A stretch of 64,000 nt of DNA from Lotus japonicus. Taxonomy: Eukaryota; Streptophyta; Magnoliopsida; Fabales; Fabaceae. The translations under genes were made by a program, and so were the position numbers. Where the stretch lies: the NCBI RefSeq assembly GCF_012489685.1, contig NC_080042.1, positions 32,493,158 through 32,557,157 of the forward strand, written 5' to 3'. Below the pieces are notes generated by a model that did no database searches, had not been told where the DNA came from, and saw only the letters and a list, made by a program, of their open reading frames with translations. Of this stretch, positions 1 to 64,000 are shown piece by piece. Position 1 is the stretch's first letter. Each line of letters starts with the position of its first letter.

Positions 1-1910
1 TTTTCTCTTTTCCTTGTGGCTGTCCGAGAGCTTGAGAGGAGGAGGAGATTCCGCGCCGATTTCTCATTTCTTGACCGATCTTCGTGCTGTTTGTTGCTAC
101 TTCGCGACATCGAGGTACTCTTGCTTATTCTTACCTCTGATCATTCTTTTTATCGTGTTTCTTTATCACTTTCTGAGCTCTTAGTTTTGAGCTTTTTGTA
201 AAATTGTCCGATTTTTCCGATTTTTCTTTTGAACTACCTTCTATGACGACCCAACAAGCTAAATCTCTCGCCGATGCACGCCGAATTCGATCGAGTCTCC
301 GTAGATCTGAAAAACGGTATAAAAACCCATTTACTCACATATTGAAACTTTTTGATTAAAAAGTCACAATCCGACTTTGTGCCCTTAGGATTAGTTGCTA
401 TAAATGTCGTTGTGAACGACCCCATCAATTATGTTTTTCAAAGTTTGAACTTTGAGTTTTTGAGCTTTAATTTTGGACCAAAGTACCCCTAACTAGTCGT
501 ATATCGACCCGCTCGTTCTAAAATTTTTCCGACAGTTTCCTTGCCCTAGTTTTACCCTAAAACTACCTAGGAATTAAATTAGATCGAAGAAAAAGCGCGG
601 AAACGCTAAATTGGAGAGTGGCCGAGAACTACATGTGGTCGGACAGTGAGAAAACTCAAATCTGGGCAACGTTGGCCTTATGCTTACTGTAGTTCTTCGA
701 GTCGCCGAAATTTTGGCTTTGGTTTCGTGTCATTCCTAGTTCTATAGCTCGAGTTATGCGCATTTTAGTGAGCAAAGGTGAATATTAGAATTTCTGTTTG
801 GTTTCACGAGTCAAAACTCATCCATTCGGGGAAACTCTTCCATTCGCGTCAGAATGTTGTACACAGAAGCTTCTTGAGCTTTGTCGAACATTAGTTTGTA
901 TTGTTTCGATGGTATCGATTTGATTGGTTATTACTTTGTTTGTTCCAAGGTTTGGTTGTGGAAACTTTGGGTTTGACTGAGCAAGCTTGTGAGCGAGACC
1001 TGCACCGCGAGACTAGAACAACTCGAAGTTAGGGCAACTTACTTACTAACTATTGATTTATAGGCGTCGATAAATTCGACTTGAATATTGCTTGATATTG
1101 AATATTGCTTGGATATTGTTTATCGCTTTGAACTGGGAAATGTTTTCTGGAGGCTTCGACCGAGTGAACTTATATGAAACATGTGTCTCCGTTTTCTGAG
1201 AGGCTTCGGCCGTTTACTGGTTTTTGTCTTATGATTTCCGCACAGAATTATTGTCGTATTGCTTCTTATAGCTTGAGATATTGATATTGTTGTCGAATCG
1301 TGCGCTTTGACGCAATTGCGGAGTGTAGGACATTTGAATTGATTCTCTTTGATCATTCGGGTTGAAAGAATAACCCTAGGCAGGTCCTAACCTGAGGTCT
1401 GAGGTCTAGCCCTCTTTGAACACTTAAACTTTTCCCGGGGATTATATTTGGGGGATTTGGGAAACTTTGAATAGTTAGAATTTGGAACTCGGGAACTTAT
1501 GGAACTTGGATTTCGATAATAAACCTCATAACTTGATTAACTAAACTTGAAATGCTTTGATTAATTAACGAGACCTTTAGGAAAACTTAAGAGTTGGAAA
1601 TGATTGTGAAAAACGGGAAATAGTCAAAAAGCCTTGAACCTGAGATGATTTGATGGTCGCTACGGGGGTGAACCATAGTGACCAGGCAAATGCCACGGAG
1701 TGCAATATGTACTCCGGCTTATCTCAGCCTAGTCGCAAAGACGACTTTGACCTTCGGGTACTTTGAAATTGAAATTTGTAGTTAAACACGTACGTGCGAG
1801 GACGATTCGATGTTTGGCTAACCATATTGCATCATGCATACGTTCGGGGTTTGGGACGATCCAAAGACTGGGCCTTCATGAAGAACACCAAGAGTGTATC
1901 TTCGGCATAG

Positions 1911-2275
1911 CGGGCACGAATCCGTGTGTTCAACCCGACGGGTTGGACCGATTCAGCAATAGTTGTTTGACACGCGCGAGTCCGTATATTCAATCCGATG
2001 GATTGGATCGATTCGGCAGTAGTCACTCAGGCACGCGTGAGTCCGTACATTCAATCCTATGGATTGGATCGATTCAGCGATCGCCATTTAAACTTGCGTG
2101 AATCCGTATGTTTAATCCGATGGATTGGATCGATTCGGCGATAGTCATTGGACGCGCGCAACGTCCGTATGTTCGAATCTATTGAGTGAACCGACTTAGC
2201 GTTGTCATTTGTTGCGTGTGCGAGACCGTATGTTCAACCTAATGGGTTGGATCGACTTGACATGTCTATTTGTTG
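1911..2275. repeat. Six ~61-bp tandem repeats with an internal hairpin, inside the LTR
   Basis: Six diverged units, each with a core like GTCCGTATGTTCAATCC, then GATGGATTGGATCGATTCGGC. The core holds a short palindrome, CAATCC-GAT-GGATTG. Outer units are more diverged than central ones. Confidence 0.75.
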
Positions 2276-2640
2276 GGATCATCTTTTGAATTGATATTGC
2301 ATGCATACATGCACCCTAACTTGAATTGTTGAGATATTGCTTATTGAATTGTTGAGCCATTGTCTATTGAACTGTCGCGATCGCATATATTGAATTGTTG
2401 ATTAGAGCCTTGATAACATGTTAAGTATATACCTTAGGATAGGCAACTGAGAACCTATATAAGTATATATACCCCCTTTATCGCATGTTCGTTGTATATC
2501 TATTGTATTCTGTAAGTTGACCCTAGCGCCTTGACTTTGTTTGTATGTCTGTGTTTGGGCGGTCGGCCTGCTGCCAGACGTTCGTCAGCTGGTTCGTGAT
2601 GATTCGTCACTCGGGGAGGACCAGGAGCGTAATGACCATT

Positions 2641-5600
2641 TGTAACACCCCGATTTTGGTGGCGTCACTTTAGTAACCAAAACTACACTTAATGCGGAAA
2701 ACGTGAATATTTTTTTTTTTCGATAATAACTAAGACAAGACTGAAATAGATAAAACCCAAATGCGGAAAATAACAGAACTAATATACAATATATATAACC
2801 GCCCCCGCTGTAAGTAGCAACCTCGTCACGAGTAACCTCCAGTGACGGAAAGAAGGAACATGTAACGCCCGTTGGCAATATGTACAAACCAAATATAAAG
2901 GTGAAGTGTCCGCAACACCATCCCTCAAAACTGAGAATAAGCTGGCCCATCGGCCTGAAAAGACCTCCTAAGTCCAACCAACTCTCTGTGATTCCCGTAA
3001 AGAAACCACACAAAAAGCTATAGGCGGAACTACCCTGTCCCCAAAGGAACAAATGATGTTCAGAGCTAAGACTCTACTCCTACACTAATCCTATCTCGAG
3101 GAGCTCACACTAACACTCAATCCTACATGCTAGTGTGATCGTCGTCCGAATTCGAAATCCAGAACGACCTAGTCTATGTACACCATTCGTCCTCCTCTCG
3201 CAACCACGATGCGCTCCTCTTCCAGCATCTCGAACCTAGTCCCCCCCGAAGGGTGAACCATCATGAACTAGTCCGCCAAAGACATCTGACAATGGGCGTT
3301 TGTCCGCCAAAGCACACACAGAAGACGCGAGGGTCAACTCTAAAGAATTATGTAAATAATAGCACCGATAGATACAGATAATAGAATAGCCACTTAGGCT
3401 TATAGCTAGGGATAACATCCTAGGGTTACATATTTCACAATGAATATAAAAGACGATAATAACAATTAGCATGCATCAAATAGGATTATCAATTATCAAT
3501 CACACTCAGCAACTAAGTCAGTATGCATGTTGCATGAAATGATATGACGGTTAACCCAGTTAACCAAATGCATTCCGGAACGGATGGACATCAAACGGAT
3601 CAGCCCTAACACCAGCCACGGTGGGACCATTTCGGCCCGCGTGCCTCTTACACCACACAAAGGTAGTCAGATCAGCAGTAAACCCGTAGGTCTGCCATTT
3701 CGGTCTGCTACAAGAGACGTCTACAAACGCTCTTACACGGAATTCCGGGTCTTATGACCATTTTGGAAACCGACGAAGTCCAGAGTACGTCCTGTGTTAA
3801 TACCTCATTAATGTTGCATGAATGCAGGATGATTAGTCAAACAGCGTCTCCGAATCTCACTCGACACGTCGCCACGTGTTCTAGCTAAATTAAAGTCTCT
3901 AAAAGCTTACCCTAAGGTAACAGTCGATTCTGCGACAAAAGACACATCTTCACAACAACACATAACTCATGATGATCTCCAAATCATCCGACTCATCTCA
4001 ATCCGATGGTCAAAGCTGCTCAACGAGCAAGAGTATCAACATACTCGGAAACTATCAATTTCCCGGACTTATCCCCAGGATAGCCCAACAACATAGCTGC
4101 TCCAACAGCACAAGAGTATCAACATACTCAAACTTCTTAACATACTCAACACTTGGATCCGACGACACTTCTCGTTTTCCAAAACTAAGATTTGCATCCG
4201 AAGCTTCCTTTCGAGTTTGTTATCATTATTTTGAAGATTTAGAGGTTGTTTAATGTCTTATGAGTTTTCTTTTCAAAATAATATCCTTTAAGTCTTATCG
4301 CAAAATCTTATAAGTTCTCGGGATCTCCTAATCCCCAAATGACTCCTGAGAATGTCTCGATCCATAAAACACCATAACAAGGTCCGAATCTCATTCGTCC
4401 TATCAAACTTTCTCCAAACTCTCAAAATAAAATCGGCATGACCTGCCCGCTATTCTCACTACACAAAATCTCAGATTTCATTGCAAAAGCATAATTAACT
4501 CAGCACAATCAACCAACATGTCATATATCATCATATTATGCAATAACCACGTAGCACTTAGCATATAAGCATGCACCACACATCCTAAATTACCCACATA
4601 GCACTTAGCATGTAATTTCACTCTCAAAAACATTCAGTAAATGAATCATCTACATTGTCAGCCGAAGCCTCAGAAAACATTTTTCCAATCAAACACAAAC
4701 AAGTGCATAAACAGTAAACAATGTCGAAAGCATCGACCCTAAGCATTAACTAGAGATTCAGTGAGTAGCCCTCACCTGAAGATTCTCCAGGATGATCTTC
4801 TAACACTTCTTCACAATCAAAGCCTTGCTCCTCTGGGAATTCCTCAAAATCACCTTTAGAGCAAAACCACAGAAATACTATCAGAATCTATCGGAAACTA
4901 AGCTATCAATACTTACTAAGGTTACACGAAGTAGTACATACTCCGAGGTACGATAATCTAGCGCGAAAGAACAAGTTTTCGAAAAAGGAATTTTCCCCCT
5001 CCCCCCTTAGAGTGCTCGGCCACTTTAGGTAATTAGGTGGCTCGATTTTTCTTCGATCAAACTTGGTTCCTATGCTATCATTAGCCGTAACTAAGGGTAT
5101 TCTAAACTCGGAAAAATTATCGGATCAAAAACTGTCGCAGGGGTATTTTGGTCACTATTTTTAACTTAGAATTTCAAAACTGAAATCCCAAAAAGCAAAT
5201 TGGATGGGGACGTCACCAACGACGTTTATGACAACTAATCCTACTAGCACTAAGCTAAGGCGATAGTTTTCAGCCCAAAGGTTGAAGCTTTACTCCAAAA
5301 ATGAGTATTTGAGGCTAAAATTGATTCCGGCGGAATTCCGGCGACATAACGGAAAAACTAATCCGACAGAAGTGATCTTGGGCACGTAAGGAAGATGTTT
5401 AGAATCAAAAATGAAATATTCAGGATAGTTTTGCAAAAACCTCAAAACTATCAGCTCAGAAAAGTCTAGAGAAAAGCTATGGAAAAAGCGATCAGAGGTA
5501 AGGATTAGCGACTATACCTCGAAACCTTGAAGCAGCAACTGATTAATCAACGATCAAGCAGGGATTGAACAAAATCTCTTCTCCTCCTCCCTTATGCGAA

Positions 5601-6372
5601 CTCGCGGCCTCCTTGGGGAAAATGGGTAAGATATTTGTGTTTTTTTCTCATTCTTGGCTATATATAGAGGTTGGAAAAACGCGGTAAAATGAAAGTTTCG
5701 CGAATCTGATTTTTCCGGCTTCATTCTCCGTGAATTCTAAGATATGTTTTGGCGAAAGAATTCCAAAACTAAAATGAGGTCTCCTTGTATTTTTGGTAAC
5801 TAATGCAAAGTCGGTGTAAAACTATTTTACCCGATAAGTTGCTTTTTGCATCGGATGTCGGAATAGAAAACTTCCTTCTGAAGAAAGATTGAAATCATCA
5901 AGAGAAATGGGTGTACGCGTGTAGAATCTTCATTTGAAGCTCTGAATAGAAAAAGTCTTCATTGTCGAGTGATTCTAGGGTTTTGAAATACCAGGGTTTC
6001 AGTTTCGGCAAACTTCCGATGATTGGAATCGGACGTTCGTAGATCCTAGAGTTTCGCCTCGAAACGATTGTGATATATGGAAAAAGAGAAGTTCTAACAT
6101 TTCTCTGAAGATTTTTGGAATTAACTTCCATCGGGCCTATAAGTGAAAACTAGCTATATACTAGGGTTTCTGACCTAGGTTTAAGTGTATAACGATCGTG
6201 CTATAACTTAAATCGACTTCGATAAAATCCTTTGACTTTTCCTGAACTTTCTCCTTCATAAATCTATTTCATTTGACAAACTCTTGTTCAGGTTTCCTTT
6301 CACAATACATCAACCCTAATCGTGAATAAAATTTTATTCACTTAGCATAAGCTTAAAAACTTGGGTCTTACA
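2641..6372 (-). mobile_element. Solo LTR, chromovirus type, 3.7 kb, target duplication CCATT
   Basis: The plus-strand ends are TGTAACACCCCGATT at 2641 and GGGTCTTACA at 6372. The identical 5-bp target duplication CCATT flanks them at 2636-2640 and 6373-6377. No internal domain or second LTR is present, so it is a solo LTR left by LTR-LTR recombination. Orientation is minus: on that strand the end reads GTTACTAAAGTGACGCCACC... TGTTACA, matching the plus-strand LTR ending at 6917. A TATA box lies at 5658-5667. It is homologous along most of its length to 22017-26150, but lacks about 300 bp near 3200, which breaks the ORF seen in the other copy. Confidence 0.9.
5658..5667 (-). promoter_or_regulatory. 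TATA box of the solo LTR
   Basis: CTATATATAG on the minus strand, about 0.7 kb from the LTR 5' end, is conserved at 25435-25444 in the sister LTR. It marks the likely U3/R boundary and leaves an unusually long R-U5 of about 3 kb. Confidence 0.6.
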
Positions 6373-6920
6373 CCATTACTGAAGTTTCGACGAGGACCCG
6401 GACTGAATGCATGACCAGACGAGGGTCGAGGATGGAAGTATAGGGTATGGGTGTTTAGAGCCTACTAAGGATGGGTGTTATTGTCGTAGCTCTGATTGTC
6501 ATTTCTCTTTTTGGGGTAGGGTAGGTCCCCGACTATTAGCTTTTTGTGTGGTTCTCTTCCATGAGGATCACAGGGAGTTTGTCGGACGTAAGAGGTCTTT
6601 TGGAAGCCGTCCTGGGCTAACTTACTTTCTTGGAGGACTGTATTTATAAAATTTATGACTCTGGCTATGGGTCGCACTTGTTTGTATTTCAGTTACTTAA
6701 TGTTACTTTCCGTCACTTGACGACACTCGTGACGATGATTTTGGTTGCAGCGAGGGCTGTGCTTTTATTGTATAATAGTCGCTGTTAATTGCGAATGGGT
6801 TGAGTCTTTATTTCGACAAGCCTTTTTATTTAAACAAAATGAAAAAAAAAAACCTGCTTTTCCGCTTTATTTTATTTTTGAGTTACTAAAGTGACACCCG
6901 AAAATCGGGATGTTACATTG

Positions 6921-6932
6921 TGGTATCAGAGC
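6921..6932 (+). other. Primer binding site (initiator tRNA-Met type)
   Basis: TGGTATCAGAGC starts 3 nt after the LTR end at 6917, the standard first-strand primer site of many plant LTR retrotransposons. Confidence 0.8.
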
Positions 6933-7643
6933 TTGTCGAGTCTTTCGGAAGTCTTTGGGGAATAGGTCTTCTGTGCTAGGTTGTGTGACTCTGCAAAGAG
7001 TAAAAATTGATTGTCTGCCAAGCGATTTTTCGCTTAGAATTGATTGAAGTTATTTCTTAATTATATAGTTATAGTAAATGCTATCTTATGATTAGTACTA
7101 ACTGTTTGTTTAACTAAACAGAACGATGGTAACCTCCTAACCATTTTTTCTCATTCTAGTATAATACGCTCCAGTACTCTAGTAGCGCATGCAACACACC
7201 TAACTTACTTATACTGTTTGAGCTTTGACCTTATAGTTATTACACCTATTAAGACTTTATTTGACTGTTACTCGTGTTTAAACTATAGAAGCACACGAGG
7301 TTTAGAATAACACGCTAAGCCTAGAAAGTAGTCTTGCACCGATACGTTTAAAAGGAAGCTAGAAGCTGAAGATTGAATCTCAGCAGAATCGTTAAAGATT
7401 TAATATCAGGATATTTGTGGCTACTGGATGATAGGAACTCATTGACTGTTCCAGTGAGTTTTTCTAAATTTCCACCTTCGATGTATTAGACCTGATCAAC
7501 TTAATATTGAGGGGGTGATATTTAGAATCACAGCTGGTAATGGACTTTGATAGAAGGATGTGTAAAATGAACTTGAATTGATCAAGGATTAGTCGGGTTT
7601 GGGAGGAAAGTTCGTGTTAAGTAATTCTTAAGTAGAGGAGAGT
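6933..7643 (+). other. Remnant of a chromovirus internal region, no coding left
   Basis: About 0.7 kb between a primer site and a second LTR. No gag or pol reading frame is seen. The last ~60 bp (purine-rich, GGAGGAAAG and AGTAGAGGAGAG) look like the 3' end of an internal domain with a polypurine tract just before the LTR at 7644. The coding part has been deleted. Confidence 0.5.
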
Positions 7644-8163
7644 TGTAACACCCAATTTTTCGTTATTAGGTTATTTACTATTTTATTTTAATTATTATTA
7701 TGCTATATGGTAATTTGATGAATTATGTAATTTAATTAGATGATAAGGTGATTAAGTGATTTTATTAGATAATTAAGTGATTATGTGATATAGATAAATA
7801 AGGGTTTTAGGTTTTATAGTGAGTAGTTGGGAGTGTGGCCCATTGTAAGACTATTTAAGGGTTAGGAGTGAATTCGAAAGAGAGATATCAGAATTTGAGA
7901 ATTGGAGAAGTTAGCAGAGGAGAAGAAAAGAAGTGTGAATGAGAGAAGGGGAGAAAAGTGAGGAAAAACCTAGAATTTGATCTTCAAGAGTTAATGGTTT
8001 AAATTTACCTTGTATAATTGTAGTATAACAGAGGTTGACTTTAACATGAAGGAACCCCCAACTTCTTTGAAAATTCAGAACTGAGAGACTGTGTTGAGTG
8101 TTAACAATGGTGAGCAAAATTGATTTTTAGCGAAATTGAGGTTCTGGGGAAAATTTGGTTCTG

Positions 8164-8700
8164 TTCTGCCCGCAGATACCCTAACAGTCTGTGCTGTAGA
8201 GAGTATAACTCTCTCTACAGAATTCCAAATTGAGTGAAACCAATTATTTATGAAAGCTAATTCATAGGGTTATGTTGGGTAATATTTTCAAAATTTTTGG
8301 ATTTCTAGTTCAGTATCATAATTATCTGCAAGTTCACTCTATTTCTGCCCGCAAACACCCTAGCAGCATGTGCTGTAGAGAGCATAAATCTCTCTAAAGA
8401 ATTCCAAATTGAGTGCAACCAATTTTTTATGAAAGCTAGTGCATAGGGTTATATTGGGTAATATTTTTATAATTTTTGGATTGCTGGTTCAATACCAGAA
8501 TTATCTGGAAGTTCACTCTGTTTCTGCTCGCAGACACCCTAACAGCCTGTGCTGTAGAGAGTATAACTCTCTCTACAGAATTCCAAATTGGGTGAAACCA
8601 ATTTTATATGAAATCTAACGTATAGGACTATGTTTGGTAAAATGTTCATAATTTTTGGACTGCTCTTTTAGTATCAGATGAATCTGCAAGTTTGCTATGT
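8164..8700. repeat. Three 179-bp tandem repeats inside the 7644-9980 LTR
   Basis: Units start TTCTGC at 8164, 8343 and 8522, and a partial fourth begins at 8701; the spacing is 179 bp each time. In units 1 and 3 an inverted repeat is perfect (CTGTAGAGAG...CTCTCTACAG); in unit 2 one arm has changed. Confidence 0.85.
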
Positions 8701-9467
8701 TTCTGCTTATTTCTGGGATTGATTCTGGAACTGGTTCTGGTAATTGATGTGAGACATTTGATGATTTTGTGTTGCTAGTTTGTCGGTGGAATAGTGAATG
8801 ATTTTGATAAATATATTGAAGTGTTATTTTGTGCAATTTTTGTGTGATTTCCGTTATGGAATTTGGTGAGAAAATATGTTATATATTTGGGGCAGGAGTG
8901 GTCTCAAATTGCATGTTTTGATTTATGAGTTTTTGCACGAAATACACTTCATTTAGTCAAGAGGCAACATGTCGGTTTTCCTCGGAAAACTGAGGCTTGT
9001 CCCAGAATTGGAGTAATTCTGGAAGTCTTGAGTGGACTTCATTGGTGGTTACATGTCTGGAGTGGACGCGGTGATATCACTAAGGTTAACAATTGGTACC
9101 ACATGCATACATTGGAATCTCACACACTAAGTTTCACGTTTTCAGTGGTTTTAAGTGTTTGGTGAATTGTTGGTGAATTGTTTTGCTGTTGTGGTAAAGT
9201 CGAATAATCATTCTTCTGAAAGCTTATAATTTTCCGAAAACAATAATAAGAATTATGAAACTTTCTTGAGAGAAAATATTATAATCACTCAGATTTTAAA
9301 GAATAAGTGAAGAGTTTATAAAGCAGGATCTGAATTGTTTACTTGCTCTTTGTTATGCTATATTTTATACAATGTAAGTTCTTAGCCTTCTGTTGGAATG
9401 ATGTTCTATGCGACATCGTACAGGTACTAGAGGTAGTGATGTGGCTCATGAGGAGTAGCTTCGGAGA

Positions 9468-9556
9468 GTCTTAGTTTATGTTATTATTATTATTATAATA
9501 AAACAAAGTGTGTCTTAGTTTATGTTATTATTATTATTATAATAAAATAAAGTGTG
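9468..9556. repeat. Tandem duplication of a ~44-bp (TTA)n-containing unit
   Basis: Two near-identical copies of GTCTTAGTTTATG, a TTA tract, and AATAAAACAAAGTGTG lie directly one after the other. Confidence 0.7.
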
Positions 9557-9980
9557 TTGCTCTGTAAAGTAACACTGGGTAGATATTTTACGTTACTTTT
9601 GCATTTCTGTCGGGAGGATTTTATAACCTCTCCTTATGAAAGTTGTTGAATAATTTTCTAAATAATGGCGATGTCGTGCTGTTGATGACCGAGGTGCTTA
9701 TGAAATTCAGTTCTGAGTATGATGAATTTTATTGGAATATCATGGAAGATAAACCTATTTAAATAAGTGATTTTATGCATCTTAGGACTATCTGGCTGGT
9801 TTAGAAATTTTATTGGCAGAAATAATTCATTCTTTGAAAACCATATGGACTTATAAATTTTCAAACACAACCAGTGTTAATTTAATGAGTTTTCGTGAAG
9901 AAGTGTAATACTCCCTTGATATGTTTTTAAACTCTAATAAACGTTTTTAAATAAAACAATGGGAAAAAGGGGGTGTTACA

Positions 9981-10439
9981 CATGGCCCAGTTGAAGAAGC
10001 TGGAGCAGGAACACGGATCTGTCGAAGGAGGTGATGAGGAAGAAGATGATGGGATGGAGAAGATGAAGATGATGAACAAGGAGATGTGGATTTGAGTTTT
10101 TCTGTGTTTAACTTCACCAATTTATTTATTTATTATTTTGGTAAATTGATTTTGTTAATTAGATTAGGGTTAGATAGTTAATTAGTTTTTTTTAGTTAAT
10201 TGGATTAATAAATCTGACTTGTATTTTATTTTTTATTTATTTTTATAATTCATGTAAGTATTTTCATCCTAGTCAGCGATCCAAATCATCACTCGCGGGA
10301 GCTCTGGGCTCCGGCGAGGACCTGCTCCACACAAATTGCAAACGAGAGGACCCAAATTTGCAAATTTTATGGGGAGGGACTTACTTCAGATGGCGAGACA
10401 AAGACAGAAACCAAGTAGACGATTAACCCAATAAAAAAA
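9981..10439. other. Unassigned stretch with an acidic-tail-like open frame
   Basis: After the LTR a plus-strand frame starting ATGGCC at 9982 encodes a short Lys/Glu/Asp-rich segment ending TGA near 10095. It looks like the acidic tail of a longer protein interrupted by the LTR, but no family can be named. The rest to 10439 is AT-rich with nothing recognisable. Confidence 0.25.
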
Positions 10440-10920
10440 TAGCTCGTAATCATTTTTTAACAGCAAAAAGAACTTTATTAATTGAGATAAAGGACATGAG
10501 AACAACCCTCTCATGTAATGTAATCTGTCATGCTATATCCTCACGTAGTATATGATTAACTCCTAGACAATTCACAATAGCAGCAAGTGGTCAATTCTTT
10601 TCAAAGACTGACAGAGTTTCCATGGCTTATTCTCTCTGCTATTTACCCAGCCCACCGCTAATGTCGAATCGCTCTCAATGATGACTGAACGAATCTAAAA
10701 CTGCTCACATAACAACAATCAACATAAACCTTCCCTTTGAACTACCTCCCACCCGAACTTTCAAATTCGATCACAATGCAAAAAAGATGGCCGGAAGTTT
10801 CAACTTTTGCATTACATATAATACAAGCACCTTCACAAGGCAATGTTATGCCCATTTGAATCAAACAATCCTTTGTGGCAACACTATTTCTTTGCAACTT
10901 GAACCCATGAATCTCTTACC
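10440..10920 (-). pseudogene. LINE zinc-binding and RNase H remnant
   Basis: Minus-strand translation gives a zf-RVT pattern: NSVATKDCL, then MGI, CEGACIICNAKVETSGHLFC, the cysteine/histidine cluster that follows LINE reverse transcriptases. It is followed by an RNase H-like segment with IIESDSTLAV.W and NRENKPW-like motifs. Stops and frameshifts break the frame (for example in the helix around 10590). In intact LINEs RNase H removes the RNA template during target-primed reverse transcription; this copy is non-functional. Confidence 0.65.
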
Positions 10921-11705
10921 CGACTCTGCTGTTCGTATCAACTGAGATGAGAATGATTAATATGAATTTGGGTCTCCAATCCTTTGATCCTCAATGCCTA
11001 TGAACCTCTTGGCTTCAAACCCAACTGCTTACCAACCAACCAAGTTCGTTGTGCATGCGTCGTCACACCAAACGGTAATGGCTTCGACTTATTTTTTATG
11101 CCCTTCAGTCGTCCCTGCTGAGAGCTTTTATTGGAAGAACCCGATTGAGGAGAAGCCACAACCCAAGAGACGTAGAAGAGGAATGATTCTGAGTCAACCC
11201 AAGCTTTCCTCTGTAACGAAGGGATGATGTTTGTTCAATGTCTGTCACATCATCCACCTTCACTATCTGGTGCACAGAGGTGTGTGCAAAATTGGGTTGA
11301 TTCACGTAAAAACCAGAAGCAGCAGCAAACTCGTTTTTTCCATCCAGTGTGCGTCCCAAACAACACTTAGTGGTATTAACCAAAACTGTTTTTTGCTGGT
11401 CCAAAGCTGATCCCAAACACGGTTTAAAGAAACTATCATAATAACAAGGGTTCTAATAAAAAAGATAAGAAGGAAAATAGAGACTTGTTGCTGCATAATA
11501 ATCATGATAATTAAAAGAAAATCCTGTAACTGCTCTCTGACTTCCACCATTATAGGTATGAGACAATTCATCATTCAAAATTTGAAAATCCCTATATGAT
11601 AGCTCTTTTCTTACTGTTGACCTTTTCCGATCAAAGATTTTCTCCTCTTAATAACCAGAATCCAAAAGATAATGTAACTGTCCCATGACACACGTTCCTG
11701 TAACG

Positions 11706-12945
11706 TCACAATTCAAAATTCTGCGGCCACTCATCAACGGCAAACCTGGCTGCTGCACCCATCGTCGACAGCGTACAAGTCGTTGCCTGAGACGCACAAC
11801 CTACACCATGATTTACCGACATATCTTCCTTCAAAGACATAACAACGTCCTCAGTCTCCCCAGGGTTAACTTCATGATCCTCTTCAACTTCGATAGTAAA
11901 ATCAACATCGTCTTCCTCCGACTCGACATACACAACAGAATTATAGTCCTTCTTAGGACCATTGGAACAAACCACATCCCCATTCTTACTGTCGCCTCCT
12001 GAATTTTCATCGTCAACTGGCACATAGTCTTTAACCAGCATTGACAGCATTCGTGCAGCACACCCATACTCATAACTAGAAGCATCCGTCTCAACCAAAA
12101 TAATACACGACGTCCCACCCATATCAACCTCCATAAGAATTTCATCCTTGCTTTCAAACTCAAGTACAACCTCATTCGCACCCATGGGAATGAGCCTGAA
12201 ATTATAAAGGCCAGTCTTATTAAGAGAATCCTGCAACACATTAATGCTCACAGATTTCTTTGGGATTTCTTGAGCACACCTTTCCACCTACCCCACATAC
12301 AAAACATAAGAATCAAAATTCAAACGAGGCTCGTTCCGCTTTTCAAATTGTGCTTCCTTTCGCAATTGCACTTGCTTCTGCTGTTCTGGCCGGTTTGCTT
12401 TGTCCTGTGTTACAAGTTGGACTTTTTGTCGCCAAACCTTACCTTGGACTTCATAATGATGTCGTCGCGGTGACGCTGGTGTCGAAGCCCGTGATGGACG
12501 CTGATATTTAGCCTTCTTCACCAAAAGAAAATTCCCCTCCAGTTGCAATCCGTTAAACAAACGAATTGCCTTCCATGCCTCATCATCCCGTTGAAACCGA
12601 ACGAAGCCAAACTGTAACCGCCGTACATATTTCTTCTTCTACTAAATAAAAACATCACTCAAGCTCCCTGCTTTGGAAAAGATATATCAAAGCTTGGATA
12701 CCGTAATTCGATCACCCAAACCATTCACAAACACAGAGAAGGACATCCTTTTTTTATCTGCTGTCGACACTGGCCCGCACTAAAAAACTCCTAGCCTCCT
12801 CCACTGTTGATTTCGCCAACCATGCTCTCCATGCCACGGGGATGGCCCCTGTTGCCGCTGATGCCAAGTCGGAAACCACCGTGGTGGAGGAGCTCCTGCG
12901 GAGCTTCTCTCTCTAACCTCTCTCTTGCGTTCATGTTCGGGGTCA
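11706..12945 (-). pseudogene. LINE ORF1-like protein with N-terminal RRM, broken
   Basis: Read on the minus strand, a likely start at 12942 (MNARERLERE) leads to an RRM-like region near 12755-12500. Its pieces are SVFVNGLGDRITVSKL, then QFGFVRFQRDDEAWKAIRLF (RNP1-like) and FNGLQLEGNFLLVKKAKY. Stops interrupt it, including within KL.YIF and DVFI. Downstream a 193-codon open frame (12287-11706) is rich in Asp/Glu/Val and resembles no named domain. In RRM-type plant LINEs, ORF1 binds the element RNA. A host RRM gene is the alternative, but the LINE RNase H downstream on the same strand favours a LINE. Confidence 0.5.
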
Positions 12946-13004
12946 AAATTAACTCATAATTAAAATTCTTAAATATATTCATCCTAATTAATTATTAATT
13001 ACAA

Positions 13005-13142
13005 GTCCCCGAAGGATAGCTCAAGTGGTAAGAGCTAGGGACATAAGAGTTGGGTGGGGTGAGGGTGAAGGGTCCCGGGTTCGAACCCGGAGGAAGGACT
13101 AATTTACTAACATTTCTAACAACTAACATTTGCCTATCAAAA
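13005..13142 (+). mobile_element. tRNA-derived SINE with 15-bp target duplication
   Basis: A 138-bp unit carries a polymerase III A box (TAGCTCAAGTGG, 13017-13028) and B box (GGTTCGAACCC, 13078-13088) and ends in a short A-rich tail. It is flanked by identical AATTATTAATTACAA at 12990-13004 and 13143-13157. The A-B spacing is too long for an ordinary tRNA and no acceptor stem closes, so it is a SINE, not a tRNA gene. Confidence 0.85.
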
Positions 13143-13157
13143 AATTATTAATTACAA

Positions 13158-13862
13158 AACTCTTCATCCCCATATCATCTTCATAAAAGACCAGATTTTG
13201 TTCTTCATCATCCATCTTAATATTCACCTCTTCATCTTCATCCCCATCATCATGAACAAAAAATTGAAAGCGAAGAAGAAATTGAGAATCAAAAATCATA
13301 TCTGCACACGAAAGGTGAAAATATTCAAGCTTGAAGGAGAATGGCGACTAGGGTGAATAGAAAACCCAACAAACTAGATTTGAAGCAGTAGCAACATCAG
13401 TATTAGAATTTATGGAAGCCATACTCACAGATTGCTGGTAAGGTCTCCTTTTCCAACAAACACTAACTCCCCTTCTCCTTCTTCCAGCAACCCCACCGTG
13501 TTGAGCTACCACCACCAACCACCAACAAACCCCAAAAAATCCCAAAACCCCAACCTATATTCGGTAGAGAAACGGAGAACGCAGTGAGTAGATCGAGTTG
13601 TAGATTAAGCCATGTGTGTCGGGATCGAGAGTGAACGTGGGGAGTGAGGGTGAACGCGGTTGGGAGGTGAAGTAGAGGTTTGAGCACTTGTTGTGGAACG
13701 ACGACAGTGCGATGAAGAAGGGATTTCTGATCTCCAACTTGAGGAGCGAGGGTTTCAAGGGAAGGAGTTTGGTTGGCTTTCCTGGATTTCAGGGTTTGTT
13801 GGTTATGCTCTAACAGTGGGTTAGGGATGATGGCCATGAATGACGTCGTAGACACACAAGGG
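13158..13862. other. Unassigned intergenic stretch
   Basis: Short open frames occur on both strands but none shows a recognisable domain. The ~130-codon minus frame near 13855-13463 is low-complexity and Leu/Thr/Pro-rich. Nothing supportable seen. Confidence 0.3.
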
Positions 13863-13870
13863 ATTGTGGG

Positions 13871-14683
13871 TAGGGGTACACATGGGTTGGGTTGGATGAA
13901 TTTTGGTCAAAATAAAATCCGAACCGATCAAAATTGTCTGGGTTGGGTTGGGTTGGATTTCACGAATTTCTTCTTCGGACCCGATCCGAACCAACCCGAC
14001 GAAGTTCGGATTGGGTTGGATGGATTGATTGGGTCGCTATATTAAAATAATAATATCTCTGAAATATTAAAAATCTTGTAAAAATTATTATAAATTCAGA
14101 AAAAGTTATAAAAAATATTAAATATCTTATAATACTAAATAACATGAAAAAGACACAAAAAGTCATATCAAATAGCATGAAATAATACCACATAAATTAT
14201 ATATAGCCAAATATCATGTAAACATAAAACTTCATTACCAAATGACATGAAACAATCTAACATAAATAGTACCTAAAAAGTGAAAAACAACACTAAATGT
14301 CATGACATGACACTTAGAACTTAGATGTCTCCAACATGCCAAATAACTATATATAAACATGTAACAAATAACTACGAACAAATACTCTAAGTTCAAATAT
14401 GACAAATAATTACAAATACTTAAGTCTCAAAGTTTCAAAAGTCATCACTACGACACTAGCACTCCAAGTATAAGTAAAATTATAAAAAAATTATTATTAT
14501 ATGTATGGATTCTGGGTTGGGTTGGATGGATTTGAACTGAATCCGAAATCCGATCCGAACTTGGTTGGGTTGTAGTAAAATCCATCCGATTAACCCGATT
14601 GCCCGATCCAACCCGCATTTTTTCTATTGGATCGGATTGGGTTGGACGGGTTCATTGGATCTATCCGCCCATGTTCACCCCTA
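13871..14683. mobile_element. Non-autonomous hAT element (MITE), 813 bp
   Basis: Terminal inverted repeats TAGGGGTACACATGGG and CCCATGTTCACCCCTA are flanked by identical 8-bp duplications ATTGTGGG (13863-13870 and 14684-14691), diagnostic of hAT transposition. The ends carry GGGTTGGGTTGG-type repeats on both strands; the middle is AT-rich with no transposase. Confidence 0.9.
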
Positions 14684-14691
14684 ATTGTGGG

Positions 14692-15016
14692 AGCTCCGGC
14701 GTTGACTACCGAAGGGACTAAAACCAAACAATGCCTCAAAGGATAGGGACGACCTCCCACATTTGCGAGGGGTCTAAAACCAAAAGTGGTGTAAAGGTTA
14801 GGAACCAAAAACTTAATTAAGTATAAAATATAATATGATGTGATAAAAACATAAAAATACATAAAAATAAAAATAGGGAAAATTAAAGGTTGCGGTAGTG
14901 GCTAAGAATTGAGATTGTTACAATAACCTTTACCATTAAAGGTGGTGCTCACCCCAAGTTTTTCTTTTACCATTTCCTTGGAGAAGATAGAGCCTTCGTC
15001 TGCAGCAGCATGTGGT
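14692..15016. other. 3' flank of the transporter gene
   Basis: Contains the gene's probable 3' untranslated region (on the minus strand just below 15016) and anonymous AT-rich sequence. No further feature recognised. Confidence 0.4.
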
Positions 15017-16774
15017 TCATTCTTGTTGAGGAACAACACTTTCAATTTCTGCAGTTCTAGATTCTTCGTTGAATTTCTTGTATATGTCAGTTTTGTAGAA
15101 TTTTTTAGTCCTAAGCGCCAAAATGAATGATACAAGTGCCCCAAGCAAACAAACTACAGTTATTATAATGAAAGACAATTTGTAGCACTCGCCCCCATTG
15201 CAGTTCAATTCCTCTCCTGGCTTTCTTTCTAGCCCCAATGCTTTCATTTGCTTTCTGGCTTCCTTGTCATACAGATACCCTACGACCATCACATTGAACA
15301 AGTATGACCCAATTGGAACCGCTAATGTCCCAACATTATACAATGTTGAGTAATGTTTGAGGCCAAACAATTCAGATATGATGGAAAAAAGAATTGGCCA
15401 GATTGCCCCAAAGCAAAACCCAATAACAATTGAGGCTATATATAGAGCATTTGGAACATTGAATGCAATTAAAAGGTGACCAATACACGACAAAACAAGG
15501 AGTATTGTGAGCATGAGAGGCCTAGGGGTTTTCAATTTGGTTATCATAAATTCTGATACAACCCCTTGTGCAATTTTACCTAGAAAAATCCAAACTGCCA
15601 TGAGGGAGATGAATGTGGTTATGGTGTGTGCAGGGTAGCCTAAAGACTTTGCAATCTGACTCAAATTGTTTACCACGGTTAAGTTGCTACCAAATCCACA
15701 TATAGTAGCAAGGAATAGAATTACCATGTCAAGGCTGAAAATGGCTTGAAGTATTGTATGATCTTCACCCCTTTCCGGCGGCCTGAGAATGTTTTGCAAA
15801 CAGGAAACTCCTTTTCGGGGAGCCTGTTCTGCATGAGGAGCCTGCTCATACTTCACTTGATTAGATTTCGTTGTTGTTGTTGCTGCTACATCCGTGGGGC
15901 TTGGAGGATTTTCACAATTGATATGGTCTTGTTTGCTCTTCCAAACCTTGTATTCTTCCACAATAACAACAGTAAGTGGAAGGGTAAGCAAATGAATCAT
16001 CACAGTAGAAGTGACATAATACTCAGTCTGAGTGAAGTTGAAAATTTTTTGTACAACAATAATAATCATGAGGAACCCTGCAAGAACAAGTATCAGGTAG
16101 ATCAACCTATGGAAAACTTTGGAGTCATTTGGCTGTTGAATACTCCTGTGGTTCTTGATAACTGGTAGGAAAATTAAAGCAGTCGCAGTTGGTAGCCATG
16201 CCATGAGCAAAATCATAGATTTGGAATCATTTTCGAAGAAGGCATAGTAGAGCTGAGTGAAGATTATTGCACTCAAAGTCAAATACCCCTCTGCAATGCC
16301 TATGACAATGCCCCGGATCCCAGGGAAGTTCTTTACACTGGTCACCAGAACTACAGTGTTGGTAAAGCAATGAGCATTGCCTCCAATAAAAATGTACAAA
16401 CACATGTGCCACAGTTGGGGATTTGCAATTTTTTTAGTCACAGCAAGCCAAATCATGAAATAACCAAAAAAATTGAAAACCCCACCCATTGATAACGCAA
16501 CCCAAGGAGGTGTGACCTCGTTTATTAGACCTGAGAGAATGCCTATGTGGGAACCTAAGTCCATGAAGAAACTTAACAAGTTGAGAGTGGATTGGTCATA
16601 CCCGAGAGCAAACTTGATTTCTCTGGAGTAGAGGCTAAACATGTAGCTAGCTCCTGATACTAACATCATCATAAATGATGCAAACATCATGAACCACCTC
16701 CCTTTTAGGACTTGGAGGGAAAATCCTTTGATGTTTTTGCAACCATTTCCTGGATGTAGTGTACAGAACATCAT
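15017..16774 (-). CDS. Nodulin-like major facilitator superfamily transporter
   Basis: A complete 585-codon frame with no internal stop and the window's only convincing intact host gene. Residues ~23-270 fit the plant Nodulin-like domain: basic start KGRWFMMFASFMMMLVSGAS, LYSREIK, LGYDQSTLN, and FPGIRGIVIGIAEG. Residues ~345-560 form a second membrane half with MFS-type features (LGYPAHTITTFISL, SIISELFGLKHYSTLYN). About twelve hydrophobic segments are separated by a hydrophilic loop near 285-335. Family members are integral membrane proteins of small-molecule or ion transport; the substrate here is unknown. The start is the first of two tandem ATGs directly after a probable 3' splice site. 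Length matches the family (~550-600 residues). Confidence 0.9.
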   Translation of the reverse strand: MMFCTLHPGNGCKNIKGFSLQVLKGRWFMMFASFMMMLVSGASYMFSLYSREIKFALGYDQSTLNLLSFFMDLGSHIGILSGLINEVTPPWVALSMGGVFNFFGYFMIWLAVTKKIANPQLWHMCLYIFIGGNAHCFTNTVVLVTSVKNFPGIRGIVIGIAEGYLTLSAIIFTQLYYAFFENDSKSMILLMAWLPTATALIFLPVIKNHRSIQQPNDSKVFHRLIYLILVLAGFLMIIIVVQKIFNFTQTEYYVTSTVMIHLLTLPLTVVIVEEYKVWKSKQDHINCENPPSPTDVAATTTTKSNQVKYEQAPHAEQAPRKGVSCLQNILRPPERGEDHTILQAIFSLDMVILFLATICGFGSNLTVVNNLSQIAKSLGYPAHTITTFISLMAVWIFLGKIAQGVVSEFMITKLKTPRPLMLTILLVLSCIGHLLIAFNVPNALYIASIVIGFCFGAIWPILFSIISELFGLKHYSTLYNVGTLAVPIGSYLFNVMVVGYLYDKEARKQMKALGLERKPGEELNCNGGECYKLSFIIITVVCLLGALVSFILALRTKKFYKTDIYKKFNEESRTAEIESVVPQQE

Positions 16775-16777
16775 TTT

Positions 16778-16877
16778 CTATGTTTCAAAAGAAAGCAAGC
16801 AAGTTAATACTTCTACGTGAATTTGGAGACTATTTTCTCAATTGGAACAAAGAAGAAACGAGATGGCTTAGACTTAC
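16778..16877 (-). other. Probable 5' leader intron of the transporter gene
   Basis: On the minus strand GTAAGT at 16877 and a pyrimidine-rich run ending CATAG at 16778 give a ~100-bp intron ending three bases before the ATG. The upstream exon (near 16880-16930) would be untranslated or add a few residues. This is inferred from splice consensus only. Confidence 0.5.
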
Positions 16878-16879
16878 GG

Positions 16880-17152
16880 AGCTGGAAAGAGTTGGAGAGC
16901 ACATATAATCTATACATGAGTTTGGATCTTTTCTTTCGTGTATTATTTAATAAAGATGGAGCCTATCAAAAAAAATAAAAATAAAATAAAGATGGAACCT
17001 TTGAGCTACCAGAATGTTTTTAATGTTTATACAATGAGTCGATGAAGTAATGCTTTATTACCCGAAACGTTAATTGCTGGCTTTCCACGAATAGATTAAT
17101 GTTCAACACTTCCACTAATAAAATGGTTGTTTGGGGAATTTTTGTGTTGATA
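16880..17152 (-). promoter_or_regulatory. Promoter-proximal region of the transporter gene
   Basis: AT-rich sequence with possible TATA-like runs (for example ATTAAATAATA near 16945). It ends abruptly at 17153, where a gypsy LTR begins, so the gene keeps only ~380 bp of its own upstream sequence. No regulatory motif can be asserted. Confidence 0.3.
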
Positions 17153-17473
17153 TGTTCCTTCATGAACATTGAGATGAGGTATAGTACCTAAGATGCAAGG
17201 AACGTGATGCGAGATTTCCATAGAAAAGTGATAGTGTAACCGCTTAGAGAGAGAAAGTAACTGAATTTCAAGCTTGTTATTGCACAAATGAGCTAAGACA
17301 CCATTACAATTGGTATCCCTCCCCTATTTATAGTTGGGGGAGTTGGGCCTAGTGCCTTTAAATCATCCTAATGGGCCAGTTGGGCCTTTTGGACAAAGGC
17401 CCAAATCCCTGATGTGACCCTTGCCTCAGTCCAGCGCCCCTGGACAAGTGACCCTGGGGTCTCCACAAGTCCA
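17153..17473 (-). repeat. Gypsy-1 3' LTR
   Basis: 321 bp, plus-strand ends TGTTCCTTCATGAAC and ACAAGTCCA, closely matching 37359-37656. A minus-strand TATA box (CTATAAATAG) lies near 17321-17331. It sits ~380 bp from the transporter start codon. Confidence 0.85.
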
Positions 17474-18872
17474 CAAGACACCGGGCTCGAAGCATGAGAG
17501 CTAAGTATGTCTTCAAACAAAAGAGATAAGGCGATGGGCGTAAGAAGCTAGCTAATGCCAATCATAAGGCATGGGAATAAAGAGCAATTGCCAACATGGC
17601 TTGGTAATTTTAAAGCTTTAAAAATTTAAAATTCTGAGCGCCTCGTCACGCTCCCCCGACGACTTGAGTCCACAAGCGAGCTTGCGGCGATGAGGCTGGA
17701 TTTGCTCGCCCCACCGTAGTCGCACACGTGCCTTGAACCGTAACTTTTTGACATGTGCCGAGCCTGCGCCTCACGTGGCGCTCTGAGGTGACATAAAGGT
17801 CAGCGAATCCAGGAAATCTCAACTTTCAAACGTCCCTTCGAATCGTTGTAAATCCTGACAGTTTGAATTCAAATCAATAAGCTTCAACCGTTGTGACTAG
17901 GGGTGTACAAGACCCGGCCCTACCCGCCAACCCGTCTCGGCCCAAGTCTTTAGGGCTGGGTTGAACCCGGCCCGATCATCAAAAGAGACCGGGTTTGGGT
18001 TGATCTTTGAGTTACACGACTTCGGGTGGGGTCGGGTTCGGGTTGACACTCAGGTCACCCGACCCGTCCCACATGTATATTTTATAAAATTTTAATTTAT
18101 TATAATAATTAAAATGTGATACATGGTGCTCAAATTTATCTTACCATGTGGATGAGATTAAAATGTTTAACATCTATCTTATAAATTAAATAAACGTTCA
18201 TCAAACTATGGACATTTTCATGCTCTAACAAGAGAAAATCATGTGTGTGTATTATGCACTTGTGAGACAAGTGAAGAAAACAAAATGAGTGACACGTGTA
18301 TATAGATCAAACAAAATGTAAACCTCTCAAGTGCAATAGATTATGAAAGAATTGGATCCTTTCAAGTTCTTTCTTCTAAAAAATAGTTCCAACTTATGAC
18401 TCTTTAAGTATGTTATTATCTTTAAATTTTACAATTAGTATAAAATAGTCTTAGACTAATTGTCCCTCGCGCCAACCCGGTCCCGTCCTACATAGACTCG
18501 TCCTAAATTGGAGCCGCATAATGTCGGGTTGCTTCGGGTCTAAGGACGGGTTAGGGCCTATGAATTGACCCGGTCAATATTTAGAGCCGGGTTAGGATTA
18601 ACCCAAACCCGTCCCAACCCATCCCTTGTACACCCCTAGTTGTGACCATTCATTTATTGTGCTGCATTCGTTTCCCGAAATCCGCGCCACACTCCTTTAA
18701 GTGATCATCTCACCTCTGCCATGATGAGGCACGACTTCCCAACCGTTGCTTACCCCAACTTTTAAAACCCCCTTCCCTTACTCATTCACCTTTTCCGGAA
18801 TTCCCAAAATCTTTTGAAATTGACAAACTAGCACCCCCTTTCTTTCTCATTCTTATCCTTCCTCTCAGCAAG
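17474..18872 (+). other. Gypsy-1 spacer between LTR and antisense ORF, with hAT insertion
   Basis: Homologous to 42172-42809 in gypsy-2. It contains the hAT element at 17898-18638. About 110 bp before the antisense ORF's ATG both copies share ACTTTTAAA followed by a C-rich run, a possible TATA-like element for that ORF. Confidence 0.5.
17898..18638. mobile_element. Non-autonomous hAT element (MITE), 741 bp
   Basis: Perfect terminal inverted repeats TAGGGGTGTACAAG / CTTGTACACCCCTA are flanked by identical 8-bp duplications GTTGTGAC (17890-17897 and 18639-18646). The subterminal parts are rich in ACCCGNCCC-type repeats. No coding capacity. Confidence 0.93.
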
Positions 18873-20565
18873 ATGACTTCCCAACGCCGCACCAAAAGAT
18901 CCTCTCGATCCCGCAGCGCCGCTCCCGCATCTCCTCCTATGGTTAACCCTTCCCCCCCCTGGGATTTCCTTTTTTGGAAAATGAAAAGAACGCTTTCTGG
19001 CATCGAATCTTCGCCACCTTGCCCCGTCCACAACTCAAGAGCCCACTCAGGAGGCCATCTGCCAACCTTCTGAGCAATCCACCGATAAGTACATTGCCGA
19101 GTCGGCCCGCCAGGCCGGTGGAATTTTTCGCGAGAAGTCCTTCGAGGATATCCTCATCACCGGCCGGGGCTTGGAGGTCCGTTGTCCCTGGCAGCACCGC
19201 ACGATCGAGCAAGGCGTGGAGCAACCCCACTTTTTTTACGTTTATGAGTACTTCTTTCTTGACCTGGGGAACAAACTACCCTTCTCCCCTTTCCTCTGCC
19301 AGGTCATGAGGGAAATCAATGTCGCCCCAAGCCAACTTCACTTGAACGCTTGGGCCTTCATTCGGTGCTTTGAGATTCTCTGTGACGCCGTCGGTCTCGA
19401 AGCAAAAACCTCCCACTTCTTCTACTTCTACGGCGTGGAGCCGAAATCTCTGAAGACTCCAACCCCTGGGTGTGTCTCCCTGAAATCTCGTACGGGTCGG
19501 CAGCGCCTCTACCCTTACAAGAGCAACGTCAAGAAGGGACCTGGGCGCCGGTACTTCCGCATACTCGTACATCCCTCCTCTCCTGAAGCTTTCACCCGTC
19601 GGAACGGGACTGCTCTTTTCCCCTTCTATTGGACTGAGAGTCCTCGCGATGTCCTGGCGCCGTCCGACACATCACTGAGTGATGAAGATAAAGCCATCCT
19701 TGGCTTTTTCGCTGGGCTTCCCATCCTTGAGTGTTCACAACTGCTTGAAGCTGTCCGCAAAAACACCCTCCGCTCCTTTCTAGGAGGGTTGAACTTTAAT
19801 GAAGTCGCGCTCAGGCGCACCCTAGCCGCCGACTCGCTTGAGTTTCGTCCCACTTTTAATACTAACGGGATGAAAAGGAAACGTGTTGTCGCGGATGCTG
19901 ATGCCGAGGTCGCCGCTTCCCCTCTAAAGAAACGGACCAGAAAATCTGGTACAGCCCCTCCTGAAACGACCGTGGCGGCCACAAACGTCGTTGCTACGGG
20001 GTCTGGCGAGCCAACACCAGACTCCATCCCTGGCGAGCCCGTACCGGGTTCCATCCCTCCACCAGAGATGGGCAAAACGGCTCCGGTGTCCACCTGTGAG
20101 GCTGAGCAACCTTCCTCATCAAGAAAACACCAAAAATCCAAAAAGGTCGCCCCTGGCGTAGGCGGAAAATCAAGGGTAGCGACTTCCTCGCCTCCGAAGT
20201 CGAAAAAGAAAAAAGAGAAAACCAAGAGACTCAGGGCTGGCGAGACATATGCCCCTCGCCAAGACCTGGTGGGCGGAGAAAAGCTAAATCCTGCAGGCGA
20301 TGTGGAGCCCTTGCCCTTTCTTGAGAAAGTCGTCGCCGATCAGAATGTACTGAAGATATTCCCTCTCGTGCTCCTCAAACGGCCCTTTCTCCCGATCATT
20401 CATGTCATCAAACCGGGGCAAGCCCACCTAGGGCCTCCCCTGATCCCACCATGAGTCCCGGCAGTGGAGACCAAACCCCCATTGCCCTGCTTCTGCTTCA
20501 ACGTTCTTTCCCTGCCGCTGGCCATCCGATTATTAACGAGCAGATGTGCCCTTCTTCAAGTCAAT
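18873..20565 (+). pseudogene. Gypsy-1 antisense ORF, N-terminal part: Transposase_28-like domain and basic patch
   Basis: Encoded opposite to gag. It starts ATGACTTCCCAACGCCGC, a Ser/Arg-rich N-terminus shared with gypsy-2 (42810). A frameshift lies near 18990-19030. From ~19040 a long open frame runs to TGA at 20452. Its core (LPFSPFLCQVMREINVAPSQ, WAFIRCFEILCDAVGL, HFFYFYGVEPKSL, SNVKKGPGRRYF) matches the plant 'putative gypsy type transposon' family (PF04195 pattern, from memory). A KRKR...LKKRTRK basic patch suggests nuclear import. Additional antisense ORFs are known in Tat elements; their function is unknown. The frame is then cut by the insertion at 20566 and resumes at 28535. Confidence 0.75.
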
Positions 20566-20659
20566 TGTAACATCCCACCAACCAGGTAACGACCTCATAG
20601 GAAATGCGAAACCCTAGAAAGTCGGAATAGGAAAATACGCGCTAACAATCTAACTATAC

Positions 20660-20672
20660 TATATAATATATA

Positions 20673-20725
<53 letters not shown>

Positions 20726-20745
20726 TGTGTGTGTGTGTCTGTGTG
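20660..20745. repeat. (TA)n/(TG)n microsatellite
   Basis: A run of TA dinucleotides passes into about 27 TG units with two TC interruptions. Confidence 0.95.
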
Positions 20746-22506
20746 ATATTTTACTGTAATACTTATTTGCACGAAAATCGAGACGTCGGTCAATCGACTT
20801 TAAATCGACCCGGCAATAAGAGTACCAAAGACATGGTCATAATAACCCCAAAAAGAGGATGAACTCAAGATAGAGGTAAAATAGGCTTAATAAATGATCT
20901 GATCACATCTCTTGGCAATGATGAATGCATTGTCTCATAGTGATCGAAACCCGAATCAAGCTAAAAGATTGATAGTTTAATCACTCTAAAGAGATGATAT
21001 TGAACCTTGAGAGGGGAAATACACTCTAATTTAGCACTAACAAACCTGAACCAGTATAATATTGGATCAGTTTTGTCCCGACATGAAAAATGATAAAGAA
21101 ATCGACCAACCGGTGCCCTAGGATTTGTGTGCCAATGACCTAAGCTTGCAATCAGCCATGACACCCTCCTATCGTCTTCTCTGGCGGTCTTTGCATTTTC
21201 CGGCGAGTAAGTTCTGCAACTTGCTCGTTTTAGCTCGTTTTCGATCCAAATTGATCCCTTAAGCATGCTAGGACATAGATAGGAAGCTTTAGACTAGTTT
21301 AGAGCCATGAATCGTTAGGAATTAGGAGAACCGATCCTTGGTTTTTGAAGCTCAAAGAAGCTATCGGGTTGAGCTTCTGAGGGCGAGTTGGCATGCAAAC
21401 AAGATTGGGTTATGCTTCTGGAACGTCATAGGAGCTTTTAGGATAGCTAATTGTAGCAATAGAGCCCTGAAGAGGAAAACTCCAATTTCACCTTGTGGGC
21501 AGCCTCTGAAATCATGAATTGGCACTGTTAGAGTGCGCAGAAGCTAAAATTGATGAATCCATTGTACTTAGAAGGTAGAAAACTATAGGAATGGACTATT
21601 AGATGTTAGCATTAGGCTCATTTTATAGATTTCTTAGTTTGCAAGTAGACTTTGAATTAAGTGCTTAAAATAAGTGATTCTGAACCTGAGCAAAAGCTGA
21701 TAACAGTAAAGTGAGCTTAACAGAACCTAAAATCACTAGAATCATGAGCAGGTGAAGACTTAGGAGTTGTAGCTTAGTTATAGAATTAATTTACATAATA
21801 TGGCCTAAGTAATTAGAATAATTAAGTAGAAATATTTTAGCTTGAGTTAGATTAGTAGATTAATGACTTAGAAGTAATGAAGTCAGAATCAGAAGATTAA
21901 TGATAATATATAGGACATAAATTCAGAGATGATGATATAGAAATTAGCTATTAGAAAATGAAATTAGTTTGTATAATAGAGGTAAATGATTAAGTTGTAG
22001 TTTTTAAATTAGTAATTGTAACACCCCGATTTCGGTGGCGTCACTTTAGTAACCAAAATAAACTTAATGCGGAAAAACGTGAATATTTTTTTTTTTTTAT
22101 AATAATAACTAAGACAAGACGGAATTAAATAAAACCCAACAATAACAAAAATCAGAACTAATATACAATATATAAACAGCCCCCGCTGTAGTAGCAACCT
22201 CGTCACGAGTAACCTCCAGTGACGGAAAGAAAAGTGCAACGCCCGTAGGTAATATATACAAACCAAATGAAAAGGTGAAGTGCCCGCAACACTATCCCTC
22301 AAAACTGAGAATCAGCTGACCCAATGGCCTGAAAATAAGACTTCCTAAGTCCAACCAACTCTCTGTGATTCCCGTAAGGAAACCACACAAAAAGCTATAG
22401 GCGGATCTACCCTGTCCCCTAAGTAACAAATGAAGCAAGACTGTCAGAGCTAAAACTCTACTCCTACACTAATCCTAACTCGAGGAGCTCATACCAACAC
22501 TCAAAA

Positions 22507-23037
22507 CTATGTGCTAGCATGATCGTCGTCTGAATCAGAATCCAGAACGACCAAGTCTACTAACCCTATCCGTCCTCCCCTCGCGACCGCAGTGCGCTCC
22601 GATGCTGGACTCACGGGCTTAGGGCCCGAACCCTGATCATCGATGATCGCAACGGTGGGTGCACTAGACCCTGCCGAAGGCACTCCCACTGGAATCTCCT
22701 CTGAGGGATCCTCCTCGTCTGAAGACAATGGTGGTGGTGGTGGTCCTCCAAGTCCTGGTCCACAGTGAACGCCCGGTGGCAAGTTGAAGTTGATAGAGCA
22801 TCGCCTCAACACTCCTGACCTCAGAAGTCCTCCGCTATCCACGTGATCCTCCATGATGCGCCCCGAATACGTCGCTCGATGGCTCGCGGGGTCAACCACC
22901 CACGACCCGGGGTCGTCCTGATCGATCATCTCATACCTAATCCCCCCCGAAGGGTGGGCCATGGTGAACCAATCCGCAATATTCATCTGACAAAAGGCGT
23001 TGTCCGCCAAAACACACACAGAAGACGCGAGGGTCAA
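22507..23037 (-). CDS. Open frame inside the giant LTR (176 codons), unknown
   Basis: On the LTR's sense strand, downstream of its TATA box, a 176-codon frame is open from 23037. It is not a recognised family. It has a central Pro-rich run (GGPPPPPLSSDEEDPSEE), Ser/Asp/Glu-rich segments and an acidic C-terminus (VVLDSDSDDDHAST). The sister LTR at 2641-6372 has a deletion over this part and keeps only its first residues (LTLASSVCALADK). It could be chance, or a leader ORF or remnant captured in the LTR. Confidence 0.3.
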   Translation of the reverse strand: MTLASSVCVLADNAFCQMNIADWFTMAHPSGGIRYEMIDQDDPGSWVVDPASHRATYSGRIMEDHVDSGGLLRSGVLRRCSINFNLPPGVHCGPGLGGPPPPPLSSDEEDPSEEIPVGVPSAGSSAPTVAIIDDQGSGPKPVSPASERTAVARGGRIGLVDLVVLDSDSDDDHAST

Positions 23038-23693
23038 CTCTAAAGAACTATGTAGATAATAAACCCAATAGGTACAAATAATAAATAGCCACTTAGGCTT
23101 ATAGCTAGGGATAACATCCTAGGGTTGCATATTCCATAATGTACATAACAGCAATAATAACAATTAACATGTTCCAAATAGGATTAACAAATAACAATCA
23201 CATTCGACAACTAAATTAGTATGCATGTTGCATGATATGATATGCAGGTTAACCCAGTCAACCAATATGCATTCCGGAACGGATGGACATCATCGGATCA
23301 GCCCTAACACCAGCCACGGTGGGACCATTTCGGTCCGTGATGCCTCTTACTCCAACATCATCATGTAGTCAGATCAGCATAAAACCCGAAGGCCTGCCAT
23401 TTCGGTCTGCTACTAAGAGTCACCTAGCAGCGCTCTTACGCGGAAATCCTGGTCTTATAACCAATTTTGGAATCCGCCGTGGTCCGGTATCTCGCCGTGT
23501 TTAAACCACTTAATGAGTGCATGCAATGCAGTGATTAGCCAAACAACGTCTCCGACCTCACTCGACACGTCGCCACGTGTTCTAGCTAAATTAATGTCTC
23601 TAAAAGCTTACCCTAAGGTAAAGTCGATTCTGCGACAAAATACAATAATCATAAAATGAGTGCAACCACTCACGATGACTCTTCGGGTCATCA

Positions 23694-23840
23694 ATGCTCT
23701 CACGAAGTCTCACGCTTCAGCGAAGTTTCATGCTCTCACAAGGTCTCACGCCTCAGTGGAGTTCCATGCTTTCCACAAGGTCTCACGCCTCAGTGGAGTA
23801 TCCCGCATTCACAAGGTCTCACGCCTCAGTGAAGCTTCTC
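23694..23840. repeat. Four ~37-bp tandem repeats in the solo LTR
   Basis: Units contain CACAAGGTCTCACGCCTCAG followed by TGGAGTTCC-like sequence. They are absent from the sister LTR at 2641-6372. Confidence 0.8.
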
Positions 23841-26285
23841 GGCTCATCCCTTGGATGGCTAACAAACTGCTCAACGAGCGAAGGAGTACCAACATACTCA
23901 GAACTTACCAAACTCCTCAACACTTGGATCCGACGACACTTCTCGTTTTCCAAATACTAAGGTTTGCATCCGAAGCTTCCTTTTGAGTTTATTATCTTTA
24001 TTTAAAGATTTAGAGGTTGTTTAATGTCTTATGAGTTTTCTTTTCAAAATAATATCCTTTTTAGTCTTATCGAAATTCCTATAAGTTCTCGGGATCTCCT
24101 AATCCCCAAATGACTCCAGAGAATGTCTCGATCCATACACATCATAACAAGGCCCGAATCTCATTCGTCCTATCAAACTTTCTCAAAACTCTCAAATAAA
24201 AATCGGCATGACCTGCCCGCTATTCTCACGATTCAGAATTTCAGATTATAGTGCAAAAGCAGAATTAACTTAACATAATCAATCAACATGTCATAGGTCA
24301 ATATCTTAAGCAATAACCACATAGCACTTAGCATATAAGGCATGCACCACACATCCTAAATTACCCAATTAGCACTTAGCATGTAATTCACTCATAAAAA
24401 ACATTCAGTAGATGCATCATCTACATTGTCAGCCGAAGCCTCAGAAAACATTTTCCAATCACACACAATCCAGTGCATAAACAGTAAACAATGTCGAAAA
24501 CATCGACCCTAAGCATTAACTAGAGATTCAGTGAGAAGCCCTCACCTGTAGATTCTCCAGGACGATCTTCCAACTCTTCCTCACAACCAAAGTGTTGGTC
24601 CTCGGGGAAATCCTCAAAAGCACCTTTACAATAAAATCACAGAATACTATCAGAATCTATCGGAAACTAAGCTATCGATACTTACTAAAGTTACTCGAAG
24701 TAATCTATACCCTAAGGTACGATAAACTAGCGCGAAAGACAAGTTTTCGGAAAAGGAAATTTTCCTCCTCCTCCCCTATAGGGCTCGGCCACTTAGTGCA
24801 ATTATGGGGCTCGATTTTTCTTCGATCAAACTTGGTTCCTATTGTTTCATAAGCCGTAACTAAGGGTATTCTGAACTCGGAAAAATTATCGGATCAAAAA
24901 CTGTCGCAGGGGTATTTTGGTCATGATTTTTAACTTAGGATTTTCAAAACTGAAATCCCAAAAATAAAATTTTGCAGGGACGTCACCAACGACGTTTATG
25001 ACAACTAATCCTACTAGCACTAAGCTAAGGCGATAGTTTTCAGCCTAAAGGTTGAAGCTTTACACCAAAAACTCCAAAAATGGGTATTTTAGGCTCAAAT
25101 TGATTCCGGCGGAATTCCGGCGACATAACGGAAAATATAACCCGGCAGAAGTGATCTTGGGCGCATAAGGAAGAGGTTTAGAATCAGAAATGAAAGATTC
25201 AGGATAGTTTTGCAAAAACCCATAAACTATCCGCTCAGAAAACTCTACAGAAAACTATGGAAAAAGCGATCAGAGGTAAGGATTAGCGACTATACCTCGA
25301 AGCCTTGAAGTAGCAACTGATTGATCGACGATCAAGAAAACGATGAAGAAAATCTTCTCTTCTCCCTCCCTTGTAGAACTCGCGGCCTTGATGAAGAAAA
25401 TGGAGGAAAATTTGAGTTTTTCTTCCTTTCTTTGCTATATATAAAGGTTGGAAATTCGCGGGAAAATGAAAGTTTCGCGAATCTGATTTTTCCGGCGTCA
25501 TTCTCCGTGAATTAATAGATATGTTTTGGCAAAAGTATTCCAAAACTATAAAGAGGTCTCCTTGTATTTTTGGCAACTAATGCATAGTCGGTATAAAACT
25601 ATTTTACCCGATAAGTTGCTTTTTGCATCGAATGTCGGAATAGAAAACTTCCTTCGGAAGAAAGATTGAAATCATCAAGAGAAATGGGTGTACGCGTGTA
25701 GAATATTCATTTGAAGCTCTGAATAGAAAAAGTCTTCATTGTCGAGAAATTCTAGGGTTTTGAAAAACCAGGGTTTCGTTTTCGGCAAACTTTCGATGAT
25801 TGGAATCGGACGTTCGTAGATCCTAGAGTTTCGCCTCGAAACGATTGTGATATATGGAAAAAGAGAAGTTCTAACATTTCTCTGAAGATTTTTGTAATTA
25901 ACTGCCATCGTGCCTAAAAGTGAAAATTAGCTATATACTAGGGTTTCTGACCTAGGTTTAAGCGTGTAACGATCGTGCTATAACTTTTATCGATCATAAT
26001 GCAATCCTTGAACTTTTCCTGAACTTTCTCCTTCATAAATATATTTCATTTAATAAACTTTCGTTCAGGTTTCCCTTCACATTACATCAGCCCTAATCGT
26101 GAATAAGAAGTTTATTCACTTAGCATAAACTTAAAAACTCGGGCCTTACAGTAATTAACCTAAGTGGATAATTTAGTGACTTAAAACTAATTAGCTCAGA
26201 TTAGTGGACATACAAAATATAGGTCACACCCTAGTTAGTTGAGACCAATGTTAAGTTAGAATGACGCTAGTTTGATAGTTAAAAG

Positions 26286-26286
<1 letters not shown>

Positions 26287-26359
<73 letters not shown>
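26287..26359. repeat. (TAA)n microsatellite
   Basis: About 24 uninterrupted TAA/AAT units within the 20566-28534 insertion. Confidence 0.95.
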
Positions 26360-28534
26360 GTAACGAACGATTTAATGCCTTGATTAGCCTATCTTGACCC
26401 AAGCATAATCAATGATGCAGAGGGAGCTATCTCAGACACACGCGATCCTCTATTGGTAAAGGTTAAAGGTAAGGGGGGTCATACAAGACCTTGTCTTGGT
26501 ACACAACTCATAAGTTAAACGTTATTACGGCAGAAAGCATATTATTATTTGCTTATGTGTTATTGGATGCATGATTGGATGTTGTGCTTGAAGAATGAAT
26601 ATTGGATGAAATATTGTGCTGAATTGCTGTGATTGTGTCTCATGCTTGAAGTGATGCACAGTAGAAAAGGATGACAGTACACTATGGGATATAGTGGTGC
26701 TTAGGATTATGAGCCTAAATGGCATGGTATCAGGATTGTCTCTGATACGTTGAAGCATCTGAGGCAGTGGGAAGAGGGAAAAGATAATCCCCGATTTAAT
26801 GAGTTATCGATACTTGCTTTTGGAAATCGACCTACCTATAACACCTTAGGATTACCCTATGATAGTTAGAGTAAACAATTAAATAATGATAATAGAATAG
26901 GCAAGTGAGCCCTTTTTCTCTAAGCGATTTAAAAAGTACATAACCATTAAACAGCGGATTAGAACTCCCGCTTGTATTCCTAAAACTACTTGATCTTGTC
27001 AAAGATCCCACCTCTAAAATAATTTTGGTGCACTTACTCTAAGTAAGGCAGCAGATGCTTGTGTCTAATTTATTAGAAACTTAATGGAAGTATAAGGGGG
27101 AGATGATTGATACTTGAAAATACACTTAAGGAGAAATAAGGAGTAGGAAAGTACTGTCACTACCACTAAGAGAGTGGGAATACAGAGACGCCAAAGGTGG
27201 TCATGTTCAGAGATGAATTGACCCGGGATTTACGCGACGACCCTACCTCTCCATCAGCTACCGCCAGGGTCCCGGAAAGGCCGGCCTGATGTGATGTAAC
27301 AAGGACCCCATAGTCGTGTACTTCTGTCTGTGAGCTACTGAGCGATCATTGTCCGGTAAAGAGTGGACTGTAAGGAGTATCCATGTTCCCGAGACGACTT
27401 TCCGAAGATAACGAAGCAATAGCTTGGGGCCCTTAAAACATACTCATCACATGATAAAGGAAAATAAATTAAAAAGGTTGGCGATGAACTCACCATTTCC
27501 TACGAAGTAGTGAGAGAAGTCAATTCGAAGGACGGAGATATAAGGAAGAATTAACCACATTGCATTACTACATGTGTTTGCTAACATGTTTGTATTTAAT
27601 GATATGTTGGCTTATGTTTTAACGCTTATCTTATCTGATGTGTATTATTGTGCAAGTTGCGTATGACTCACCCTTGCACTTAATTTTATAAAAGCAGATA
27701 GCAGGTGTGACAATGAGCTTCCCTCCAGTCCTTGCGATCCACGCTGATTTCCCGTCCCGTGCTGGCTAGCATGTTGACCCAGTTACCGGATACTGCTTTT
27801 ATCAGGGACTCACGATTTTATGGTGCAGGGATCCAGGAGCAGGACACATCGGTTTCCCAGTGACACTCCCTATGGTGTTCTCATTCTATCTGCCGACCCA
27901 TGCTCAGCACGTTGGTCCGCAGAGTCCAAGCAGTCCACAGGTGCCATACCCACAGGCAGGCGAGCCTATGGAGACCGGAGAGCCTATCCCAGCAGTACCA
28001 GTCACCGTGGTGAGCCCACAGGGATCCCCAGATCAGAGAGTTCTGCAGACCCAGGAGTCTATGGGATCTCCTCCACCCCGGAGGAACTTGTCTTGCTTTC
28101 GGGTCACGGCCCGCAAGCGAGTGAGATCCCCTAGATTCTCCCGAGATGCCAGGATTTACCGTCACAGATTTCGGAGAGGCGAGGCGTCCGGAGTCAGAGA
28201 GTCAGAGCAGAGTCCGACAGCAGAGCCAAGGTCAGTGCCAGCAGCCAGCGGGGGAGTTAGTGAGGAGGATTCAGAGGAGGAAGATCCGAGGGGATGAAGC
28301 CATATGGTCCGAGTTTCTGATGATGATGATGATCTATGTTTCCTTTCTGTATTTTGATTACCCATACCAGACTATGTGCTTGAGGGCGCTATGTCCTCTT
28401 TATGTGTTGTCTTTTTATTTGTAGACTTATGCGGTGGATCTGCCCACCAACTATGCATGTTATGTATGATCCGTGTGGTTTATATCGTTATTCTCCGTAG
28501 TCTTAGGTTAGGAGGTAGGGAGGGGGACGCCACA

Positions 28535-29345
28535 TCAGCGGCCCTCCCCTGTCGACTTCATGTTATCTGACTCGTTCTTCGCCAATATGAGAAGAACCGA
28601 GGATCCTGATCTTGACGGTGTGGCGCGAGAAGCCATCTCAAGCCTTTTGCATGCGGGGTGTCTTTTCACCAAGCTGTTACAGGACTTGGCCACAACCGCT
28701 AAAGTTGAAGAGCTTCGCCAAAGGGCTGAGGGTTATGGCCACGCTACACTTAAAGCGCATGGCGAGCGTGACAAGTTGCTGACTCAGGTAGCAGCTCAAG
28801 TGACAAAATTGAACTATTTGGGTAACGAGATTAGTTATCGCGAGGATGACTTGTCCGCTGTTGAAGGTAGAGCGGAGGAACTGGAGGACGAGCGGGACGG
28901 TTTGCAGCAGGAACTAAGAGCAAAGGTCGAGGCGATCGCCGCGGGTAGGGCTGCTTGCCTCGTAAAGGACAAAGAGATTGCGTTCCTTCATAGTGAGTTG
29001 GGGTCGGCGAACGAATCCCTCGCCGAGGTGAGATCTGAATTGGAAGTAAATGCCAAAGCTATTGCGGATTCGGAACACCGTACGGATTCTGAGGCCAAGA
29101 CTCTCCGGGAAAGGTTGGCGGCCAAGGCTGCTGCTGAGGTCGTGGAAGAGCGTGGTCGCGGCTTCTTCCTCGCCAGAGCTCAAGTTCAATACATTTATGA
29201 GGGGATTGACCTTAGCGGGACGGGAGCTTTCAAGAAGGTCACTCCCCATGGATTGGTCGGCCCGAACAACCCCCTAGGCTTCAATGCTGCATATTTCGCG
29301 GCTGCTGAAAATGCAAGAGAAACAGAAGATGTTAATGTAATGTGA
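28535..29345 (+). pseudogene. Gypsy-1 antisense ORF, C-terminal coiled-coil part
   Basis: Open from the insertion boundary to TGA at 29343. It begins with a segment shared with gypsy-2 (MLSDSFFANMR, DLDGVAREAISSLLHAGCLF), continues as a long Glu/Lys/Ala/Leu-rich helix typical of a coiled coil (about residues 50-200), and ends with a conserved block (QVQYIYEGIDLSGTGAFKKV). It is the downstream half of the frame at 18873-20565; together they would be ~830 codons. The coiled coil suggests self-association, inferred from composition only. Confidence 0.7.
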
Positions 29346-30256
29346 ATATTTTGTACTGATTTTTCCTTACCCTTTTTTCCTTCTCCTTTTTTTTGAAAAT
29401 ATATCGCTCGACATTATTTAGTAAAAATTTGCTGCAATTTCGTTTGTTTATTTCTTTCTTCGTTCGCGCCCTCGTCCCCTTCGGGCTTTGCATTTTGTGC
29501 TCGTGTAGCGATTTTGAATGTGTGCTATCGAAACTAGGACTTTAGCTCAACCTGGGCCTGAGGCTTTCTCCACGCACCAATATTTCTCGTAAGAGCAGGT
29601 GCGACCTCGCCGGTTTTATCCTTGCGAGGGCTTACGATTGCTAGGGACCCAATGGCCATATAGGTTTACCCAGACTTATGCCTAGTTTTTTTTCTCGCCC
29701 ATATTTTGGGGAGGTCTCGTTTGCCCATATTTTGGGGAGACTTTTTGGGATTGACTGCCCGCCCTTGAGCAAGGAGCCTATCCGCACACATCGCCAACGA
29801 GAGGTCAGTGATTCGCGCTGGATTTTCTGGAGCAATCCCCGGACATCAAGGTCGTGTTGGGATTGCCACCTTCAGGGAATTTTTCCCACTGGGCGAACGT
29901 GACATGTTAGTTGAATTGTTATCTGGGTAGCAGCGATTCGCGTCGGACTTTCCCGGAGCGATCCCCAGACATCAAGATCGTGTTGGGATCGCCACCTTCG
30001 GGGAATTTTTCCCACCGAGCGACTATCGTATAGTAGTCCAGCTAGGAGTATTACTTGAGAATATCCTTTTGTATTTGATTTTGTAAAAGTTTTACATAGG
30101 AGGGATGCCTCATTAAAAAACTCCCGTGGTGGAGAAAAAGAGTGCATCTTTATTTTTGGTCTTTAATTTTTGTTTTGTTCCGGTGTCCTCGTTCTTGCTT
30201 CCTGTGCCACGTCCTCAGCCTTGCTTTCCACGCGCTTCTGCTCCCAGCCACTCGGG
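29346..30256. other. Gypsy-1 non-coding spacer between the two convergent ORFs
   Basis: Lies between the 3' ends of the antisense ORF and the gag-pro ORF. It contains repeated CCCATATTTTGGGGAG motifs near 29698-29745 and the 125-bp tandem repeats. A matching spacer is at 45241-46085 in gypsy-2. Confidence 0.6.
29811..30040. repeat. Two 125-bp tandem repeats, gypsy-1 spacer
   Basis: Units start at 29811 and 29936 and share GGGATCGCCACCTTC and GGGAATTTTTCCCAC. The same two-unit array with the same 125-bp period is at 45681-45912 in gypsy-2. Confidence 0.85.
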
Positions 30257-31302
30257 TCAAAGTATCATCCCCATCACCACATCTTTCGAGCCAAACGTGC
30301 TCGCTAGCCACTCATTGTTATTTCTGAGCTGGCTTCCTTCCATGCCCGCCTCGTGGTGGTGAGGAACTTTTCCCATCTTGCCCTTCTGCCTGTCGTGCTT
30401 GGACATCTCTGGCTTAAAAACTACCGCACCCACAGGCTTCCAATATTTCGACTCTCCTTTTGCTTTTCCCCGGCGACGACTCACCGGTTTCCTTCTCCTT
30501 GCCCTCTTTTTGTCCTTAGACCACTCGCGCGCCTCATCACCTTTTTTCTCGCCATCACCCTGCTGGGCGATGCACCGGTCCATTTCTTGAATCTTTATTC
30601 CCTTTCCCTTTTCCCCATATCGCCCCGAACTCGAGAGACTCGATTTTCTGAACATCGGCAGTTCCCAGAATTCTGGGTCTTTTGAGCTCCAGCTGAAGAG
30701 GTCAAAGTTGTCCTCTACCAGCTTCTCTAAACGTCTCTCCTGACTAACCGTGAGCCTGGGCTCGATCGCCAACACCCCCTTGCTGAATTTGTACGCTTCT
30801 AAGTCTGCGACCACACCTGCCCAACGTTCCTCTGCACAAGCGTCCGTAAACTGCCCGTCCTTACCCGTCCTGCCATCTTCCCTGACCTTTCCTGCGCCGC
30901 TCCTTGTTCTTGCCATCCTCTTGTCAACCCCCTGCTTTGACCCCCCTTGCCTGCCTTGATTTCCTTGGATGATCTCAACTCATGACACCTGTGCCCCTCG
31001 CCAGCTCCTTTCTTTCCATACAAGCTGAGACAGTTGTTGTAGAATTCTCTCGCCCTCCTTTGGTCAACTACAATCTTTCCCACTTTTCCACTTATCAGCG
31101 GATATTTCACCGCTAGATGTGCCGTCGAGATTACTGCACAGAGGCGATTGAGTGTGTTCCTTCCAATGATGACATTATAGGATGCCACAACCTGCAATAC
31201 AAGATACCTTACACGGAGTAGCTTGGCGTTATTGTCGATTCCAAAGACTGTGTCCCGATCCACATATCTGCGTACCCAAACTTGCTCGCGTGAGAAGCCT
31301 AC
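30257..31302 (-). pseudogene. Gypsy-1 protease C-terminus and basic extension replacing the polymerase region
   Basis: Minus strand, following 35329-35606 across the Athila-like insertion. The first ~60 codons complete an aspartic protease (VFGIDNNAKLLRVRYLVLQ, NVIIGRNTLNRLCAVISTAH). A Lys/Arg-rich segment follows, then LAIEPRLTVSQERRLEKLVE and DNFDLFSWSSKD. In autonomous Tat elements reverse transcriptase would begin about here. Instead there is a basic region (RRRKPVSRRRGKAKGE, YWKPVGAVVFKPE) and a stop after VVMGMIL at 30257. Gypsy-2 has the same arrangement and end. At least one frameshift separates the protease part from the extension. Confidence 0.65.
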
Positions 31303-32621
31303 TGTTGGTAAATTCGCAAGTGTACGAAATCCACCCGGTTTTAAATATCGAACCACAGGGATTGTGAGTGAAAAGATTCGGTTCAAGCTTTGAGTTTGAA
31401 GGTTTGTTTTATTGAGGCAAACATATGACGAAGTAGTAATAAGGAAAAAGAAAATATAAATTCAGAAATGAAACAGAGAAGGAAAAGAAAGAGTGATTTA
31501 CTTTGGGTTCTTGCTCAACTAATCAATTCAAGCACATCATTCTAAGCATATGTTCTCATGAATCTCTTCTTGATGATATAGCCTAGTTACTCACTTATTG
31601 ATTCCTCACATAAGCAATTCTCTCATACTAAAAGCTAAGCCCAATTCCTTGTGTACTTAGTCATTTATATGAGGTTTTAGATCATGCAAATTCAGGCCAT
31701 CAAACCCCAACCCTTCCTCTATTCCTAGTAGCAAGTATAGAAGGGGTAATCCCAAATCGGTTCCCTAATCTATAACAAACTTCCGTTCTGATTATAGAAA
31801 AGCATAAAGCAAGCATGCATACAAGCTTAGATTGATGTTCAGAAAATGGGATTCAAGGGAAGAAGGAGAACATGTGGGAAAGAACTTAAGATTATAACTC
31901 AAATATAAAAAGTCTTACAAAGAAATCCAAAGCAAAAGAAGAGAGATTAGCCAAGCATGGCAAGAGCCATGCTTGGCTAAGAACCTGAATTACAAGCTTT
32001 GAAGCCCTCTCACACTCTCCTAGATGCTCCTCTACCTCTGAGTTTATGTAAAAATGAAAGTAGTATCCAAGATTACCAAAGAAAATGACTAAAATCCTAT
32101 TTATAGGCAAATTACACGAGACTGGGCTGTTCTGGGCGCTCAAGCGCCAATTCAGAGCGCCTGAGCGCCAATTGCATGCCTAAAACATGCTTTCTGGAGC
32201 TAATTGGCGCCTAGGCGCCCATTCCCAGCGCCTAGGCGCTTAAGCTCGCCTGAAAAGGACTTTTTGGCTTCTGAAACTCCTCTTTTCAATCCTCTTTAAG
32301 TTCTTTATCAATTTCATGCTTCTTGGCCTTCTTTCTCCTTCAGTTTCTGCTCTCTAAACCTAACCAACAAGTCAAGGAAGATTCTAGAAGCTCCAAGAGC
32401 TCATTAGCACAAGAGGTCCTTCATAAAACACAACAAAACCATGCAAGTCCTAAACTTTACTAAAAATGCAAGAAAACTACCTATAAAACTACTAAATTAC
32501 CAAAACAAAATAAAGACTAAAGAAAAGAATAAAAATGCATGAAACACTACATGAGACACAAGAAAAAGACTCAAAACCTACAAGGAAAAACCATAAAAAC
32601 ATCATATAAACCGGGTCATCA
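31303..32621 (-). repeat. Athila-like element 3' LTR
   Basis: 1319 bp, TGTTGGTAAATTCGC ... GGGTCATCA. It contains a perfect 15-bp inverted repeat at 31947-31980 and a GCGCC-palindrome cluster at about 32137-32245. Confidence 0.9.
31947..31980. repeat. Perfect 15-bp hairpin present in only one LTR
   Basis: TTAGCCAAGCATGGC, AAGA, GCCATGCTTGGCTAA. The partner LTR at 34660-34685 lacks the second arm (17 bp removed between AAGA repeats). Confidence 0.95.
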
Positions 32622-34015
32622 CACCACTATACTCAACGACAGCTCGCCCTCGAGCGTCACTAAGATTAGCTTGCCCTCAAGCACAAAGAATTACTCCCAA
32701 CACACATGCCAAAAGAGGGATACATTTTTAGAAAACCGGGGGATCTAGTAAATGCAGTTAGTTCCAAGAGAAAGATTCAACAATCAACTTCATGCTACTC
32801 TTAGATAAAGAAGAATTAGAGTCCACTATGAGAAGCATTTAGAGCTAACATCCTAGCATGAGACAATTGTTTAGTGCACTGAGCACACAAGCAAGTTCAT
32901 AGGTTCTGAGAATCATTCACTCAAGAGCAACTAAAGTTGACAATGCATTATTCAATGAGACATCAAAAGGGTTGTAATATTGGCTAGGTAAAGCACAAGG
33001 TAGGTGGTCCCTAAGGAAGACTAAGGCTGCATAAAATTTGAGTGTGGTCCTTCATGAAAACCGGAGCTTAAAGCAATTAACACTTAGCACACAAGTCTCT
33101 TAACCCCTTTTTGTTTCATATTTTTTCCTTTTTTTTTGGAACTCCACCCATTCCATGGAGTTCATTTTTTTCTTTTGACTTTTTTTTTTGGAACAAGAGA
33201 CAATTGCATTTTCTATAAACTAGCTCCATTGAGAGTTAAGAACCACAACTCCTCATTTTTCCAACCAAACAACCAGCCCAAATAACAAAGGTAACAAAGA
33301 AATCTCCATAAGGCTCAAAAAGGGTCAACTAGGGACAAAGATGTTATAAAACAATTTCTAAAGTACAAGAAAACCTACCAGTCTCAAGAATGCAAGTCTC
33401 CTAAAGCTACACTCAAGGAGGCATCAAATGAAACACAGAACCAAGAAGTGCAAGTGAGTCAGGATCCTCCAGGGAAATTATATAGTGAAGGGTCAAAGAT
33501 GGACCCTTGTGGACTCACATCAACTCTATCCTCAAGACACACTTAGAAGACCGAAGTCTCTCCCTCTCTTTCCCAAACATACAATCACTCCCCAAAAGAA
33601 AGCACAAAGTATCCACTTAAAAACATTTTCAAAACCAGCAACATGTGAGTGAGCAAGACTTGGGAACATGTCATTTGAGTAAAGGGTGAAAAGACCAAGG
33701 TATGAAAGACTCTATAAAAAAAAATGCATGATAAAAAAGTTAAACAAAATCTATAAAAGAAAAATATGCTAACAATGCATGGACTAAAATTCAGAGTAAG
33801 AAAAGAACCTCCTTCCAAGTGATTGAGTGCTCCAAGTGTTCTCCAATGGCTTTTATTTCCTGAAAAACAAAACAGAAGACAAAACGTAAAACAGAAAAAA
33901 AAAACATGGGTTGTCTCCCATTCATCCCTAAGTTTAAGTCTTAGGTAGACTAAACTTCAAAATCGTAACTCAAACCAAAAATCACAAACAATCCCCGGCA
34001 ACGGCGCCAAAAACT
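32622..34015 (-). other. Internal region of the Athila-like element, non-coding
   Basis: No frame longer than chance on either strand. Homopolymer T runs near 33110-33200 read as A/G-rich tracts on the sense strand. Primer site at 33992-34009. Confidence 0.7.
33992..34009 (-). other. Primer binding site of the Athila-like element
   Basis: TGGCGCCGTTGCCGGGGA on the minus strand, 6 nt inside the LTR boundary at 34016. Confidence 0.85.
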
Positions 34016-35328
34016 TGTTGGTAAATCCGCAAGTGTACGAAATCCACCCGGTTTTAAATATCGAACCACAGGGATTGTGAGTGAAAAGATTCGGTTCAAG
34101 CTTTGAGTTTGAAGGTTTGTTTTATTGAGGCAAACATATGACGAAGTAGTAATAAGGAAAAAGAAAATATAAATTCAGAAATGAAATAGAGAAGGAAAAG
34201 AAAGAGTGATTTACTTTGGGTTCTTGCTCAACTAATCAATTCAAGCACATCATTCTAAGCACATGTTCTCATGAATCTCTTCTTGATGATATAGCCTAGT
34301 TACTCACTTATTGATTCCTCACATAAGCAATTCTCTCATACTAAAAGCTAAGCCCAATTCCTTGTGTACTTAGTCATTTATATGAGGTTTTAGATCATGC
34401 AAATTCAGGCCATCAAACCCCAACCCTTCCTCTATTCCTAGTAGCAAGTATAGAAGGGGTAATCCCAAATCGGTTCCCTAATCTATAACAAACTTCCGTT
34501 CTGATTATAGAAAAGCATAAAGCAAGCATGCATACAAGCTTAGATTGATGTTCAGAAAATGGGATTCAAGGGAAGAAGGAGAACATGTGGGAAAGAACTT
34601 AAGATTATAACTCAAATATAAAAAGTCTTACAAAGAAATCCAAAGCAAAAGAAGAGAGATTAGCCAAGCATGGCAAGAACCTGAATTACAAGCTTAGAAG
34701 CCCTCTCACACCCTCCTAGATGCTCCTCTACCTCTGAGTTTATGTAAAAATAAAAGTAGTATCCAAGATTACCAAAGAAAATGACTAAAATCCTATTTAT
34801 AGGCAAATTACACGAGACTGGGCTGTTCTGGGCACTCAGGCGCCAATTCAGAGCGCCTGAGCGCCAATTGCATGCCTAAAACATGCTTTCTGGAGCTAAT
34901 TGGCGCCTAGGCACCCATTCCCAGCGCCTAGGCGCTTAAGCTCGCCTGAAAAGGACTTTTTGGCTTCTGAAACTCCTCTTTTCAATCCTCTTTAAGTTCT
35001 TCATCAATTCCATGCTTCTTGGCCTTCTTTCTCCTTCAGTTTCTGCTCTCCAAACCTAACCAACAAGTCAAGGAAGATTCTAGAAGCTCCAAGAGCTCAT
35101 TAGCACAAGAGGTCCTTCATAAAACACAACAAAACCATGCAAGTCCTAAACTTTACTTAAAATGCAAGAAAACTACCTATAAAACTACTAAATTACCAAA
35201 ACAAAATAAAGACTAAAGAAAAGAATAAAAATGCATGAGAATGCATGAAACACTACATGAGACACAAGAAAAAGACTCAAAACCTACAAGGAAAAACCAT
35301 AAAAACATCATATAAACCCGGGTCATCA
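34016..35328 (-). repeat. Athila-like element 5' LTR
   Basis: 1313 bp, near-identical to 31303-32621. Confidence 0.9.
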
Positions 35329-37213
35329 CCTACCAACGTTCCTGTATAGGGTATCAGGTCTTTGTCCGTCAATCCTAATTGATCAAAAGCATCCCCATAG
35401 ATGATGTCAGCGGAGCTCCCTTGGTCCAAAAGAACCCGCCGCACGTTGAAGCTGTTGATCCTTATCATCACAACCACCGGATCGTCTTTGTGCGTCCTGA
35501 TCCCTTCAAAATCGGCCGACGATATCAGAATATCTGGATGCTGGAAACTGAATGGCGTTTCGTACTGTTGCACTGATGTCACTGCTCTCACGTGCCTTTG
35601 CCTCACCGACGCTGTATCTCCGCCCCCGCGGAATCCACCCGCAATAGTATTTATCGTACCAACTGGCGGCTCAAGGTCTTTATTAAAGGTTTCTCCGCCC
35701 CCTTCTTCCTTGTGGCCAGTGTTTCCTTATTGTCAGCGGTTGGCGTGCGCCGGCGGTTGTCTCGCCTGCGGTCATCCTGCTGACGGCCCCCTCTGTACTG
35801 GTTCCCTTGCTGCCGCTCTCCATTCCACCGATCGCCACGGTCATTCATCTGCAATCGTCCCGCTCGAAAGAGTCTCTCAATCTCATTCTTCAGGGTAAAG
35901 AAATCTCCCGTGTCGTGGCAGGCCGAGCGGTGGTACTCGCACCACTTTGTTTTATCCAACGCCACTCGGGGCGGGTCGGCCTTTTTCTCGCCTTTCTCAA
36001 CTGCGTGAGTTGCCTTGACCTCTCGAAGCAACTCCTTCAGATGGGCATTAAGACTCTTTTCTGACTCCTTCTGACTCCTCTTGCCAGCGAGGGTCAGCTT
36101 GATGCCACGGTCTGCGGCGCTCAAAGTTTTCTCTCCTCGGATACAATGGCTCCTTCGCAGTCTTTTCTCTTGTCTTTACCTTCCTGTCTCGCTTTTTGCT
36201 GCTCTCTCCCCTTTCCTTAGTCCGTTTTTCTTCCGGCGAAGCGTCCCCCAGCTCGCCGTCTTTCCCCTTTTTCGCGCGCCTTTGCTTGAAAGCATCATCT
36301 TCCTCGTCCAGGATGTATTTGTTTGCTCGCGCCCGGATCTCCGCCATGGACCGAGCCGGTTTGCGGCTCAATTTGCTGTTCAGCTTCCCCGGTTGCAACC
36401 CGTTCTTGAAGGCACGCGCATAGGCGTGCGACTCTGACTCCTCAATTTTGACTGATGCTGCGCTGAATCGTTTTACATACTGCTTCAGAGTCTTTTCTCA
36501 GATTGGCGAACGTTGTAGAGATCCTCGATCGTCACCTGCTTGGTTTTGCTGGCGGAAAACTGGACGAGAAATTTTGATGAGAAGTCACGGAAATTAGTGA
36601 TGGATCCCCGGAGTAGCGTGGTAAACCAGGCCATGGCTGTGCCTTTGAACGTAGCTGGTAACATCCTGCACTTCACAGCGTCCGAAGCCGCACTGATCAC
36701 CATTTTTGTGTTGAAGTATAACAGGTGCTCTTTGGGATCAGCTTTCCCGCTGTATGTCTCAAGTACAATATTCTTCATGTTATCTGGTATCGCAACCTCC
36801 CTTACTGCCGCTGAGAACGGTTCGAATTCAGCCACAACCTCCGCCTCCGCCTCGCGTTCCCCTTCATCCTACTCTAGCTGTTCTTGCAAGTAATCGTTCC
36901 TCTGTCGTATATCATCAACACTACGGATCAAGCGCCTCCAGTCTTGGCCAGAGATCGGTGCCTGAGGTGCCTGATTGTCCTCTCCCGAAGCTCCGGGTGA
37001 GTGCGTTGGTGAGCTCTGTTGCTTCGGTGAAGTCGGCGGAGAAGGTAACAGAGGCGTTGGAGAAGGAGGTGGAGGTGGTGGTGGTCGTGGAGAAGTTAAC
37101 TGATCGGTTTCTTCACGACGAACTTGCTCGCGTCGCGGTCTGCCTCTTACGCGACGTGGAGGCGAGCCGCGCCGCTCCTGATCTTCGTCGCGTCGTCGAC
37201 GACGTGTTTCCAT
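35329..37213 (-). pseudogene. Gypsy-1 gag and protease N-terminus, broken
   Basis: Likely start METRRRRRDEDQERR at 37213 (minus), followed by a Pro/Ser-rich segment. Around 36835-36485 is a Retrotrans_gag domain (MKNIVLETYSGKADPKEHLL, CRMLPATFKGTAMAWF, FRDFSSKFLVQFSASKTKQ). A knuckle-like block WCEYHRSACHDTGDFFTLK lies near 35990-35930, with Phe where related elements usually have the last Cys. The protease active site LLDQGSSADIIYGDAF is near 35440. A stop after EQLE (about 36869) and several frameshifts inactivate it. Gag forms particles; the protease cuts Gag. The protease frame is cut at 35329 by the Athila-like insertion and continues at 31302. Confidence 0.8.
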
Positions 37214-37339
37214 CGATCCTGAATAGTGAACCGAAAAACTTCGAGCAAAAACTGAAAACTGAAGAAAATTCACACGGGGAATTGAACTTCTCCAAATCCA
37301 ACTGCAATCCTTATAGTCTGGGAATCAAAATCTACCGTT

Positions 37340-37356
37340 CCCCACAGACGGCGCCA
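37340..37356 (-). other. Gypsy-1 primer binding site
   Basis: TGGCGCCGTCTGTGGGG on the minus strand, 2 nt from the 5' LTR, of the type used by Tat/Ogre-like elements. Confidence 0.8.
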
Positions 37357-37358
37357 AA

Positions 37359-37656
37359 TGTTCCTTCATGAACATTGAGATGAGATATAGTACCTAAGAT
37401 GCAAGGAACGTGATGCGAGATTTCTAGAGAGAAATGAGTGTGTAACCGCTTAGAGAGAGAAAGTAACTGAATTTCAATCTTGTTATTGCACAAATGAGCT
37501 AAGACCCCTTTACAATTGGTATCCCTGCCCTATTTATAGTTGGGGGAGTTGGGCCTAACGCCTTTAAATCATCCTAATGTGCCTTTGGGATAAAGGCCCA
37601 AATCCTTGGTGTGACCCTTGCCTCAGTCCAGCGCCCCTAGGGTCTCGCCCAGTCCA
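37359..37656 (-). repeat. Gypsy-1 5' LTR
   Basis: 298 bp, TGTTCCTTCATGAAC ... CGCCCAGTCCA, with a minus-strand TATA box CTATAAATAG at 37530-37539. It is about 93-95% like 17153-17473 by eye outside small indels. Confidence 0.85.
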
Positions 37657-37723
37657 AAGGATGTTAGAAAAAAAATATCTAATAACACTCTTTACAATAA
37701 CACACTCTTTTAAATACACTCTA

Positions 37724-37922
37724 ATACATATTATCTAAATGACCCATGAGAAATTTGGGTTAAATAACCCATCATCCAATTACATTGGAGATAATTAAGT
37801 TGGAATTTCTATATTTTATTTAAATTTATTTTCAACTCAATTATTTCCAATGTGATTGATTGATGAGTTATTTAATTAACCCAAACTTTCTCGTGGGTCA
37901 TTTAGAGAACCCATATGTAATT
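37724..37922. mobile_element. Foldback (long inverted repeat) element
   Basis: The arms ~37724-37803 and ~37834-37922 are imperfect reverse complements around a ~30-bp loop. For example AAATGACCCATGAGAAA pairs with TTTCTCGTGGGTCATTT, and CCAATTACATTGGAGATAA pairs with TTATTTCCAATGTGATTG. No coding. Possibly a MITE; terminal duplications are not clear. Confidence 0.7.
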
Positions 37923-38013
37923 TATTTATTTAAAAAAAAAATCTAGACAATTTTAAACTAGGAAAAAAAATCAATATATATTAGAAAAGAAGAACTTCCA
38001 TCAGGCTGATTTA

Positions 38014-38355
38014 GTGACGTGTCATTCTCACGTTAATTCTTAGTGACGTGTCATTCTCATAAAAACAATTCCACGTGTCATTCTCAGGTTAGTTCTCATA
38101 AAAAAAATACATTTTTGAATTTTAGATTTGATTAGGATTTAGGTTGTTTATTTCTTGATTTTATCTTAATTTATCTTATTATTTATTTAATGTTAATTTC
38201 AGGAAATATTTTATTTTATTTTAGAGTTATTTTTAGATTATAAATTAACTAGGACTTAGGTTGTTTATTTTTGTCTAAAATTAATTAATACTCTAAAAAA
38301 AATCTCACGTGTCATTCTCAGGTTAATTCTCATAAAAAAATTCACATGTCATTCC
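38014..38355. repeat. Dispersed short repeats around CACGTGTCATTCTCA
   Basis: About five copies of a CACGTGTCATTCTCAGGTTA-like unit, some followed by ATTCTCATAAAAA, in AT-rich sequence. Related CACGTGTCAATTTGTTAG occurs at 38913 and 61278. Confidence 0.6.
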
Positions 38356-38799
38356 ATTTGATAGATTCTCTTATGTTTTGTTATTTTATCTTGAAACCAA
38401 ATTTTAAAATATTTGCCCTAATTATCTAAGATTTACCTAGATTACTGCTTACTAAATTTATTTCCAAAACAAATCTTGAAACCGTTTTTATTATCTCTTT
38501 AAATTAGGAAAAGTCTCAAGCCTATATAATTTACTACATATTTACAAGAATCCCGTGATTTCTCCTTTTATTCTTTCTCATGATCCACAATTTAAAAAAA
38601 ATATATGTAATGCTGAGATTATAATCCATTAAAATTTAAAATATTTTTCCTAATTATCTAAGATACTGCACCAGTCATCTTCTCCTCCATATATTAATAT
38701 ATATTAAAAAAGAATTAATAACTTATCTTTTGTTGACACATTTTTCCTGATTCCAAAAGAGATATTGAAACCGAATTTTAAAAGATTTTGTTCTAATTA

Positions 38800-38899
38800 T
38801 CTAAGATTTAAACAAACACGCATAATCACATTCATGATTAATTGATATATCAAATACAACAGACATATTCCCCGTGAAACGTACGAGAAAAAAAACTAG
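38800..38899 (+). mobile_element. Helitron-like 3' terminus
   Basis: A decayed hairpin CCCCGTGAAACGTACGAG (38870-38887) followed 8 bp later by CTAG resembles the CTRR-ending 3' end of Helitrons. The ~40 bp upstream match 62163-62222. The 5' end is uncertain; TC at about 37971 before AATATATATTAGAAAAG is one candidate. Confidence 0.45.
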
Positions 38900-40097
38900 A
38901 TAACATCCACGTGTCAATTTGTTAGATAACTTTCAATTTGTTAGATAGTTTTGATGCTTAAATCTAAGAAACTTTTTCATAAAATATTAAAATTTTAAAA
39001 GATTTGCCCAAATTATCTAAGATTTACCTAGATTAAATAAAAAACCAGAAAATTCAATAAAATACCATAAAAAAATAATTGATAAAAACTATCAAGATCT
39101 ACCAAATCATAATAAAAACTCATAAAATTTTGAATTAATTAAAAATCCGAAAATTCAATAAAAACATCATAAAAATAAACTTTTTCTTCACCTAAAATTT
39201 ATTTCCATAACAAATCTTGAAACCGATTTTTTAAAGGAATTTTTAAATTTGAGAAACTTTTTCATAAAATATTAAAATTTTAAAATATTTTACCAAATTA
39301 TCTAAGATTTACCTAGATTAAATAAAAAACTAAAAATACCATAAAAATTAATTAATAAAAACTACAAATCACAACAAAAACTCATAAAATTCTGAATTAA
39401 ATAAAAATTCAAAAAATTCAATAAAAATAACATAAAATTTAATTAATACTCTAAAAATAAAATTTTTCTTTACCTAAAATTTATTTTCATAACAAATCTT
39501 GAAACCAATTTTTTACAGGTAAATCTGAGAAACTTTTTCATAAAGTATTAAAATTTTAAAAGATTTATCTTTAAGGTAACCGATTTCTATAAATTTTTAC
39601 AATCTATTTAATATTTGATTGGTTTTAAAAGGTGTATGCTGAGCAAATAAATATTGATTTTTTTAGTTAACAAAATTATTATTAGTTTTATTCTAAATCA
39701 AATAGATATTGATTTTTTTAAAAAATTACAGCATCAATATTTTTTATTTTGATTTTCCCAAAAAAATATTTTTTATATCGCTTTTGGTCATGGCTTAAAG
39801 CGAAGAGAGGTGATTCAATGAACCCATTGGTGTGCTTATCGCTGGTGCGAGGTGGAGCGGTGAGATAAAATTTGGCTTGACTGTTTGAGAATGGATAGAG
39901 CACGTTGCCTATTTATCTATGGCTTATTAGTTTTGTTATTCTGTTTCTTTTGTTTCTTATCTTTTCTACAGTGTGGTTATGCTCAATTATAATTGATAAT
40001 TGGTTGCAACTTCATTGTAACAAACTTTATTCATGGGTTGGAGCAACTTGCCTTGAATTTGCTTTTCAGTTTAAATTTCTCTTTTGATTGTGATGTA
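38900..40097. other. AT-rich repeat debris without genes
   Basis: Contains repeated AATTATCTAAGATTTACCTAGATTAAATAAAAA-like blocks (each match short) and the segment 39588-39776 that recurs at 61303-61500. No protein or RNA gene recognised. Confidence 0.5.
39588..39776. repeat. Left copy of a ~190-bp direct repeat
   Basis: Shares ACAATCTATTTAATATTTG, TTTTAAAAGGTGTATG and ATTACAGCATCAATATTTTT with 61303-61500. The two copies bracket the GDSL fragment and the gypsy-2 complex. Confidence 0.75.
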
Positions 40098-40411
40098 CTC
40101 CCTCCGGTCCTTTTTATAAGAAAAACTTGGACAAAATCACAGAAACCAAGGAAACTAATATTTTTTATAAAATTAACTACTATGCTTAATTCCAATGATG
40201 TTTTTTCCTTTTTTCAAGAACAATCATGCTAATTACCATAAATGTTGATCATACCTATTGGGTGCTTGCAATTTCCCTCCATATTTTTGTATTGGGAATA
40301 AGTCCCTTTGCATTGGTATTGATTATTTGACTTAATTTTATAAGAGTGTTTCTTATAAAAAGGACCAAGAAAAATCTCCAAAGTGTTTCTTATAAAAAGG
40401 ACTGGAGGGAG
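40098..40411. mobile_element. Stowaway-like MITE, 314 bp
   Basis: Terminal inverted repeats CTCCCTCCGGTCCTTTTTAT / ATAAAAAGGACTGGAGGGAG are flanked by TA duplications (40096-40097, 40412-40413), the hallmark of Tc1/mariner-derived Stowaway elements. Confidence 0.93.
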
Positions 40412-40740
40412 TATCTTTGCTTTGTTACATGATGCACGTAAGTGGTTTTTTACTTGGAAAAGAGAAGAAGGTGGATTGTTAGAGATTAATTGTTAAATAT
40501 TTGCGGAATGGTTGTGATAATAACTTAATGATCTAATAGGAAAAGTCTTTATCTGCACTTCCAAACGATAAACAGGGTATTTTCAAGTCGTCGTTGTGCC
40601 ATTAAGTTCTGTCACATGGCACTTGGCACAAGCAATCCAAGTAAGCCTAACCACCTGCAAAATTAAACTAACTAAATAAATTTCAAGTTAGCTTTTTTAG
40701 TAATACACGAATGTAGCAAGTTGTTAATTTTATTTGTGTA
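40412..40740. other. Unassigned sequence upstream of the GDSL fragment
   Basis: AT-rich, probably intron or flank of the captured fragment. It ends in TTTATTTGTGTAG, a plausible splice acceptor at 40740. Nothing else recognised. Confidence 0.35.
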
Positions 40741-41380
40741 GATTCTATATAAGAAAGGGGCTAGAAATTTAGGATTTCTAAGTTTGTCTCCTTTGGGATG
40801 CTTGCCAGCTCTAAGAGCACTGAACCAGGAAGTTGGCAATGGTGGTTGTTTTGAAGCAGCTTCTAGACTTGCTCTAGCACACAATAATACTTTGACCAGT
40901 ATTCTCACAAGCCTTGACCACATACTTAAAGGATTTAAGTACTGTCATTCTAATTTCTATGATTGGCTTCAAGATAGAATAAACAACCCTGCAAATTATG
41001 GTATGTATTGCAATTTGCTGACCACTCATTTCCCAACCATACCTAGACAACCAAATAGTTTACACACTCAATTGACATGTCATTTTTCACTCGGGGTGTC
41101 TGCTAAGTGTCTTCAGTATGCGGATGTCCATGAATCATTACTCTTAATTTCCCTACTGCCACTGTATTTCAATCACTATGTATGTGACCAATTCAATTTT
41201 GATTTTAGTTGAAGGTTTTAAGGAAGGAATTAATGCTTGATGTGGGATTGGCCCTTATGAGGGCATTTTTACTTGTGGGGGCACCAAGAAAGTTAAAGAG
41301 TATGATTTATGTGACAATAGTGGCGAGTATGTATGGTGGGATTCTTTCCACCCAACAGAGAAGATCCATGAGCAAAGGAG
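40741..41380 (+). pseudogene. GDSL esterase/lipase gene fragment (C-terminal exons)
   Basis: Exon 40741-41000 encodes KKGARNLGFLSLSPLGCLPA, ALRALNQE, and HILKGFKYCHSNFYDWLQDR, typical of the C-terminal half of plant GDSL esterases. After an intron (GTATGT at 41001; acceptor near 41214) the last exon encodes GFKEGINA, a TGA stop, GIFTCGGTKKVKEYDLCDN and the catalytic-block motif WWDSFHPTEKIHEQ. The N-terminal exons with the GDS nucleophile are absent, and the TGA stands where the family has Cys, so it is a broken fragment. It lies between two copies of a Helitron-associated repeat and its 3' end stops near a retroposon insertion, suggesting gene-fragment capture. Confidence 0.8.
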
Positions 41381-41851
41381 AAAAATTACACGTGTCAATT
41401 TTTTTTTACAGCATAAGTTTTATTAAATAGAATGGTTGATTGTACAAACATAACTCAACAAAGTGAGCATAAACCCCTCATAAGTTCCCCAAGAACACCT
41501 TAAAATCACATTAAACAGGTCCAAACCCGGATCAAGCACTAATCGACCAATGAGAAAGAGCAAATGTCGGGGAGCTAGATGTGGTAAACAGAAACCACAT
41601 AACCTAACAAAAACAGAGCTCGCTATTGAAGGGGACGCGAAACAACAGACGACATCAACCGGAAAGCAAAGGCAAAAAAACCTAAAGGGAACAACACCCG
41701 ACAACGACCCTAAACAGCATACGCCGACCCGAAATTTCACCACCTTCACTGTTGACCTTGAGCAGCACTCCGGCAGCCCAGAACCATAGCGCCCAACACA
41801 AGAACCATAACGCCCCAAAATGATCTATGACAAAGAACATCTCCGCACCGG

Positions 41852-42171
41852 TGTTCTATCCAAGAACATAGAGATGAGGTACGGTACCCATAGTGAGAGG
41901 ATCGTGATGTGAGAATCTATAGAGAGTTTAGAGCGTAACCACTTAGAGAGAGAAAGTAACTGAATTTCAAGCTTTTTATTTCTCAAATGAGTTAAGAGTC
42001 CCTTACAATTGGTAACCGTCCCCTATTTATAGATTCGGGGGTTGGGCTTGGCACCCCTAATTTCTCCTAATGGGCCAGTTGGGCCTCCCGGGAGAAGGCC
42101 CAATTTCCTGGCTTGTACGTTGCCCCGGGCTGGCGCGCCTGGGTGAGGGACCCTAGGGTTCGCCCAGTCCA
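41852..42171 (-). repeat. Gypsy-2 3' LTR
   Basis: 320 bp, TGTTCTATCCAAGAAC ... CGCCCAGTCCA, with a minus-strand TATA box (CTATAAATAG) near 42024-42033. Confidence 0.9.
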
Positions 42172-42809
42172 CAAGACACCGAGCTCGAAGCATGAGAGTT
42201 GAGTGTGTCTTTTAAGAAGAAACACAAAGCGGCGATCATAAGTAAGCTACCTAACGCCGAAGTCTAATGACTTAAAACAATTACCAACATGGCTTGATAA
42301 CTAGAGCCTAAGACTAATTTTTTGATTTTCCTAACAAGTTCCTTCGATCCCACGAGTCCACAAGTTGGCTCGTGGCGACAACGCTCGGATCCCACGCCCC
42401 GCTCAAGCAGTCATCGTTGTGGACCATGATGGATTGACGCGTGTAAGCCACATGTAATGCACTAAAATAACACAAAGTCCAACGAATCTATAAAATCTTA
42501 ACCGCTATCTCCGATATGTCCTTTCAAATCATAATAAAGCCTGCCAATTTGAATTTAAACCAATGAACTTTGGCGGTTGCAACTTTTCACTTATTGTGCC
42601 GTTCCCATTCCCCAAAAACCGCATCACGTTGTCCCATTGTAATCATTTCATCTTACCACGATGGGACACAATTTCCCAACCTTTACTCGCCTTAACTTTT
42701 AAATCCCCCTTGCTCTATCATTCACCACTTCTCGAACCCTCATAACCTGCTAAAATTGACACCCTAGCACCCTCTCCTATCTTCATTCTACCCTTTTCCC
42801 TTGGCAAGA
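42172..42809 (+). other. Gypsy-2 spacer and putative leader of the antisense ORF
   Basis: Homologous to the gypsy-1 spacer. ACTTTTAAATCCCCC near 42696-42710, about 105 bp before the ATG, is conserved and could act as a TATA-like element. Confidence 0.45.
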
Positions 42810-45240
42810 ATGACTTCCCCACGCCGTACTAAAAAATCTTCTCGATCCCGAAGCACGGCTCCTGTACCTCCGCCTCCAGTTGTCCTTCCTCCCTTGGAGG
42901 ACTTCCCTTTGGCGAGGGGGAAATCACCGCCTTCTGGCGCCGGGTGTTTACCACCCTTCTAGAGTCCGCGGATAAAACCCCCGTTCAAAAGGCCATTTGT
43001 CAAACCTCTGAATTGTCCTCCGATGAGTCTGTCACTAAAATGGCCCGCCAGGCCGGTGGGCTTTGTTACGAGAAATCTCTCGAAGACGTTCTTGTCACCG
43101 GGAGGTGCCCAACGATTCGCCGACCCTGGCAGCACCGTGTGGTTGACCATGGTGTGGAGAGACACCACTTCTTTTATGTCTACGAATATTTATTCCTCGA
43201 CCTGGGAATCAAACTTCCCTTCTCCCCCTTCCTTCGCCAAGTTATGAGGGAAATCAATGTGGCCCCCTGCCAACTCCATCAGAACGCCTGGTCCTTCATT
43301 CGTTGTTTTGAGATTCTCTGCGATGCCATTGGCCTTGAACCAAAAACCGCCCACTTCTTTTACTTCTACGCCGTGGAACCGAAGTCTTTAAAAACTAAAA
43401 CCCCAAGGTGGGTTTCCCTGAAATTACGCACATGCCGCCAGCGTCTTCACCCCTACAAGAGCAACGTCAAGATGGGGCCTGGGCGCCGGTACTTCTGCAT
43501 AACCGTGCATCCCACTTATCCAGAAATTATCACCCTTCGAGACGGGATTGCCCTGTTTCCCTTCTACTGGACCAAGAGCCCCCGCGTTGTTCCGCTGCCA
43601 TCAGATGAGTTGCTGAGTGATGAAGATAAAATTGTCCTTAGCTTTCTTGTTGGGCTTCCGGTCCTTGAGTGCTCACAATTGCTCGAGGCCGCTCGCAAGA
43701 ACACCCTTGGTTCATTCCTGGGAGGAATGAATTTCACTAAAGTCGAACTGGAGTGTGCCCTAGCTCCCAAAACTTTCGAGTTTCCTCCCATCTTCAATAC
43801 TAGCAGAAGTAAGAGAAAACGCGCCGCTGTGGATGCTGACACCGAGACCACCGTCCCTTCCCCAAAGAAACGGGTACGAGGGTCCACATCGGTTGAGCCT
43901 GCGCCAGGATCCACAGTCAACACTGCCTATCCTGAGGCCGGCATGGCAACGCCACACATTATTGCTCCTGTGTCCAGTGAGCCAACGCCTGACGCCGTCA
44001 TTCCTCCTGAGACTGACGAGTCGGCGCCGGGCTCTACCAACAACTCCGCTCTCCCTTCCCTAGTGGAGGAATCTCACAAATCCGAAGAGGCTGATCTTGG
44101 CACGGACGGAGGAACTAGAGCCGCTATCCCCCTGCTAAAAAAGAAAAAGAAGAAATTCAAGGGGGTCAAAACCGACAACACATCCGTTCCTCTCCATGGC
44201 ATGGTGGGCGAGGACGAACCAAACCCTAAGGGCGAGCTGGAACCCTCGCCCCTTCTCAAGGAGACTCCTATTGGTCAAGGTGCCTCCGAGAACGCCGCTT
44301 CTGATCCCACTCAAACAACATCCCCTTCTGACCATACATCCCAACAAGCTGAGGTAAGGTCACCCAAGGCCTCCCCAATCCACGAAATGGTTCGTGACGA
44401 TGAGGATCAAGCTCCTACCGTCACACATTCTCCTCGCCCCTGTTCTCCTGCCGTCAGCCATCTGAACGCCGACGAGAAAGAGAGTTCTCCTCCAAACTAG
44501 CAACCTACTCCTGTCACCTTTATGCTGTCTGATCCCTTCTTTGGTAACATGAGAGGAGCTGAGAATTCTGACCTTGATGGCGTGGCAGAAGAAGCCATCT
44601 CGAGTCTCCTGTGCGCGGGGTGCCTCTTCGCCCAGTTATCCCAGGATTCGGCCTCTGCCGCTGAAGTTGAAGAGCTCCGTCAGAAAGGTTGAGAGTTATC
44701 GCCTTGCTACACTCAAGGCGTACAGAGAGCGTGACAAGTTGTTGCCTCAGATGACGACCCAAATAACTAAGCTGAACAACCTGGGTATCGAGATGAGCGG
44801 TCTCAAGGCCGACTTATTGCCAAAGATAAAGAAATTGCTTGAGTAGGGCAGCCTGTATTGCCAAAGATAAAGAAATTGCGTGTCTGCGCAGCGAGTTGGC
44901 GTTGTCGAACGAGTCTCTCGCCGAGGTGAGGAATCAACTTGCAGCAAAAACCAAAGCCGTTGCGGAGATGGAAAATCGGCGGCCTCCGAAGCCAAAACCC
45001 TTCGAGCGAGGTTGGAGGTCGAAGCTGTTGCTGAGGCTGTGGACGGGTGCGACCACGGTTTCTTCCTTTCTAAAGCCCAGGTCCAGTACCTTTATGAGGG
45101 AATAGATCTCAGCGGAATGGGAGCCTTCAAGAAGATCACCCCGAGGGTTTGGTCGGCCCTGATGATCCTCCAGGCTTCGACGTTGTCTACTTTGCGGCTG
45201 CTGAAAACGCAGGGAAAGCGGAAAACGTTAATATAATTTA
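42810..45240 (+). pseudogene. Gypsy-2 antisense ORF: Transposase_28-like domain, basic patch, coiled coil
   Basis: Starts ATG at 42810 with a Ser/Arg/Pro-rich N-terminus and shifts frame near 42920. It is then open to TAG at 44498-44500. The central domain (LPFSPFLRQVMREINVAPCQ, SFIRCFEILCDAIGLEPKT, HFFYFYAVEPKSL, VKMGPGRRYF, GLPVLECSQLLEAARKNTLG) matches the PF04195-type pattern and gypsy-1. KRKRAAVDAD and SPKKRVRG give a bipartite basic patch. After the TAG (aligned to CAG in gypsy-1) the coiled-coil part continues with frameshifts and stops to ~45236, ending with VQYLYEGIDLSGMGAFKKI. It is antisense to gag; function unknown, nuclear location inferred. Confidence 0.75.
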
Positions 45241-46085
45241 AATACTTTGTATTGATTTTCTCTTACCCCTTTTGTAACTAATATTGCTTTATGTTAATGA
45301 ACATAATTTCGTTGCAGTTTTGCTTGTCTTATTTTATTCATCGCCCTGCCATATTTCCTCCATGTGTTCGTTTTACGCCTTTGGGTTTAGACTTCGTGTA
45401 GTGATTTTGAGTGTGTGCCAAAGAAAACTAGGACTTTTGCTCAGTTTTGAACCGAGGCTTTGTTCACACCATATTTCCCGTAAGATCAGGTGTGGCCTTG
45501 ATAGTTTTGTCTCGGAAAGGACTTATGACTGCTCGAGACCCAATGGCCATATAGGTTGCCCGAGACTTAGCCTAGCTTTGGGTTCTCACCCATATTTCGG
45601 GGAGGTTTTACTCGCCTATATTTCAGGGAGGCTTTTGGGATAAGTAACTTATCCGCACACATCGCCAACGAGTGATCAACGGTTCGCACTGGACTTTCCG
45701 GAGCGATCCCCAAACATCAATGTCGTGTTCAGATCGCCACCTTCAGGGAATTTTTCCCACCAGGCGACCGTGATATTTTGGTTGAGTTGCTAATCGTGTA
45801 GCAACGGTTCGCGTTGGACTTTCCGGAGCGATCCCCAGACATCAAGTTCGTGTTGGGATCGCCACCTTCAGAGAATTTTTCCCATCGGGCGACCGTGATA
45901 ATTTAGTCAAGCTAGGAGTATTGCTGGGAATATCCTTTTTGTATTTGATTTGTAAAAAGTTTTTACATTCGAGGGATGCCTCATTAAAAAACTCATGTAG
46001 TGGAGAAAAAGAGTGCATCTTTATTTTTGACCTAGTTCTTCAATTCTCTCGCCGCGTCCTTGCTCCTGTCTTTGGCCCCCCCAGA
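45241..46085. other. Gypsy-2 non-coding spacer
   Basis: Counterpart of 29346-30256. It holds CCCATATTTCGGGGAGG-type motifs and the 125-bp tandem repeats. No coding sequence recognised. Confidence 0.6.
45681..45912. repeat. Two 125-bp tandem repeats, gypsy-2 spacer
   Basis: Units start GGTTCGC at 45681 and 45806 and share CCGGAGCGATCCCCA and GGAATTTTTCCCA, with the same period as 29811-30040. Confidence 0.85.
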
Positions 46086-46150
46086 TTAGAGCACCACGCC
46101 TAGCACCTCGTCCTTCGTCCCCGATGTGCTTGCCTCCCATTCGTGGTCAT
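46086..46150 (-). pseudogene. C-terminal end of the gypsy-2 gag-pro extension, separated by the SIRE insertion
   Basis: On the minus strand the frame interrupted at 58303 resumes here and ends in TAA at 46086-46088. Its last residues (HEWEASTSGTKDEVLGVVL) align with the gypsy-1 end (NEWLASTFGSKDVVMGMIL), so both extensions stop at the same place. Confidence 0.7.
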
Positions 46151-47356
46151 TGTAAGATCAAGTTTTGATCTTGTAGTACAACTCTATGTTTTGATGATTA
46201 CATGTTAACTATTGTGTATGAACAATTATGGTACTCTAACGTTGTTTTCTGAGTGTTCTAATGACAGGCCATGACTCTGGTCTTATTTCACATAAATCAG
46301 AAGCACAATGCTCAAAGAGTAACCTCCGCAACGCTTTCGCACTTACTATGTTCAATCTAAACAGTAGATTAAGCTTCAGATGATCTGAAGATTATAAAGC
46401 TCTGATATGGATTCAGCTCACTAGAAGCTCTGAAGGATCAGAAGCTCTGAAGAATACGAAGCTCTAAAGTATCAGAAGCTCTAAAGGATCAGAAGCTCTG
46501 AAGGTCCAGAAGCTCTGAAGGTCCAGAAGCTGAGTAGTGAAGATTCTGAAGTCCAAGAGTAAGCTGGCTCTAAAGACCAAGTACTTCTCCTCTGAGTCCA
46601 GAAGCAGAAGGTACAAAGGTCAGAGGATCCAAGCTTCCTTCTGACTCTGATCAGAAGTCAACTAGGATAAAGGTCATGTCACTATCCAAAGTACAAAAGC
46701 AATTGTACCATTCCTGACGACCTTACCTAACTTATTCAGCCACAGCACAACCTGGAAAACCCAGATCTGCCCTCTAACGGTAGCATTCCATGCAAACTTC
46801 CAAACCTAATTCCTTGGAGTATATAAAGAGGCTGAAGATGAAAGATGCCGCTTGAAGAAACTTTGTTGAAGCTCACGCGAAAATCAAATATTCTCTCAAA
46901 ACAATCTTTCTTCACATTGTACTAATTGTGTTTACTATTAGCTTTCTAAGAAGCATTTCTGTGTAAACCCAAACCTTCAAATAGTTGTTTGATTTTCCTT
47001 AAGGAGACCAAGGTTGGTCGGATCCTTGAGAAGACTAAGAGAGTGAATCTTAGTGATAGCTAAGTCAGTGTATTGTTAGTCACTTTGCAGGTAGCAAGTG
47101 CAGTTGTAACAAACTCTGATTAGTGGATTGCCTTCATTCTAAGAAGGAAGAAATCACCTTAACGGGTGGACTGGATTAGCTTGAGGGATTTATCAAGTGA
47201 ACCAGGATAAAATCATTTGTGTGCTTTCCTTAACTCTTATCTTAGCACTTTTATCTTTGGTGTTTGAAGAGATTTGTTAAAATCTCAAGTGAGTCGAGTT
47301 TTAGATTTAAAACTCTATTCAAACCCCCCCCCTTTCTATCGTTTTTCATACCTTCA
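46151..47356 (+). repeat. SIRE 5' LTR
   Basis: 1206 bp, TGTAAGATCAAGTTTTGATC ... TTTTTCATACCTTCA. It has a TATA box TATATAAAG near 46818 and an array of GAAGCTCTGAAG-type short repeats (46425-46540). It lacks ~38 bp present in the 3' LTR between CTCTGATCA repeats. Confidence 0.92.
46425..46540. repeat. Short degenerate tandem array in the SIRE LTR
   Basis: About six units of AGAAGCTCTGAAGGATC-like sequence, 17-18 bp each; repeated in the 3' LTR at about 57346-57435. Confidence 0.8.
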
Positions 47357-47358
47357 AT

Positions 47359-47370
47359 TGGTATCAGAGC
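47359..47370 (+). other. SIRE primer binding site
   Basis: TGGTATCAGAGC, 2 nt after the 5' LTR (initiator tRNA-Met type). Confidence 0.9.
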
Positions 47371-47431
47371 GCAAGTTCTGATTACCACGCCTAACAGTGT
47401 TCAGTGATCCGGGCCGGTGTGAAAAACTAAG

Positions 47432-49148
47432 ATGGCTGCTACCATTGAAGCGCAAAAAGATGTCTACAGTGCAAAGCCTCCTACGTGCGATGCTCAAAGA
47501 TTTGAGTACTGGAAAGACAAGATTGAAAGCTTTTTTCTGGGATATTATAGTGCATGGCTATGAGCGTCCAGTTGATGGTGATGGCAAGAAGATCTCCAGA
47601 ACAGAGATAACTGCAGAGCAGAAGAAGCTTTACTCACTACATCATAAAGCTAGAACTATTCTTCTGAGTGCTATTTCTTATGAAGAATATCAAAAGATCA
47701 CTGATCGTGAGTATGCTAAGGGTATCTTTGATTCCTTGAAGATGACCCATGAAGGAAACAAGAAGGTGAAAGAGTAAAAGGCGTTGTCCTTAATCAGAAA
47801 GTATGAATTCTTCCAAATGGAATCCAGTGAGTCCATTGAGGACATGTTCTCCAGATTTCAGTTACTCATTGCTGGAATTAGACCTCTTAACAAGAGTTAC
47901 ACAACTGCTGATCATGTCATGCGGATTCTTAGGGGTCTTCCTGAAAGCTAGATGCCTCTGATAACTTCCTTGGAGCTCACAAGAGATGTTGATCAGATGA
48001 GTTTGGAAGAACTCATAAGCATACTGAAGTGTCATGAACTGAAGCGTGCTGAACATCAGGATCAGAAGAAGAAGTCTATAGCCTTGAAATCCAAATCTGA
48101 AAAGGCTAAAGCTCTCCAAGCAGAAGAAGAAGAATTTGAAGAAAACTCTGAAGATTCTGATGAAGATGAGCTAACCCTGATCTCCAGAAAGCTCAACCGC
48201 ATCTGGAAGCACAGGCAGAGCAAGTACAGAGGCTCTGGAAAGACTAAAGGAAAGAATGAATCTTCTTCTAGTCTGAAGAAGTCTTCATCAAAAGAAGTCA
48301 CATGCTTTGAATGCAAAGAATCAGGGCACTACAAGAGTGATTGTCCTAAGCTGAAAAAGGACAAGAAGCCAAAAAATCATTTCAAAGCTAAGAAAGGACT
48401 CATGGTGACTTTTGATGAATCAGAGTGAGAGGACGCTGACTCTGATGGAGAAGTTGTTGAAGGACTCATGGCTATTGTCAAGAACAAGGAAGCAGAGTCA
48501 AAAGAAGCAACTAACTCTGAATCTGCATCAGAGGAAGATCCAGACTCTGACGATGAAAATGAGGTATTCGCTTCTTTTTCAACCTCTGAACTTAAATGTG
48601 CTTTGTCTGATATCATGGATAAATATAACTCTCTCCCGACTAAGCATAAAAAGTTGAAAAATGATTTTTCTGCTGTTTCTAAGACTTCTGCAGAACATGA
48701 TAAAATTATTTCTGAGTTAAAAGAAAATAATCATGCTTTAGCAAACTCTAACTCTGTGCTTAAAAACCAGGTCCTTAAGTTAGAAGAAGTTGTTGCTTGT
48801 GATGCCTCTAATATTAAAAATGAATCCAAATATGAAAGATATTTTCACAGATTTTTAGCTAAAAGCGTAGATAGAAGCTTGATGGCTTCAATGATCTATG
48901 GCGTAAGCAGAAATGGAATGTGTGGCATTGGCTATTCTGGACCCAGTAGAAATGAGCCTCCTATGCCTAAGGCTAAACCTCTGTATGAACATTTTGTACC
49001 CTCTAGTACTATTTTGCCTGAATTATTGCCTACTAAAGTTGATAAACCCTCTCGTAAAAAGGGAACTCCTTCTATGCTCAAATGTCATGCTAAAATTCCT
49101 TTACATTATCATGTTGAGAAACCCAAGGTCATCAGAACCTCTGGGTAA
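47432..49148 (+). pseudogene. SIRE gag, broken
   Basis: Start MAATIEAQKDVYSAKPPTCD at 47432. A frameshift near 47540 is followed by a UBN2-type gag region (HGYERPVDGDGKK, YSLHHKARTILLSAISYEEY, MFSRFQLLIAGIRPLNKSY, MRILRGLPE). Stops lie at 47775 (TAA), 47949 (TAG, where a Trp codon is usual) and 48426 (TGA). A CCHC knuckle CFECKESGHYKSDC is intact near 48304. The C-terminal part (48468-49148) is acidic and then helical. Gag would bind genomic RNA in the particle; this copy cannot make full-length protein. Confidence 0.88.
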
Positions 49149-49154
49149 CTAACA

Positions 49155-49968
49155 AGAAAGGACCCAGAAAATGGGTACCTAAGGATAAGATTATCTATGT
49201 TGCAGATATCCTTGATCGCTCCACTGAAACACCAATCATGGTATCTGGACAGTGGATGCTCGCGTCACATGACGGGAGAAAGGCGTATGTTCCAAGAGCT
49301 AAAACTTAAGCCTGGAGGCGAAGTTGGCTTTGGTGGCAACGAGAAGAGGTAAAATTGTTGGTTCTGGTACTATTGGTATTGGTAATAGTCCATGCATTGA
49401 TAATGTTCTGTTGGTAGATGGTTTAAATCATAACCTAATGTCTATAAGTTAATTAGCTGACAAGGGATATGATATTATCTTTAATCAAAAGTCCTGCAAG
49501 GCTGTAAGTCAGAACGATGGTTCTGTTCTGTTTAACAGCAAGAGGATTAACAACACTTATAAGATCAGATTATCTGAGTTGGAAACTCAGAAAGTAAAGT
49601 GCCTTCTTTTTGTTAATGAAGAGCAATGGGTATGGCATAGACGGTTAGGGCATGCCTGTATGAGAAAGATTTCTCAGCTGAGTAAGCTTGACCTTGTCAG
49701 GGGCTTACCCACTCTGAAGTTCTCTTCAGATGCTCTTTGTGAAGCATGTCAGAAAGGCAAATTTACAAAAGTCCCTTTCAAGGCAAAGAATGTTGTTTCC
49801 ACCTCAAGGCCATTGGAACTTCTGCATATCGACCTTTTTGGACAAGTGAAAACTGAGTCTATAGGTGGTAAAAGATATGGGATGGTCACTGTTGATGACT
49901 ATAGCTGCTGGACATGGGAAAAATTTCTATCCCGCAAGGATGAGTCTCATTCTGGGCTGAGGCAGTAA
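49155..49968 (+). pseudogene. SIRE protease and integrase N-terminus, broken
   Basis: The protease active site WYLDSGCSRHMTGE is at 49239-49280 in a frame shifted from gag. MSIS-stop-LADKGYD (TAA near 49450) follows. The integrase zinc domain is present (HRRLGHACMRKISQL ... CEACQKGK), then the catalytic core start LLHIDLFG and TVDDYSCWTW. The frame stops at 49966-49968 just after KDESHS because the rest of the core, with the second Asp and the Glu of the DDE triad, has been deleted. Confidence 0.85.
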
Positions 49969-51308
49969 ACACAACATGTTACATTCAGAACAAGATCTCT
50001 ATCAGACCAATTCTGAATAAGACTCATTATGAATTGTGGAAGAAAGTAAAACCCAACATTTCCTACTTTCATCATTTTGGTTGTGTTTGTTATGCTCTGA
50101 ATACTAAGGATAGATTGCATAAATTTGATTCTAAATCTTCTAAATGTCTATTACTTGGTTACTCTGAATGTTCTAAAGACTTTAGAATTTATAACACTGA
50201 TGCTAAAACTATTGAAGAATCTATTCATGTTAGATTTGATGATAAGCTTGACTCTGATCAGTCAAAGCTAGTTGAAAAGTTTGCAGATATGAGTATAAAT
50301 GTCTCTGATAAAGGCAAAGCTCCAGAGGAAGCTGAGCCAGAGGAAGACTCTCTAGAGGAAGTTGGTCCCTCTGATTCACAGCCTCAGAGGAAGAGCAAAA
50401 TTGTTGCCTCTCTCCCTAAGGATTTGATTCTGGGAAACAAAGATGAACCAGTCAGAACCAGATCGACATTCAGATCCTCTGAAGAGACTCTAATTTGTCT
50501 GAAGGGATTGGTATCCTTGATTGAAACAAAATCAATTGATGAAGCTCTTCAAGACAAAGACTGGATTCTGGCAATGGAAGAAGAATTGAATCAATTCTCC
50601 AAGAATGATGTTTGGAACCTTGTCAAGAAACCTCAAGGCGCTCACATCATTGGAACCAAATTGATTTTGAGAAACAAGCTGTATGATAAAGGAGATGTAG
50701 TCAGAAACAAAGCAAGACTAGTTGCTCAAGGCTACAGTCAGCAAGAAGGAATAGATTATACTGAAACATTTGCTCTAGTAGCAAGATTGGAAGCTATCAG
50801 ACTGCTGATCTCATTCTCAGTGAATCACAACATAATTCTTCATCATATGGATGTTAAGAGTGCCTTCTTGAATGGATACATCTCAGAGGAAGTGTACGTG
50901 CACTAACCTCCTGGTTTTGAAGATGAAAAGAACCCTGACCATGTTTTCAAATTGAAGAAATCTCTCTATGGTCTGAAGCAAGCTCCCAGAGCATGGTATG
51001 AGAGACTTAGCTCATTCCTTCTGGAAAATGAGTTTGTAAGGGGTAAAGTAGATACAACTCTCTTTTGCAAAACTTACAAAGATGATATCTTAATTGTGCA
51101 AATTTATGTTGATAATATTATATTTGGATCTGCTAATCCATCTCTTTGCAAGGAATTTTCTGAGATGATGCAGGCTGAATTTGAAATGAGTATGATGGGT
51201 GAACTCAAGTACTTTTTGGGAATAAAAGTTGATCAAAAACCAGAAGCAACTTACATCCATCAGAGCAAGTACACAATGGAACTTCTGAAGAAGTTCAATA
51301 TGACATAA
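49950..51308 (+). pseudogene. SIRE integrase C-terminus and reverse transcriptase, broken
   Basis: After the deletion junction the frame resumes AEAVNTTCYIQNKISIRPIL and FHHFGCVCYALNTKDRL, typical of the Copia integrase C-terminal region. The reverse transcriptase follows from ~50510: WILAMEEELNQFSKNDVW, KARLVAQGYSQQEGIDY, MDVKSAFLNGYISEEVYV. A TAA at 50903 falls where Copia elements have Gln. SLYGLKQAPRAWYERL is intact. The catalytic YVDD box reads YVDN (IYVDNIIFGSANPSL near 51106), a change expected to abolish activity. The frame stops at 51306. Confidence 0.9.
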
Positions 51309-51329
51309 TCAACAATTTCTAAGATTCCT

Positions 51330-52052
51330 ATGCATCCTACATGCATTCTGGAGAAAGAAGATGCCAGTGGAAAAGTATGTCAGAAGATCTATCGTGGAAT
51401 GATATCTTCACTTCTATACTTAACTGCATCTAGGCCAGATATTTTGTTTAGTGTACATTTACGTGCTCGATTCCAATCAGATCCTAGAGAAAGTCACTTA
51501 ACTGCTGTTAAGAGAATTCTCAGCTATCTGAAAGGTACCACTAACCTTGGCTTGATGTATAAGAAAACATCAGAGGATAAGCTTTCAGGTTACTCTGATG
51601 CTGATTATGCTGGAGATAGAACTGAAAGGAAAAGAACTTCTGGAAATTGTCAATTTCTGGGAAGTAACTTAGTCTCATGGGCAAGCAAGAGGCAGTCTAC
51701 TATTGCACTATCCACTGCAGAGGCAAAATATATCTCATCAGCTATTTACAGCACTCAGATGCTCTGGATGAAACATCAGCTAGAGGATTATCAAATCCTT
51801 GAGGGCAACATTCTAATTTATTGTGATAATACTGCTGCAATTTCACTCAGTAAGAATCCAATCTTACACTCAAGGGCAAAACACATTGAGGTAAAGTATC
51901 ACTTTATTAGAGATTATGTTCCGAAGGGCGTACTTCTTCTAAAGTTTATTGATACTGACCACCAATGGGCAGATATCTTTACAAATCCTTTAGCAGAGGA
52001 TAGATTTAATTTTATACTGAAAAATCTGAATATGGACTTTTGTCCAGTATGA
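51330..52052 (+). pseudogene. SIRE RNase H region
   Basis: 240 open codons with a Copia RNase H pattern: HLTAVKRILSYLKGTTNLGL, YSDADYAGDRTERKRTSGN, SWASKRQSTIALSTAEAKYI, IYCDNTAAISLSKNPILHSR, HIEVKYHFIRDYV, ending at TGA. It is intact as a block but cut off from the upstream polyprotein by a stop, so it is counted with the dead element. Confidence 0.88.
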
Positions 52053-52480
52053 AGATGGATCAGAACCTCTGACTATGATGCTTCCTCATCAGAAGATGTC
52101 TAGTTCAGAAGGTAACTTAGTCAAAAGTTGAGTACCCATTGGTGCTTACTTTGAGACAAGACAGTAGACGTGTGTCAGTTCATTCTGATGCCTCGTTCCT
52201 TGTGCCCTCCGGATAATCTGTTGTAATGAGTGTAGTTGTGCTATTCTCCACCGTGTGTTTTGTGTATTAACTGTTCATAATAATGTCTTTAATTTTCATC
52301 CGTTGATCTTACTTTTGTTTTACAATCAACAACGGTTACTTTCTAAAAACCACTACGCACACACGTTCTCCATCACTTGTGTTATTTGCCTCTCTCTCCT
52401 GTTTGCAAAAACCCTTACCTTCTTCAATTCTCTCTATCTCTCGTTCATCCCTCTTCTACCCAAACCTCTAACCTTCAACT

Positions 52481-55143
52481 ATGGTGAGATCTGAAAGAGC
52501 TGATTCCGGTGAAAGGGCTGATTTCGCCGATGGAAGAGTGTTGCCAAGGATGGTAGTGGGTCTTCCAACAGGGCAAGTAGGTCCTGTTCTTCATCCCTGA
52601 TCGGCAGAGGGTGGGTGCTCAAGCACAAATCCAAGATGCTGAGGATGTTGTTCCTTTGTCCCTAAGGAGTTGCGCAGTTACATGCGTCTTCCCTCCATAA
52701 GATCTTCAAGTTCTTGCTGAATGGCGTTTCGACCTAGACAACATTGCTGCTAATGGGGTCGATCTTCGTCCTGAAGTACAGGCTCAAGGCTAGGAAGGAT
52801 ACTTCAACAGATTACATGGTCCAGTCTATGATAAACTGGTGAAGGAATTCTGGAAGCATGCTTATTGCAACGAGTATCAGGTTGTGTCTTTTGTTATGGG
52901 AAAAAGGATCATCATCTCAGAGAAGTCTTTTGCAAGACTTCTGGGTGCAGATACAAGTCGTGGCTACAGATTTCAGATGCCAGAGTCAAAAGTCAAGACA
53001 AGTACCAAGGAGAAGGTTAACAAGGCCCTATACTCTACTTGGAGACCTGCCAAAACTGATTGCAAGACTAAGGATCTTCATCCTGACCTGAGAATCTGGC
53101 ACAAGATCCTCCTAAACTGCATAAATCAAAGACCAAAGGGAAGCTCTCTAGATTACATCAATTTCACTCAGAAGGTGATGCTTTTCTTCATCAAGGAGCA
53201 CACCAAAGTCTGTCTGCCTTACTTTCTCTTCACCAAAGTCTTCCATCAAGTACATACCTTTTGGCAGATTACTATCTGACTTCTTCATTGAGAGCAAACT
53301 GATATCTGCTCTGACCAAAGCTGGATGCACTGAAGACCTAACAACAGTTGTTGGAGATGTCTTCACTCCCACATCATTGAAGAGAACGGGCTTAGTGGAA
53401 ACAAAAGTTGAGGTTAACCCTGCTACTGCAAAGTCAAGAGGAAGAAGACTCCCTCTGAAGGACTATCCTCTCTGGTCAAAGGCAGATGATCCAGAGGCTA
53501 TCAGGATCTATCTTGATGATCTGAAGCAACAAGGCTTTGTGATTGATGTGGATGAATTCTTCAGAAATCTTCCAGAACCTTTAGAAGAAGACCAAGAGAA
53601 AGCAAGTGGAACCCTCTGAGACACAGGATCCCTCTGATGGTGATGATAATGATGATGATGAACCACCACCTCAGAAGAAAGCAAAGAAGGTCAGAATTAC
53701 AACGCAAGTCATTCATTTAGAACCTGCAATCTCTACCAGAGTCACCAGATCTGCAGTCAGAGCTTCAACTAAGTTTATTGCTCTTTCTGATGATGATGAT
53801 TTAAATCTGCTTGATGCAATTCCTGGTCTTTCCAACCCTGAACCCACACCAATTGATCAACCTACTTCACACAATTCCCCACCCAGGGCTTCATTCTTTC
53901 AACCCTCCCTTGAGGAAGAACCCCTCTGGAAAATGCTTCAAACCCCTAAGTCCACTACACCAACCTCACCCATTATCCTTCCATACACTCCACAAACCTC
54001 TGAACCACAGGCTTCTGAGATACAAGCTCTATAGATACCAACCACTGAAAAGTCTAACTCTGAGCCTCAACCCTCTGATCACTCAAATCAGGAACGCTCT
54101 GATAGAGAAATTCTCTCTCCTGCTCCCTCTGTCTCTTTTCCTACAAATGTTTCATTTTCCTTTCCTTAAATAAATCTAAAGCTTCTCGCCAATTCATTCA
54201 ACTTGCCAGAGAAAGAGTTTCAGAACTTCCTGAACATTTCTTAACTGTTCCTAGTCCAAACCGCTACTCTGGACAAAGGCCAGAACCTCTAGAAGCTCCT
54301 GATTTTCCAATCCATGCAGTCCCTTTGTCTTCAGTACCACGACCTCGTCCTCCTTCTCCTCCACCTCAAAATGAAAACTCTGTCTTTGACCAATCTCCAA
54401 ATCTTGAGACTGAAGTTTCTCATCCAAACCCTGAGACCAATACCTCTGAACCTCAAACTGTGCAAATTGGTTCTCCTCATGGTGTTTCTAAAGCTACAAG
54501 CAGCAATCATCCCTCTTCACCTGAAACTTATCTTTCCATTGTTCCTTATACCCAACTCAGACCAACCACCCTGCTAGATTGCATCAACTTATTTAATCAT
54601 GAAGCATCTTTAAGGGTTCGCAATGTGCATGGTCGCACTGACCTCAGTGAGAAACCAGACTTGGTTACTGAAGACTGGGATCGTCTTTGCACTTGGATGC
54701 TTGACCAAGCAGCAGTGATGCTGGGTTTCCTTACTGCTGAAAGGGATCAAAGAGTTGAAGCTGCTAGTCAGCGTTTAAGAAAAAGAGAAGCACTGAATGA
54801 ACAAATGTTGAGAAATCAACTTCATGTTGTTATTGAAGAAACACGGAAAAAGAAAGAACAAGAAGAAGAAGCTGCAAAGTTTGAAGCAGAACAACGTGAA
54901 GCTGCAAGGTTGCAAGCTCTGGAACAAGCAGCTAAATTACAAGCTGAAGCTGAGGCACTTAGAAATCAGGCACTTGGAATTATTCCATTTACTGATGTTG
55001 CCTCCACATCTGCTCAAGTTCCTCACTCTGATCAAGCTGCTCCGTCGGCTCAACCTCAGTCAGATTCAAGACTTGATCAAATTGAACAAAGACTTGATTT
55101 TCATGAAGCTCTTCTTCAGAGTCTGAAAGAGATGTGCACATAA
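52481..55143 (+). pseudogene. SIRE envelope-like ORF, broken
   Basis: Begins near ATG 52481 downstream of RNase H. The open block 52839-53279 has EFWKHAYCNEYQVVSFVMGK, SEKSFARLLGAD and RIWHKILLNCINQR, resembling the 'putative plant transposon protein' region of SIRE ORF3. It continues in shifted frames with Pro/Ser-rich and acidic segments (53377-54034). A last block (54325-55143) has a Pro/Ser/Thr-rich N-terminus and a Glu/Ala/Gln coiled coil (AEQREAARLQALEQAAKLQA). No membrane anchor is obvious. Whether such ORFs are true envelopes is unsettled in the field. Confidence 0.7.
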
Positions 55144-55376
55144 CTTTTGAAGAGGACACTCAAACCTTAGTCTTTAGGAACTCTCTTTTATTCTGCTTTT
55201 CTACTATGTTACTATGTTTTTGCGTTTAACTCTGGTTCTTCTATTCAATTATCGTTTCTCCTTCCTATATGATTGCATGATTCTTGTTCATCATTACTGA
55301 ATTTTCAATCATACGCATTACTCAACAAACAAGTTTCTCTTATGAATAACATAATTCATACATTGCATTAATACAT

Positions 55377-55767
55377 TTAAAAGGGAGGATTTTTCCTCAA
55401 TGCTCTACATTGCCAACGCATCGCTGCTTTCTCAAGCTCCAGACGATGTTGCCTATGTTCTAAGTGGACCAAGCTCCGGCGCAGCTCCTGCCTCTCAAGA
55501 CCCTCCGCCACAGTCTCCAGAGCCACCTCTGTTGCTCTGATCTCCTCATAAAGGTCCAGCTCCTTCTGGAAGAATTCCTGCATTTCGTCCACGAATCTGA
55601 GGAAGCCTCTGAGGATGTTGTCCATTTCTGGACAACAGGCTCATGCCTAGTAGCTGGTTTGTCAGACTATAGACACTCAGCTCCTCTGGATGGCGCACAT
55701 TGATGAAGAGATCTTTATCAAAGGCCTTCTTCCTCAATTGCTCGATGCATGCTATGAAGGATGCCAT
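55377..55767 (-). pseudogene. Antisense coiled-coil ORF between SIRE envelope-like region and 3' end
   Basis: On the minus strand, ATG at 55767 begins MASFIACIEQLRKKAFDKDL, FINVRHPEELSVYSLTNQLL. After one frameshift near 55620 it continues as MDNILRGFLRFVDEMQEFFQ, a helical segment with EIRATEVALETVAEGLERQE and HRQHRLELEKAAMRWQCRAL, stopping at 55377. About 130 codons in all; heptad-like Leu spacing suggests a coiled coil. A TATA box lies 55-63 bp upstream of the ATG. It faces the envelope-like ORF tail to tail. Family unknown to me; one frameshift separates two otherwise clean frames. Confidence 0.55.
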
Positions 55768-55821
55768 TGCAATATTGAATTCAAGTGAAAACGAGATGAG
55801 AGGACTGATATGCTTTAACCG

Positions 55822-55830
55822 CTATTTATA
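55822..55830 (-). promoter_or_regulatory. TATA box upstream of the antisense SIRE ORF
   Basis: TATAAATAG on the minus strand, ~55-63 bp before the ATG at 55767. This spacing allows a start site with a ~25-30 nt leader. Suggestive, not proven. Confidence 0.5.
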
Positions 55831-56030
55831 AACTCAATTCAGTCTACAGAAGTTAATGCTGAAGCAGTTTCTCGAGGATTTTTTATTGGTAACAGATGTT
55901 TACCTTTAACTCCTTGGCCGGTGGTAAACGTTTCACTCCTTCATTTAATCTTCTGCATCTACATTAATTAAAAATGTTTTCACTAATTTTTTTCTTTTCT
56001 TTTCTCCATCTTTTTAAACTTAGACCTTTG

Positions 56031-57005
56031 TAAGATCAAGTTTTGATCGTGTAGTACAACTCTATGTTTTGATGATTACAAGTTAACGTTTGAGTATGAA
56101 CAATTATGGTACTCTAACGTGTTTTCTGAGTGTGCTCTTAACAGGCTCTGACCTTGACATAATCTCACACAAATCAGAAGCACTTTGCTTAAAGAGTATT
56201 CCTAGCAACGCTTTCGCAATCTCTATGTTCAATCTGAACAGTGGAAAAGCTTCAGAAGATCTGAAGTTAATCAAGCTCTGATATGGACTCAGCTCACTTG
56301 AAGTTCTGAAGATCCAGACGTTCTGATAACCCAGACACTCTGAAGGTTCAGAAGCTTTGATGGTTTAGAAGACTCTGAAGATCCAGAAGCTGAAAAGTGG
56401 AGACTCTGAAGTCCAGAAGCAAACTGGCTTTGAAGACCAAGTTCTTCTCCTCTGAGTTAAGAATCATAAGGTACAACGGTCAGAGGATCCATGCTTCCCT
56501 CTGACTCTGATCAACAAGCTTCACAAGTTCCAACACGAAGCATTCCTCTGATCAGAAGTCAACAAGGTTAACGGTCACGTCACTATCCAAAGTAGAAAAG
56601 CAAGTGTACTATCCTGACGACCTAACCTAACTTTCTCAGCCACAGCAGAAGCTGGAAATCCCAGATCTGCCCTCCAACGGTAGCATTCCCATGCAATGTT
56701 CAAACCCTAATCCTTGGAGTATATATAGAGGCTGAAGACTAAAAGATGCTGTGAGAAGAAAATTATACGCGCAAGCAATATTCAAATCTTCTAAGCAATC
56801 TTTCTTCATCGAATTCATTGTGTTTACTACAAGCTTTTTAGAAGCAACTTCTTTGTAAACAATATTCTTTAAACAGTTGTTTAGTTTACCTTTAGGAGAT
56901 CAAGGTTGATCGGATCCTAGAGAAGACTAAGAGAGTGAATCTTTGTGTGAGCTAAGTCAGTGTATTGTTAGTCACTTGTAGGTTTCAAGTGCAGTTGTAA
57001 CAAAT
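56031..57005 (+). repeat. Third, diverged and 3'-truncated SIRE LTR copy inside the element
   Basis: Begins TGTAAGATCAAGTTTTGATC like the true LTRs and follows them (same short repeats, TATATATAG near 56719, GTGCAGTTGTAACAAA) up to about 57005. There it switches to the usual pre-polypurine end sequence. It is more diverged from both LTRs than they are from each other. Confidence 0.85.
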
Positions 57006-57054
57006 CTCTGTAGGTTTTAAGAATTGTTCATCAAAATACTTGGTTTTGTCATCA

Positions 57055-57070
57055 TCAAAAAGGGGGAGAT
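57055..57070 (+). other. SIRE polypurine tract
   Basis: A run AAAAAGGGGGAGA immediately precedes the 3' LTR at 57071 and would prime plus-strand synthesis. Confidence 0.85.
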
Positions 57071-58302
57071 TGTAAGATCAAGTTTTGATCTAGTAGTACA
57101 ACTCTATGTTTTGATGATTACATGTTAACTATTGTGTATGAACAATTATGGTACTCTAACGTTGTTTTCTGAGTGTTCTAATGACAGGCCATGACTCTGG
57201 TTTTATTTCACATAATTCAGAAGCACAATGCTCAAAGAGTAACCTCCGCAACGCTTTCGCACTTACTATGTTCAATCTGAACAGTAGATTAAGCTTCAGA
57301 TGATCAGAAGATTATAAAGCTCTGATATGGATTCAGCTCACTAGAAGCTCTGAAGGATCAGAAGCTCTAAAGAATCAGAAGCTCTGAAGGATCCGAAGCT
57401 CTAAAGGTCCAGAAGCTCTGAACGTCAAGAAGCTAAGTAGTTAAGATTCTGAAGTCCAAGAGTAAGCTGGCTCTGAAGACCAAGTACTTCTTCTCAGAGT
57501 CCAGACCAGAAGGTACAAAGGTCAGAGGATCCAAGCTTCCTTCTGACTCTGATCACCAAGCTTCACAAGTTCCAATATGAAGCATCACTCTGATCAGAAG
57601 TCAACTAGGATAAAGGTCATGTCACTATCCAAAGTACAAAAGCAATTGTACCATTCCTGACGACCTTACCTAACTTATTCAGCCAGAACAGAACCTGGAA
57701 AACCCATATCTGCCCTCCAACGGTTGCATTCCATGCAAACTTCCAAACCTAATTCCTTGGAGTATATAAAGAGGCTGAAGATGAAAGATGCCGCTCGAAG
57801 AAACTTTGTTGAAGCTCACGCGAAATTCAAATATTCTCTCAAATCAATCTTTCTTCACATTGTACTAATTGTGTTTACTATTAGCTTTCTAAAAAGCATT
57901 TCTGTGTAAACCCAAACCTTCAAACAATTGTTTGATTTTCCTTAAGGAGACCAAGGTTGGTCGGATCCTTGAGAAGACTAACAGAGTGAATCTTAGTGAT
58001 AGCTAAGTCAGTGTATTGTTTGTCACTTTGCAGGTAGCAAGTGCAGTTGTAACAAACTCTGATTAGTGGATTGCCTTCATTCTAAGAAGGAAGAAATCAC
58101 CTTAACGGGTGGACTGGATTAGCTTGAGGGATTTATCAAGTGAACCAGGATAAAATCATTTGTGTGCTTTCCTTAACTCTTATCTTAGCACTTTTATCTA
58201 TGGTGTTTGAAGAGATTTGTTTAAATCTCAAGTGAGTCGAGTTTTAGATTTAAAACGCTATTCAAACCTCGCCCCCCCTTTCTATCGTTTTTCATACCTT
58301 CA
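57071..58302 (+). repeat. SIRE 3' LTR
   Basis: 1232 bp, closely matching 46151-47356, with the same end TTTTTCATACCTTCA. Confidence 0.92.
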
Positions 58303-58874
58303 GTCATTGCGGGGTTGATCCCTTCGCCAGCTCGCCCCACAGTAGCGCGGGACTTCCCCTACCTTACCTTTCTTCTTGCGGCGCCTAGCTGCCCTAGGTT
58401 TAACAATTGCCACCCCTACTGGTTTCCAATATCCTGCTTTTCCTTTTCCCTTACCCGTGCGGCGGCACCCGGGCTCCTTTTCCCACCTTTGGCTTTTCTC
58501 GAGGTCGCTCAAGTGCCTTGTGACCACTTCGTTCGCCGCCACCGCGCTGAAAACTAATCTGATCCGTTCTTCACACCACTGTCCCGTTTTCCTTTCTTTC
58601 TTCTTGGCCCGTCCCAAAGAGAGTCGGCTTCCTGAATCTTGGCAGCCCCCAAAGGGTCACATCCTTCTGACTCCAACTAAAGAGGTCAAAATTGTCCTCT
58701 ACTAGCTTTTCCAGGCGCGTTTCTTGATTGGTCGTGAGCCTGGGCTCGATTGCGAGCACGCCTCTGCTGACCTTCTATCACGTTCTCCCAGCGCTCCTCT
58801 GCATGTGCATCCGTGAATTGTTCGTCCCTTCCTGTCCTGTCATCTGGCCTTCTCTGACCTTGGCTGTTCCTCAA
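58303..58874 (-). pseudogene. Gypsy-2 basic extension replacing the polymerase region, broken
   Basis: Minus strand downstream of protease. LAIEPRLTTNQETRLEKLVE and DNFDLFSWSQKD correspond to the segment just before reverse transcriptase in autonomous relatives. A Lys/Arg-rich region follows (GKGKGKAGYWKPVGVAIVKP, ARRRKKKGKVGE), aligned with gypsy-1. Stops and frame changes occur near 58571 and 58690. The frame is interrupted by the SIRE insertion at 58303 and finishes at 46086. Confidence 0.65.
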
Positions 58875-59061
58875 CCTTTCTATCTTTCAATCGATCATTT
58901 GCACCAACCTTCCTGGTCCATTTCGCACCTAATCATGCACGTTCGGGTCATCTTGTTCGCCCTCTAAGACCTCAATCTCGTGGCACCTGTGCCCCTCGTC
59001 GGCCCCCTTCTTTCCATACAAACTAAGGCAGTTGTTATAGCACTCCCTTGCTCTCCTCTGA

Positions 59062-59766
59062 TCAACCGCTATTTTTCCCACCTTTCTCGCAGATTAGAGG
59101 ATACTTCACCGCCAGGTGAGCCGTCGAAATCACCGCGCAAAGACGGTTGAGCGTGTTCCGTCCAATAATGACATTGTATGATGCCACGACCTGCAATACC
59201 AAATACCTTACACGCAGAAGCTTGGCATCTTCATCAACACCAAAAACCGTGTCTAAATCCAGGTAGCCACGTACCCAGACCTGCTCTCCTGAAAAACCTA
59301 CCAGAGTCCCAATGTATGGCATCAAGTCGTTCTCCGTCAAACCCAACTGATCGAACGCATCGCCGTAGATAATGTCTGCAGAACTTTCCTGGTCCAAAAG
59401 AACTCTTCGCACATTAAAGATGTTGATTCTTACCATTACTACCACAGGATCGTCTTTATGTGTCTTGATCCCCTCAAAATCTATCGATGATATCACGATA
59501 TCTGGGCGACAGCGCTTGAAGCTTTCCTTCCTAGGGTATAACGGTTCCTTCGCAGCCCTCTCTCCTGACTTTATCTTCTTATCTCGCTGCTTACCACCTT
59601 CTCCTTTTACTTTACTTTGTTTGCCTTCCGACGATGCATCCCTCTGATCTCCCTCCTTTTCCATTTTTGCACGTTTCCTTTTGAAAGCATCATCCTCCTC
59701 GTCCAGAATGTAAGTGATTGCCCTCGCGCGGATCTCTGCCATCGACGGAGCCGTCTTACGGCTCAA
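59062..59766 (-). pseudogene. Gypsy-2 gag C-terminus and aspartic protease
   Basis: 234 open codons: SMAEIRARAITYILDEEDDA, a Lys/Glu-rich linker, then the protease DIVISSIDFEGIKTHKDDPV, RRVLLDQESSADIIYGDAFD, FSGEQVWVRGYLDLDTVFGV, VVASYNVIIGRNTLNRLCAV. The active site reads D-Q-E-S where gypsy-1 has D-Q-G-S, a likely inactivating change. The cysteine/histidine knuckle present in gypsy-1 is missing here between the Lys-rich linker and the protease (internal deletion). Confidence 0.8.
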
Positions 59767-59787
59767 CTTACTGTTCAGCTTTCCTGG

Positions 59788-60570
59788 CTACAGCCCGTTC
59801 TTGAAAGCACGCGCGCAGGCATGTGGTTCAGACTCCTCAATTTTAACAGATGCCGCGTTGAATCGTTTCACGTACTGCTTGGTTTTGCTCGCGGAGAACT
59901 GGACGAGGAACTTCGATGAGAAGTCTCGAAAAATTGTGATGGATCCCCGAGGTAATGTCGTAAACCAAGCCATTGCCGTACCTTTGAATGTTGATGGGAA
60001 CATCCTGCATTTCACCGTGTCGGAAGTGGCGCTAATTACCATTTTCGTGTTGAAATAAAGTAGGTGTTCCTTGGGATCGGCTTTGCCACTATACGTTTCT
60101 AGAACGATGTTCTTCATGTTGTCCGGAATAGCCACCTCCCTCACCGCTGCTGAGAACGGCTCAAACTCCGCCACGGCTTCGGCTTCACGCTCTTCGTCGT
60201 CTTGTTGCTCGACACGATAATACTCTAACTGCTCCTGTAAGTAATCGTTCCGCTGCCGTATGTAATCAACATTACGGATCAGACGCCTCCAATCTCGACC
60301 GGTGATCAGAGCCTGTGGCGGCGGTGTTCCTTCCCCTGAGGCTCATGGCGAGTGTGTTGGTGACCTCTGTTGCTCCGGTGAGGACGGCGGAGAAGGCAAA
60401 GAAGGTGTTGGAGAAGGAGGAGGTGGAGGTGGTGGAGGTGGCGGAGGAGTCAATTGCTCAGATTCGTCGCGTAGGACCTGCTCGCGTCGTGGCCTGAACC
60501 TCACGCGACGCGGTGGTGAACCGCTCTGCCTCTCCTGCTCTCCGTTGCGTCTTCGACAACGCGTCTCCAT
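59788..60570 (-). pseudogene. Gypsy-2 gag N-terminus and core
   Basis: Start METRCRRRNGEQERQ at 60570, Pro-rich run, then TGA near 60345 (gypsy-1 has Gly here). The core 60174-59788 has AEFEPFSAAVREVAIPDNMK, ETYSGKADPKEHLLYFNTK, MAWFTTLPRGSITIFRDFSS. It is open where gypsy-1 carries a stop (after EQLE), so the two copies are broken at different places. Confidence 0.8.
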
Positions 60571-60695
60571 CAGATTTCACAAGCGAACCAAGAATTAAAA
60601 CCAAAAATCCAAAAAGCGAAGAGAATCACGCAAAAAGTCGAACTTCTCTCCACCAAATCACAATCCACGTAGTCCGGGAATCGAAGTCTACCGTT

Positions 60696-60712
60696 CCCCA
60701 CAGACGGCTCCA
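60696..60712 (-). other. Gypsy-2 primer binding site, one substitution
   Basis: TGGAGCCGTCTGTGGGG on the minus strand, 2 nt from the 5' LTR; gypsy-1 has TGGCGCC. The substitution may have arisen after insertion. Confidence 0.75.
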
Positions 60713-60714
60713 AA

Positions 60715-61029
60715 TGTTCTATCCAAGAACATAGAGATGAGGTACGGTACCCATAGCAAAAGGATCATGATGTGAGAATCTAGAGAGAGTTTAGAGCGTA
60801 ACCGCTGAGAAAGTAACTGAATTTCAAGCTTTTTATTTCTCAAATGAGCTAAGAGTCCCTTACAATCGGTAACCGTCCCATATTTATAGATTCGGGGGTT
60901 GGGCTTGGCACCCCTAATTTCTCCTAATGGGCCAGTTGGGCCTCCCGGGAGAAGGCCTAATTTCCTGGCTTGTACGTCGCCCCGGGCTAGCGCTCCTGGG
61001 CGAGGGACCCTAGGGTCTCGCCCAGTCCA
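60715..61029 (-). repeat. Gypsy-2 5' LTR
   Basis: 315 bp, ~95% like 41852-42171 by eye, with minus-strand TATA near 60880-60889. Confidence 0.9.
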
Positions 61030-61302
61030 ACCGGTTGTGTCGTGCCTTCGGCCATAACTCCACCTTGCAACACCTCACGAACAGAGCTGGAAGAATCATC
61101 AGATTTGTCGTTAACACCAAAGTTGCAAAAAGGCGGAGGGGAAAAACAACATTTAGCACTCCGAAGCATCAATCTGAACAAAAACACAGCACATGAAGCA
61201 TCAAACTAGCTTCATAAAAGACCCTCTGTTGACAAATGCGGAACACAGACCGACCATAAAATTAGGAACCTGAATCCCACGTGTCAATTTGTTAGATAGC
61301 TA

Positions 61303-61500
61303 TATAAATTTTTTACAATCTATTTAATATTTGATTGGGTTTTAAAAGGTGTATGATTTGCAAATAAATATTAATTTTTTTATTTAACAACATCATTATT
61401 TTTTTTATTTTTTTTATTTTCTAAATCAAATAGATATTAATTTTTTTAAAAAATTACAGCATCAATATTTTTTTTGATTTTCTTTAAAAAATTATTTTGT
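61303..61500. repeat. Right copy of the ~190-bp direct repeat
   Basis: See 39588-39776. Preceded by CACGTGTCAATTTGTTAG, also found at 38914. Confidence 0.75.
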
Positions 61501-62162
61501 ATATATTTGAAGTAATTCACATTTTATTTCGAAAACAATTAAAATTTTAAAATTGATATTCTATATAATTTTTATAACAATATAAAAAGCATAAAATTAT
61601 ATAAATTTCGAAATATATACAAAATAAAAACGAAATAGGAAATAAAAACACAATAATTATTTTTTTAAGGAAAAAAACATAAATTATCTGTCTAGCCAAT
61701 TAAGGATAAATAGAATCAATAATATGTCCGGTTCAAAAAATAATCAATAATATGTCAAGATAAGATCAAGCTTTTTTTAGAAGATGATATCAAGCTTGAA
61801 TAAAATGAGCTACTGATTATATATAATGATTATATATAATATGCAGACAGAAAATTACTTTTAGTGTCAATATTGACTCAAACTTGGATGACTTGGAATA
61901 AACACAATAATGTCATACTTTATGATTTATCTTTCACAATCCTGATTTGTGCTACTATCACATTCATTTTTTTAAGATTAATATGTTGGTAATTCCTTAT
62001 ATTTGTGATTTGTGCTATTTTCTTCATATTCATCAAGAATGTGAAACGAGTTCCTGTTAATCTAAATCAGGCTTAGAAGATAAGTTTTTATGTTCACTTT
62101 ACTTAGCATTTTTGACTCTTCTATTTCATCATTTACTTAATTTTTAATAATTAACGTATTAA
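61501..62162. other. AT-rich Helitron-like body without genes
   Basis: Long A/T runs, no coding frame or RNA gene recognised. It leads into the Helitron-like terminus below. Confidence 0.4.
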
Positions 62163-62222
62163 TTGACATATCAAATACAATAGACATATTTCTCGTGCAA
62201 CACGCAGGTAAAAAAACACTAA
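62163..62222 (+). mobile_element. Helitron-like 3' terminus
   Basis: GACATATTTCTCGTGCAACA, a decayed hairpin, a short A-rich run, then CTAA followed by T. It matches 38833-38899 in order and spacing; Helitrons end CTRR next to a T. Confidence 0.45.
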
Positions 62223-62650
62223 TATATTTTGAAAATAGAATGGTGTGCACATCGATCTCGACTCTCGACGCATCAAGTTGTCATCTATAATTTGTCCTTC
62301 ATCTATCCTCCTAATGCAGTAGATCAATGAGTTTACCGTCCACCTGTAATTCTTGTGCGAGCACACACATAATACGTTACATAGAAACATACCCAGTACA
62401 AAAAATCCTAAATCCTTAATACTACTACTATGGTTAATTAAGTCATATGAAATAAGCACTTAAAAGAGAATCATAATTAACAGTAAAAAAACGGAATAAC
62501 ATAGCATATATAATAAATTTGGGTTCATATCATATCCTACTGCAAACCGGAGAGAAGAGATATAATTAGCTACTCGTAGTAATTGAATTACAAACCAAAA
62601 TATTCCTTACAAAAGTAATGAATATTCATTGCTCAAAAAGAAAACAAAAG
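62223..62650. other. Unassigned sequence
   Basis: A minus-strand segment near 62342-62230, preceded by a splice-acceptor-like CACAAGAATTACAG, could be the end of an exon but matches no family I recognise. Otherwise AT-rich. Confidence 0.25.
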
Positions 62651-62795
62651 TGATAGAATAGGAAATATTCTTCCTGTAATTATGCCTAATTTCTTGTAAT
62701 TATATTTATTCCTAGGTTGACTTTACCTGTATATTTACTCTTGCTATTGATCAATGAAAGGCACCAAATTATTTCCATACTCTTCCACTCTTACA
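62651..62795 (+). repeat. Short LTR (145 bp) of the right-edge Copia element
   Basis: TGATAGAATAGGAAATATTC ... CCACTCTTACA. TG/CA-type ends; the end is set by the adjoining primer site. Confidence 0.75.
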
Positions 62796-62807
62796 TGGTA
62801 TCACGAG
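62796..62807 (+). other. Primer binding site of the right-edge Copia element
   Basis: TGGTATCACGAG directly after the LTR, a variant of the initiator-Met site TGGTATCAGAGC. Confidence 0.7.
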
Positions 62808-63447
62808 TTTTTTAAGTGATCCAAACCCTAGCCATTGTTTTTGCGTTGACGGCCGTGCCCCCTTCCCATCATTGCACCGCCTCCGCACACAGGCTCTTGA
62901 GCCGCCGCCGCCCACTGCAGCCGCCGCGCCACTCTCCTCCTCCATTGCTTCCACATAACTCTTCCCTTTCCCCTATTCTTTTACTCTCCACCACTGCTGT
63001 TCTTCTTCCAACCCAGCATCCTTCTTCTTCTTCCCTCAGCACAGCCGCCGTTCAACACTGCCCTGTCAGTACCGTCGCCACCGCCTGCCAACCGCGCCGG
63101 TGCTTCTCCTCACAACCGCGAGCTCCTCTGTACCCAGCGCACGCGCGCCTTTTCTGCCCGCGCCGTCACCGCGCACCACCGCTGCCACTCGCGTGCCGCC
63201 CATCTTCGGCCACCCTTCCGCGCGCCGCCAGCACAGATCTCCTTCCCTCCGTGTTTGTGTGTAGATCCAGCAGCTATCCATACAGGAGACCCGACCCGTC
63301 TCCTTGCATCCGTGTCCGTTTGTTTTCTTCGTTCACGCGAACCGCCAGCACCGGGTCGTCCAGACCGAACCGGTTCTCCTAGACCGGACCCTCAAAACAC
63401 AAAAAAAAAAACCTTTTTTTCCTTCACTTTTGGCCAAACTCCTCACA

Positions 63448-64000
63448 ATGACTTCTCAAGCCTCATCGGACAGCACCCCTGAGACCGTCACCACTCCTAC
63501 GGTGGTCCCCCCAGTGGCTCCTCTTACCACGCCGGCCAAGTCTGATTTTCACCCGGCGCTTGCTGTTTCGAACATTAGGAATAACATTCCTATTAGGCTT
63601 GACATGGGCACTGACCGCTATGGCACTTGGGCGGAGCTTTTTCGCATTCATGCCCGTTCCCATCGGGTTCTGCATCACATTGTCCCTGGTGCGGACAAGC
63701 CTCCTCCGCTAGTCACTGACCCTACTTATGAGCAGTGGGCCACTTTGGATGCCACGGTCCTTCAGTGGATTTTTTCCACCATTTCTGTTGACCTGATGAC
63801 CACCATCATGGAGCTTGACTCCACTGCTCTCAGTGCTTGGACGCGTTTAGCGGATCGATTTCATGATAATCAGAACGCCCGTGCAGTTACCCTAGAGCAG
63901 GAGTTTTCTGTTGTTCGCATGGAGGCTTTTCCGACCGTCGCCACCTACTGTCAGCGTCTGAAGACGCTTTCTGATCAGCTCCGTGATGTCGGGGCTCCTG
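63448..64000 (+). CDS. Copia gag, N-terminal part (open to the window edge)
   Basis: ATG at 63448 opens a frame with no stop for 184 codons to the end of the window. After a Ser/Thr/Pro-rich start it shows the plant Copia gag pattern: [107 protein letters not shown]. Gag packages element RNA. This start is chosen because homologous gags begin with a short Ser/Thr-rich tail and because CACAATG follows the C/T-rich leader. It is the least damaged retroelement frame here. Confidence 0.88.

What the first reader, a model, noticed from the sequence alone, without database searches (positions are those of the whole stretch)
17153..61029. Two independent gypsy copies lacking polymerase but sharing a complete alternative gene layout
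Gypsy-1 and gypsy-2 (about 7.75 and 7.0 kb without insertions) both go LTR, primer site, gag, protease, basic extension, spacer with 125-bp repeats, antisense ORF, LTR. Neither shows reverse transcriptase, RNase H or integrase motifs. Different LTR 5' sequences and independent insertion mean the RT-less design moved at least twice, so it is a trans-mobilised lineage that still kept long reading frames. That is unusual for non-autonomous elements, which usually lose coding.
Basis: partly seen in the sequence, partly recalled or inferred. Interest (0 to 1): 0.8.

Follow-up and report, generated by a model that had tools for sequence, protein, structure and literature searches.

The report
Split retrotransposon: capsid half lacking polymerase
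Two old jumping genes in a Lotus-like genome lack the copying enzymes but belong to a large family that kept its capsid genes under selection, and one of them shares its end sequences with a second family that has the copying enzymes but no capsid, as if one element had been split into two halves that rely on each other.

Summary
Both elements read LTR, primer site, gag, protease, basic tail, two short repeats, antisense ORF, LTR, with no RT, RNase H or integrase. The layout is a Retand-lineage Ty3/gypsy element minus pol; the antisense ORF carries that lineage's Transposase_28 domain. The pol-less design is a real lineage: 151 listed tail hits genome-wide (capped), 0 of 29 inspected copies with RT within 1.5 kb, one clade in the protease tree (support 100), dN/dS well below 1 in capsid, protease and antisense ORF. 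The two window copies themselves are broken. New here is a partner: elements whose LTRs are 91-95% identical to gypsy-2-type LTRs carry protease-RT-RNase H but lack the capsid domain. Of 26 elements sampled by gypsy-2-type LTR, 8 are capsid-plus/pol-less, 6 pol-plus/capsid-less, 2 capsid-less without visible RT, 1 capsid only, 9 unclassified, 0 with both. The halves fall in different protease clades yet share one LTR pool. This resembles maize Cinful (POL) and Zeon (GAG), here probably in Lotus japonicus. Mutual dependence is inferred, not shown; a complete related family also exists and could be the helper. gypsy-1's LTR partner was not found because the search did not complete.

The parts
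60715..61029 (-). gypsy-2 5' LTR (315 bp), TSD CCGGT at 61030-61034
60696..60714 (-). gypsy-2 primer site TTTGGAGCCGTCTGTGGGG
59513..60570 (-). gypsy-2 gag, capsid domain PF03732, stop at 59788, zinc-knuckle region lost
59077..59499 (-). gypsy-2 protease, motif DQE instead of DQG
58658..58777 (-). gypsy-2 protease-to-RT connector, where pol homology ends
58303..58657 (-). gypsy-2 basic tail, first part; the rest (about 46086-46148) lies beyond the copia insertion
45677..45904 (+). gypsy-2 two 125-bp units
42833..45226 (+). gypsy-2 antisense ORF, PF04195 plus coiled-coil part, broken by a stop at 44498 and frame breaks
41852..42171 (-). gypsy-2 3' LTR, TSD CCGGT at 41847-41851
37359..37656 (-). 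gypsy-1 5' LTR
37340..37358 (-). gypsy-1 primer site TTTGGCGCCGTCTGTGGGG
35651..37213 (-). gypsy-1 gag, broken (stop at 36869 and frameshifts)
35328..35480 (-). gypsy-1 protease, N half
30976..31302 (-). gypsy-1 protease, C half, separated from the N half by the 4.0-kb insertion
30257..30811 (-). gypsy-1 connector and basic tail, inside one open frame 30257-30979
29806..30022 (+). gypsy-1 two 125-bp units
28512..29345 (+). gypsy-1 antisense ORF, coiled-coil part
18985..20454 (+). gypsy-1 antisense ORF, PF04195 part
17153..17465 (-). gypsy-1 3' LTR (outer end read by comparison, could be 17473)

Best explanation
gypsy-1 and gypsy-2 are decayed copies of one pol-less, capsid-bearing branch of the Retand lineage. 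Shown: the branch has gag-protease-basic tail plus an antisense Transposase_28 ORF and no pol, is multi-copy, forms one protease clade, and kept capsid and protease under purifying selection while pol-less. Shown: a second class that uses the same LTR pool (gypsy-2 type) carries protease-RT-RNase H (integrase and antisense ORF read in one element) but lacks the capsid domain. Inferred: the two classes cross-mobilise each other, capsid-class RNAs supplying particle protein and pol-class RNAs supplying enzymes, both recognised through shared LTR ends, primer site and leader. Inferred: the basic tail stands in for the lost Gag-Pol link. Inferred: the two coding halves come from different sublineages and reached one LTR/leader by recombination during reverse transcription.
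For: No pol beside the tail in 0 of 29 other copies, four longer stretches and both window copies. One clade, support 100; shared tail and junction. w falls with dS: protease 0.50 to 0.21 to 0.13, capsid 0.60 to 0.095; antisense ORF 0.13-0.45 between gypsy-1 and gypsy-2. LTR-defined sample of 26: 8 capsid-plus/pol-less, 6 pol-plus/capsid-less, 0 with both. LTR identity between classes 91.2-94.7%, as high as within classes, while the protease tree separates them. 5 of 5 further pol-plus elements drawn by P0012 lack capsid.
Against: No expression or mobility data. 9 of the 26 LTR-defined elements could not be classified and 2 capsid-less ones showed no RT. Only 40 of 2732 LTR candidates were scored. 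RT w in the capsid-less class does not fall steadily with dS (0.38, 0.19, 0.47; 15 pairs), and 23 of 24 P0012-type matches contain stops. A complete family exists with the same primer site and LTR termini. No partner for the gypsy-1 LTR type was found; that search did not complete. The LTR tree has weak support inside the pool.
Confidence: 0.68

Rival explanations
1. One-sided parasitism: the pol-less elements are trans-mobilised by the complete P0006-type Retand family, and the capsid-less elements are another set of parasites of the same family.
For: P0006-type elements are complete, numerous (55 matches, 55 of 11432 candidates scored) and mostly free of stops in the match. They share primer site, LTR start TGGACTGGGCGAG, LTR end and the stretch before the 3' LTR with pol-less copies, and are sister to the pol-less clade (support 84 and 88).
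Against: Their LTR body is only 62-66% like the pol-less LTRs and 65-67% like the pol-plus capsid-less ones, against 91-95% between the two defective classes.
Confidence: 0.2
2. Merely deleted copies: separate deletions removed pol from ordinary elements.
For: Both window copies are degenerate, and many tail copies carry stops.
Against: Shared junction and tail, a single clade, low w among pol-less copies, 0 of 29 tail copies with RT.
Confidence: 0.05
3. Fossil resemblance: both classes are dead, and their LTR similarity reflects one recent common source or gene conversion, not mutual mobilisation.
For: The six pol-less copies dated have LTR K2P 0.046-0.075, none near zero; capsid-less matches mostly contain stops.
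Against: A common source conflicts with the protease tree. Both coding halves show w below 1, so both kept replicating from functional copies after they diverged.
Confidence: 0.07

Closest known systems
Maize Cinful (POL) / Zeon (GAG), RLG00001 (PMC8547701, passages read)
   Same: GAG and POL in separate copies of one LTR family, described as approaching a mutualism; 25 maize LTR families reported with this pattern.
   Different: Here a legume; both halves keep a protease; the pol half keeps a zinc-knuckle region; the capsid half has a conserved basic tail; protease trees put the halves in different sublineages. Whether Zeon keeps a protease was not checked.
RLG_Quinta / RLG_Cereba of einkorn wheat (PMC11302176, passages and section 5 read)
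   Same: Pol-less element that keeps GAG and adds a domain of unknown function; shared primer site and LTR termini with the partner.
   Different: Cereba is complete; here the closest LTR partner lacks capsid. Quinta encodes only GAG and DUF1; no protease or antisense ORF is described for it in the section read.
Pol-less Athila families of Arabidopsis (PMC2410132, passages read)
   Same: Whole families without pol whose gag (and env) is under purifying selection; recombination among distant families.
   Different: Athila lineage, env-bearing or gag-only, not Retand with an antisense Transposase_28 ORF.
TR-GAG elements (PMC8704663, passages read)
   Same: Non-autonomous LTR elements that keep GAG and move in trans; one new insertion seen in Arabidopsis ddm1.
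   Different: Single GAG ORF; here gag, protease, tail and antisense ORF.
Retand lineage (PMC11963269, abstract, Results and Discussion read)
   Same: Antisense TRP28 ORF and repeats between pol and 3' LTR; some clusters lack GAG (e.g. Zea mays 1 and 2, Medicago ruthenica 1 with 315-bp LTR in its Table 1).
   Different: That survey groups elements by RT, so pol-less branches fall outside it; no pairing with a capsid-bearing half appears in the sections read.

Membership tests
Retand lineage (Ty3/gypsy) | antisense Transposase_28 (PF04195) ORF on the 3' LTR side | tested here: met
   PF04195 at 29.0 and 32.5 bits, cut-off 26.2; 53-55% identity to a Lotus japonicus PF04195 protein
Retand lineage (Ty3/gypsy) | placement by RT phylogeny | not testable with these tools
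   the window copies have no RT; protease places them beside P0006-type relatives, which were not themselves typed by an RT tree here
Retand lineage (Ty3/gypsy) | tandem arrays of three or more repeats (about half of clusters) | tested here: not met
   two 125-bp units in gypsy-1, gypsy-2, L039, L040 and L041; not a feature of all Retand clusters
Pol-less non-autonomous family with functional gag | no RT, RNase H or integrase | tested here: met
Pol-less non-autonomous family with functional gag | gag under purifying selection while pol-less | tested here: met
   capsid w 0.60, 0.32, 0.21, 0.095 with rising dS; protease 0.50, 0.21, 0.13
TR-GAG | single ORF encoding GAG | tested here: not met
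   protease, tail and antisense ORF also present
Reciprocal GAG/POL split (Cinful/Zeon kind) | capsid and pol in separate copies of one LTR family | tested here: met
   8 capsid-plus/pol-less and 6 pol-plus/capsid-less among 26 elements chosen by gypsy-2-type LTR; LTRs 91-95% alike between classes
Reciprocal GAG/POL split (Cinful/Zeon kind) | fewer than 1% of copies with both | tested here: inconclusive
   0 of 26, but 9 unclassified and the sample is too small for a 1% bound
Autonomous/non-autonomous partner criteria of PMC11302176 | same primer site and LTR termini, conserved second LTR half | tested here: met
   gypsy-2 against capsid-less pol-plus elements: whole LTR 91.7-94.6%, 85-89% from LTR into the start of gag, primer site read in L079 with one mismatch in gypsy-2. 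Against the complete P0006 family: primer site and termini met, second half 62-66%

The most novel reading that the evidence does not exclude
An obligate two-component retrotransposon: one class carries capsid and the other carries polymerase, drawn from different Retand sublineages and brought onto one LTR/leader pool by recombination, neither able to replicate alone, with the basic tail acting in the capsid class in place of the lost Gag-Pol link to bring polymerase into the particle.
Probability: 0.35. Interest if true: 0.78.

Novelty: new variant of a known kind. Interest (0 to 1): 0.58.

Why it matters
Plant LTR families are usually classed by their RT, which hides pol-less branches. Here a pol-less branch is large, old and under selection, and one of its subgroups shares LTRs with a capsid-less branch. 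The question whether such elements are parasites or mutual partners thus becomes testable in what is probably a model legume, with two RNA classes that can be counted apart. It also bears on the unknown function of the antisense Transposase_28 ORF: it stayed under selection in elements without pol, so its role need not depend on being encoded beside pol.

Tried and rejected
Tail as a decayed RT: profile comparison of 20 tails with 10 pol-bearing proteins gave probability 0.1; BLASTP to P0006 gave 34% over 94 residues, mostly connector; Pfam and PDB gave only chance-level hits. A protein search for the tail, limited to proteins of 0.55-1.75 times 650 aa, gave none of 224 candidates at E 0.01, so spread to other species is unknown. 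P0006 family as sole helper: kept as a rival. Copies chosen by the tail alone would bias the RT question, so a second sample was drawn by LTR. Whether the 125-bp duplication predates the gypsy-1/gypsy-2 split is unresolved, support 25. gypsy-2's exact place inside the pol-less clade is unresolved: with L040-L042 at support 72, outside them with low support. Species: contig C3 has the length (97,635,135) given for the contig of the Lotus japonicus protein P0001; other contigs differ by a few kb from lengths listed for Lotus proteins; no record name was seen. L021 and L039 are the same copy, so the 34 rows are 33 copies. L047, fetched as a complete-family piece, gave no antisense-ORF N-terminal match.
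Full report
Setting. The window lies at C2:32493158-32557157 of a 554-Mb genome in 65 contigs. Contig C3 has exactly the length of the contig listed for a Lotus japonicus protein, so I take the species to be L. japonicus; no name was shown.

Observation. Self-comparison, sequence reading and alignment give two minus-strand LTR elements. gypsy-2 has a CCGGT target-site duplication; none was seen for gypsy-1. A gag piece of gypsy-2 carries PF03732, and the antisense ORF carries PF04195 Transposase_28 in both copies; the gypsy-1 gag pieces gave no Pfam hit but align to gag of relatives. The 25 pol-bearing relatives found with the gag-protease stretch (24 of 25 with PF00078 listed) match gag, protease and connector up to about DLFSWSxKD and do not match RT core, RNase H or integrase in either element. 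The window copies are broken by stops, frameshifts and nested elements, so 'kept long reading frames' holds for the family, not for these two copies.

Layout. [quoted passage not shown] The window layout is this layout with pol removed and a basic tail of about 130 residues in its place. The tail is conserved among copies (20 stop-free sequences), shows no relation to RT, and has no convincing Pfam or PDB match.

A pol-less lineage. The tail gives 151 listed matches in the genome, with 150 of 1701 candidates scored, so this is a lower bound for matches; a few copies give two matches. Of the 29 other copies held with 1.5 kb on each side (L010-L038), 0 have RT, RNase H or integrase at E 1e-3, 28 have protease upstream and 25 have the antisense ORF downstream. 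As a control, 6 of 8 loci from the RT family search gave RT; the other two gave no match to any query. Four stretches of about 9 kb, chosen for long open frames, show gag, protease, tail and antisense ORF and no RT; two have both LTRs (7.68 and 7.73 kb, LTR identity 92.4% and 94.4%). In the protease tree the pol-less copies form one clade (support 100), with the complete P0006 family as sister (support 84; 88 in a second tree with a third pol-less subfamily). gypsy-1 and gypsy-2 fall in different subgroups (supports 93 and 72); the place of gypsy-2 inside the clade is unresolved. 26 of 34 rows (33 copies) keep the protease motif D-x-G without a stop; 2 rows have no data there.

Selection. Between gypsy-1 and gypsy-2 the in-frame w is 0.21 for the Transposase_28 part (bootstrap 0.14-0.30), 0.45 for the variable middle, 0.17 and 0.13 for the coiled-coil parts, 0.09 for gag piece 2, 0.02 for the protease C half and 0.33 for the tail. 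The tail's bootstrap interval (0.52-0.72) does not contain its point value, and resamples with saturated dS disturb some intervals, so that figure is unreliable. For gag piece 1, the protease N half and the connector dS was saturated and w not computable. dS is near or above 1, so the values are approximate. In the two other frames w is higher for each of the seven stretches that could be compared. Among copies from the tail search (30 tails, 25 proteases, gypsy-1 included among the tails), protease w falls from 0.50 (dS below 0.15, 95 pairs) to 0.21 (174 pairs) to 0.13 (dS 0.3-0.5, 31 pairs), and tail w from 0.48 to 0.43 to 0.39 (99, 260, 76 pairs). Capsid w in 13 capsid-bearing copies is 0.60, 0.32, 0.21 and 0.095 with rising dS (4, 16, 3 and 44 of 68 pairs). 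This is the pattern of elements copied from functional sources and then decaying. Since the clade is pol-less as far as sampled, the older divergence happened in the pol-less state.

Ages. LTR K2P distances are 0.067 (gypsy-1), 0.046 (gypsy-2) and 0.075, 0.055, 0.060, 0.048 for four other pol-less copies; two further pairs gave no 3' LTR in the fetched stretch. With 1.3e-8 per site per year (recalled, a rice value) this is about 1.8-2.9 million years. In one complete-family copy the two LTRs are identical over the 262 aligned bases.

The partner. To avoid choosing copies by the tail I used the gypsy-2 5' LTR plus primer site as probe (41 matches listed, 40 of 2732 candidates scored). Of 32 matches other than gypsy-2 that reach the primer site, 5 coincide in position with tail hits, one at 78% identity was left out, and 26 were inspected. 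Twenty were read at 1.5-3.9 kb from the LTR, with the stretch nearer the LTR also read for 11 of them; six were read from the LTR to about 3.9 kb. Result: 8 capsid-plus without RT (one with the tail; seven of a third type with no recognisable tail after the connector, six of the seven rejoining the same 3' spacer); 6 with RT and RNase H but no capsid; 2 capsid-less where RT was not seen; 1 with capsid only; 9 not classified (8 without any match, 1 with antisense ORF only); 0 with both. In the capsid-less elements the start of gag and a zinc-knuckle region remain and the capsid between them is gone. In the three LTR-to-RT stretches no match to the gypsy-2 capsid appeared even at E 10, while two complete-family controls gave 65-66% matches. 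The one element read further downstream has the C-terminal part of pol and the antisense ORF C-terminal part (L080).

One LTR pool, two protease clades. LTRs of three pol-plus elements and the gypsy-2-type pol-less ones are 91.2-94.7% identical between classes, 91.6-93.7% within pol-plus and 91.2-95.5% within pol-less (L042 left out: its LTR is a different type, 74-77% to pol-plus). The LTR tree mixes the classes, with weak support inside the pool. The complete-family LTR is 65-67% and gypsy-1 LTRs are 73-76% like the pol-plus ones. The protease tree groups the capsid-less elements with P0011/P0012, and the pol-less elements beside P0006. Different coding ancestry with one LTR and leader (85-89% from the LTR into the start of gag) is what template switching between co-packaged RNAs would give.

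Mechanism, shown and inferred. Shown: complementary gene content, shared LTR and leader, conserved primer site, w below 1 for capsid in one class and for RT, RNase H and protease in the other (medians 0.33, 0.25, 0.35; RT does not fall steadily with dS: 0.38, 0.19, 0.47). Inferred: mutual supply of capsid and pol in trans; the tail as substitute for the Gag-Pol link; exchange of LTR and leader by recombination. Against: 23 of 24 P0012-type matches contain stops, so that half looks old as well, and a complete family sharing termini and primer site exists that could be the helper.

Known systems. Maize Cinful (polyprotein) and Zeon (GAG) are described as such a pair, and 25 maize LTR families have GAG and POL in separate copies (PMC8547701, passages). 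Pol-less families with selected gag are known in Athila (PMC2410132, passages); Quinta keeps GAG plus an unknown domain and is paired with complete Cereba (PMC11302176, passages and section 5); a TR-GAG has been seen to move (PMC8704663, passages). PMC7264820 was seen as abstract and outline only, PMC3701649 as passages. Searches (listings, apart from the papers named) showed no report of a split Retand pair in a legume; most subscription papers are missing from that library. Hence: a new variant of a known kind.

Limits. Counts are lower bounds because the genome search scores only the best candidates. The gypsy-1 LTR search did not complete. dN/dS values come from simple pairwise counts. There are no expression or mobility data.

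Noticed in passing
window 31303-35328: Element inserted in the gypsy-1 protease: two 1.3-kb direct repeats 97% alike around a 1.4-kb middle, target-site duplication CCTAC; its coding content was not searched.
   Followed up: partly
window 46151-58302: Copia-type element with long LTRs nested in the gypsy-2 tail, target-site duplication GTCAT, with a further repeat copy at 56028-57010.
   Followed up: partly
window about 20.4-28.5 kb and 2640-6372: About 8 kb inserted in the gypsy-1 antisense ORF contains stretches 85-89% identical to 2640-6372; what kind of element this is was not worked out.
   Followed up: no
L057, L061, L066, L068, L073, L074 (L071 in part): A third pol-less, capsid-bearing subfamily with gypsy-2-type LTR whose connector is followed by a different, unrecognised tail before the same 3' spacer.
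   Followed up: partly
L041 1916-2173 and 7828-8087: A 260-bp repeat, 96% identical, not in the expected LTR positions of this pol-less copy; unexplained.
   Followed up: no
L080 1297-2156 (reverse-complement coordinates): A capsid-less element also carries the antisense ORF C-terminal part (37-40% identity), so this ORF occurs in both halves.
   Followed up: partly
LTR and spacer of gypsy-1 and gypsy-2: Non-coding LTR and spacer are about 74-75% identical between the two elements although synonymous sites are near saturation, hinting at constraint or exchange in the non-coding parts.
   Followed up: no
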